This document shows, one piece after another, positions 1-64,000 of a stretch of 64,000 nucleotides of DNA. The position numbers were made by a program, and so were the translations under genes. The notes under the pieces were generated by a model. It saw only the letters and a list, made by a program, of their open reading frames with translations, had not been told where the DNA came from and made no database searches. The first letter of the stretch is position 1. The number at the start of each line of letters is the position of its first letter. The stretch lies in NCBI RefSeq assembly GCF_036417845.1, contig NC_090011.1, forward strand, positions 2,314,726-2,378,725, written 5' to 3'. This stretch comes from Apteryx mantelli (lineage: Eukaryota; Chordata; Aves; Apterygiformes; Apterygidae).

Positions 1-3000
1 CTGGCAGAGGGTGGCGCGGGGGGCCCCGCGGGGGGGGCCCCGCCGCCGCCGCCCCCCCGTCCCCCCCCCGCAGCCGGTACTGCCCCGCCGGCAGCTCCAC
101 CCAGCTGCAGCCCACCACCTCGCGGTCCACCATGAACCTGGCGCCGGAGAGCGGCGGCGTGGGGGCGCGGAGCCGGGGGGCGGCGCGGCGGCGTGGGGGG
201 CAGGAGCGGGGGGATGGGGGGGGCGGGGGGGACGGGGGGCAGGAGCAGCAGGATGTGGGGAGCAGGAGGGGGGGGACAGGGGCAGAACCGGGGGGCAGAA
301 CCGGGGAATGTGGGGGTCGGGGGGGGCAGGGGGGGCAGGACTGGGGGGCAGGAGCAGGCAGCGCGGCAGGGTGGGGGGCAGGAGCAGGGGGGACGGGGGG
401 CACCGCGAGGGGGACGGGGGGCAGAATCAGGGGGGCAGGAGAAGCACGATGGGGGGGTCGGGGGGGTCGGGGGGCAGGAGCAGGGGGCAGGAGCGGGGGG
501 GACGGGGGGCAGGAGCTGGAGAGGCCCTGGGGGTGGATGGGGGGGGCCCTGGGGGTTAGTTTGGGCCCTGAAAGGTGCAGTTTGGCCCCGGGGGGGCAGT
601 TTAGGGGCCCAGAGCAGTTTGGGAACCCTGGGGGGGGCAGTTGAGACCCTCGGGGGGCAGTTTGGGGACCCTGGGGGCAATTTTGGGCCCCGAGGGGGGG
701 CGCTTGGGGGGGCAGGGGCAGTTCAGGGATCCCAGGGGGCATCTGGGACCTGGGGCAGGGAGCAGTTTGGACCCCAGGGGAGGGCAGGGGGGGCAGTTTA
801 GACCCCAGGGGGGCAGTTTGGGACCCCGGGGGGGGGGCAGGGGGCAGTTTGGGACCCCGGGGGCGGGGGGGGGGGGCAGTTTGGGACCCCAGGGCAGGCG
901 GGGCAGTTTGGGACCCCAGGGGAGGGCAGAGGGGGCAGTTTAGACCCCAGGGGGGGCAGTTTGGGACCCCGGGGGAGGAGGGGGGGCAGTTTGGGACCCC
1001 GGGGAGGGGTGGGGCAGTTTGGGACCCCGGGGCAGAGCGGGGGGGGGCAGCGCGGGGGCCCCCACCTGATCTCGAAGTCGATGTTGGCCTCGAAGGGGGG
1101 GGCGGGCTGCACCCCCAGCGCCCCCCAGCGCAGCCCCTGCTCCAGCAGCCGCCGCGCCGGCGCCACGAGCCGCGGCAGCGCCAGCAGCACCCGCACGAAG
1201 GCGCCGCGCCGCTGCCCCCGGTACCCCAGCATGCCTGGGGGGGGCAGAACGGCGTGGGGGGGGCAAAAACGGCGTGGGGGGGGGGCAACACGGCTCCGGG
1301 GGGGGCAAAAACGGCGGGGGGGGGGCGAAAACGGCGCCACGAGCCGCGGCAGCGCGCAGCAGCACCCGCACGAAGGCGCCGCGCCGCTGCCCCCGGTACC
1401 CCAGCATGCCTGGGGGGGGGCAGAACGGCGTGGGGGGGGGGCAACACGGCGTGGGGGGGGGCAAAAACGGCAGGGGGGGCAAAAAACGGCGGGGGGGGGC
1501 GAAAACGGCGCCACGAGCCGCGGCAGCGCCAGCAGCACCCGCACGAAGGCGCCGCGCCGCTGCCCCCGGTACCCCAGCATGCCTGGGGGGGGGCAACACG
1601 GCGTGGGGGGGGGGGGCAACACGGCGTGGGGGGGGGCAACACGGCTCGGGGGGGGCAAAAACGGCGGGGGGGGGCAAAAAAACGGCGCCACGAGCCGCGG
1701 CAGCGCCAGCAGCACCTGCACGAAGGCGCCGCGCCGCTGCCCCCGGTACCCCAGCATGCCTGGGGGGGGGGGCAGAACGGCGTGGGGGGGGGGCAGAACG
1801 GCGTGGGGGGGGGGGCAGAACGGCGTGGGGGGGCAACACGGCTCGGGGGGGGGGGCAAAAAACGGCGTGGGGGGGGCGAAAACGGCGCCACGAGCCGCGG
1901 CAGCGCCAGCAGCACCCGCACGAAGGCGCCGCGCCGCTGCCCCCGGTACCCCAGCATGCCTGGGGGGGGCAACACGGCGTGGGGGGGGGGCAACACGGCG
2001 TGGGGGGGGGGGGCACGGCACATCGCCGGTCACACGTGTTGTGTGCGACACGGTCCTGGGGGGCAATTCCCCCCCTGCCACGTCCCCATGTCCCTCCCCT
2101 GTGTCCCCCCCCCGCCGTGTCCCCGCGTGGTGGCCCGGGGGGGTCCCGGGGGGGTCCCGGGGGGGGGTCACTCACTCTCCTTGTGGCACAGCTCCAGGGC
2201 GAGCACGGCGCGCCGCAGCCCCTGGCGCCCCCCCCGCAGCTCGCGCAGCACCGCCGCGTCCAGCTCCCGCTGCAGCTCCCCCAGGTGCTTCGCCTCGAAG
2301 CCTGCGGGGGGGGGACGGGATGGGGGGGGGTCAGGACGCCCCCCCGACCCCCCCCCCCAGGCCCCCAGCGCGGGGCGCCGGGAGGTGGGAGGGGCCTGAC
2401 ACCCCACCCCCCCCCGGGGCGGGCACAACCCTGCTACGAGCCAGCGGAGAAGCCCCAGGTGCGTGTGGGGCTGTGAGGGGACACGGGGGAACACGGGGGG
2501 ACACCGAGGGACATAAGACAACACGAGGGGCCATGGGGGGACGCGAGGGGACTCTGAGAATGTGGGGGGACGCAAGGGGACATGGGGGGACACGAAGGGA
2601 CACGGGGGGACGCGAGGGGACATGGAGGGACGCGAGGGGACACGAGGGGACACGGGGGGATGCGAGGGGACACAGGGGGACATGGGAGGATTCTGGGGAC
2701 ACGGGGGACACAGGGGGACACAAGGGGACACAGAGAGCCATGGGGGGGCCGCGAGGGGACACAGGGGGACATGAGGGGACGCGAGGGGACACGGGGGGAT
2801 GCGAGGGGACACAGGGGGACATGGGAGGATTCTGGGGACATGGAGGGACGCAAGGGGACATGAGGGACCAATGGGGGGACGCGAAGGGACTCTGAGAATG
2901 TGGGGGACGCGAGGGGACACAGGGGGACGCGGGGGGGACGCGGGGGGGACTCACCGGCGGGCGCGGGACGTAGAAGTAGGGGGCGAAGCCGTGGACGTGG

Positions 3001-4875
3001 CAGCAGACGCTGTGGCCGGCGGCGGTGACACCGAACATGCGGATGACGGGGACGGGGCCCTCGGTGGCACCCGGCATGCCGGGCAGCGGGGACCCTGGGG
3101 GGGACACGGGGCACGTGGGGACAGGCCACCTCCCCCCCCCAGGGACACGGGGGACGTGGGGACACGGGGGACGTGGGGACAGGCCACCCCTCCCAGTGAC
3201 ACGGGAACCCTGGGGACCCTGGGGACGTGGGGATGGGCCCCCCGGGGCAGGGGGGACCCTGGGGACAAGGGGGACGTGGGGGACATGGGGATGGGCCACC
3301 TCCAGGACACGGGGACCCTGGGGACACGGGGACATGGGGACACGGGGGACGTGGGGACAGGCCCCCTCCCGGGGCAGGGGGGGACATGGGGAACACGGGG
3401 GGGACATGGGGGACGTGGGGATGGGCCACCCCCCCCCAGGTACACGGGAACCCTGGGGACATGGGGACCCTGGGGACGTGGGATGGGCCCCCCCGGGGCA
3501 GGGGGGACATGGGGAAGATGGGGGGACACGGGGGACATGGGGATGGGCCCCCCCGGGACACAGGGACCCTGGGGACACGGGGGGGGGGACACAAGGGATG
3601 GGCCACCCCAGGGACATGGGGGACACGGGGGACATGGGAGACACAGGGGGACATGGGGATGGCCCCCCGGGGGCAGCAGGGACCCTGGGGACACGGGGGG
3701 GCACATGGGGGACACAGGGGGACATGGGGATGGGCCCCCCCGGGGGCAGCGGGGACCCTGGGGGGGGGGACATGGGGACGGGCCCCCCCGGGGGATGTGG
3801 GGACCCCAGGGACACGGGGGGGGGGGGATGCGCCACCCCTGGGCCCAGGTGTTCGGAAGGGGCCCAGGTGTGCAGGTGCCCCCCGCGGGGGGGGCCCAGG
3901 CGTCCCGGGCGGGGGGGGGCCCCGGGGGGGGCCCGGGGGGGATGGGGGGGCGGGGGGGGGCCCCGGGGGGGGGCCCGGGGGGGGGGGTCGCACCAACGTA
4001 GTGGTCGAGCTCCAGCTGCTGGAAGCAGAGACTCTGCGTCTCGGGGTCGAGGTCGGGGGGCGCCGGGCGCCGCCACTTGGGGCTGCTCTCGCCCCACGGG
4101 GGGCTCCCTGCGGCGGGGCCCAGGCGTCCGGGCCTGGCCCTGCCCCACGGCGCCCCCCGGCCCCCCCAGCCTGCCCCACGGCACCCCGACCTGCCCCACG
4201 GCACCCCAACCCGCCCCATAGCACCCCACTGCCACCCCAACCTGCCCCACAGCCCCCCCGGCCTGCCCCATGGCACCCTGACCTGCCCCACAGCACCCCA
4301 CCACCACTCCGACCTGCCCCACGGCCCCCCCAGCCTGCCCCACGGCACCCCACCACCACCCCGACCTGCCCCACGGCCCCCCCAGCCTGCCCCACGGCAC
4401 CCTGACCTGCCCCACGGCCCCCCCAGCCTGCTCCACGGTGCCCTGACCTGCCCCACGGCACCCCCAGCCTGCCCCACAGCACCCCACTGCCACCCGACCT
4501 GCCCCATAGCACCCCTTGGCCCCCCCCAGCCTGCCCCACAGCTCCCCTGACCTGCCCCACAGCGCCCCACGGCCCCCCCAGCCTGCCCCACAGCTCCCCT
4601 CTCCTGCCCCACAACCCCCCACCCTGCCCCACGACCCCCCCAGCCCCCTCTCCTGCCCCACGACCCCCGTCCTGCCCCCGGCCCCCCCGGCTCACCCAGG
4701 GCCAGCAGGTCGGGGGGCAGCGGCGACTCGGGCGCCCCCAGCTCGGCCTCGAGCGCCTCCAGCTCCTCCAGCTGCGCCAGCTCCTCCTCGAAGTGCGAGG
4801 GGGCCCCGGCCCCCCCCGCCGCCCCCCGGCCCGCTTGGGCGGGGGGGGGCCCCCGGGCGGCTGCAGCGCCTCCAT
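1..4875 (-). CDS. POLD1: POLD1, DNA polymerase delta catalytic subunit, N-terminal exons (partial at left edge)
   Basis: This is the catalytic subunit of the replicative DNA polymerase delta, which acts in the nucleus on the lagging strand with PCNA. Six coding exons are visible: 4696-4875 (ATG at 4875), 3994-4107, 2955-3094, 2176-2301, 1066-1234 and 1-137, the last leaving the window. Recognisable stretches include a PKR basic patch followed by an acidic [14 protein letters not shown] segment, [62 protein letters not shown] and [17 protein letters not shown]. All lie upstream of the exonuclease domain, which is outside the window. Splice sites are GT-AG. Three places are off frame by single bases: exon 1 near 4790-4835, the junction of exons 3 and 4 near 2955, and the G-run of exon 6 near 52-70. 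These look like sequence errors rather than a pseudogene. The acceptor side of exon 5 is duplicated in tandem (1160-1961). Confidence 0.93.
140..1063. repeat. G-rich minisatellites in POLD1 intron 5
   Basis: The plus strand is a G-rich tandem repeat. The part from about 140 to 550 is built on a GGGGGGCAGGAGC-type unit and the part from about 560 to 1060 on a GGCAGTTTGGGACCCC-type unit. Runs of five to nine G are dense, so G-quadruplex potential is high. No gene is seen in it. Confidence 0.85.
1160..1961 (-). repeat. Five-copy tandem array of the POLD1 exon 5 acceptor edge
   Basis: A block made of the polypyrimidine tract, the AG acceptor and the first ~78 nt of exon 5 occurs five times. Minus-strand copies have their acceptor ends at 1236 (the real exon), 1411, 1584, 1761 and 1961, a spacing of 173-200 bp. 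Each decoy retains the reading [16 protein letters not shown]. and breaks off after LPRLVAP, where the real exon continues with ARRLLEQG. Between copies lies G-rich filler with CAAAAACGGCG or CAACACGGC blocks. Copy 2 carries a one-base insertion and copy 4 a C-to-T change on the plus strand, so the copies have begun to diverge. Confidence 0.93.
2462..2954. repeat. GGGGACACGAGG-type minisatellite, POLD1 intron 3
   Basis: Tandem 10-12 bp units of the GGGGACACGAGG and GGGGACGCGAGG type fill nearly all of the intron between POLD1 exons 3 and 4. An about 120-bp higher-order copy is visible: the block ending in GGGAGGATTCTGGGGACA occurs near 2685 and again near 2820. Confidence 0.85.
3095..3993. 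repeat. GGGGACGTGGGGATGGGCC minisatellite, POLD1 intron 2
   Basis: About 700 bp of tandem GGGGACACGGGGGACGTGGG units alternate with GATGGGCCCCCC blocks. Poly-G tracts follow at 3890-3990. Nothing coding is seen. Confidence 0.85.
4108..4695. repeat. CCTGCCCCACGGCACCCC minisatellite, POLD1 intron 1
   Basis: Tandem units of about 18-40 bp, built on CCTGCCCCACGGC, run almost from acceptor to donor of the intron between the first two coding exons. The sense strand of POLD1 is G-rich here, opposite to its later introns. Confidence 0.83.
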
Positions 4876-5535
4876 CCTGCGAGGGACCGCAGGGGGGCAC
4901 CGTGGGGGTGGGCGGGGGGGGACACACTCCGGGACCCCCCCAAAACCAGGGACCCCCCCCAAGACCCCCCTGAAACCAGGGACCCACCCGAGACCCCCTC
5001 CCCGACCCCAGGGACCCACTCGGGAGCCCACCAGGGCCCCCTCCGAGACCCCTTGGGCCCCCCAGGGACCCCCCCAAATCCCAGGAACCCCTCAGAGACC
5101 CCCCCGGTCCCTCAGGGAACCCCCTCGAGGCTCAGAAATCCCCCCAAACCCCTCCGGGACCCCCACATCCCCTCAGGGAACCCCCCCAGCCCCTCTGGGA
5201 CCCCCATATCTCCTCAGGAAACTCCCCCAAACCCTCAGAGACCCCCCCAAACCCCTCCGCGACCTCCAATCCCCTCAGAGACCCCCCAAGCCCCTCCGCG
5301 ACCCCCAATCCCCTCAGAGACCCCTCACATCCCCTCAGAGACCCCCCAAACCCCGGGATTCCACCCCCCCGCGCCGCCTCAGGCGACTCCTCAGGCCTCA
5401 GCGGGGCCCCCCGGCTCCCCCCGGCGCGCAGGGGGCGGCTCAGGGCCCCGGGGGCCGCCGCAGCCCCTCGGGCCCCCCCGGACGGCGCCGCCCCCCCCCC
5501 GGCGCCCCCTCAGAGCCCCCCGCGGCCGCACTCAC
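4876..5535 (-). other. POLD1 5'UTR intron (inferred), C-rich repeats
   Basis: Between the start codon and a donor-like GGG/GTGAGTGCGG at 5536/5535 (minus strand) lies C-rich repetitive DNA (GACCCCCCAAACCCCTCCGC units at 5040-5360). I infer a 5'UTR intron with a short non-coding first exon above 5536. No coding potential is recognised. Confidence 0.5.
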
Positions 5536-5690
5536 CCCCTCAGCGGCCGCGCGCTCTCTCTCCCGCCAACAGCCGGGGGGGGCGGCGCTTCCGGCCTCGC
5601 ACCGCCCCGGAGGTGCGCGCCCATTGGCCGGCCGGGAGGGTCACGTGCGGCGCCGCTTCCGGCGGAGCCGCCATGTTGAGTGTGGCAGGG
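5536..5690 (-). promoter_or_regulatory. POLD1 CpG promoter and non-coding first exon (inferred)
   Basis: This CpG-dense segment holds two ETS-like CTTCCGG sites (near 5588 and 5656), a CCATTGGCC (inverted CCAAT) near 5621, an E-box CACGTG at about 5643-5648 and a YY1-like GCCGCCATGTTG near 5667. There is no TATA box. It lies directly upstream of the inferred POLD1 first exon. A housekeeping CpG-island promoter fits; the exact start site is unknown. Confidence 0.6.
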
Positions 5691-6130
5691 AGGGAGGGGC
5701 GGGAAGGCCCCTCCCCGCCCCTCCCATAGGCTCAGCGCGGGGGTGGGGAAGGGCCCAGGCGTCCGGGGTGGCCCCGCCCCCCCCACTGGACCCCCCCCCC
5801 CCCCCCCCAAAGGACACAGGCATCCAGGTGCCCCCAAATCACTCCCCCCCTCAAGGACCCAGGTGTCCAGGTTCCCCCCCAAAATCATCCCCCCCCAAAA
5901 GGATCCAAGTGTCTGGAACCCCCCCAAAATCATTCCCCCCCCCAAAGGGCCCAGGGATCCAGGTCCCCCCTAAAATCATTCTTTTTCACCCCCCCTCCCA
6001 ATTATTCCCCCCCCCCTTCATTAAGGCCCTCAGCCCAAGCAGGACCCAGATGTCCAGGCTCCCCCCACACCCCCCCCGGATACCTGGGCCCCTACAGCCC
6101 CCCCCCCCCAACCACAAGACACAAAACCCT
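5691..6130. other. Intergenic spacer between RPS9 3' end and POLD1 5' end
   Basis: C-rich repetitive sequence, with CCCCCCAAAATCATTCCCCCC-like units at 5830-6010. It includes one copy of the dispersed GGCCCAGGCGTCCGGG motif near 5752. No gene is seen. POLD1 and RPS9 are tandem on the minus strand, with roughly 450 bp between them. Confidence 0.6.
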
Positions 6131-6214
6131 TTTGGGGGATGAAAACACAGATTTATTAAAACCCCAGTTTGATTCAAAGCCCCGCAGTGGGCCCAGGCGT
6201 CTGGGAGCCTCCAC
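6130..6214 (-). other. RPS9: RPS9 terminal 3'UTR exon (inferred)
   Basis: On the minus strand a strong acceptor (pyrimidine tract, TCTCTTGCAG) ends at 6215. It is followed by about 60 nt without coding content and then TTAATAAATC. A matching donor, CCCCCG/GTGAGGGG, lies 28 nt beyond the RPS9 stop codon (7141/7140). I infer that RPS9 has an intron in its 3'UTR and that this is its last exon. Confidence 0.6.
6152..6157 (-). terminator. AATAAA polyadenylation signal for RPS9
   Basis: AATAAA on the minus strand, in the context TTTTAATAAATCTG. It is the only canonical signal between the RPS9 stop codon and the POLD1 promoter. Cleavage is expected 10-30 nt further, near 6125-6140. Confidence 0.72.
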
Positions 6215-6689
6215 CTGCAAGAGACCGGGGGGGGGGGGCAGTGTGAGCACAGGAAGCTCCCCAAAACCCCCTGCCCCCCCCTCAAACCCCCTGCCCCCCC
6301 TCCGTGCCCCCTCAGACCCCCCCGGGGTGTCAAGGCCCCGGGGGGGGCACCGACGTCATCAGGGGGTGTCAGCGCCCAGTGCTGCCATCATGGGGGGCCC
6401 GGACCCCCCCCCAAATCCCCTCCCTGCCCCCCCTGATGTCCCAACACCCCAAAAGCCCCCCCAGATGGACTCCCTCAATCCTGACACCCCAATAACTGCC
6501 AGGACCCCCCCAAAGACCCCCCCAGCACCCAAATAACCCCCCAGCACCCCGATAACCCCCTGCTCAGCACCCCACCACACTGCTCCGCTCCCCCAGCCCC
6601 CAAAACACCACCTTTTCACCCCAAAAAAAACAGCCCGGACTCCTGGGCCCCCCCAGCACCCCAAAAAGCTGTGGGGTGAAAGTGTCCAG

Positions 6690-7130
6690 CGCCAGGGGGG
6701 GCCCGCAGGTGGCAGCACCCATAACCAGTGCCCCCCAGTTCCTCCCAGTGCTCCCCTAGTACCTCCCAGTGGCCCCCCACATTCCTCCAGTTCTTCCCAG
6801 TGGCCCCCCAGGTCCCCCTAGTTCTTTCCAGTGGCCCCCCCAGTTCCTCCCAGGTCCCCTTAGCTCCCCTCAGTGGCCCCCCAGTGACCCCCCCAGTCCC
6901 CCTAACTCTTCCCAGTGGCCCCCCAGTACCTCCCAGTTGCCTCCCAGGTCCCCCTAGTTCTTCCCAGTGGCCCTTCAGGTCCCCCCAGTGCCCCCCCAAT
7001 TCCCCCAGTGCCTCCCTGTGGCCCCTCAAGTCCCCCTAGCTCTTCCCAGTAGCCCCCCAGTGCCCCCTTAGTTCCCCCTAGTGCCTCCCAGTGGCCCCCC
7101 AGTTCCTCCCAGTGCCCCCCCAGCGGCGGG
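6690..7130. repeat. CCCAGTGGCCCCCCAGTTCCT minisatellite (RPS9 3'UTR intron)
   Basis: Tandem units built on CCCAGTGGCCCCCCAGT with interspersed CCCCTAGTTCTTCC blocks, unit length about 20-40 bp. The array lies between the inferred 3'UTR donor and acceptor of RPS9. The flanking stretch 6240-6690 is C-rich with CACCCCAAAAC-like repeats and no recognised gene. Confidence 0.75.
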
Positions 7131-7168
7131 GGCCCCTCACCGGGGGCCGGGGGGAGGCAGGCCCGGGC

Positions 7169-9832
<2,664 letters not shown>

Positions 9833-9879
9833 TCAAAAAGCGGTTGGGCATCCTCCCCTCGCTCTCAGCATCTACCCCA

Positions 9880-10075
9880 CGTTTGCCAGACAACCCCAAA
9901 TAGACTCCAAGGGGGCTCTGACCCCCCAGGGGGGTCCGGGCACCCCCAAACCGAGCCCAAAGGGGCTCCAGCCCTCCCCGGGGGGGTCCAGGCACCCCCA
10001 AACCGAGCCAAGGGGGCTCCGACCCCCCCGGGGGGGGTCCAGGCACCCCAAACAAGTCTCAAGGCAATGTCAAGG
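9880..10075. repeat. About 60-bp tandem repeat, RPS9 intron 1
   Basis: Three to four copies of a GGGGCTC.GACCCCCC..GGGGGTCC unit followed by GGGCACCCCCAAACCGAGCC, spaced about 60 bp, lie in the intron upstream of the RPS9 start codon. Confidence 0.75.
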
Positions 10076-10453
10076 GCTCAGTCCAGCGGGGGGGGGGCTA
10101 AAAGCGACCCCAGGACAACGCCGGGGGCTCTGCCCCCCCCAGGGGGGGTCCCGGTCACCCCCAAACTGAGCCCCCCCCCTCCGCAGGGACACCACATGGC
10201 GCCAAACGCCTCCTGCGCATGCGCTGCGGGCCCCGAGCGGCTCCGCGCACGCGCGGCCACCAGCCTCACCGCCCGCCGGCTCCCGCGCATGCGCAGAGCG
10301 GGCGGGGGCACCCCAGCCCCCTCACGGCCCGGGCCGGGCCGCACCGCCCGCCCCGCCGCTCCCCCGCCACCGGCCCGGTCTCCGCCGCCCGGCTGGGGCT
10401 CCGGGCCTCTCCCAGCCTCGCCGCCCGCCCCGCCAGGCCCCGCCGGACCTCAC

Positions 10454-10615
10454 CTCGCTGCCCCAGCAGTGGCGCAAAAGGAGGAGGGTGGTTGCCAGCG
10501 GCGCTTTATATAGGGCGGCGGGCAGGGCCCCGCCCACCGCGGCGGCAGCCAACGGTGGCGCAGCACGCGCAGCGCGCCGGCCAATGGGAGCGAGCGGCGC
10601 CGCTGGCCAATGGCC
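10454..10615 (-). promoter_or_regulatory. RPS9 promoter with TATA-like box, 5'TOP start and first exon
   Basis: On the minus strand TATATAAA (10512-10505) is followed about 20-25 nt later by the pyrimidine tract CCCTCCTCCTTTTGC. This is a classical 5'-terminal oligopyrimidine start for translationally controlled ribosomal protein mRNAs. The short non-coding exon ends GGCAGCGAG/GTGAGG at 10454/10453. CCAAT boxes (plus strand) are at 10581 and 10607. The coding exon begins with the acceptor TATCTCAG at about 9785. Confidence 0.85.
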
Positions 10616-10749
10616 GGGCGCGCCCGGAGGAGCATCGAGTGGGTAGAGCGGCCCCAAGGAGGGCGGCGCCATTGTTCTGGGAGGGAGGGGCGCGGGCGTG
10701 GGGGTGCTCGGAGCCGGGGTGCTCGGCGCTGCACGGCCGCGGCGCATCC

Positions 10750-11415
10750 CGGTGCCGTCGCCGTCGCATGTGTGCGCACATGTGTGTCCCACGCGTGCGT
10801 GCTCCACGCGTGTCCCGTCCCGCGCGGGCACGGATGTCACCGCGTGTCCCCGCGCCGTGGGCATGGGTGTCTGTGGGCATACACGCGTGTTCCCGCATGT
10901 GCACACGCAGTGCCATGCATGTCCCCAGAGCGCATGTCCCTGTGCGTCTCTACGCGTGTCCACACGTGCTGCCGTGCGTGTTCCCCATATGCATGGGCAT
11001 GTGTCCATGCGTGTTGCTGCGTGTCCCACGCGTGTGCCCATACATGTTGCCACATGTCCCTTGTATGTCATGCATGTCCATGTGTGTCGCTGTGCGTGTT
11101 TCTATGCATGTCACCGTGTTTTGCCTGCATGTGTCCACGTTCGTCCACGCGTGTCCCTGTGCGGCCACGCGTGCTGCTACGCGTGTCCCCACACGCGTGT
11201 CCCCCGCATCTGTGGCCCTGCGTGTTGCCACGCATCACCCACAGCCATGTCCATCCGTGTCCCCCGCACGCGTGTCCATCCGTGTCCCTGCGTGTCCGTG
11301 TGTCCCCTGTACGCGTGTCCATGTGTCCCCGTATGCGTGTCCACGTGTGTCCCCACATACGTGTCCACGCGTGTCCCATCCGTGTGTCCACGCGTGTGTC
11401 GTCGTCCCCCCCCCG
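10750..11415. repeat. Alternating purine-pyrimidine CACGCGTGTCC minisatellite
   Basis: About 660 bp of 8-14 bp units such as CACGCGTGTCC, CATGCGTGTCC and CACATGTCC. Long runs alternate purine and pyrimidine (GTGTGCGCACATGTGTGT near 10770; GCGTGTCCACGTGTGT near 11335), which favours Z-DNA. It separates the divergent RPS9 and LMTK3 promoters. No gene is recognised. Confidence 0.8.
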
Positions 11416-11489
11416 CCGCGCATCCCTCCCCGCGGTACCCAGCCCCGTCGCCATGGCGACCCTGCATCCCCCCCCTTCTCCCCGCCCCC

Positions 11490-11863
11490 GCCCGTGACGG
11501 ACAGCCGCGGCGGCCAATGGGAGGCGGTGCCCGCCGGGGGCGGGGCGGGGCGGGGCGGGGGGGGGCGGCAGCAGCATCCTCCCGCCCGGCCGCGCCGGCG
11601 GCTCCTCGGCGCCTCCGCTATTGCCCCCCCCCCGCCCTGCTATCTGCCCCCCCGCCCTGCTATCTGCCCCCCAGCTTGCTATCGGCCCCCCCAAGCCCCG
11701 CTACTGCCCCCCTTATTGCCCCCCACCCCCTTTATCGCCCCCCCCGGACCCCTCCTGCCGCCGGGATGCGGGCGGCGGCCGCGGCCCCCCCCGGGCCCCC
11801 CCCCGGCCCTCCGCGGCCCCCCCCGCGCTAGGGGCGCCCGCCGATGCCGAGCGAGGCGCCGGG
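11490..11863 (+). promoter_or_regulatory. LMTK3 CpG promoter and 5' leader (inferred)
   Basis: CCAAT at 11514-11518 is followed by four overlapping GGGGCGGGG Sp1-type GC boxes at about 11535-11566. A C-rich leader runs to the ATG at 11864, including short CTATCTGCCCCCC repeats at 11620-11740. No TATA box is visible. The ATG at 11766 opens only a short frame; the start at 11864 is in frame with the signal-peptide-like exon. Confidence 0.6.
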
Positions 11864-14800
11864 ATGCGCCGCCCGGGGCCCCCCCCGCTGCTGGCCACCG
11901 CCGCCGCCGCCGCCGCCGCCATGGCCTCGCTCGGGCCCCCCGGCGCCCTGGGGGCACCCGCCCCCCGCGGTGAGTGTCCCCGCCGCCCCCGGCCCCGCCA
12001 CCCCTCCCTCCGTCCCTCCGTCCGTCCCTCCATCCATCCCTCCATCCATCTCCACATCCCTTGGTCCAACCCATCCCTGCATCCCTCCATCCATCCTTCC
12101 ATCCATCCCTCCATCCCTCCATCCCCCCCCCGGCCCCGCACCCCTCCAGCCCCGATCACCCCATTCCCGCAGCCCTCCGTTGTCCCCATCCCTCGGTCCC
12201 TGCAGCCCTCCGTTGTCACCATCCCTCCATCCCTCCGCTGGCACCAGCCCTCCGTTGTCACCACCCCTCTGTTCCCCCGTCCCTGCAGCCCTCCGTTGTC
12301 CCCAGCCCTCCGTTGTGCCCATCCCTCCTTCCCTGCATCCCTCCGGTCTCCCTGTCCCTCCTTTCCCGCATCTCTCTGTTGTTGCCGTCGCTCCGTTGTC
12401 CCCATCCCTCCATCTCCCCCGGTCCCTGCAGCCCTCCGCTCTCCCCATCCGTCCATCCCTGCATCCCCCTGTTGTCCCCATCCCTCCGCTCTCCCCATCC
12501 CTCCGTTGTCCCCATCCCTCCATCTCCCCTGGTCCCTGCAGCCCTCCGCTCTCCCCATCCCTCCATCCCTCCGTTGTCTCCATCCCTCCATCCCTGCATC
12601 CCTCCGTTGTCACCATCCCTCCGTTGTCCCCATCCCTCCATCCCTCTGTTGTCCCCGTCCCTCCATCCCCGCGGCCTTGCCGGGGTGGGGGGCAGCTGGG
12701 GAAGGACCCAGGTGTCCGGGGCCCCCCCCCCCACACTGGGGGGCAGAACGGGTCCTTCGGGGCGCTGGGGGCGGGGGGGATGTGGGGCTGAGCCCCCCTG
12801 CAGGGCCCTGGGGGGGGAACAGCCCCCTGGGGGGGGCCCAAATCAGCCCCCCGGGACCCCCCAGCCGTGGACCCCCCCAAATCAGCCCCATGGGACCTTC
12901 AAACCCCCCCCAAATCAGCCCCACAGGCCCCCCCCCAGCCCCATTGACCCCTTCACCCTCCCCCCAAATCAGCCCCATGGGACCTCCAAAACCCCCCCAA
13001 ATCAGCCCCGCAGGGCCCCCCCCAGCCCCATGGACCCCCCCCCAATCAGCCCCACAGTCCCCTCTAGCCCCTCACGTCCACCCCCCCCCAAAATCCACCT
13101 CGGTGCCCGCAGGGAACCTGCCGCCGGGCCGGGTGCCCCTGGCCCCCCCCTACGCCGTGGTGCTCATCTCCTGCTCCGGCCTCCTGGCCTTCGTCCTCCT
13201 CCTCCTCACCTGCCTCTGCTGCAAGCGGGGCGACGTCGGCTTCAAGGTGGGGGGGGAGAACCCAATGGGGGCTTGGGGGGGGGGGTCCTATGGATGCTCT
13301 AGGTCACTCAACGAGGGCTTGGGATGGCTCAAGGGGGGGTTCTAGGTCACCCAACAGCTTGGGGGGACCCAAAAGGGGCTGGGGGGGTGTCTTACAGGCA
13401 TTCTAGGTCACCCAAGGGGGCTCGGGATGGTTCAAGGGGGGGTTCTAGGTCACCCAACGGTTTGGGGAGACCCTATGGGTGCTTGAGGGCAGCCAACCGG
13501 GGCTTGGGGGGGGTCTTCTGGGTGTTCTCGGTCCCTCAGCGAGGACTTGGGATGGTTCAAGGGAGGGTTCTAGGTCACCCAACAGTTCAAGGGGATCCTA
13601 TGGGTCCTCTAGGTCATCCAGTGGGTGCTCAGGGTGGGGCTCTATGGGGCTGTAGGTCACCCAACAGCTCGGGGGGACCCCATGGGCATTCAAGGCCCCC
13701 CAATGGGGGCTGGGAGGGGGCTATGGGTGTTCTTGGTCACTCAATGAGGCCTTGGGATGGTTCAAGGAATCTTCTAGATCACCCAACAGCTCAAGAGAAT
13801 CCTATGGGTGCTTGCAGGCACCCAACAGGGCCTTGGGGAAGGGTCCTATGGGCCTTCCAGGACACCCAAGGGGGGAGTGGGATGGTTCAAGGAGGGTTCT
13901 AGGTCACCCAACAGCTCAGGGGGATGCTGGGACAGTGGGGGTCCCTGGCTCTCACCGGCTCTCCGGGCGGGGGGGTCCCAGGAGTTCGAGAACCCGGACG
14001 GCGAGGAGGACTCGGGGGAGTTCACGCCGCCCGCCGAGGAGACCTCGTCCTCCCAGTCGCTGCCCGAGGTCTACGTCCTGCCCCTGGCGGAGGTGGGCCC
14101 CCCGCCCCCCGGCCCCCCGCCCCCCCAAGCTGGTAAGGGGCACCTGGTGGGGGGGGGCACTGCGGGGACTCCGGGGGGGCTCGAGGGCACCCAATGGGGG
14201 CCCAGGAGGGGGGGATGAGCATTCTAGGTCACCCAATGGGCTCTTGGGCTGGTTCAAGGAAGGGCTTCTAGGTCACCCCACAGCTCAAGGGGACCTTATA
14301 GGCCCTCTAGGTCATCCAGAGGGTGCTCAGGGTGGGGTTCTAGGTCACCCAACAGCTCAGGGAGACCCCATCGGTGCAAGGGCACCCAATGGGGCCTTGG
14401 GGGGACCCTATGGGTGTTCTTGGTCACCCAACAGGAGCCCATGGAGATCCTGTGGGTGCTCAAGGGCACCCGGCGTGTCCTCAGGAGGACCCTATGGGCA
14501 CCTGAGGGCACCCAACGGGCAGCCGGTGGGACCCCATGGGTGCTCTAGGTCACTCAACACCACTGGGTGGTCCCATAGGAGGTCTTTGCCACCCGTGGGT
14601 CCTCTGCACGGCCCACATGCCCCACTGGGTGTGCGCACTTACCCCACGGGTGTCCTCGGCGGCCGTGCGGGTGCTCTTGGCGGCCCAAAGGTGCTCGAGG
14701 GGGTCCCATGGGGGCTCTCGGGCACCCCTTGGGTGAGGGAGGCGGCCGTGGATGCGTTCTAGGTGACCCAAGAAGGTTCTAGGTGCCTCAGTGGTGCTCG

Positions 14801-17800
14801 CGGGTCCCTCGCGTCAGCCGGGATGGAGCACCCGCTGCCCCGGGGTCATTCTCCGGGTGTCCAGGGGCGACTCCGAGTCACTCGGGGGGGGGGGTGCCAG
14901 GTCCCCCAAGTGGGGCAGGCCTGGGTGGGCACCCACCGTTCCCCCCACCTCGGGGAGACGCGAAACTAGGCCAGGCGCACGCGGCCCAGAAATGTCACGG
15001 AGCAAAGGGGCGACGAGGCGGCAATGCGGGCACTTGCTGGCAGCTCCGGCATGCGGGCGACGTGTTGGGGGGCTCTAGGTCACCCAACAGGCCCGGGTCA
15101 ATCATCCTGGCATGGGTGGGGGCCTCTAGGTCACCCAGTGGGCCCAGCTCCATCACCCTGGCATGGGGGTGAGGGGTTCTAGGTAACCCAGTGGGCCCAG
15201 GTCCATCATCTTGGCGTGCATGGGGGGCTCTAGGTCATGCAAGAGGCCCAGCTCTATCACCCTGGCATGGGTGGGGGGGTTCTAGGTCACCCAATAACCC
15301 CAGCTCCACTGCCCTGCCACGGGGGTGAGGGGTTCTAGGTCACCCAATGAGTCTGGTGCCATTGCCCCAGCACGGTGGATTCTAGGTCACTCAATGGGCC
15401 CAGCTCCACAGTCTTGACGCGGAGCACGTGCTAGGTCCCCCAACAGGCCCAGCCCCATAACCCCAGAGCGGCAGGTTCTAGGTCACCCAAGGGCCCCGGC
15501 TCCATCACCCCAGCACGGGGGGCGGTTCTAGGTGCCCCAACAGCGAAGGGGCAGCTCCCCACCACATGGGGAGCTGGGGGGACGGAGCCGGGGGGCCACA
15601 CCGACCCCGAACCCCATTCCCGACCTCGACCCCATTCCAGACCCGGCAAAACCCCTGGGGCTGAGCCGGCAGCACCTGAGCTACCTGCAGGAGATCGGCA
15701 ACGGCTGGTTCGGGAAGGTGAGCGCCGGGGGGGGCCGGGGGGGGCCGGAGGGGGGTGGGGGGGGCCGGACGCCCCCTCACCCCCACCCCACACCCCCAGG
15801 TCATCCTCGGGGAGCTCCTGGCCGACGTGAGCCCGGTGCCGGTGGTGGTGAAGGAGCTGCGGGCCAGCGCCGGCCCCCTGGAGCAGAGGAAGTTCCTGGC
15901 CGAGGCGCAGCCCTACCGGTAACGGGGAGCGGGGGGCCCGGGCGTCCGGGTGGGTTCCCCCTCGCCGTGCGCAGGGGGCCCAGGCGTCCGGGGCTGACGG
16001 CCCCCGTTGCTCGCTCGGCAGGAGCCTGCAGCACCCCAACCTGCTGCAGTGCCTGGGGCTGTGCAGCGAGAGCGTGCCGCTGCTGCTCGTCATGGAGTAC
16101 TGCCAGCTGGTGAGCGCCCGCCCCCCCGCACCGCACCGGGGGGGGGGGGCATCGCACCGGGGGGGGGGGCGTGCACGGGGGGGGGGCACGGGGGGGTGCA
16201 CGGGGGGGGTTTGCACGAGGGGGGTTTGCACGGGGGGGGCACGGGGGGGTGCACGGGGGGGCTTTGCACGAGGGGGGTTTGCACGGGGGGGGTTGCACGA
16301 GGGGGGTTTGCACGAGGGGGGTTTGCACGGGGGGGGTGCACGAGGGGGGTTTGCACGAGGGGGGTTTGCCATGGGGGGGGTGCACGAGGGGGGTTTGCAC
16401 GGGGGGGGTTTGCACGGGGGGGGTGGCACGGGGGGGGGTTGCACGGGGGGGGCACAGGGCTCACACCGGGGGGGCATGCGCGGGGGGGGTTGCATGAGGG
16501 GTTTTGCATGAGGGGGGGCACAGGGCTCACACCGGGGGGGCATGCGCAGGGGGGGTTGCATGAGGGGGTTTGCATGAGGGGGGGCACAGGGCTCACACCG
16601 GGGGTTTGCACGAGGGGGGGGGCACAGGGCTCGCACAAGGGGCGCACGAGGGTCAGACGGGGGGGGTCACCCGATGGGTGGGGGGGGTCACACAAGGGGG
16701 GGGGAAGCTCACCTGGGGCGGGGGGGGCTCTCGCACGAGTGCTCACACGGGGGTCTCGCACGAGGATGGGGGGGGGCCGTGGGGCGGGCGGGGGGGGGCA
16801 GCGCGGAGGGGCGTGCGGGGGGGGGCCCGCATGCCCGGCGCCCACGGCGGCTCGCGCAGGGCGACCTGAAGCGCTACCTGCGGGCGCAGCGGGGGGCCGA
16901 GGGGCGGACGCCCGAGCTGCCCCCCCGCGACCTGGCCACGCTGCAGCGCCTGGCCCTCGAGGTGACGCTGGGCCTGCGCCACCTCCACCGCCACGGCTAC
17001 GTGCACAGGTGGCGCCCGCCCGCCCGCCCGCCCGCCGGGGCCCCTCGCGCCGGGGGGGTGGGTGGGAGCCCGGACGCCTGGGCCCCTCGTGCGGGGGGGG
17101 GGGGGGGGATGGGAGCCCGGACGCCTGGGCCCCTCGTGCGGGGGGGGGGGGAATGGGAGCCCGGACGCCTGGGCCCCTCTTCGGGAGGGGGCTGGGGGGG
17201 GGGGGGGAATGGGAGCCCGGACGCCTGGGCCCCTCTTCGGGAGGGGGCTGGGGGGGGGGGGATGGGAGCCTGGACGCCTGGGCCCCTCGCGCGGGGGGGG
17301 CCTGGGGGGAGCGGAGGGGGGCTGGGGGGGTTAACGGGGGCTAAAAGGACCCCGGACGCCTGGGCCCCTCTTCGGGAGGGGGCTGGGGGGGGTTAATGGG
17401 AGCCCGGATGCCGGGGCCCCTCGTGCGGGGGGGGGGGGGGAATGGGAGCCCGGACGCCTGGGCCCCTCTTCGGGAGGGGGCTGGGGGGGGTTAATGGGAG
17501 CCCGGATGCCGGGGCCCCTCTTCGGGAGGGGGCTGGGGGGGGGGGAATGGGAGCCCGGACGCCTGGGCCCCTCCCGCGGGCGGGGGCTGGGGGGAGCGGA
17601 GGGGGGCTGGGGGGGTTAACGGGGGCTAAAAGGACCCTGGACGCCTGGGCCCCTCTTCGGGAGGGGGGCTGGGGGGGTAATGGGAGCCCGGACGCCTGGG
17701 CCCCTCTTCTGGAGGGGTTGGGGGGGGTAAATGGGAGCCCGGACGCCTGGGCCCCTCGCGCCGGGGGGGGGGATGGGAGCCCGGACGCCTGGGCCCCCTC

Positions 17801-20800
17801 TTCGGGAGGGGGCTGGGGGGGGTTAATGGGAGCCCAGATGCCGGGGGCCCCTCTTCTGGATGGGTTGGGGGGGGTAAATGGGAGCCCGGACGCCTGGGCC
17901 CCTCGCGCCGGGGGGGGGGGGGATGGGAGCCCGGACGCCTGGGCCTCTCTTCGGGAGGGGGCTGGGGAGGGGTTAATGGGACCCCGGACGCCTGGGCCCC
18001 TCACGCGAGGGGCTGGGGGGGGGTTTAAAGGGCCCCCGGACGCCTGGGCCCCTCACGCGAGGGGCCGGGGGTCCCCGCAGCGACCTGGCCCTCCGCAACT
18101 GCCTGCTGACGTCGGAGCTGACGGTGCGCGTGGGGGACTATGGGCTGTCGCACAACAACTACCGGGTGAGGGGGACGCGGGGACGGGGGGGACACGGACG
18201 GGATGGAGGGGACACGGGGATGGGACAGGATGGAGGGGACATGGAGACATGGATGGGATGGAGGGGACATGGGGACAGGGCCAGGGACCAGGGGAGATGG
18301 AGGGACATGGGGACAGGGACAAGGACCGGACAGGATGGAGGGGACATGGAGACATGGATGGGATGGAGGGGACATGGGGACAGGGCCAGGGACCAGGGGA
18401 GATGGAGGGACATGGGGACGGGGACAAGGACCGGACAGGATGGAGGGGACATGGAGACATGGATGGGATGGAGGGGACATGGGGATGGGGATGGGATGGG
18501 ATGGTGGGGACATGGGGATGGGGCCAGGGACCAGGGGAGATGGAGGGACATGGGGACAGGGACAAGGACTGGATGGGATGGAGAAGACATGGGGACATGG
18601 ACAGGATGGGGACGACACGGGGACAGGGATGGGATGGAGGTGACATGGGGATGGGGACAAGGACTGGACGGGATGGAGGGGACATGGGGACGTGGACAGG
18701 ATGGAGAGGACACGGGGACGGGAACGTGATGGGATTGGGGGGACACAGGGATGGGGACAGGGACCAGAGGGGTTGGAGGGACATGGGGACAGGGACAAGG
18801 ACCAGACAGGATGGAGGAGACATGGGGATGGGATGGGATGGGATGGAGGGGACACGGGGACGGGGACAGGGACTGGAAGGCGTGGGGGGGGGGACATGGA
18901 TGGGCCGGGGGTTCCCGCGGGGTGACGCCGCCCCCCAGGAGGACTACTACGTCACCCCCGACCGGCTGTGGATCCCCCTGCGCTGGGTGGCCCCGGAGCT
19001 GCTGGAGGAGACGCACGGGACCCTCTCCGTGGTGGACCAGAGCAAGGAGAGCAACGTCTGGTGAGCCCGGCGCGGGGACGGCGCCACCGGCCGCCCCGGC
19101 GCGCTGTCGCCACGTCCCGCTGCGGCGGTGTTGCACGGCCCCGCTGCGGCGGTGTTGCGATGCCCTGGGGTCGTGGTGTCCTGGTCCCACGGGGTCCCAG
19201 GGTGATGGTGTCCCAGTGTCACGCTGTTGCCATGCCCTCGTGTCGTGGTGTCCTGGTCCCATGGTGTCCCAGTGCGATGGTGTCCCAGTGTCACGGTGTT
19301 GCCGTGCCCTCGTGTCATGGTGTCCTGGTCCCACGGTGTCACAGTGTTGCCATGCCCTGGTGTCATGGTGCCCCCGGTCCCACGGTGTTGCCATGCCCTG
19401 CTGCTGCGGTGTCCCAGTGCGGCGTCGTCCCAGTGTCACGGTGTTGCCGTGCCCTGGTGTCATGGTGCCCCGGTCCCACGGTGTCCCGGTGTTGCCACGC
19501 CCCGGTGCTGCGGTGTCCTGCCGCGGTGGCGTCCTGGCGCCGCGGTGCCTCAGTGTCCCGGCGTAGCCGCGTCCCGCCGCGACGGGGTCCCCGGCCGCGA
19601 CGGTGCCGCGACGGTGCCGCGACGGTGCCGCGACGCCCGGCAGGTCGCTGGGGGTGACGCTGTGGGAGCTGTTCGAGTTCGGCAGCCAGCCCTACCGGCA
19701 CCTCTCCGACGAGGAGGTCCTGGCCTACGTGCTGCGGGAGCGGCAGATGACCCTGGCCAAGCCCCGCCTCAAGCTGCCCCACTCCGACTACTGGTGAGCC
19801 CCCCGCCGCCTGTACCCCGCCGCCTGTACCCCCCCCGGGTGTCCCCTCCACCAGCTCGCTCTCCCTCGACAGGGGTAGTTTGTGCCATCCTCACCCCCGT
19901 CCCTCCGGCTGTAGTCTCTCGGCTGTTCTTACCCTGTCCCTCCAGCTGTAGTCTCCCGGCTGTCCCACCGTCCCTGCGGCTGTAGTCTCCCAGCTGTCCC
20001 GCCATCCCTCCGGGTGCAGTCTCCCAGCTGTAGTCTCCCAGCCATCCTCACTCCACCCATCTGGTTGTAGTCTCCTGGCTGCAGTCTCCTGGCCATCCTT
20101 CCACCATCCCCATGGCTGTAGTCCCCCGGCCGTCCTTCCACCATCCCTCCAACTGTAGTCTCCCAGGTGTTCTTACCCTGTTCCTCTGGCTGTAGTCTCC
20201 CAGCCTTCCTTCCACCATCCCTCTGGCTGTAGTCCCCCAGCTGTCCTCATCCCATCCATGCAGCTGTAGTCCCCCAGTCGTCCTTCCACCATCCCTCCGG
20301 CTGTAGCCCCCTGGCTGTAGCCCCCCCAGCCGTCCTCGCCCCATCCCCTCCGGCTGTAGCCCTCCAGCTGTAGCACCCCGGCCATCCTTCCACCATCCCT
20401 CCAGCTGTAGCCCCCCGGCCGCAGCCCCCCAGCCATCCTCGCCCCATCCCTCCGGCTGTAGCCCTCCGGCTGTAGCCCTCCGGCTGTAGCACCCCGGCCA
20501 TCCTTCCACCATCCCTCCAGCTGTAGCCCCCTGGCCGCAGCCCCCCAGCCATCCTTGCCCCATCCCTCCGGCTGTAGCCCTCCGGCTGTAGCCCCCCGGT
20601 CATCCTTCCACCATCCCTCCGGCTGTAGCCCCCCCAGCCATCCTCGCCCCATCCATCCGGCTGCAGCCCTCCGGCTGTAGCACCCCGGCCATCCTTCCAC
20701 CATCCCTCCAGCTGTAGCCCCCCCGGCCGCAGCCCCCCAGCCATCCTCGCCCCATCCCTCCGGCTGTAGCCCTCCGGCTGTAGCCCCCCGGTCATCCTTC

Positions 20801-23800
20801 CACCATCCCTCCGGCCGCAGCCCCCGGCCGTCCCCGTCCCACCTGCGCGGCCGCGGCCCCCCCCCCGACACCGTCGCCGTCGCCGACGCGGTGGTGCGCC
20901 GTGCCGCAGGTTCGAGGTGCTGCAGTCGTGCTGGCGCCCGGCGCCGCAACGGCCCTCGCTGGAGGAGCTGCACCGGCGGCTGAGCTGGCTGCTGCGGGAG
21001 CGACCGGCCGGGCGGCCGGGGGGCCGGCGGCGGGGCGGGGGGGCGCGGGCGGCCGCTGGGGGGGGCGGCCACGGCGCCCGTCATCACCCCCCCGGCCGCC
21101 GCCGCCGCCGCCCTCGGCCTTCCCGCTGCTCGACGGCTTCCGGGGCCGGAGGCGGACGACGTGCTGACGGTGACGGAGAGCGGCGGCGGCGGCCTGGGCT
21201 TCGAGTGCCTGTGGGAGCGCGCGCGGCACGGCCGCGGCAAGGCCAACACCGCCGCCGCCAACACCGCCGCCGACAACACCGCCACCGACAACACCGCCAC
21301 CGACAACGGCGGGCTGGCGGTGCCGGGCACCAACCCCTTCCTGGAGGCGCTGGGGACGCCCGGCGTGGTGCCCGTCATCAGCGCCCGCAGCCCCTCGGTG
21401 AGCAGCGAGTACTACATCCGCCTGGAGGAGCACGAGGAGCTCGGCACCGCCGCCGCCGCCGGAGTCACCACCGTCACGACCGCCACCCGCCGCCGCCGCC
21501 TGTTCCTCCTCCTCCTCCTCCTCGCCCGGCGGCAACCCCTTCCTGGCGGCGCCCGCCGCGGGCTCAACCCTTTCCGCGGGGTGCGGGAGACGTCGCTGTC
21601 GGAGCGGAGCGGCCGGCGGCCGGGGCTGCGCTGCCCGCTGTGCGGCGGGGACGCGGCGACGGGGACGGCGGCGGCGACGGCGACGGCGGCGGTGGCCCCC
21701 CGTGTCGCTGCGCCCCGGCGCGCGCCGAGCTGGTGCGGGGCTGGCGGCAGCGCGGAGCCCCCGGGCGGCCCCGGCGCGGCAGCGACTCCTCGCTGCGGGC
21801 AGAGCGGGGCTCGTTGGCCGACGGTGCCACCCGCCGCCACCACGCCTGGGACCGGGCGTCCCCCTCGGCCCCGTGGCAGCGGGACGCGTCCCCCTCGGCG
21901 CTGCACGCGTCCCCTTTGGGGCACGAGACGGCCCCCGTGGGCGCAGATGTCGCCCTCGGCGCTGGAGATGTCCCCACTGGCGCCGGAGACGTCCCCGTGG
22001 GGCGCAGGACGTGTCGCCTTCGGCACCGGACATGGCCCGTTCGGCACCAGGCACGTCCCCGTGGGAGCAGGACATGTCACCTTCGGCGCTGGAGATGGCC
22101 CCTTTGGCACGAGAGACGTCCCCATGGGCGCAGATGTCACCTTCAGCGCCGGAGATGTCCCCATGGGAGCAGGACATGTCACCTTCGGCACTGGAGACGG
22201 CCCCTTCGGCACGAGAGATGTCCCCATGGGCGCGGATGTCACCTTTGGCACCGGACACGTCCCCGTGGGAGCAGGACATGTCGCCTTCGGCGCTGGAGAT
22301 GGCCCCCTTTGGCACGAGAGACGTCCCCATGGGCGCAGACGGCCCCTTCGGCACCAGAGACGGCCCCGTGGGCGCAGATGTCCCCTTTGGCCCTTGGAGA
22401 CGTCCCCGTGGGTGCAGGTGTCACCTTCAGCACCGGAGGCGTCCCCTTTGGCAAAAGAGATGGCCCCGTGGGCACGGATGTCACCTTCGGCAGCGGAGAC
22501 GTCACCGTGGACCGAAGCGGCAGCGCCCAGGACACAAGGGACGTCCCCGTGGGCGCGGATGTCGCCTTCGGCACCGGAGACGCCCCCTTCGGCACCAGAG
22601 ACGTCACCTTGGATGGACGCGGCGGCGCCCAGGGCGCAGACGTCACCTTCAGCACGAGAGACGTCCCCACGGGCGCAGGAGACGCCACCTTCGGCACCAG
22701 AGACGTCCCCTTGGACAGAAGCGATGTCCCCGTGGGCGCAGGAGACGTCCCCTTTGGCACCAGGGACGTCCCCTTGGACGGAAGGGACAGGGCCCCGGGG
22801 GCGCAAGGGACGTCCCCGCGGGCACCAGAGACGACGTCACCTCCGCCACCGGGCACGGGGGCCCGGGGCACGAGAGATGCCACCTCCGCCACGCGGGACG
22901 TCCCCGCGGGCACAAGGACACGAGCGGCAGCGCCGGGGCCACCACCGCGGGAGGGTTTTCCCGGGGCGGGCGGGGCCGGAGGGGCGGGGCCTCCCCCCTG
23001 GCTCCGCCCGCCCCCGTCCCACCCCCGGGGGCCACCGTGGCAGCAGCGGGGGACCATTGGGGTCCCCCCCGGGCCGGGGGCGCCCGCCGGGGTCCCCCAT
23101 CCCGGCGGTGGCGGCGGCGGGCGCCGGCGTCCCCGCGGCCGTGGCCGTGCCGCCGCTGGCCGCGCTGGCCGAGGGCCCCGAGGAGGAGAGGGTGGCCCTG
23201 GTGGCCGGGGCCCTCGGGGACGGTCCCGGGGCCACCCCCCGGCCACCCGGGGCCACCCAGGGCTGCTGGCCACGGGGGGACCCGGAGAGGTGCCAAGAGA
23301 CGTCCCCAAAGGGACCCAAGGGAGATGCCAAGAAGCGTCCCCCAAGGGATCCCCAGAGACGTCCCCAACGGGGTCCCCAGAGAGGTGCCACGAGATGTCC
23401 CCCAAGGGATCCCCGGAGATGTCCCCAGAGAGGTGCCAAGAGAGGTGCCACGGGACGTCCCCAAAGAAGTGCCAAGGGACGTCCCCAAGGGGTCCCCAGA
23501 GAGGTGCCAAGAGATGTCCCCAGAGGGACCCTTAGAGATGTCCCCAAAGGGGTCCCCGGAGAGGTGCCAACAGACGTCCCCAAAGGGGTCCCCAAGGAGG
23601 TGCTGCAGATGTCACCAAAGGGGTCCCCAAAGGGGTCCCAGGAGAGGTGCCAAGAGATGTCCCCAGAGGGACCCTTAGAGATGTCCCCAAAGGGGTCCCA
23701 GGAGAGGTGCCAAGAGGTGTCCCCGAAGGGGTCCTCAGAGACGTGTCCGCAGGGGTCCCCAAAGGGTCCCCGAAGAGGTGCCAAGAGACGTCCCCAAAGG

Positions 23801-25337
23801 GGTCCTTGGGGAGGTGCCCAGAAGGGGACCCCAAACGGTGTCCCAAGAGGTCCCCAGAGAAGCCACCCAAGAGGACCCCCAAAGGGGCTCCAAGGAGGTG
23901 CCCAGAGATGTCCCCGAAGGGTCCCCAGCCAAGTCCCCAAAGGGGTCCCCAAAGAGGTGCCCGGAGAAGTCCCTGAAAGGGTCCCCAAGGAGGTGCCTGC
24001 AGATGTCACCAAAGGGGTCCCCAAAGAAATGCCAAGAGATGTCCCCGAAGGGATCCCCAAGGAGATGTTCAGCCAGGTCCCCAAAGGGGTCCCCAAAGAG
24101 GTGCCCGGAGATGTCCCCAAAGGGGTCCCCACGGAAACGCCAAGAGATATCTCCAAAGAGGTCCCCAAGGAGATGTCAGGAAATGTCCCCAAAGGGGTCC
24201 CCACGGAAATGCCAAGAGATATCTCCAAAGAGGTCCCCAAGGAGATGTCAGGAGATGTCCCCAAAGGGGTCCCCACGGAAATGCCAAGAGATATCTCCAA
24301 AGAGATCCCCAAGGAGATGTCAGATGTCCCCAAAGGGGTCCCCAAGAAGATGCCAAGAGATGTCCCCAAAGGGGTCCTCAAGGAGATGCCTGGAGATGTC
24401 CCCAAAGGGGTCCCCGAGAAGATGCCAGGAGATGTCCCCAAAAGGATCCCTGAGGAGATGTCAGGAGATGTCCCCAAAGGGATCCTCGAGATGCCCGGAG
24501 ATGTCCCCAAAAGGATCCCCAAGGAGATGCCAAGAGATGTCCCCAAAGGGATCCCCGAGATGCCCGGAGACGTCCCAAAAGGATCCCCGAGGAGATGCCC
24601 GGAGATGTCCCCAAAAGGATCCCCGAGGAGATGTCAGGAGATGTCCCCAAAGGGATCCCCAAGGAGATGCCCAGAGATGTCCCCAAGGGGTCCCCGAGGA
24701 GATGCCCGGAGATGTCCCCAAGGGGGTCCCCGAGGAGATGCCCGGAGATGTCCCCCAAGCGGGCCCCGACGAGGTCCCCAAAGGGGTCCCCGGCCAGGTT
24801 CCCGGGCGGTTCCCCGGCGCCATCCCCAAAAGGGTCCCCCGAGAGGTGCCCAAAGGGGCCCCCGGAGCCGCCCCCAAAGGGGCCCCCCGAAACCTCCTCC
24901 CCCGGGGGGGGCCCAGCCGCCGCCGCCACCGCCGCCGCCGCCACCGTCCCCCCCCGGCCCGGGGCCGTCGGCGAGGGGCCGGAGCCGGAGCCGGAGCTGG
25001 ATCGGTCCCCGGGGCGGGGGGCCGCCGGCGTCACCGGCGTCACCGGCGGCAGCGGGGGGGGGTGGGGGGCCGCCCCGGGGCCCCGTCGCGGGCCGGGGGG
25101 GGGGCCGGGGTGTCCCGGCGAGGGGGGGTTCGTGGTGCAGGTGTGCCAGGAGCGGCTGCAGGTCACCCTGCGGGAGGACGTCACCCGCAACCTGCTGGCC
25201 CCCCGCCAGCGGCACGGGGACGGGGACGGGGCGCCCAGCGAGGCGGGGGACGGGGGCGACGCGGCCCCCCCAGCCACCGAGCTGCCGCCATCTGCCGCCA
25301 CCACCACCGGCCCCCCCGAGCAGCGCCGACATCCGAG
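11864..25337 (+). CDS. LMTK3: LMTK3, lemur tyrosine kinase 3 (C-terminal end missing)
   Basis: A single-pass membrane kinase related to AATK and LMTK2. Exons: 11864-11969, 13113-13246, 13982-14132, 15641-15717, 15800-15918, 16022-16109, 16860-17008, 18081-18165, 18939-19060, 19644-19793, and a large one from 20910. The first ten agree in phase. Visible features are an Ala-rich signal peptide (residues 1-~30), a transmembrane segment at ~50-70 ([17 protein letters not shown]) followed by [12 protein letters not shown], the glycine loop GNGWFGKV (~150-157), the ATP-site lysine in VVVKELR (~174), the catalytic loop HSDLALRN (D~276) and GDYG in place of DFG (~293). The juxtamembrane [19 protein letters not shown] is LMTK3-specific. 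In the last exon [31 protein letters not shown] and [15 protein letters not shown] are recognised, but in different frames. The C-terminal third known from mammals is not found before the gap. Confidence 0.93.
11980..12665. repeat. CATCCCTCCGTTGTCCC minisatellite, LMTK3 intron 1
   Basis: Starts as a (TCCATCCC)n microsatellite at 12000-12125 and passes into tandem units of CATCCCTCCGTTGTCCC, with GGTCCCTGCAGCCCTCCG as a recurring longer block. From 12700 to 13100 the intron is C-rich with AATCAGCCCCACAGG repeats. Confidence 0.87.
13290..15545. repeat. GGTTCTAGGTCACCCAACAG minisatellite, LMTK3 introns 2 and 3
   Basis: Units of about 35-65 bp share the core TTCTAGGTCACCCAA and fill two consecutive introns. 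The exon at 13982-14132 is a non-repetitive island inside the same array type. The gene-specific core appears dozens of times; units towards 15100-15500 carry CCCAGCTCCATCACCCTGGC. Confidence 0.9.
16130..16850. repeat. GGGGGGTTTGCACGA minisatellite, LMTK3 intron 6
   Basis: Tandem 13-18 bp units of the GGGGGGTTTGCACGAG type, followed from 16440 by a longer unit containing GCACAGGGCTCACACC. G-runs of six to eight recur every ~15 bp, giving strong G-quadruplex potential on the transcribed RNA. Confidence 0.9.
17040..18075. repeat. GCCCGGACGCCTGGGCCCCT minisatellite, LMTK3 intron 7
   Basis: About sixteen tandem units of 45-80 bp built on AATGGGAGCCCGGACGCCTG, then GGCCCCTC and a G-rich tail with GGGAGGGGGCTGGGGG. 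The GGACGCCTGGG core is the same motif found dispersed in POLD1 and RCN3 introns. Confidence 0.92.
18170..18930. repeat. GGATGGAGGGGACATGGGGA minisatellite, LMTK3 intron 8
   Basis: Purine-rich tandem repeat of GGACATGGGGACAGGG and GGATGGGATGGAGGGGAC blocks. A higher-order unit of about 120 bp is visible at 18240-18360 and 18360-18480. The plus strand is almost free of C-runs, so it is a strongly purine-biased tract in the sense direction. Confidence 0.9.
19080..19640. repeat. GTGTCACGGTGTTGCCGTGCC minisatellite, LMTK3 intron 9
   Basis: Units of 30-60 bp containing CGGTGTTGCC.TGCCCT, then GTGTCATGGTG and CCCAGTG fill this intron. It ends in a GACGGTGCCGC quadruplet at 19596-19636. Confidence 0.87.
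19860..20825. repeat. CCGGCTGTAGCCCCCCGGCC minisatellite, LMTK3 intron 10
   Basis: Tandem units combine CGGCTGTAGCCC blocks with CATCCTTCCACCATCCCTCC or CATCCTCGCCCCATCCCTCC. The older left part uses CTGTAGTCTCCCAGCTGTCC. Near-identical long units at 20380-20500, 20500-20640 and 20700-20800 indicate recent expansion. Confidence 0.9.
21900..22800 (+). repeat. Coding-region minisatellite 1 in LMTK3 last exon ([11 protein letters not shown] type)
   Basis: A GC-rich tandem array of GAGACGTCCCC, TGGGCGCAGATGTCACC and TTCGGCACCGGAGA blocks lies between the recognisable LMTK3 segments [13 protein letters not shown] and the later conserved stretch. In one frame it reads as repeats of the [13 protein letters not shown] and [11 protein letters not shown] type; the other two frames are also largely open. 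Which frame is used cannot be decided, because the exon changes frame upstream. I know no counterpart in mammalian LMTK3. Confidence 0.82.
23285..24880 (+). repeat. Coding-region minisatellite 2 in LMTK3 last exon ([12 protein letters not shown] type)
   Basis: About 1.6 kb of 30-36 bp units, GATGTCCCCAAAGGG plus GTCCCCAAGGAGATG. Adjacent longer units near 24122 and 24194 are spaced exactly 72 bp. One frame reads as [12 protein letters not shown]-type 12-residue repeats, another as [12 protein letters not shown]-type repeats. It ends just before the Pro/Ala-rich stretch that precedes FVVQV. Unit divergence is graded, with the most regular copies at 24060-24700. Confidence 0.87.
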
Positions 25338-25560
25338 GTGGGTGAGGGACCGGGGGGGGGGGGGACAGGGACATCGGGGCACAGGGGAGGGACATTGGGG
25401 GACAGGGAGGGACGGGGGGGACATTGGGGGACATTGGGGGATGGGGGGGGACATTTGGCCTCCCCCCGGCTCCCACATTTTGACCCTTTTTGCGCCTTTT
25501 CTCTCTGTCCCCCCCCCATGTGTGACCCTGCTCCCCGACCTGCCCCCGTTGCCCCTCTCA
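25338..25560. other. Sequence between LMTK3 and the assembly gap
   Basis: After a possible donor (CGAG/GTGGGTGAG at 25337/25338) the sequence is G-rich with GGGACATTGGGGGA repeats (25370-25450), then a mixed C-rich stretch. No LMTK3 C-terminal coding is recognised here. Confidence 0.5.
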
Positions 25561-25760
25561 NNNNNNNNNNNNNNNNNNNNNNNNNNNNNNNNNNNNNNNN
25601 NNNNNNNNNNNNNNNNNNNNNNNNNNNNNNNNNNNNNNNNNNNNNNNNNNNNNNNNNNNNNNNNNNNNNNNNNNNNNNNNNNNNNNNNNNNNNNNNNNNN
25701 NNNNNNNNNNNNNNNNNNNNNNNNNNNNNNNNNNNNNNNNNNNNNNNNNNNNNNNNNNNN
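25561..25760. other. Assembly gap, 200 N
   Basis: Exactly 200 undetermined bases, probably a placeholder of unknown true size. The end of LMTK3 and the first exon of PRMT1 should both lie here or have been lost. Confidence 1.
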
Positions 25761-26030
25761 TCGGGCCCTCGTGGCCCCCCCCCGATCCTTGCTAGCCCCC
25801 ACGTGGGGGTCCCAGGCCCTCCCAGGCCCCCCAACTCTTTGTAGCCCCCCCAGCTCTCTCCTAGCCCCCCACGTGGGGGTTGTGCCCCCCCCCCCACGGG
25901 GGGTCCCAGGCCCTCGCATGAGCCCCCCCCGGCCCCTCGCTAGCAGCCCCCCCCCCCCCCCAAAGGGGGTCCGGGCCCTCGTGGCCCCCCCCGGGGCGCC
26001 CGGCCCCATTGACGTCTCTCCCTTGCTCTC
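25761..26030. repeat. CTAGCCCCCCACGTGGGGGT repeats upstream of first visible PRMT1 exon
   Basis: Degenerate repeats of CTCTCTCCTAGCCCCCCACG, with TGGGGGTCCCAGGCCCTC as a recurring companion. This is presumably PRMT1 intron 1. No promoter of PRMT1 can be identified in it. Confidence 0.65.
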
Positions 26031-26036
26031 TTCTAG

Positions 26037-31751
<5,715 letters not shown>

Positions 31752-32420
31752 GGCCCCCCCCGCGCCCCCCCCCCCCGGGGGACGAGGCCCCCCCCCCCCC
31801 CAGCCACCGGGGGGGGCTGCGACACCCCCCCCGAGCCCCCCCTGGGGGGATGAGACCCCCCCAAACCACCTGGGGGGGCTGCGACTCCCCCTAGACCCCT
31901 CCCATTGGGGGGCTGAGACCCCCCCCAAAACCCTTTCTGGGAGGGGCCTAAGACACCCCAAAAACCCCTGGGGGGCCCCAACCCCCCCCCCAGAGGGGCT
32001 GAGACCCCCCCCCCCAAACCCCTCCCTGGGGGTCTGAGACCTCATGACCCCCCCAGCTGCTTTGGGGGGGGCCCCCAAGACCCCCCTGAACCCCCTCCCG
32101 GGGGCCCTGAGACCCCCCTGTCTCCCCTCCCCCCCTGGGGGGCCCCTGAATCCCCCCCCCCAAGCAGGGTCCTGCTGCCCCTGGGGGGGGCCTGCCCCAC
32201 ACAGGGGGTCCCCAAGTTCCCCCCTCCTCCCTTTGGGGGTCCCCTTGGGGGGGGTCCCGTCTCCCTCCCCCCCCCTTTGCCCCCCTGGGGGGCCCCCGGT
32301 TTGTGGGGGGGGGGGCAGCACGGGGGGGGGGCTGCAGACGGTTCCCCCCCCCCCTTTCGTAACTTATGTTTTTATATGGTGACGTTGCCGAGGAATAAAC
32401 GGAGCTGGGAACGGGGCCCC
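31752..32420 (+). other. PRMT1: PRMT1 3'UTR
   Basis: From the TAG to the polyadenylation signal the sequence is C- and G-run rich, with repeats of GGGGGGCTGAGACCCCCC. It has no conserved coding. The UTR is about 650 nt. Confidence 0.75.
32394..32399 (+). terminator. AATAAA polyadenylation signal of PRMT1
   Basis: AATAAA in the context CGAGGAATAAACGGAGC, about 640 nt after the stop codon. Cleavage is expected near 32410-32425. The end of the convergent RCN3 lies only about 200 bp away. Confidence 0.85.
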
Positions 32421-32614
32421 CGTGTCGCTGTGTCGCCTGGGGGGGGCCCCAGTGTCCCCGGGGGGGCCCCAAAACCCTTGGTGGGGGGGGTCCCTGGCCC
32501 TGGGGGGGTCCCCAGTGTCCCCCAGGAGGATCCCAATGTCCCTGGAGGGTCCCCAGTGACACCGGGGTGCAGGTGTGGGGAGGGGGGGAACGCAGCCCCC
32601 GAGTGCCCCCGAGT

Positions 32615-32620
32615 CTTATT
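32615..32620 (-). terminator. Possible variant polyadenylation signal (AATAAG) of RCN3
   Basis: On the minus strand CACAATAAGACTC lies about 95 nt after the RCN3 stop codon. AATAAG is a weak variant, and no canonical hexamer is seen between the stop and PRMT1's end. Tentative. Confidence 0.35.
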
Positions 32621-32715
32621 GTGTTGACTGTTCCCCCCCCCCCCCCCCCACAAATTGTCCTCTGTTCGTTTCCCCGCCGGGGGGCCCAGGCGTCCGGGGG
32701 GCCCCGGCGTCCGGC

Positions 32716-35242
32716 TCAGAGCTCGTCGTGGGGGCGGGTGAGGTCCTCGCCGTAGCTGGTGGCCTGGCTGCCCACGAACATGTTCCAGTTGCCCAAAATC
32801 TCCTCCTTGGTCAGCTTCCCGTCCTGGGGGGGGGCGGCGGGGGGGGCTCGTTAGGGCCCAGGCGTCTGGGGGGGCCAGGCGTCCGGGAGCCCTGCTCTGC
32901 CCCTAGCCCCACAGGGACCCAGGCGTCCGGGAGCCCAGGCGTCTGGGGGCCCAGGCGTCCGGCAGCCCCTGCTCTTGCCCTTAGCCCCACAGGGACCCAG
33001 GCGTCCGGGAGCCCAGGCGTCTGGGGGGCCCAGGCGTCCGGCAGCCCCTGCTCTTGCCCCTAGCCCCACAGGGACCCAGGCGTCGGGAGCCCCTTTCCGG
33101 GCCCCCCTCCCCCACCCCATGCAGGGGGCCCAGGCGTCCGGGGGCACCTTGTCGGCGTCGGACTCGTGCAGCAGGTGCTTGGCCTCCACCTCGGCCGGGT
33201 TGGTGGCCGGTGGCCGCAGCCAGTGGGCGACTTCAGCCGCATCCAGGCGCCCGTCGCCGTCCAGGTCGCGGAAGCGTCCGACTGCTCCCGCTCCGTCCGC
33301 TACCACTCGGGGCTCCGGCACCCCCGGCTCCCGGCGCGTACATGTCGCCTGTGGGCCCCGGCAGCCGGGTGAGGCGCCCGAGGGGCCCAGGCGTCCGGGA
33401 GAGATGCGCGAGGGGGCCCAGGTGTCCGGGCAACGAGTGTGAGGGGACCCTGGCGTCCGGGAGAGGTGCCCGAGGGGGCCCAGGCGTCCGGGGATGGGGG
33501 TGTTTGGGGACCCAGGCGTCCGGGCCCTGCCCCTTTCCCTCCCCCTGCCCCGAGGGACCCAGGCGTCCGGGAGAGGTGCCCGAGGGGCCCAGGCATCCGG
33601 GGATGGAGGTGTTTGGGGGACCCAGGCGTCCGGGCCCCGCCCCCTTCCCTCCCCCCGCCCCGAGGGACCCAGGCGTCCGGGCTCACCGATGTACTCATCC
33701 ACCTGGACGTAGCCGTCGCCGTTCTTGTCCATGTCCTCGATGGTCTCCGGGCGGTTCAGACAGACGTGAGGCGGCCGCCTCGGCGTGGCGGGGCCCAGGC
33801 GTCCGGGCGGCCCCCCCCGCCCCTCCCCCCCGCCCCCCGCCGGGGGCCCAGGCGTCCGGCTCACCGCTGCCACGACGAGCTTCATGTGCTCGAACTCCTC
33901 GGGGTGCAGGAAGGCGGCGAGCTCGTCGCCCCTGACCACGCCGTCGCCGTCGCCGTCGGCCGCCGGAAGCGCCGCTCCGTCCGGGCCACCAGGCCGCCGG
34001 TAGCTCTCGGGGTCCTCGACGTCCCCAAAGTCGTCGTCTGCGGGTGGGAGGGGTCATCGGGGGGGGGGCCCAGGCATCCGGGGGCCCCTGCTCTGATCTC
34101 CCCCCCCAGTCCCCTGGGGGCCCAGGCCGTCCGAGCCCCTTTCGCAGGGACCCAGGCATCCAGGAGCCCCCCTCCCTCCTCGGTGGGGGCCCAGGCGTCC
34201 GGGAGCCTCCCTCCCTTCCCAGTGGGGGCCCAGGCGTCCGAGCCCCCTTCACAGGCGACTCAGGCATCCGGCGGGGCCCAGGGCGTCCGGGCGCAACCGA
34301 CGCCGTAGCCCGCTGGCGGTACTCGCACCAGCCCAGGGCTCCGTTACCGCACGGGGGGGGGGCCCCCGGCATCCCCCTGCCTCCCCCCCCCCCGCCGCGG
34401 GGCCCAGGCGTCCGGGCGCACCAGCGCCGTAGGCCTGCTGCGGTACTCGCGCCAGCCCAGGGCGCGTCGCCGTCGCCGTCGTAGCGCTCGCGGCCCCGGC
34501 GCAGGCTCTCGGCCAGGCCGCGCCGCCGCCGCCGCTCCATCCAGGCCTGCAGCTCGGCGCCCTTCACCGCCCCGTCGCCGTCGCCGTCGATGAGCCCCAC
34601 CAGCAGCCTGGGGGTGTGTGTGTGGTGGGGGTCACGACCCCCAAAATCCCCCCCCATCCCTGTCCCAGCGGCCTGTGGGGATGGGGGGAGGCTGGGACAC
34701 ATGAGGGGACAGTGGGGACATGGAGGGACATGGGGGACACGGGGGGGGGGGGACACGGGGCACCCCAGCCCCATGTTTGCACCCAGACACCTGGGTCCCG
34801 GGATGGGGCGGACAGGGAGGGAATCACCCGGACACCTGGGCCATGGGTGGGTTCCCGATGCCTGGGCCTGTGGATAGGGGATCACCCGGAAGCTGGGGCC
34901 CCAGGACAGGGCAGGGGGGCATCTCCCAGACCCCGGGACCCCGGGATGGGGACGCCTGGGTCCTGGGACAGGGGGGGCTCCCCCGGATGCCGGGACCCCG
35001 GGAAGGGGACGGGGATGGGGGTGAGGGGGCTCCCCCGGACGCGGGGGCCTCACCCGAGGCGGCGGCGGCTCTCGTGGGGCGCCAGCTGGTCGAAGGCGCG
35101 AGCCTCCTCGGCGCCCAGAAAGGCCTCGTGGTCGTAGGCGACGCCGCGCGGGTGCTCGTGGGGCCGCCGGGGGCCCCTGTCGGGCGCCGGCTCGGCCCCC
35201 GCCAGCCAAAGCGCCGCCAGCCACACCAGCCGCCCCGGCCAT
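32716..35242 (-). CDS. RCN3: RCN3, reticulocalbin 3, ER EF-hand protein
   Basis: A CREC-family calcium-binding protein of the ER lumen. Exons (minus strand): 35054-35242, 34422-34607, 33865-34037, 33687-~33747, 33148-33348 and 32716-32823. The reading gives a hydrophobic signal ([14 protein letters not shown]) and [22 protein letters not shown]-hand loops follow: [65 protein letters not shown] and [12 protein letters not shown]. The last exon ends [20 protein letters not shown] and the HDEL retrieval signal, which identifies RCN3 rather than RCN1 or calumenin. The ATG at 35242 is one base out of frame with the signal peptide. Further single-base breaks lie near 34455 and 33985-34010. The exon at 33148-33348 is locally scrambled near 33285-33310, where a TAG falls in a conserved position. 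The acceptor of exon ~33747 reads GG.AG and is unclear. Confidence 0.92.
32850..33680. repeat. Clustered GGGCCCAGGCGTCCGGG motif in RCN3 introns
   Basis: The introns flanking the 33148-33348 exon consist largely of 20-60 bp units carrying CCCAGGCGTCCGGGAG. Longer duplicated blocks contain CCCCTAGCCCCACAGGGACC (three copies at 32895, 32980 and 33060) and GAGGTGCCCGAGGGGCCC. More copies continue at 34060-34280. Confidence 0.9.
34290..34465 (-). repeat. Two-copy duplication of an RCN3 donor edge
   Basis: The 3' end of the exon 34422-34607, its donor and part of the intron are repeated once downstream (minus-strand sense) at about 34290-34345. The real edge reads LGWREYR..AYGA and the decoy [12 protein letters not shown]. 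On the plus strand both share CGGTACTCGC.CCAGCCCAGG with TCCGGGCGCA beside it. Spacing is about 120 bp. Confidence 0.85.
34620..35053. other. RCN3 intron with GGGACACGGGG and CGGGACCCCGGGA repeats
   Basis: A short TGTGTGTGTGGTGGGG tract at 34611-34628, GGGACATGGGGGACACGGGG repeats at 34690-34760 and GATGCCTGGGCC-type blocks at 34790-35040. Nothing coding is recognised. Confidence 0.6.
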
Positions 35243-35264
35243 GCTGGGGGGGGGGGGGGGCACG

Positions 35265-36335
35265 GCTCAGGAGGCCCCCCGAAATGCGCCACCCGGCCCC
35301 CAAACGGCCCCAAAATAGCCCTGCATGTCCCCAAACGGCCCCCAAACGGCCCCCAAATGGCCCAAAATTGCCCTGCGTGTCCCCAAACGCCCCCAAAAGC
35401 CCCCGAATGGCCCCAAAATGGCCCTGCGTGTCCCCAAACGGCCCCAAATGCCCCCAAATGCCACTGCGTGTCCCCAAAGGGCCCAAAATGCCCCCAAGAG
35501 GCCCCAAACCTCTCCAAATGGCCCCCAAACACCCCTATGTGCCCCCAAATGCCACTACCTGCTCCCAAATAGCCCCAAAACGCCCCGTGTCCCCAAACTC
35601 CCCTACGTTTCCCCAAATGGCCCCAAAATGCCCCAAATGCCCCAAAATGTCCCCAAATGCCCCAAATGGTCCCCCAAATACCACAGAACAGCCCCAAGTT
35701 GCCCCCAGGGTCCCCTGAACCTCTGGGATGTTCCCAAAGGCCCCCAAACGCCTCGAAACGACCCCAAACCATCCCCAATCCCCCACTTGCCCCTCAGACC
35801 CCCCCCCAGTTGCCACCAGTTGCCCCTCAGACTCCCCGCAATTGCCCCAGACCCCCCAGTTGCCTCTCAGACCCTTCCCAATTGCCCCAGTTGCCCGTTT
35901 CCACCAGTTGCTCCTCAGAACCCTCCAATTGCCCCTAGACCCCCCAGTTGCCTCAGTTGCCCCTTAGACCCCTCCAATTGCCCCAGACGCCCCCGTTGCC
36001 CCACTTTCACACCTCAGACCCCCCCAGTTGCCCCAGTTTCCACCAGTGGCCCCCCAGACCCCTCCCAGTTGCCCCCCCATTCCCCCAGTTGCCCCTCAGA
36101 CGGCTCCCAGTCGCTCCCAGTACCCGCCCCAGTTGCCCCTCCCCCACGTGCCGCCCTCAGCTCCCCTCAGAGCTGCCCCTCCCCCCACAACGGCCCCCCG
36201 AGCCCCAGTTGCCCCAGTTCCCCCAGTTCCCCCCAGTTTCCCCGAGCCCCCAAAGCCCCCCTCAACTCCCTCCCAGTCCCCCCAGTCCTCCCAGTATCTC
36301 CAGTTGCCCCCCAGTTGCCCCCCAACTGGCCGCGG
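35265..36335. repeat. CCCCAAACGGCCCCAAAATGG and CAGTTGCCCC minisatellites (RCN3 5'UTR intron, inferred)
   Basis: The left part (35265-35790) has 20-35 bp units of GGCCCCAAAATGGCCCTGCG with TGTCCCCAAA. The right part (35800-36330) has CAGTTGCCCCTCAGACCCC units. On the minus strand this lies between a donor-like GGAG/GTGTGAGG at 36352/36351 and an acceptor-like C-tract and AG just before the ATG at 35242. I therefore take it as a 5'UTR intron. Confidence 0.7.
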
Positions 36336-36351
36336 ACCCCCCACCTCACAC

Positions 36352-36560
36352 CTCCGCTCCGGCCCGCGCCGCCCGCCCGAATGGGGGCGGGGGGTCGCGC
36401 GCCGCCGCGCCCCGCCCCCCCGCCGCCGCCGGGCCAATGGGGCGCCGCGGAGCCCACGTGGGGGGCGGCCCGGCCCGCGCCCCCATTGGCCACCGCCCGC
36501 CACGTTGCCGGCGGCGGCGGCGCTTTTGCCCAAAAAGAGAGTTTTTCGTCCCGGGAAAGC
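36352..36560 (-). promoter_or_regulatory. RCN3 CpG promoter and non-coding first exon (inferred)
   Basis: CpG-dense sequence with CCAAT at 36434-36438 and ATTGG at 36484-36488, flanked by GCCGCCGCCGGG and GCCCGCCACG. No TATA box. It sits upstream of the inferred RCN3 donor and may also fire to the right, towards the satellite. The strand and start site are inferred only. Confidence 0.5.
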
Positions 36561-36739
36561 CGCGGAGGGGGAAAGGAGCGGGGGGGGGGGGGGGAAGAGG
36601 GCGGCTTAAAGGGGCCGTGCCGCTATACTGGGATATACTGAGGTGTACTGGGGCCCATGAGGGCCTGCACAGAGGCGATGCTGGGGTGTATGGGGCACTG
36701 TACTGGGCTGCTGTGGTCCATACTGGGAGCCTGAACTGG
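36561..36739. other. Spacer between RCN3 promoter and satellite
   Basis: A G-run (36578-36592) is followed by short TATACTGGG and TGTACTGGGG repeats at 36623-36730. No gene is seen. Confidence 0.5.
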
Positions 36740-36956
36740 GGAGCTGTGGAGGTGCGAAGGGGGACCGTGGAGACCCGTGGCAGCTTGTGCGACCTCGTGG
36801 AGACCCGTGGAGGCTGAAGAGTGTAGAGGCCTGGGTGAGACCTGTACAAACCTGTAGAGCCCATGTAGGAGGCCTCTGCGAGCGCGTAGAGGCCCGTGCG
36901 AGCTTGTGGGAGTCCGTAAAGAGCCCGTAAGAGCCCGTAGGAGGCCTCTGCGAGCC
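36740..36956 (-). repeat. Inverted, decayed left edge of the satellite array
   Basis: Monomer blocks appear here as their reverse complement: TAGGAGGCCTCTGCGAGC at about 36870 and again at 36939, with TAGAGGCCCGTGCGAGC between them. Further left the copies degrade (GTGGAGACCCGTGG, GTAGAGGCCTGGGTGAGACC). The direct array begins right after CGAGCCC/AAGCTCGCA at about 36957, so the junction is head-to-head. Confidence 0.88.
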
Positions 36957-39900
36957 CAAGCTCGCACGGGCCTCTACGGGCGGGCAGAGGCCTCCTACGG
37001 GCTCGTACGGGCTCGTACGGGCTCGCACGGGCGCGCACCGGGCTCGCACAAGCTCGCACGGGCCTCTACGGGCTCGCAGAGGCCTCCTACGGGCTCGTAC
37101 GGGCTCGTACGGGCTCGCACGGGCGCGCACGGCCTCGCACAAGCTCGCACGGGCCTCTACGGGCTCGCAGAGGCCTCCTACGGGCTCGTATGGGCTCATA
37201 TGGGCTCGCATGGGCGCGCACGGGCCTAGCACCAAGCTCGCACGGGCCTCTATGGGCTCGCAGAGGCCTCCTACGGGCTCGTACGGGCTCGCATGGGCGC
37301 GCACGGGCTCGCACAAGCTCGCACGGGCCTCTACGGGCTCGCAGAGGCCTCCTACGGGCTCGTACGGGCTCGTACGGGCTCGCACGGGCGCGGCACGGGC
37401 TCGCACAAGCTCGCACGGGCCTCTACGGGCTCGCAGAGGCCTCCTACGGGCTCGTACGGGCTTGCACGGGCGCGCACGGGCTCGCACAAGCTCGCACGGG
37501 CCTCTACGGGCTCGCAGAGGCCTGCTACGTGCTCGTACGGGCTCGTACGGGCTCGCACGGGCGCGCACGGGCTCGCACAAGCTCGCACGGGCCTCTACGG
37601 GCTCGCAGAGGCCTCCTACGGGCTCGCACGGGCTCGCACAAGTTCGCACGGCTCTCTACGGGCTCGCAGAGGCCTCCTACGGGCTCGTACAGGCTCGCAC
37701 AAGCTCGCACGGGCCTCTACGGGCTCGCAGAGGCCTCCTATGGGCTCGTACGGGCTTGTACGGGCTCGCACGGGTGCGCACAAGTTCGCATGGGCCTCTA
37801 CGGCCTCGCAGAGGCCTGCTACGGGCTCGTATGGGCTCGTACGGGCTCGCACGGGCGCGCACGGGCTCGCACAAGCTCGCACGGGCCTCTACGGGCTCGC
37901 AGAGGCCTCCTACGGGCTCGTACGGGCTCGCACGGGTGCGCACGGTCTCGCACAAGCTCACACGGGCCTCTACGGCCTCGGAGAGGCCTCCTACGGGCTC
38001 GTACGGGCTCGTACGGGCTCGCACGGGCGCGCACGGGCTCGCACAAGCTCGCACGGGCCTCTACGGGCTCGCAGAGGCCTCCTACGGGGTCCTACGGGCT
38101 CGCATGGGCTCGCACGGGCTCGCACAATGTCGCACGGGCCTCTACGGGCTCGCAGAGGCCTCCTACGGGCTCGTACGGGCTCGTAGAAGCTCGCACGGGC
38201 GTGCACGGGCTCGCACAAGCTCGCACGGGCCTCTACGGGCTCGCAGAGGCCTCCTACGGGCTCATACGGGCTCGTACGGGCTCGCACGGGCTCGCACAAG
38301 CTTGTACGGGCCTCTACGGTCTCACAGAGGCCTGCTAAGGGCTCGTATGGGCTCGTACGGGCTCGTACGGGCGCGCACGGGCTCGCACAATCTCGCACGG
38401 GCCTCTACGGGCTCGCAGAGGCCTCCTACTGGCTCGTACGGGCTCGTACGGACTCGCATGGGCGCACACGGGCTCGCGCAAGCTCGCACGGGCCTCTACA
38501 GGCTCGCAGAGGCCTCCTACGGGCTCGTACGGGCTCGTACGGGCTCGCACGGGTGCGCACGGGCTCGCACAAGCTCGCACGGGCCTCTACGGCCTCGGAG
38601 AGGCCCCCTACGGGCTCGTACGGGCTCGTACGGGCTCGCACGGGCGCGCACGGGCTCGCACAAGCTCGCATGGGCCTCTACGGGCTCGCAGAGGCCTCCT
38701 ACGGGCTCGTACGGGCTCGTACAGGCTCGCACGGTTTGCGCACGGGCTCGCAAAATCTCGCACGGGCCTCTACGGGCTCGCAGAGGCCTGCTACGGGCTC
38801 GTACGGGCTCGTACGGGCTCGCATGGGCGCGCACGGGCTCGCACAATCTCGCACGGGCCTCTACGGGCTCGCAGAGGCCTCCTACGGGCTCGTATGGGCT
38901 CGTACGGGCTCGCACGGGCGCGCACGGGGCTCGCACAAGCTCGCACGGGCCTCTACGGGCTCGCAGAGGCCTGCTACGGGCTCGTACGGGCTCGCATGGG
39001 CTCGCACGGGCTCGCACAAGCTCGCACGGGCCTCTACGGGCTCGCAGAGGCCTCCTACGGGCTCGTACGGGCTCGTACGGACTCGCACGGGCGCACACGG
39101 GCTCGCACAAGCTCGCACGGGCCTCTACGGGCTCGCAGAGGCCTCCTACGGGCTCATACGGGCTCGCATGGGCTCGCACGGGCTCACACAAGCTTGTACG
39201 GGCCTCTACGGGCTCGCAGAGGCCTCCTACGGGCTCGTACGGGCTTGTAGGGCCTCGCACGGGCGTGCACGGGCTCGCACAAGCTCGCACGGGCCTCTAC
39301 GGGCTCGCAGAGGCCTCCTACGGGCTCGTACGGGCTCGCATGGGCTCGCACGGGCTCGCACAAGCTCGCACGGGCCTCTACGGGCTCGCAGAGGCCTCCT
39401 ACGGGCTCGTACGGGCTCGTACAGGCTCGCACGGGCGCGCACGGGCTCGCACAAGCTCGCACGGGCCTCTACGGGCTCGCAGAGGCCTCCTACGGGCTCT
39501 TACGGACTCGCATGGGCGCGCACGGGCGCGCACGGGCTCGCACAAGCTCGCACGGGCCTCTACGTGCTCGCAGAGGCCTCCTACGGGCTCATATGGGCTC
39601 GCACGGGCACGCACGGGCTCGCACAAGCTCGCACGGGCCTCTACGGGCTCGCAGAGGCCTGCTACGGGCTCGTACGGGCTCGTACGGGCTCGCACGGGCG
39701 CGCACGGGCTCGCACAAGCTCGCACGGGCCTCTACGGGCTCGCAGAGGCCTGCTACGGGCTCGTACGGGCTCGTACGGGCTCGCATGGGCGCGCACGGGC
39801 TCGCACAAGCTCGCACGGGCCTCTACGGGCTCGCAGAGGCCTCCTACGGGCTCGTACGGGCTCATACGGGCTCGCATGGGCGCGCACGGGCTCGCACAAG

Positions 39901-42900
39901 CTCGCACGGGCCTCTACGGGCTCGCAGAGGCCTCCTACGGGCTCGTACGGGCTCGCATGGGCTCGCACGGGCTCGCACAAGCTCGCACGGGCCTCTACGG
40001 GCTCGCAGAGGCCTCCTACGGGCTCGTACGGGCTCGTACGGGCGCGCACGGGCTCGCACAATCTCGCACGGGCCTCTACGGGCTCGCAGAGGCCTCCTAC
40101 GGGCTCTTACGGACTCGCATGGGCGCGCACGGGCTCGCACAAGCTCGCACGGGCCTCTACGGGCTCGCAGAGGCCTGTTACGGGCTCGTACAGGCTCGTA
40201 CGGGCTCGCACGGGTGCGCACAAGCTCGCACGGGCCTCTACGGGCTCGCAGAGGCCTGCTACGGGCTCGTACGGGCTCGTACGGGCTCGCACGGGCGCGC
40301 ACGGGCTCGCACAAGCTCGCACGGGCCTCTACGGGCTCGCAGAGGCCTCCTACGGGCTCGTATGGGCTCGCATGGGCTCGCACGGGCTCGCACAAGCTTG
40401 CACGGGCCTCTGCGGGCTCGCAGAGGCCTGCTACAGGCTCGTATGGGCTCGTACGGACTCGCACAGGCGCGCACGGGCTCGCACAAGCTCGCACGGGCCT
40501 CTACGGGCTCGCAGAGGCCTCCTACGGGCTCGTACGGGCTCGTACGGGCTCGCACGGGCGCGCACGGGCTCGCACAAGCTTGTACGGGCCTCTACGGGCT
40601 CGCAGAGGCCTCCTACTGGCTCGTACGGGCTCGCATGGGCTCGCACGGGCTCGCACAAGCTCGCACGGCTCTCTACGGGCTCGCAGAGGCCTGCTACGGG
40701 CTCGTATGGGCTCGTACGGGCTCGCACGGGCGCGCACGGGCTCTCACAAGCTCGCACGGGCCTCTACGGCCTCGCAGAGGCCTCCTACGGGCTCGTACGG
40801 GCTCGCACGGGCGCGCACGGGCTCGCACAAGCTCGCACGGGCCTCTACGGGCTCGCAGAGGCCTCCTACGGGCTCATATGGGCTCGCACGGGCACGCACG
40901 GGCTCGCACAAGCTCGCACGGGCCTCTACGGCCTCGCAGAGGCCTCCTACGGGCTCGTACGGGCTCGTACGGGCTCGCACGGGCGCGCACGGGCTCGCAC
41001 AAGCTCGCACGGGCCTCTACGGGCTCGCAGAGGCCTCCTACGGGCTCGTACGGGCTCGCATGGGCTCGCACGGGCGCGCACGGGCTCGCAAAAGCTCGCA
41101 CGGGCCTCTACAGGCTCGCAGAGGCCTCCTACGGGCTCGTACGGGCTCGTACGGAATCGCACGGGCGCACACGGGCTCGCACAAGCTCGCACGGGCCTCT
41201 ACGTGCTCGCAGAGGCCTCCTACGGGCTCGTACGGGCTCGCATGGGCTCGCACGGGCTCACACAAGCTCGCACGGGCCTCTACGGGCTCGCAGAGGCCTC
41301 CTACGGGCTCGTACGGGCTCGCACGGGCGTGCACGGGCGCGCACGGGCTCGCACAAGCTTGTACGGGCCTCTACGGTCTCGCAGAGGCCTCCTACGGGCT
41401 CGTACGGGCTCGCATGGGCTCGCACGGGCTCGCACAAGCTCGCACGGGCCTCTACGGGCTCGCAGAGCAATCCTACGGGCTCGTACGGGCTTGTAGGGCC
41501 TCGCACGGGCGTGCACGGGCTCGCACAAGCTCGCACGGGCCTCTACGGGCTCGCAGAGGCCTCCTACTGGCTCGTACGGGCTCGTACGGGCGCGCACGGG
41601 CTCGCACAATCTCGCACGGGCCTCTACGGGCTCGCAGAGGCCTCCTACGGGCTCTTACGGACTCGCACGGGCGCGCACGGGCTCGCACAAGCTTGCACGG
41701 GCCTCTACGGGCTCGCAGAGGCCTGTTACGGGCTCGTACAGGCTCGTACGGGCTCGCACGGGTGCGCACAAGCTCGCATGGGCCTCTACGGCCTCGGAGA
41801 GGCCTCCTACTGGCTCGTACGGGCTCGTATAGGCTCGCACGGGCGCGCACGGGCTCGCAAAAGCTCGCACGGGCCTCTACGGGCTCGCAGAGGCCTCCTA
41901 CGGGCTCGTACGGGCTTGTACGGGCTCGCACGGGCGCGCACAGGCTCGCACAAGCTCGCACGGGCCTCTACGGGCTCGCAGAGGCCTCCTACGGGCACGT
42001 ACGGGCTCGCATGGGCTCGCACGGGCTCGCACAAGCTCGCACGGCTCTCTACGGGCTCGCAGAGGCCTCCTACTGGCTCGTACGGGCTCGTATAGGCTCG
42101 CACGGGCGCGCACGGGCTCGCAAAAGCTCGCACGGGCCTCTACGGCCTCGCAGAGGCCTCCTACGGGCTCGTACAGGCTCGTACGGGCTCGCACGGGCTC
42201 GCACAAGCTCGCACGGGCCTCTACGGCCTCGGAGAGGCCTCCTACGGGCTCGTACGGGCTCGTACGGGCTCGCACGGGCGCGCACGGGCTCGCACAAGCT
42301 TGCACGGGCCTCTACGGGCTCACAGAGGCCTGCTACGGGCTCGTACGGGCTCGTACGGACTCACACGGGCGCGCACGGGCTCGCACAAGCTCGCACGGGC
42401 CTCTACGGGCTCGCAGAGGCCTGCTACGGGCTCGTATGGGCTCGCACGGGAACGCACGGGCTCGCACAAGCTCGCACGGGCCTCTACGGGCTCGCAGAAG
42501 CCTGCTACGGGCTCGTACGGGCTCGTACGGGCTCGCACGGGCACGCACGGGCTGGCACAAGCTCGCATGGGCCTCTACGGCCTCGGAGAGGCCTCCTACG
42601 GGCTCGTACGGGCTCGTACGGGCTCGCACGGGCGCGCACGGGCTCGCACAAGCTCGCACGGGCCTCTACGGGCTCGCAGAGGCCTCCTACGGGGTCCTAC
42701 GGGCTCGCATGGGCTCGCACGGGCTCGCACAAGCTCGCACGGGCCTCTACGGGCTCGCAGAGGCCTCCTACGGGCTCGTACGGGCTCGTACAAGCTCGCA
42801 CGGGCGTGCACGGGCTCGCACAAGCTCGCACGGGCCTCTACGGGCTCGCAGAGGCCTCCTACTGGCTCGTACGGGCTCGTACGGGCGCGCACGGGCTCGC

Positions 42901-43738
42901 ACAATCTCGCACGGGCCTCTACGGGCTCGCAGAGGCCTGCTACGGGCTCGTATGGGCTCGTACGGACTCGCATGGGCGCACACGGTCTCGTGCAAGCTCG
43001 CATGGGCCTCTACAGGCTCGCAGAGGCCTGCTAAGGGCTCGTATGGGCTCGTACGGGCTCGCACGGGTGCGCACGGGCTCGCACAAGCTCGCACGGGCCT
43101 CTACGGCCTTGGAGAGGCCTCCTACGGGCTCGTACGGGCTCGTACGGGCTCGCACGGGCGCGCACGGGCTCGCACAAGCTCGCATGGGCATCTACGGGCT
43201 CGCAGAGGCCTACTACGGGCTCGTACGAGCTCGTACGGGCTCGCACGGGCTCGCACAAGCTCGCACGGGCCTCTACGGGCTCGCAGAGGCCTCCTACGGG
43301 CTCGTACGGGGTCGTACGGGCTCGCACGGGCGCGCACGGGCTCGCACAAGCTCGCACGGCTCTCTACGGGCTCGCAGAGGCCTCCTACGGGCTCGTACGG
43401 GCTCGTACAGGCTCGCATGGGCGCGCACGGGCTCGCACAAGCTCACACGGGCCTCTACAGGCTCGCAGAGGCCTCCTACGGGCTCGTACGGGGTCGTACG
43501 GGCTCGCACGGGCGCGCACGGGCTCGCACAAGCTCGCACGGCTCTCTACGGGCTCGCAGAGGCCTCCTACGGGCTCGTACGGGCTCGTACAGGCTCGCAT
43601 GGGCGCGCACGGGCTCGCACAAGCTCACACGGGCCTCTACAGGCTCGCAGAGGCCTCCTACGGGCTCGTACGGGCTCGCATGGGCTCGCACGGGCTCGCA
43701 CAAGCTCGCACGGCTCTCTACGGGCTCGCAGAGGCCTC

Positions 43739-46524
43739 CTACGGGCTCGTACGGGCTCGCACAATCTCGCACGGGCCTCTACGGGCTCGCAGAGGCCTCC
43801 TATGGGCTCGTACGGGCTCGTACGGGCTCGCACGGGTGCGCACAAGTTCGCATGGGCCTCTACGGCCTCGCAGAGGCCTCCTACGGACTCGTACGGGCTC
43901 GTACGGGCTCGCACGGGCGCGCACGGGCTCGCACAAGCTCGCACGGGCCTCTACGGGCTCGCAGAGGCCTCCTACTGGCTTGTACGGGCTCGTACGGGCT
44001 CGCACGGGTGCGCACGGTCTCGCACAAGCTTGCACGGGCCTCTACGGCCTCGGAGAGGCCTCCTACTGGCTCGTACGGGCTCGTACGGGCTCGCACGGGC
44101 GCGCACGGGCTCGCACAAGCTCGCACGGGCCTCTACGGGCTCGCAGAGGCCTCCTACGGGCTCGTACGGGCTCGCATGGGCTCGCACGGGCTCGCACAAG
44201 CTCGCACGGGCCTCTACAGGCTCGCAGAGGCCTGCTACGGGCTCGTACGGGCTCGTACGGACTCGCACAGGCGCGCACGGGCTCGCACAAGCTCGCACGG
44301 GCCTCTACGGGCTCGCAGAGGCCTCCTACGGGCTCGTACAGGCTCGTACGGGCTCGCACGGGTGCACACAAGCTCGCATGGGCCTCTACGGGCTCGCAGA
44401 GGCCTGCTACGGGCTCGTACGGGCTCGTACGGGCTCGCACGGGTGCGCACGGGCTCGCACAAGCTCGCACGGGCCTCTACGGGCTCGCAGAGGCCTGCTA
44501 CGGGCCTGTACGGGCTCGTACGGGCTCGCATGGGCGCGCATGGGCTCGCACAAGCTCGCACGGGCCTCTACGGGCACGCAGAGGCATCCTACGGGCTCGT
44601 ATGGGCTCGCATGGGCTCGCACGGGCTCGCACAAGCTTGCACGGGCCTCTACGGGCTCGCAGAGGCCTGCTACGGGCTCGTATGGGCTCGTACGGACTCG
44701 CACAGGCGCGCACAGGCTCGCACAAGCTCGCACGGGCCTCTACGGGCTCGCAGAGGCCTCCTACGGGCTCGTACGGGCTCGTACGGGCTCGCACGGGCGC
44801 GCACGGGCTCGCACAAGCTCGCACGGGCCTCTACGGGCTCGCAGAGGCCTCCTACGGGCTCGTACGGGCTCGTACGGGCTCGCACGGGCGCGCACGGGCT
44901 CGCACAAGCTCGCACAGGCCTCTACGGGCTCGCAGAGGCCTCCTACGGGCTCGTACGGGCTCGCATGGGCTCGCACGGGCTCGCACAAGCTCGCACGGCT
45001 CTCTACGGGCTCGCAGAGGCCTCCTACGGGCTCGTACGGGCTCGTACAGGCTCGCACGGGCGCGCACGGGCTCGCAAAAGCTCGCACGGGCCTCTACGGC
45101 CTCGCAGAGGCCTCCTACGGGCTCGTACAGGCTCGTACGGGCTCGCACGGGCTCGCAAAAGCTCGCACGGGCCTCTACGGGCTCGCAGAGGCCTGCTACG
45201 GGCTCGTATGGGCTCGCACGGGCACGCACAGGCTCGCACAAGCTCGCACGGGCCTCTACGGGCTCGCAGAGGCCTGCTACGGGCTCGTACGGGCTCCTAC
45301 GGGCTCGCACGGGCGCGCACGGCCTCGCACAAGCTTGCACGGGCCTCTACGGGCTCGCAGAGGCCTCCTACGGGCTCGTACGGGCTCGCATGGGCTCGCA
45401 CGGGCTCGCACAAGTTCGCACGGCTCTCTACGGGCTCGCAGAGGCCTCCTACGGGCTCGTACGGGCTCGTACAGGCTCGCATGGGCGCGCACGGGCTCGC
45501 ACAAGCTCACACGGGCCTCTACAGGCTCGCAGAGGCCTCCTACGGGCTCGTACGGGCTCGCATGGGCTCGCACGGGCTCGCACAAGCTCGCACGGCTCTC
45601 TACGGGCTCGCAGAGGCCTCCTACGGGCTCGTACGGGCTCGCACAAGCTCGCACGGGCCTCTACGGGCTCGCAGAGGCCTCCTATGGGCTCGTACGGGCT
45701 CGTACGGGCTCGCACGGGTGCGCACAAGTTCGCATGGGCCTCTACGGCCTCGCAGAGGCCTCCTACGGACTCGTACGGGCTCGTACGGGCTCGCACGGGC
45801 GCGCACGGGCTCGCACAAGCTCGCACGGGCCTCTACGGGCTCGCAGAGGCCTCCTACTGGCTTGTACGGGCTCGTACGGGCTCGCACGGGTGCGCACGGT
45901 CTCGCACAAGCTTGCACGGGCCTCTACGGCCTCGGAGAGGCCTTCTACTGGCTCGTACGGGCTCGTACGGGCTCGCACGGGCGCGCACGGGCTCGCACAA
46001 GCTCGCACGGGCCTCTACGGGCTCGCAGAGGCCTCCTACGGGCTCGTATGGGCTCGCATGGGCTCGCACGGGCTCGCACAAGCTCGCACGGGCCTCTACA
46101 GGCTCGCAGAGGCCTGCTACGGGCTCGTACGGGCTCGTACGGACTCGCACAGGCGCGCACGGGCTCGCACAAGCTCGCACGGGCCTCTACGGGCTCGCAG
46201 AGGCCTCCTACGGGCTCGTACAGGCTCGTACGGGCTCGCACGGGTGCACACAAGCTCGCATGGGCCTCTACGGGCTCGCAGAGGCCTGCTACGGGCTCGT
46301 ACGGGCTCGTACGGGCTCGCACGGGTGCGCACGGGCTCGCACAAGCTCGCACGGGCCTCTACGGGCTCGCAGAGGCATCCTACGGGCTCGTACAGGCTCG
46401 TACGGGCGCGCACGGGCTCGCACAAGCTCGCATGGGCATCTACGGGCTCGCAGAGGCCTCCTACGGGCTCGTACGGGCTTGTACGGGCTCGCACGGGCGC
46501 GCACGGGCTCGCAAAAGCTCGCAT
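43739..46524 (+). repeat. Internal higher-order duplication, offset 1,882 bp
   Basis: The segment from about 43,740 to 44,500 recurs at about 45,620 to 46,380 with a constant offset of 1,882 bp. Variant blocks such as GGGTGCGCACGGTCTCGCAC, next to the rare CTGGCTTGTACGGG, sit at matching places (44004/45886). The translations compared differ at only a few positions, so this is a recent multi-unit duplication. Confidence 0.85.
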
Positions 46525-46903
46525 GGGCCTCTACGGGCTCGCAGAGGCCTGCTACGGGCTCGTACGGGCTTGTACGGGCTCGCACGGGCGCGCACGGGCT
46601 CGCAAAAGCTCGCATGGGCCTCTACGGGCTCGCAGAGGCCTCCTACGGGCTCGTACGGGCCCGCATGGGCTCGCACGGGCTCTCACAAGCTCGCATGGGC
46701 CTCTACGGGCTCGCAGAGGCCTGCTACGGGCTCGTACGGGCTCGTACGGGTTCGCACGGGCTCGCACAAGCTCGCACGGCTCTCTACGGGCTCGCAGAGG
46801 CCTCCTACGGGCTCGTACGGGCTCGTACGGTCTCGCACTGGCGCGCACAGGCTCGCACAAGCTCGCACGGGCCTCTACGGGCTCGCAGAGGCCTCCTACA
46901 GGC

Positions 46904-49900
46904 TCGTACGGGCTCATATGGGCTCGCACGGGCGCGCCCGGGCTAGCACAAGCTCGCACGGGCATCTATGGGCTCGCAGAGGCCTCCTACGGGCTCGTAT
47001 GGGCTCGCATGGGCTCGCACGGGCTCGCACAAGCTCGCACGGGCCTCTACGGGCTCGCAGAGGCTTCCTACGGGCTCGTACGGGCTCGTACGGGCTCGCA
47101 CGGGCGCACACGGGCTCGCACAAGCTCGCACGGGCCTCTACGGGCTCGCAGAGGCCTCCTACGGGCTCGTACGGGCTCGTACGGGCTCGCACGGGCGCGC
47201 ACGGGCTCGCACAAGCTCGCACGGGCCTCTACGGGCTCGCAGAGGCCTGTTACGGGCTCGTACAGGCTCGTACGGGCTCGCACGGGTGCGCACAAGCTCG
47301 CATGGGCCTCTACGGGCTCGCAGAGGCCTGCTACGGGCTCGTACGGGCTCGTACGGGCTCGCACGGGCGCGCACGGGCTCGCACAAGCTCGCACGGGCCT
47401 CTACGGGCTCGCAGAGGCCTCCTACGGGCTCGTACAGGCTCGCACGGGCGCGCACGGGCTCGCACAAGCTCGCACGGGCCTCTATGGGCTCGCAGAGGCT
47501 TCCTACGGGCTCGTACGGGCTCGTACGGGCTCGCACGGGCGTGCACGGGCTCGCACAAGCTCGCACGGGCCTCTACGGGCATGCAGAGGCCTCCTACGGG
47601 CTCGTACGGGCTCGTACGGGCTCGCACGGGCGCGCACGGGCTCGCAAAAGCTCGCATGGGCCTCTACGGGCTCGCAGAGGCATCCTACGGGCTCGTACAG
47701 GCTCGTACGGGCGCGCACGGGCTCGCACAAGCTCGCATGGGCATCTACGGGCTCGCAGAGGCCTCCTACGGGCTCGTACGGGCTTGTACGGGCTCGCACC
47801 GGCGCGCACGGGCTCGCAAAAGCTCGCATGGGCCTCTACGGGCTCGCAGAGGCCTGCTACGGGCTCGCACGGGCGCGCACGGGCTCTCACAAGCTCGCAC
47901 GGGCCTCTACGGCCTCGCAGAGGCCTCCTACGGGCTCTTACGGACTCGCATGGGCGCGCACGGGCTCGCACAAGCTCGCACGGGCCTCTACGGGCTCGCA
48001 GAGGCCTGCTACGGGCTCGTACGGGCTCGTACGGGCTCGCACGGGCGCGCACGGGCTCGCACAAGCTCGCACGGGCCTCTACGGGCTCGCAGAGGCCTCC
48101 TACGGGCTCGTACGGGCTCGTACGGACTCGCACAGGCGCGCACGGGCGCGCACGGGCTCGCACAAGCTCGCACGGGCCTCTACGGGCTCGCAGAGGCCTC
48201 CTACGGGCTCGTACGGGCTCGTACGGGCTCGCACGGGCTCACACGGGCGCGCACAAGCTCGCACGGGCCTCTACGGGCTCGCAGAGCAATCCTACGGGCT
48301 CGTATGGGCTCGTACGGGCTCGCACGGGCGCGCACGGGCTCTCACAAGCTCGCACGGGCCTCTACGGCCTCGGAGAGGCCTCCTACGGGCTCGTACGGGC
48401 TCGTACGGGCTCGCACGGGCTCGCACGGGCGCGCACGGGCTCGCACAAGCTCGCACGGGCCTCTACGGGCTCGCAGAGGCCTCCTACGGGCTCATATGGG
48501 CTCGCACGGGCACGCACGGGCTCGCACAAGCTCGCACGGCTCTCTACGGGCTCGCAGAGGCCTCCTACGGGCTCGTACGGGCTCGTATAGGCTCGCACGG
48601 GCGCGCACGGGCTCGCAAAAGCTCGCACGGGCCTCTACGGGCTCGCAGAGGCCTGCTACGGGCTCGTACGGGCTCATACGGGCTTGCAAGGGAACGCACG
48701 GGCTCGCACAAGCTCGCACGGGCCTCTACGGGCTCGCAGAAGCCTGCTACGGGCTCGTACGGGCTCGTACGGGCTCGCACAGGCGCGCACGGCCTCGCAC
48801 AAGCTTGCACGGGCCTCTACGGGCTCGCAGAGGCCTCCTACGGGCTCGTACGGGCTCGCACAAGCTCGCATGGGCCTCTACGGGCTCGCAGAGGCCTCCT
48901 ACGGGCTCGTACGGGCTCGCATGGGCTCGCACGGGCTCACACAAGCTCGCACGGGCCTCTACGGGCTCGCAGAGGCCTCCTACGGGCTCGTACGGGCTCG
49001 CACGGGCGCGCACGGGCGCGCACGGGCTCGCACAAGCTCGCACGGGCCTCTACGGGCTCGCAGAGGCCTCCTACGGGCTCGTACGGGCTCGCATGGGCTC
49101 GCACGGGCTCGCACAAGCTCGCACGGGCCTCTACGGGCTCGCAGAGGCCTCCTACGGGCTCGTACGGGCTCGTACGGGCTCGCATGTGCTCGCACGGGCT
49201 CGCACAAGCTCGCACGGGCCTCTACGGGCTCGCAGAGGCCTCCTACGGACTCGTACGGGCTCGTACAGGCTCGCACGGGCGCGCACGGGCTCGCACAAGC
49301 TCGCACGGGCCTCTACGGGCTCGCAGAGGCCTCCTACGGGCTCGTACGGGCTCGCACGGGCGCGCACGGGCTCGCACAGTCTCGCACGGGCCTCTACGGG
49401 CTCGCAGAGGCCCCCTACGGGCTCTTACGGACTCGCATGGGCGCGCACGGGCTCGCACAAGCTCGCACGGGCCTCTACGGGCTCGCAGAGGCCTCCTACG
49501 GGCTCTTACGGACTCGCATGGGCGCGCACGGGCTCGCACAAGCTCGCACGGGCCTCTACGGGCTCGCAGAGGCCTGTTACGGGCTCGTACAGGCTCGTAC
49601 GGGCTCGCACGGGTGCGCACAATCTCGCACGGGCCTCTACGGGCTCGCAGAGGCCTGCTACGGGCTCTTACGGACTCGCATGGGCGCGCACGGGCTCGCA
49701 AAAGCTCGCACGGGCCTCTACGGGCTCGCAGAGGCCTCCTACGGGCTCTTACGGACTCGCATGGGCGCGCACGGGCTCGCACAAGCTCGCACGGGCCTCT
49801 ACGGGCTCGCAGAGGCCTGTTACGGGCTCGTACAGGCTCGTACGGGCTCGCACGGGTGCGCACAAGCTCGCATGGGCCTCTACGGGCTCGCAGAGGCCTC

Positions 49901-52900
49901 CTACGGGCTCGTACGGGCTCGTACGGGCTCGCACGGGCGCGCACGGGCTCGCACAAGCTCGCACGGGCCTCTACGGGCACGCAGAGGCCTCCTATGGGCT
50001 CGTATGGGCTCGCATGGGCTCGCACGGGCTCGCACAAGCTTGCACGGGCCTCTACGGGCTCGCAGAGGCCTCCTACGGGCTCGTATGGGCTCGTACGGAC
50101 TCGCACAGGCGCGCACGGGCTCGCACAAGCTCGCACGGGCCTCTACGGGCTCGCAGAGGCCTCCTACGGGCTCGTACGGGCTCGTACGGGCTCGCACGGG
50201 CGCGCACGGGCTCGCACAAGCTCGCACGGGCCTCTACGGGCTCGCAGAGGCCTCCTACGGGCTCGTACGGGCTCGCATGGGCTCGCACGGGCTCGCACAA
50301 GCTCGCACGGCTCTCTACGGGCTCGCAGAGCAATCCTACGGGCTCGTACGGGCTCGTACGGGCTCGCACGGGCTCACACGGGCGCGCACAAGCTCGCACG
50401 GGCCTCTACGGGCTCGCAGAGGCCTGCTACGGGCTCGTATGGGCTCGCACGGGCACGCACAGGCTCGCACAAGCTCGCACGGGCCTCTACGGGCTCACAG
50501 AGGCCTGCTACGGGCTCGTACGGGCTCGTACGGGCTCGCACGGGCGCGCACGGGCTCGCACAAGCTCGCACGGGCCTCTACGGGCTCGCAGAGGCCTGCT
50601 ACGGGCTCGTACGGGCTCGCATGGGCTCGCACGGGCTCGCACAAGCTCGCACGGCTCTCTACGGGCTCGCAGAGCAATCCTACGGGCTCGTACGGGCTCG
50701 TACGGGCTCGCACGGGCGCGCACGGGCTCGCAAAAGCTCGCACGGGCCTCTACGGCCTCGCAGAGGCCTCCTACGGGCTCGTACAGGCTCGGACGGGCTC
50801 GCACGGGCTCGCACAAGCTCGCACGGGCCTCTACGGGCTCACAGAGGCCTGCTACGGGCTCGTACGGGCTCGTACGGGCTCGCACAGGCGCGCACGGGCT
50901 CGCACAAGCTCGCACGGGCCTCTACGGGCTCGCAGAGGCCTGCTACGGGCTCGTACGGGCTCGTACGGGCTCGCATGGGATCGCACGGGCTCGCACAAGC
51001 TCGCACGGGCCTCTACGGGCTCGCAGAGGCCTCCTACGGGCTCGTACGGGCTCGTACGGACACGCACGGGCGCACACGGGCTCGCACAAGCTCGCACGGG
51101 CCTCTACGGGCTCGCAGAGGCCTCCTACGGGCTCGTACGGGCTCGTACGGGCTCGCACGGGCTCGCACAAGCTTGTACGGGCCTCTACGGCCTCGCAGAG
51201 GCCTCCTACGGGCTGGTACGGGCTCGTACGGGCTCGCACGGGCTCGCACAAGCTCGCACGGGCCTCTACGGGCTCACAGAGGCCTGCTACGGGCTCGTAC
51301 GGGCTCATACGGACTCGCACAGGCGCGCACGGGCTCGCACAAGCTCGCACGGGCCTCTACGGGCTCGCAGAGGCCTGCTACGGGCTCGTACGGGCTCATA
51401 CGGGCTTGCAAGGGAACGCACGGCCTCGCACAAGCTCGCACGGGCCTCTACGGGCTCGCAGAAGCCTGCTACGGGCTCGTACGGGCTCGTACGGGCTCGC
51501 ACAGGCGCGCACGGCCTCGCACAAGCTTGCACGGGCCTCTACGGGCTCGCAGAGGCCTGCTACGGGCTCGTACGGGCTCGTACGGGCTCGCATGGGCGCG
51601 CACGGGCTCGCACAATCTCGCACGGGCCTCTACGGGCTCGCAGAGGCCTCCTACGGGCTCGTACGGGCTCGCACGGGCGCGCACGGGCTTGCACAAGCTC
51701 GCACGGGCCTCTACGGGCTCGCAGAGGCCTCCTACGGGCTCGTACGGGCTCGCATGGGCTCGCACGGGCTCGCACAAGCTCGCACGGGCCTCTACGGGCT
51801 CGCAGAGGCCTCCTACGGGCTCGTACGGGCTCGTACGGACTCGCACGGGCGTGCACGGGCTCGCACAAGCTCGCACGGGCCTCTACGGGCTCGCAGAGGC
51901 CTCCTACGGGCTCGTACGGGCTCGCATGGGCTCGCACGGGCTCACACAAGCTCGCACGGGCCTCTACGGTCTCGCAGAGGCCTCCTACGGGCTCGTACGG
52001 GCTCGCACGGGCGCGCACGGGCGCGCACGGGCTCGCACAAGCTCGCACGGGCCTCTACGGGCTCGCAGAGGCCTCCTACGGGCTCGTACGGGCTCGCATG
52101 GGCTCGCACGGGCTCGCACAAGCTCGCACGGGACTCTACGGGCTCGCAGAGCAATCCTACGGGCTCGTACGGGCTCGTACGGGCTCGCACGGGTGCGCAC
52201 GGGCTCTCACAAGCTCGCACGGGCCTCTACGGGCTCGCAGAGGCCTCCTACGGGCTCGAACGGGCTCGTACGGGCTCGCACGGGCTCGCACAAGCTTGTA
52301 CGGGCCTCTACGGTCTCGCAGAGGCCTCCTACGGGCTCGTACGGGCTCGCATGGGCTCGCACGGGCTCGCACAAGCTCGCACGGGCCTCTACGGGCTCGC
52401 AGAGGCCTCCTACGGGCTCGTACGGGCTTGTAGGGCCTCGCACGGGCGTGCACGGGCTCGCACAAGCTCGCACGGGCCTCTACGGGCTCGCAGAGGCCTC
52501 CTACTGGCTCGTACGGGCTCGTACGGGCGCGCACGGGCTCGCACAATCTCGCACGGGCCTCTACGGGCTCGCAGAGGCCTCCTACGGGCTCTTACGGACT
52601 CGCATGGGCGCGCACGGGCTCGCACAAGCTCGCACGGGCCTCTACGGGCTCGCAGAGGCCTGTTACGGGCTCGTACAGGCTCGTACGGGCTCGCACGGGT
52701 GCGCACAAGCTCGCATGGGCCTCTACGGGCTCGCAGAGGCCTGCTACGGGCTCGTACGGGCTCGTACAGGCTCGCACGGGTGCGCACGGGCTCGCACAAG
52801 CTCGCACGGGCCTCTATGGGCTCGCAGAGGCTTCCTACGGGCTCGTACGGGCTCGTACGGGCTCGCACGGGCGTGCACGGGCTCGCACAAGCTCGCACGG

Positions 52901-55900
52901 GCCTCTACGGGCTTGCAGAGGCCTCCTACGGGCTCGTACGGGCTCGTACGGGCTCGCACGGGCGCGCACGGGCTCGCACAAGCTCGCACGGGCCTCTACG
53001 TGCTCGCAGAGGCCTCCTACGGGCTCATATGGGCTCGCACGGGCACGCACAGGCTCGCACAAGCTCGCACGGGCCTCTACGGGCTCGCAGAGGCCTGCTA
53101 CGGGCTCGTACGGGCTCGTACGGGCTCGCACGGGCGCGCACGGGCTCGCACAAGCTCGCACGGGCCTCTACGGGCTCGCAGAGGCCTGCTACGGGCTCGT
53201 ACGGGCTCGCATGGGCTCGCACGGGCTCGCACAAGCTCGCACGGCTCTCTACGGGCTCGCAGAGGCCTCCTACGGGCTCGTACGGGCTCGTACGGGCTCG
53301 CACGGGCGCGCACGGGCTCGCAAAAGCTCGCACGGGCCTCTACGGCCTCGCAGAGGCCTCCTACGGGCTCGTACAGGCTCGGACGGGCTCGCACGGGCTC
53401 GCACAAGCTCGCACGGGCCTCTACGGGCTCACAGAGGCCTGCTACGGGCTCGTACGGGCTCGTACGGGCTCGCACGGGCGCGCACGGGCTCGCACAAGCT
53501 CGCACGGGCCTCTACGGGCACGCAGAGGCCTCCTACGGGCTCGTATGGGCTCGCATGGGCTCGCACGGGCTCGCACAAGCTTGCACGGGCCTCTACGGGC
53601 TCGCAGAGGCCTCCTACGGGCTCGTATGGGCTCGTACGGACTTGCACAGGCGCGCACGGGCTCGCACAAGCTCGCACGGGCCTCTACGGGCTCGCAGAGG
53701 CCTCCTACGGGCTCGTACGGGCTCGTACGGGCTCGCACGGGCGCGCACGGGCTCGCACAAGCTCGCACGGGCCTCTACGGGCTCGCAGAGGCCTCCTACG
53801 GGCTCGTACGGGCTCGCATGGGCTCGCACGGGCTCGCACAAGCTCGCACGGCTCTCTACGGGCTCGCAGAGCAATCCTACGGGCTCGTACGGGCTCGTAC
53901 GGGCTCGCACGGGCTCACACGGGCGCGCACAAGCTCGCACGGGCCTCTACGGGCTCGCAGAGGCCTGCTACGGGCTCGTATGGGCTCGCACGGGCACGCA
54001 CAGGCTCGCACAAGCTCGCACGGGCCTCTACGGGCTCGCAGAGGCCTCCTACAGGCTCGTACGGGCTCATATGGGCTCGCACGGGCGCGCCCGGGCTAGC
54101 ACAAGCTCGCACGGGCATCTATGGGCTCGCAGAGGCCTCCTACGGGCTCGTACGGGCTCTCATGGGCTCGCACGGGCTCGCACAAGCTCGCACGGGCCTC
54201 TACGGGCTCGCAGAGGCTTCCTACGGGCTCGTACGGGCTCGTACGGGCTCGCACGGGCGCACACGGGCTCGCACAAGCTCGCACGGGCCTCTACGGGCTC
54301 GCAGAGGCCTCCTACGGGCTCGTACGGGCTCGTACGGGCTCGCACGGGCGCGCACGGGCTCGCACAAGCTCGCACGGGCCTCTACGGGCTCGCAGAGGCC
54401 TGTTACGGGCTCGTACAGGCTCGTACGGGCTCGCACGGGTGCGCACAAGCTCGCATGGGCCTCTACGGGCTCGCAGAGGCCTGCTACGGGCTCGTACGGG
54501 CTCGTACGGGCTCGCACGGGCGCGCACGGGCTCGCACAAGCTCGCACGGGCCTCTACGGGCTCGCAGAGGCCTCCTACGGGCTCGTACAGGCTCGCACGG
54601 GCGCGCACGGGCTCGCACAAGCTCGCACGGGCCTCTATGGGCTCGCAGAGGCTTCCTACGGGCTCGTACGGGCTCGTACGGGCTCGCACGGGCGTGCACG
54701 GGCTCGCACAAGCTCGCACGGGCCTCTACGGGCATGCAGAGGCCTCCTACGGGCTCGTACGGGCTCGTACGGGCTCGCACGGGCGCGCACGGGCTCGCAA
54801 AAGCTCGCATGGGCCTCTACGGGCTCGCAGAGGCATCCTACGGGCTCGTACAGGCTCGTACGGGCGCGCACGGGCTCGCACAAGCTCGCATGGGCATCTA
54901 CGGGCTCGCAGAGGCCTCCTACGGGCTCGTACGGGCTTGTACGGGCTCGCACCGGCGCGCACGGGCTCGCAAAAGCTCGCATGGGCCTCTACGGGCTCGC
55001 AGAGGCCTGCTACGGGCTCGCACGGGCGCGCACGGGCTCTCACAAGCTCGCACGGGCCTCTACGGCCTCGCAGAGGCCTCCTACGGGCTCTTACGGACTC
55101 GCATGGGCGCGCACGGGCTCGCACAAGCTCGCACGGGCCTCTACGGGCTCGCAGAGGCCTGCTACGGGCTCGTACGGGCTCGTACGGGCTCGCACGGGCG
55201 CGCACGGGCTCGCACAAGCTCGCACGGGCCTCTACGGGCTCGCAGAGGCCTCCTACGGGCTCGTACGGGCTCGTACGGACTCGCACAGGCGCGCACGGGC
55301 GCGCACGGGCTCGCACAAGCTCGCACGGGCCTCTACGGGCTCGCAGAGGCCTCCTACGGGCTCGTACGGGCTCGTACGGGCTCGCACGGGCTCACACGGG
55401 CGCGCACAAGCTCGCACGGGCCTCTACGGGCTCGCAGAGCAATCCTACGGGCTCGTATGGGCTCGTACGGGCTCGCACGGGCGCGCACGGGCTCTCACAA
55501 GCTCGCACGGGCCTCTACGGCCTCGGAGAGGCCTCCTACGGGCTCGTACGGGCTCGTACGGGCTCGCACGGGCTCGCACGGGCGCGCACGGGCTCGCACA
55601 AGCTCGCACGGGCCTCTACGGGCTCGCAGAGGCCTCCTACGGGCTCATATGGGCTCGCACGGGCACGCACGGGCTCGCACAAGCTCGCACGGCTCTCTAC
55701 GGGCTCGCAGAGGCCTCCTACGGGCTCGTACGGGCTCGTATAGGCTCGCACGGGCGCGCACGGGCTCGCAAAAGCTCGCACGGGCCTCTACGGGCTCGCA
55801 GAGGCCTGCTACGGGCTCGTACGGGCTCGTACGGGCTTGCAAGGGAACGCACGGGCTCGCACAAGCTCGCACGGGCCTCTACGGGCTCGCAGAAGCCTGC

Positions 55901-58900
55901 TACGGGCTCGTACGGGCTCGTACGGGCTCGCACAGGCGCGCACGGCCTCGCACAAGCTTGCACGGGCCTCTACGGGCTCGCAGAGGCCTCCTACGGGCTC
56001 GTACGGGCTCGCAAAAGCTCGCATGGGCCTCTACGTGCTCGCAGAGTCCTCCTACGGGCTCGTACGGGCTCGCATGGGCTCGCACGGGCTCACACAAGCT
56101 CGCACGGGCCTCTACGGGCTCGCAGAGGCCTCCTACGGGCTCGTACGGGCTCGCACGGGCGCGCACGGGCGCGCACGGGCTCGCACAAGCTCGCACGGGC
56201 CTCTACGGGCTCGCAGAGGCCTCCTACGGGCTCGTACGGGCTCGCATGGGCTCGCACGGGCTCGCACAAGCTCGCACGGGCCTCTACGGGCTCGCAGAGG
56301 CCTCCTACGGGCTCGTACGGGCTCGTACGGGCTCGCACGGGTGCGCACAAGCTCGCATGGGCCTCTACGGGGTCGCAGAGGCCTGCTACGGGCTCGTACG
56401 GGCTCGTACAGGCTCGCACGGGTGCGCACGGGCTCGCACAAGCTCGCACGGGCCTCTATGGGCTCGCAGAGGCTTCCTACGGGCTCGTACGGGCTCGTAC
56501 GGGCTCGCACGGGAGTGCACGGGCTCGCACAAGCTTGCACGGGCCTCTACGGGCTTGCAGAGGCCTCCTACGGGCTCGTACGGGCTCGTACGGGCTCGCA
56601 CGGGCGCGCACGGGCTCGCACAAGCTCGCACGGGCCTCTACGTGCTCGCAGAGGCCTCCTACGGGCTCATATGGGCTCGCACGGGCACGCACAGGCTCGC
56701 ACAAGCTCGCACGGGCCTCTACGGGCTCGCAGAGGCCTGCTACGGGCTCGTACGGGCTCGTACGGGCTCGCACGGGCGCGCACGGGCTCGCACAAGCTCG
56801 CACGGGCCTCTACGGGCTCGCAGAGGCCTCCTACGGGCTCGTACGGGCTCGTACGGGCTCGCACGGGCGCGCACGGGCTCGCAAAAGCTCGCACGGGCCT
56901 CTACGGCCTCGCAGAGGCCTCCTACGGGCTCGTACAGGCTCGGACGGGCTCGCACGGGCTCGCACAAGCTCGCACGGGCCTCTACGGGCTCACAGAGGCC
57001 TGCTACGGGCTCGTACGGGCTCGTACGGGCTCGCACGGGCGCGCACGGGCTCGCACAAGCTCGCACGGGCCTCTACGGGCACGCAGAGGCCTCCTACGGG
57101 CTCGTATGGGCTCGCATGGGCTCGCACGGGCTCGCACAAGCTTGCACGGGCCTCTACGGGCTCGCAGAGGCCTCCTACGGGCTCGTATGGGCTCGTACGG
57201 ACTTGCACAGGCGCGCACGGGCTCGCACAAGCTCGCACGGGCCTCTACGGGCTCGCAGAGGCCTCCTACGGGCTCGTACGGGCTCGTACGGGCTCGCACG
57301 GGCGCGCACGGGCTCGCACAAGCTCGCACGGGCCTCTACGGGCTCGCAGAGGCCTCCTACGGGCTCGTACGGGCTCGCATGGGCTCGCACGGGCTCGCAC
57401 AAGCTCGCACGGCTCTCTACGGGCTCGCAGAGCAATCCTACGGGCTCGTACGGGCTCGTACGGGCTCGCACGGGCTCACACGGGCGCGCACAAGCTCGCA
57501 CGGGCCTCTACGGGCTCGCAGAGGCCTGCTACGGGCTCGTATGGGCTCGCACGGGCACGCACAGGCTCGCACAAGCTCGCACGGGCCTCTACGGGCTCGC
57601 AGAGGCCTGCTACGGGCTCGTACGGGCTCGTACGGGCTCGCACGGGCGCGCACGGGCTCGCACAAGCTCGCACGGGCCTCTACGGGCTCGCAGAGGCCTG
57701 CTACGGGCTCGTACGGGCTCGCATGGGCTCGCACGGGCTCGCACAAGCTCGCACGGCTCTCTACGGGCTCGCAGAGGCCTCCTACGGGCTCGTACGGGCT
57801 CGTACGGGCTCGCACGGGCGCGCACGGGCTCGCAAAAGCTCGCACGGGCCTCTACGGCCTCGCAGAGGCCTCCTACGGGCTCGTACAGGCTCGGACGGGC
57901 TCGCACGGGCTCGCACAAGCTCGCACGGGCCTCTACGGGCTCACAGAGGCATCCTACGGGCTCGTACGGGCTCGTACGGGCTCGCACGGGCGCGCACAGG
58001 CTCGCACAAGCTCGCACGGGCCTCTACGGCCTCGCAGAGGCCTCCTACGGGCTCGTACGGGCTCATATGGGCTCGCACGGGCGCGCCCGGGCTAGCACAA
58101 GCTCGCACGGGCATCTATGGGCTCGCAGAGGCCTCCTACGGGCTCGTACGGGCTCGCATGGGCTCGCACGGGCTCGCACAAGCTCGCACGGGCCTCTACG
58201 GGCTCGCAGAGGCTTCCTACGGGCTCGTACGGGCTCGTACGGGCTCGCACGGGCGCACACGGGCTCGCACAAGCTCGCACGGGCCTCTACGGGCTCGCAG
58301 AGGCCTCCTACGGGCTCGTACGGGCTCGTACGGGCTCGCACGGGCGCGCACGGGCTCGCACAAGCTCGCACGGGCCTCTACGGGCTCGCAGAGGCCTGTT
58401 ACGGGCTCGTACAGGCTCGTACGGGCTCGCACGGGTGCGCACAAGCTCGCATGGGCCTCTACGGGCTCGCAGAGGCCTGCTACGGGCTCGTACGGGCTCG
58501 TACGGGCTCGCACGGGCGCGCACGGGCTCGCACAAGCTCGCACGGGCCTCTACGGGCTCGCAGAGGCCTCCTACGGGCTCGTACAGGCTCGCACGGGCGC
58601 GCACGGGCTCGCACAAGCTCGCACGGGCCTCTATGGGCTCGCAGAGGCTTCCTACGGGCTCGTACGGGCTCGTACGGGCTCGCACGGGCGTGCACGGGCT
58701 CGCACAAGCTCGCACGGGCCTCTACGGGCATGCAGAGGCCTCCTACGGGCTCGTACGGGCTCGTACGGGCTCGCACGGGCGCGCACGGGCTCGCAAAAGC
58801 TCGCATGGGCCTCTACGGGCTCGCAGAGGCATCCTACGGGCTCGTACAGGCTCGTACGGGCGCGCACGGGCTCGCACAAGCTCGCATGGGCATCTACGGG

Positions 58901-61900
58901 CTCGCAGAGGCCTCCTACGGGCTCGTACGGGCTTGTACGGGCTCGCACCGGCGCGCACGGGCTCGCAAAAGCTCGCATGGGCCTCTACGGGCTCGCAGAG
59001 GCCTGCTACGGGCTCGCACGGGCGCGCACGGGCTCTCACAAGCTCGCACGGGCCTCTACGGCCTCGCAGAGGCCTCCTACGGGCTCTTACGGACTCGCAT
59101 GGGCGCGCACGGGCTCGCACAAGCTCGCACGGGCCTCTACGGGCTCGCAGAGGCCTGCTACGGGCTCGTACGGGCTCGTACGGGCTCGCACGGGCGCGCA
59201 CGGGCTCGCACAAGCTCGCACGGGCCTCTACGGGCTCGCAGAGGCCTCCTACGGGCTCGTACGGGCTCGTACGGACTCGCACAGGCGCGCACGGGCGCGC
59301 ACGGGCTCGCACAAGCTCGCACGGGCCTCTACGGGCTCGCAGAGGCCTCCTACGGGCTCGTACGGGCTCGTACGGGCTCGCACGGGCTCACACGGGCGCG
59401 CACAAGCTCGCACGGGCCTCTACGGGCTCGCAGAGCAATCCTACGGGCTCGTATGGGCTCGTACGGGCTCGCACGGGCGCGCACGGGCTCTCACAAGCTC
59501 GCACGGGCCTCTACGGCCTCGGAGAGGCCTCCTACGGGCTCGTACGGGCTCGTACGGGCTCGCACGGGCTCGCACGGGCGCGCACGGGCTCGCACAAGCT
59601 CGCACGGGCCTCTACGGGCTCGCAGAGGCCTCCTACGGGCTCATATGGGCTCGCACGGGCACGCACGGGCTCGCACAAGCTCGCACGGCTCTCTACGGGC
59701 TCGCAGAGGCCTCCTACGGGCTCGTACGGGCTCGTATAGGCTCGCACGGGCGCGCACGGGCTCGCAAAAGCTCGCACGGGCCTCTACGGGCTCGCAGAGG
59801 CCTGCTACGGGCTCGTACGGGCTCATACGGGCTTGCAAGGGAACGCACGGGCTCGCACAAGCTCGCACGGGCCTCTACGGGCTCGCAGAAGCCTGCTACG
59901 GGCTCGTACGGGCTCGTACGGGCTCGCACAGGCGCGCACGGCCTCGCACAAGCTTGCACGGGCCTCTACGGGCTCGCAGAGGCCTGCTACGGGCTCGTAC
60001 GGGCTCGCAAAAGCTCGCATGGGCCTCTACGTGCTCGCAGAGTCCTCCTACGGGCTCGTACGGGCTCGCATGGGCTCGCACGGGCTCACACAAGCTCGCA
60101 CGGGCCTCTACGGGCTCGCAGAGGCCTCCTACGGGCTCGTACGGGCTCGCACGGGCGCGCACGGGCTCGCACAAGCTCGCACGGGCCTCTACGGGCTCGC
60201 AGAGGCCTCCTACGGGCTCGTACGGGCTCGTACGGGCTCGCATGTGCTCGCACGGGCTCGCACAAGCTCGCACGGGCCTCTACGGGCTCGCAGAGGCCTC
60301 CTACGGACTCGTACGGGCTCGTACAGGCGCGCACGGGCGCGCACGGGCTCGCACAAGCTCGCACGGGCCTCTACGGGCTCGCAGAGGCCTCCTACGGGCT
60401 CGTACGGGCTCGCACGGGCGCGCACGGGCTCGCACAGTCTCGCACGGGCCTCTACGGGCTCGCAGAGGCCTCCTACGGGCTCTTACGGACTCGCATGGGC
60501 GCGCACGGGCTCGCACAAGCTCGCACGGGCCTCTACGGGCTCGCAGAGGCCTGTTACGGGCTCGTACAGGCTCGTACGGGCTCGCACGGGTGCGCACAAT
60601 CTCGCACGGGCCTCTACGGGCTCGCAGAGGCCTGCTACGGGCTCTTACGGACTCGCATGGGCGCGCACGGGCTCGCACAAGCTCGCACGGGCCTCTACGG
60701 GCTCGCAGAGGCCTCCTACGGGCTCTTACGGACTCGCATGGGCGCGCACGGGCTCGCACAAGCTCGCACGGGCCTCTACGGGCTCGCAGAGGCCTGCTAC
60801 GGGCTCGTACAGGCTCGTACGGGCTCGCACGGGTGCGCACAAGCTCGCATGGGCCTCTACGGGCTCGCAGAGGCCTCCTACGGGCTCGTACGGGCTCGTA
60901 CGGGCTCGCACGGGCGCGCACGGGCTCGCACAAGCTCGCACGGGCCTCTACGGGCACGCAGAGGCCTCCTATGGGCTCGTATGGGCTCGCATGGGCTCGC
61001 ACGGGCTCGCACAAGCTTGCACGGGCCTCTACGGGCTCGCAGAGGCCTCCTACGGGCTCGTATGGGCTCGTACGGACTCGCACAGGCGCGCACGGGCTCG
61101 CACAAGCTCGCACGGGCCTCTACGGGCTCGCAGAGGCCTCCTACGGGCTCGTACGGGCTCGTACGGGCTCGCACGGGCGCGCACGGGCTCGCACAAGCTC
61201 GCACGGGCCTCTACGGGCTCGCAGAGGCCTCCTACGGGCTCGTACGGGCTCGCATGGGCTCGCACGGGCTCGCACAAGCTCGCACGGCTCTCTACGGGCT
61301 CGCAGAGCAATCCTACGGGCTCGTACGGGCTCGTACGGGCTCGCACGGGCTCACACGGGCGCGCACAAGCTCGCACGGGCCTCTACGGGCTCGCAGAGGC
61401 CTGCTACGGGCTCGTATGGGCTCGCACGGGCACGCACAGGCTCGCACAAGCTCGCACGGGCCTCTACGGGCTCGCAGAGGCCTGCTACGGGCTCGTACGG
61501 GCTCGTACGGGCTCGCACGGGCGCGCACGGGCTCGCACAAGCTCGCACGGGCCTCTACGGGCTCGCAGAGGCCTGCTACGGGCTCGTACGGGCTCGCATG
61601 GGCTCGCACGGGCTCGCACAAGCTCGCACGGCTCTCTACGGGCTCGCAGAGCAATCCTACGGGCTCGTACGGGCTCGTACGGGCTCGCACGGGCGCGCAC
61701 GGGCTCGCAAAAGCTCGCACGGGCCTCTACGGCCTCGCAGAGGCCTCCTACGGGCTCGTACAGGCTCGGACGGGCTCGCACGGGCTCGCACAAGCTCGCA
61801 CGGGCCTCTACGGGCTCACAGAGGCCTGCTACGGGCTCGTACGGGCTCGTACGGGCTCGCACAGGCGCGCACGGGCTCGCACAAGCTCGCACGGGCCTCT

Positions 61901-63966
61901 ACGGGCTCGCAGAGGCCTGCTACGGGCTCGTACGGGCTCGTACGGGCTCGCATGGGATCGCACGGGCTCGCACAAGCTCGCACGGGCCTCTACGGGCTCG
62001 CAGAGGCCTGCTACGGGCTCGTACGGGCTCGTACGGACACGCACGGGCGCACACGGGCTCGCACAAGCTCGCACGGGCCTCTACGGGCTCGCAGAGGCCT
62101 CCTACGGGCTCGTACGGGCTCGTACGGGCTCGCACGGGCTCGCACAAGCTTGTACGGGCCTCTACGGCCTCGCAGAGGCCTCCTACGGGCTGGTACGGGC
62201 TCGTACGGGCTCGCACGGGCTCGCACAAGCTCGCACGGGCCTCTACGGGCTCACAGAGGCCTGCTACGGGCTCGTACGGGCTCATACGGACTCGCACAGG
62301 CGCGCACGGGCTCGCACAAGCTCGCACGGGCCTCTACGGGCTCGCAGAGGCCTGCTACGGGCTCGTACGGGCTCATACGGGCTTGCAAGGGAACGCACGG
62401 CCTCGCACAAGCTCGCACGGGCCTCTACGGGCTCGCAGAAGCCTGCTACGGGCTCGTACGGGCTCGTACGGGCTCGCACAGGCGCGCACGGCCTCGCACA
62501 AGCTTGCACGGGCCTCTACGGGCTCGCAGAGGCCTCCTACGGGCTCGTACGGGCTCGTACGGGCTCGCATGGGCGCGCACGGGCTCGCACAATCTCGCAC
62601 GGGCCTCTACGGGCTCGCAGAGGCCTCCTACGGGCTCGTACGGGCTCGGACGGGCGCGCACGGGCTCGCACAAGCTCGCACGGGCCTCTACGGGCTCGCA
62701 GAGGCCTCCTACGGGCTCGTACGGGCTCGCATGGGCTCGCACGGGCTCGCACAAGCTCGCACGGGCCTCTACGGGCTCGCAGAGGCCTCCTACGGGCTCG
62801 TACGGGCTCGTACGGACTCGCACGGGCGTGCACGGGCTCGCACAAGCTCGCACGGGCCTCTACGGGCTCGCAGAGGCCTCCTACGGGCTCGTACGGGCTC
62901 GCATGGGCTCGCACGGGCTCACACAAGCTCGCACGGGCCTCTACGGTCTCGCAGAGGCCTCCTACGGGCTCGTACGGGCTCGCACGGGCGCGCACGGGCG
63001 CGCACGGGCTCGCACAAGCTCGCACGGGCCTCTACGGGCTCGCAGAGGCCTCCTACGGGCTCGTACGGGCTCGCATGGGCTCGCACGGGCTCGCACAAGC
63101 TCGCACGGGACTCTACGGGCTCGCAGAGCAATCCTACGGGCTCGTACGGGCTCGTACGGGCTCGCACGGGTGCGCACGGGCTCTCACAAGCTCGCACGGG
63201 CCTCTACGGGCTCGCAGAGGCCTCCTACGGGCTCGAACGGGCTCGTACGGGCTCGCACGGGCTCGCACAAGCTTGTACGGGCCTCTACGGTCTCGCAGAG
63301 GCCTCCTACGGGCTCGTACGGGCTCGCATGGGCTCGCACGGGCTCGCACAAGCTCGCACGGGCCTCTACGGGCTCGCAGAGGCCTCCTACGGGCTCGTAC
63401 GGGCTTGTAGGGCCTCGCACGGGCGTGCACGGGCTCGCACAAGCTCGCACGGGCCTCTACGGGCTCGCAGAGGCCTCCTACTGGCTCGTACGGGCTCGTA
63501 CGGGCGCGCACGGGCTCGCACAATCTCGCACGGGCCTCTACGGGCTCGCAGAGGCCTCCTACGGGCTCTTACGGACTCGCATGGGCGCGCACGGGCTCGC
63601 ACAAGCTCGCACGGGCCTCTACGGGCTCGCAGAGGCCTGCTACGGGCTCGCACGGGCTCGTACGGGCTCGCACGGGTGCGCACAAGCTCGCATGGGCCTC
63701 TACGGGGTCGCAGAGGCCTGCTACGGGCTCGTACGGGCTCGTACAGGCTCGCACGGGTGCGCACGGGCTCGCACAAGCTCGCACGGGCCTCTATGGGCTC
63801 GCAGAGGCTTCCTACGGGCTCGTACGGGCTCGTACGGGCTCGCACGGGCGTGCACGGGCTCGCACAAGCTCGCACGGGCCTCTACGGGCTTGCAGAGGCC
63901 TCCTACGGGCTCGTACGGGCTCGTACGGGCTCGCACGGGCGCGCACGGGCTCGCACAAGCTCGCAC
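46904..63966 (+). repeat. Multi-kilobase higher-order repeats in the right half of the array
   Basis: A unique marker, GCGCGCCCGGGCTAGCACAA, occurs at 46932, 54085 and 58081. The ~1.6 kb following it is nearly identical in all three copies (offsets 7,153 and 3,996). The match between the first and third copies continues for about 5.9 kb, with the offset changing from 11,149 to 10,977, a loss of 172 bp (91+81). Segments of 52.4-53.9 kb also match 56.1-57.5 kb at offset 3,642, then 3,561 (81 less). Confidence 0.9.
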
Positions 63967-64000
63967 GGGCCTCTACGTGCTCGCAGAGGCCTCCTACGGG

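Follow-up and report, generated by a model that had tools for sequence, protein, structure and literature searches.

In 64,000 nucleotides of contig C34 (C34:2314726-2378725, referred to here as the window) and in the 10 kb adjoining its start, ten arrays over 41 introns, five in each region, repeat the edge of a coding exon together with its splice site. These arrays belong to the exon stuttering that Hron et al. 2026 (PMC12954441) named on the dot chromosomes of chicken, and they probably arise by local tandem duplications, some of which happen to straddle an exon border and capture it passively. The copies are real and the phenomenon is already published; what we describe is its occurrence in another genome and in other genes. 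The initial annotation of this DNA had held such arrays to be something not known to be described, a position overtaken by the chicken report.

The assembly comprises 1,504,198,195 bases in 408 contigs, and C34 (2,665,363 bases) looks like a tiny, repeat-rich bird chromosome; GC content in the window runs from 63 to 78% in 2-kb steps. Five genes occupy the first ~35.2 kb: POLD1 (minus strand), RPS9 (minus), LMTK3 (plus), PRMT1 (plus), and RCN3 (minus). Pfam families support four of the five (POL3_N, ribosomal S4, kinase, and methyltransferase); POLD1 exon 1 alone gave no Pfam match, and the name POLD1 was given by a PDB match. RCN3 shows similarity to EF-hand (calmodulin) proteins only. The names LMTK3, PRMT1, and RCN3 are those we assign from our reading of the translations, for which searches returned kinase, methyltransferase, and EF-hand only. 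Between POLD1 and RPS9 lies a SNORD88 C/D-box snoRNA (6305-6399, minus strand) that scores 59.7 bits where the cut-off is 46; Rfam gave no other match in window positions 1-37000.

Exon-edge arrays in the window and beyond its start

We rebuilt the published exon-stuttering screen on hand-made exon models of POLD1, RPS9, LMTK3, PRMT1, and RCN3, searching 36 exons against 31 introns with blastn-short on the sense strand only and adopting the published score cut of 42.1 bits (Hron et al. 2026). Sixteen matches of at least 20 bases were returned. The 12 that score at least 34 bits all sit in the intron adjoining their source exon, at five places, and 10 of these 12 reach 42.1 bits, in four introns, with PRMT1 intron 1 at exactly 42.1. 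The highest scores in shuffled introns were 40.1 bits (20 mononucleotide shuffles) and 36.2 bits (20 dinucleotide shuffles). RCN3 intron 2, at 40.1 bits, falls under the 42.1 cut. The sources and their decoys in the window are as follows.

1066..1234, minus strand: POLD1 coding exon, source of an acceptor array; exon bases 1-77 copied, 5 copies including the exon
1332-1409, 1506-1582, 1683-1759, and 1883-1959, minus strand: four POLD1 decoy exon starts with acceptor, 98.7-100% over 77 exon bases
26677..26705, plus strand: a sixth, degenerate copy of the beginning of PRMT1 exon 2; score 16 against 14 for the best of 500 dinucleotide shuffles
26734..27268, plus strand: four decoy starts of PRMT1 exon 2 with acceptor; 21 exon bases each, spacing 165-184
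27423..27578, plus strand: PRMT1 coding exon 2, source of an acceptor array; 5 copies including the exon
28621..28763, plus strand: coding exon 4 of PRMT1, whose last 47 bases recur in a donor array; 3 copies including the exon
28880-28926 and 29044-29090, plus strand: two decoy ends of PRMT1 exon 4 with donor GTGAGG, 89.4%
30078..30228, plus strand: coding exon 7 of PRMT1, whose last 38 bases recur in a donor array; 3 copies including the exon
30312..30464, plus strand: two decoy ends of PRMT1 exon 7 with donor GTGAGC, 94.7% and 89.5%
~34281..34349, minus strand: one decoy end of RCN3 exon 2 with donor; alignment score 43 against a maximum of 23 in 500 shuffles
34420..34607, minus strand: RCN3 coding exon 2, donor source, frame broken in the assembly; 2 copies including the exon

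The copies that the initial annotation had reported at five places in three genes are all present beside their source exons and above shuffled controls, and its copy counts (five for POLD1; five, three, and three for PRMT1; two for RCN3) are borne out, with the degenerate sixth copy as an addition at PRMT1 exon 2. Its list of five places is complete at the 42.1-bit cut for the 31 modelled introns, and more arrays lie beyond the window. The POLD1 decoys at 1332..1959 recur at a spacing of 173-200, their filler consists of ~20-bp C-rich monomers, and the TRF array spans 1158-2015. Those of PRMT1 exon 2 begin at ~26734, 26918, 27083, and 27248; three of the four score at least 34 bits, and the first, which has an inserted base and scores below 34 bits, was identified in the sequence itself. 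BLAST places the copied source no more than 1 base from the exon border in eight of the ten arrays, the exceptions being POLD1 exon I, which ends 2 bases short, and RCN3, where the pairwise alignment extends through the donor despite the BLAST match ending 20 bases short. By eye, the RCN3 decoy retains the reading frame that its exon has lost.

In the 10 kb beyond the window start, ten further POLD1 exons were modelled (A to I, with E counted as two) after being located with a human POLD1 query sequence, which also gave many partial exon copies there. Four of the ten introns in this region are stuttered, at five edges (the last intron is truncated by the end of the stretch), and the maximum in shuffled introns is 34.2 bits (20 shuffles). 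Here, too, each reported match sits in the intron adjoining its source exon, again with a search of the sense strand only. At the 42.1-bit cut, 4/31 introns pass in the window and 4/10 in the adjoining 10 kb. Intron A|B of POLD1 (C34:2310483-2314610; 4,128 bp) is stuttered from both ends and is the most extreme case in this analysis: 12 decoy donors repeat the last 77 bases of exon A, 10 of them identical to the exon (100%), and 10 decoy acceptors repeat the first 60 bases of exon B, all 10 of them identical (100%). A second search tool run over the whole genome found exon B once and its edge (63 query bases) ten times, in one place only. Further POLD1 edge copies belong to exon C (one), exon H (one), and exon I (two).

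Placement of the arrays relative to exon borders

TRF arrays cover 68% of the 19,840 intron bases in the window and 89% of the 8,427 intron bases beyond its start. Exon bases are covered to 5.8% without LMTK3 exon 11 and to 33.8% with it; this exon (20910-25337) carries long tandem repeats in coding sequence with several frame switches, and represents either relaxed coding sequence or assembly base errors. We modelled placement by drawing random duplications of the observed sizes, which survive if they are intronic or if they span one border and do not engulf an entire exon; the first two models use the whole gene structure, and the third places each array within its own intron. The window holds 24 TRF arrays of period at least 60 in introns which, with RCN3 intron 2, make 25, and five of these carry an edge (at least 20 exon bases) compared with 5.7 ± 2.1 expected (P(≥5) 0.71). 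The same kind of model applied to the window plus the adjoining 10 kb yields 7.3 expected for 8/34 seen, and the adjoining 10 kb alone has 3/9 edge arrays for 1.9 expected. When only TRF arrays are considered, 7/33 carry an edge versus 6.2 expected at present intron lengths (P 0.43); with the expansions subtracted the expectation becomes 12.4/33, so that the seven seen are a deficit (P(≤7) 0.02). Including the three arrays found by the exon-directed screen alone brings the count to 10/36, for 7.1 (P 0.16) or 13.3 expected.

An excess at edges is not demonstrated by these counts, and the real situation falls somewhere from a slight preference to a slight avoidance; a mild preference is conceivable because of the 10/36 against 7.1 (P 0.16) and the 3/9 against 1.9. 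Edges catch the attention since duplicated exon sequence can be recognised as such, unlike duplicated intron sequence. The idea that repeat units are nucleated on exon boundaries gives way here, since edge arrays are as numerous as random placement predicts, and after the placement models we set it aside as unnecessary.

It is accordingly unlikely, in our judgment, that exon borders are preferred start points of a process tied to splice junctions, such as repair at G4 or C-runs or transcription-linked breaks. In its favor are the ten edge arrays in 41 introns, the POLD1 intron stuttered from both ends, and the 8/41 introns that reach 42.1 bits against 3.4% in chicken dot chromosomes (binomial P 6e-5), a value on the high side in a comparison that is weak because the exon models are hand-made, the choice of window was guided by the feature, and a single gene (POLD1) is very active; moreover, the authors of the chicken figure call it a minimum. 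Against a border preference, the counts fit random placement and the de-expanded model expects still more edge arrays than were seen. Nor is the strand of the G-richness constant: taking one filler for each of the ten edge arrays, the filler is G-rich on the coding strand in 6/10 and C-rich in 4/10, a composition that has no bearing on the link to edges either way. The earlier suggestion of G-rich tracts abutting exons, taken as a general role, thus finds no support, and we rejected strand bias (R-loop or transcription-linked G4) as a common cause. A four-run G4 motif occurs on one strand or the other in 9/10 fillers. Clear microhomology, judged by eye, is confined to two of nine founding junctions (CGCCG at POLD1 exon 5 and a C-run at exon A; RCN3 not included); the founding junction of PRMT1 exon 2 has a homeologous stretch, maybe an old copy, and the remaining junctions appear to have 0-2 bases.

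Growth of the arrays and the state of the decoys

Under local tandem duplication with passive capture, tandem repeats with lengths from tens to hundreds of bases would come and go in the introns of this chromosome, and the first duplicated segment (~115-200 bp) would occasionally span an exon-intron border. Such an event would be tolerated, as the intact exon with its own splice site stays at the outer end of the array; the truncated copies would end up inside the intron, and the genuine site would be the one nearest the exon's other splice site. Later growth would copy units or blocks of units within the array, producing decoys from decoys, and exon borders would be caught in passing rather than targeted. 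Replication slippage or out-of-register exchange is the plausible enzymology.

Several features of the arrays speak to this growth. The decoys of PRMT1 exon 4, PRMT1 exon 7, and POLD1 exon I have common changes that are absent from their own exon, so that in these three arrays decoys were multiplied from an earlier decoy instead of being taken anew from the exon; the remaining seven, with a single decoy or without any common change, say nothing on descent. Fillers 1-5 of the 12-decoy array are the same as fillers 7-11 after homopolymer compression, and in the 10-decoy array fillers 0, 2, 3, and 4 equal 5, 7, 8, and 9 exactly, with 1 and 6 one gap apart. These correspondences suggest that five or six units at a time were copied as a block, as would happen in unequal exchange or large slippage.

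The functional exon might act as a master copy, with gene conversion repeatedly restoring the decoy edges from the exon or from other decoys as the filler drifts, a scheme to which we assign low odds. If it were true, sequence would pass both ways between exons on dot chromosomes and their own copies in the introns. Counted on the raw sequence, 6/6 arrays have fewer substitutions per site in their exon part than in their filler (e.g., 0.0000 versus 0.0276 in array B and 0.0052 versus 0.0737 in POLD1 exon 5; the sums include the true exon in all six arrays, and PRMT1 exon 2 is represented by four copies without its first decoy), a pattern not expected from plain neutral copying. After homopolymer compression the exon part is lower in 4/6 arrays; the odds of a master copy are lowered because the other two reverse, PRMT1 exon 2 (0.0278 versus 0.0102 in filler) and PRMT1 exon 4 (0.0650 versus 0.0612). 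In array B, the 60-base exon part is unchanged in 11 copies and three filler types differ at six substitution sites; as the cleanest case for conversion or selection, it gives only P 0.04. We did not accept selection on the decoys or conversion, as the filler alignments are uncertain and G-runs in the filler may mutate easily.

Decoy splice sites, another claim of the initial annotation, exist at the sequence level, and GT or AG is kept in 34/34 decoys examined. Their use as alternative sites, which would add coding repeats in POLD1 or destroy transcripts in PRMT1, is nevertheless very unlikely. Many of the POLD1 decoys would, if used, give an in-frame and stop-free extension (6/12 exon A donors, 8/10 exon B acceptors, and 2/4 for exon 5), but each of the eight PRMT1 decoys would run into a stop once the exon is extended (the first was placed two bases off in this test, which leaves the stops of the shorter extensions unaffected), and at PRMT1 exons 4 and 7 and POLD1 exon I the decoys are altered at positions where the exons have retained the residue, as judged against the human proteins. 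Under exon definition, decoys would be at a handicap, and this would account for their presumed silence.

An artefact of assembly or consensus, in which read errors or misjoined repeats created the copies, is likewise very unlikely. Apparent single-base frame breaks in POLD1 exon 1, PRMT1 exon 5, RCN3 exon 2, and LMTK3 exon 11, together with a 200-N gap at 25561-25760, could be cited for it, and these single-base losses in coding exons and the gap do suggest limited base accuracy; exact copy numbers may be wrong in the assembly. The copies, however, differ from one another by substitutions and by filler structure, the second tool sees the same exon B copies, though in the same assembly, and in chicken the repeat structure of PHF8 introns was checked in raw nanopore reads (PMC12954441). 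The assembly holds no second haplotype copy of PRMT1 exon 2 or POLD1 exon B.

Other loci, known systems, and genomic setting

Edge copies were sought at related loci elsewhere in the genome. PRMT8 on the large contig C1, presumably the ohnolog of PRMT1 and identified by similarity, has no edge copy of at least 42.1 bits at any of its eight exon loci with 1.5 kb flanks, against 3/8 exon loci with an edge copy in PRMT1 (Fisher P 0.2). Seven further PRMT-family loci (C4, C36, and C44) have none at 42.1 bits, nor do 30 tested of 61 kinase matches (22 outside C34, among them four AATK-like loci on C19 with a flank GC of 71-74%, and eight in LMTK3). LMTK3, itself on C34, thus carries no edge copy, and high GC alone is insufficient. 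In total, 3/16 loci on C34 and 0/37 elsewhere have an edge copy (Fisher P 0.02; 1.5 kb flanks and approximate exon ends). The possibility entertained at the outset that the frequency here is ordinary thus divides: it is not so for the sampled genome (0/37 loci outside C34), and arrays of this kind are known from dot chromosomes. A search for the adaptin family gave no match on C34 among the 50 matches listed.

As described in the main text of Hron et al. 2026 (PMC12954441), exon stuttering in chicken affects 236 introns in 115 genes, 190 of these introns lying on dot chromosomes; >90% have a source no farther than 1 base from the border, copy numbers range between 1 and 44, and length varies in 86% of dot introns. 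Local repeat expansions are mentioned in other birds in some instances, and the mechanism is left open between replication stress at G4 and meiotic conversion. The arrays described here agree with that account in that an edge plus its splice site is directly tandem-repeated in the adjacent intron, on what looks like a small, GC-rich chromosome with repeat-filled introns, with no copies in the presumed ohnolog on a large contig. The exon part is 21-77 bases here and 20-187 in the published set, with 1-12 and 1-44 extra copies, respectively. The two differ in that ours is another genome, of 1.504 Gb, and in that length variation was seen in chicken whereas one assembly is considered here. POLD1, PRMT1, RCN3, LMTK3, and RPS9 are not named in the main text of that report.

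Two other systems are related. Beauclair et al. 2019 (PMC6792250) describe chicken genes missing from assemblies, likewise with tandem-repeat introns and G4-prone motifs; the available part of that paper does not mention exon edges within the repeat unit. In intron gain by tandem duplication (2016, PMC4974935), a duplication crossing an intron-exon border likewise carries splice signals, but there, in the portion seen of that source, one duplication gives rise to a new intron, whereas here there are arrays of decoys. Among the titles and abstract openings of the literature searched, PMC12954441 is the only report found of exon edges in intron arrays. With the present data, exon stuttering is seen in a further genome and reaches POLD1, a replicative polymerase that is essential; a placement model in which exon edges are caught about as often as by chance and the descent of decoys from decoys in three arrays are additions not found in the main text of PMC12954441. 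The question accordingly moves from why exon edges are copied to why introns on dot chromosomes duplicate so freely and how splicing copes.

From 36957 to 64000 the window consists of satellite whose periods are 81 and 91 bp, with the 81-bp unit present in ~316 copies, and which reaches the window end, so that at least 27 kb of satellite lies at one side, from ~37 kb on. Chicken dot chromosomes have a gene-rich part and a heterochromatic part, as outlined in the text seen of PMC9974502, and by analogy the window looks like the border between two such parts; this setting suggests that the animal is a bird.

A sharp-edged motif, GGGCCCAGGCGTCCGG, occurs 46 times in the window at ≤1 mismatch on both strands, where chance predicts 0.06 (e.g., at 17070-18051, 32682-34415, 4116-4131, and 5751-5766). 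At ≤2 mismatches there are 56 occurrences, none of them in the 36 modelled exons, and conservation stops after ~18 bases. The dispersed 16-mer is not enriched near splice sites in the window, with 10 occurrences within 30 nt versus 8.7 expected, and CCCAGGCGTCCGG was not found printed in the literature searched. Genome-wide, GGGCCCAGGCGTCCGG has 8,525 exact copies and its reversed control 0; among the first 100 of the 8,525 matches listed, six are on C1, all ≤2.4 Mb from a contig end. Being dispersed, the motif is not a product of local stuttering; perhaps it serves as a core from which minisatellites in introns arise.
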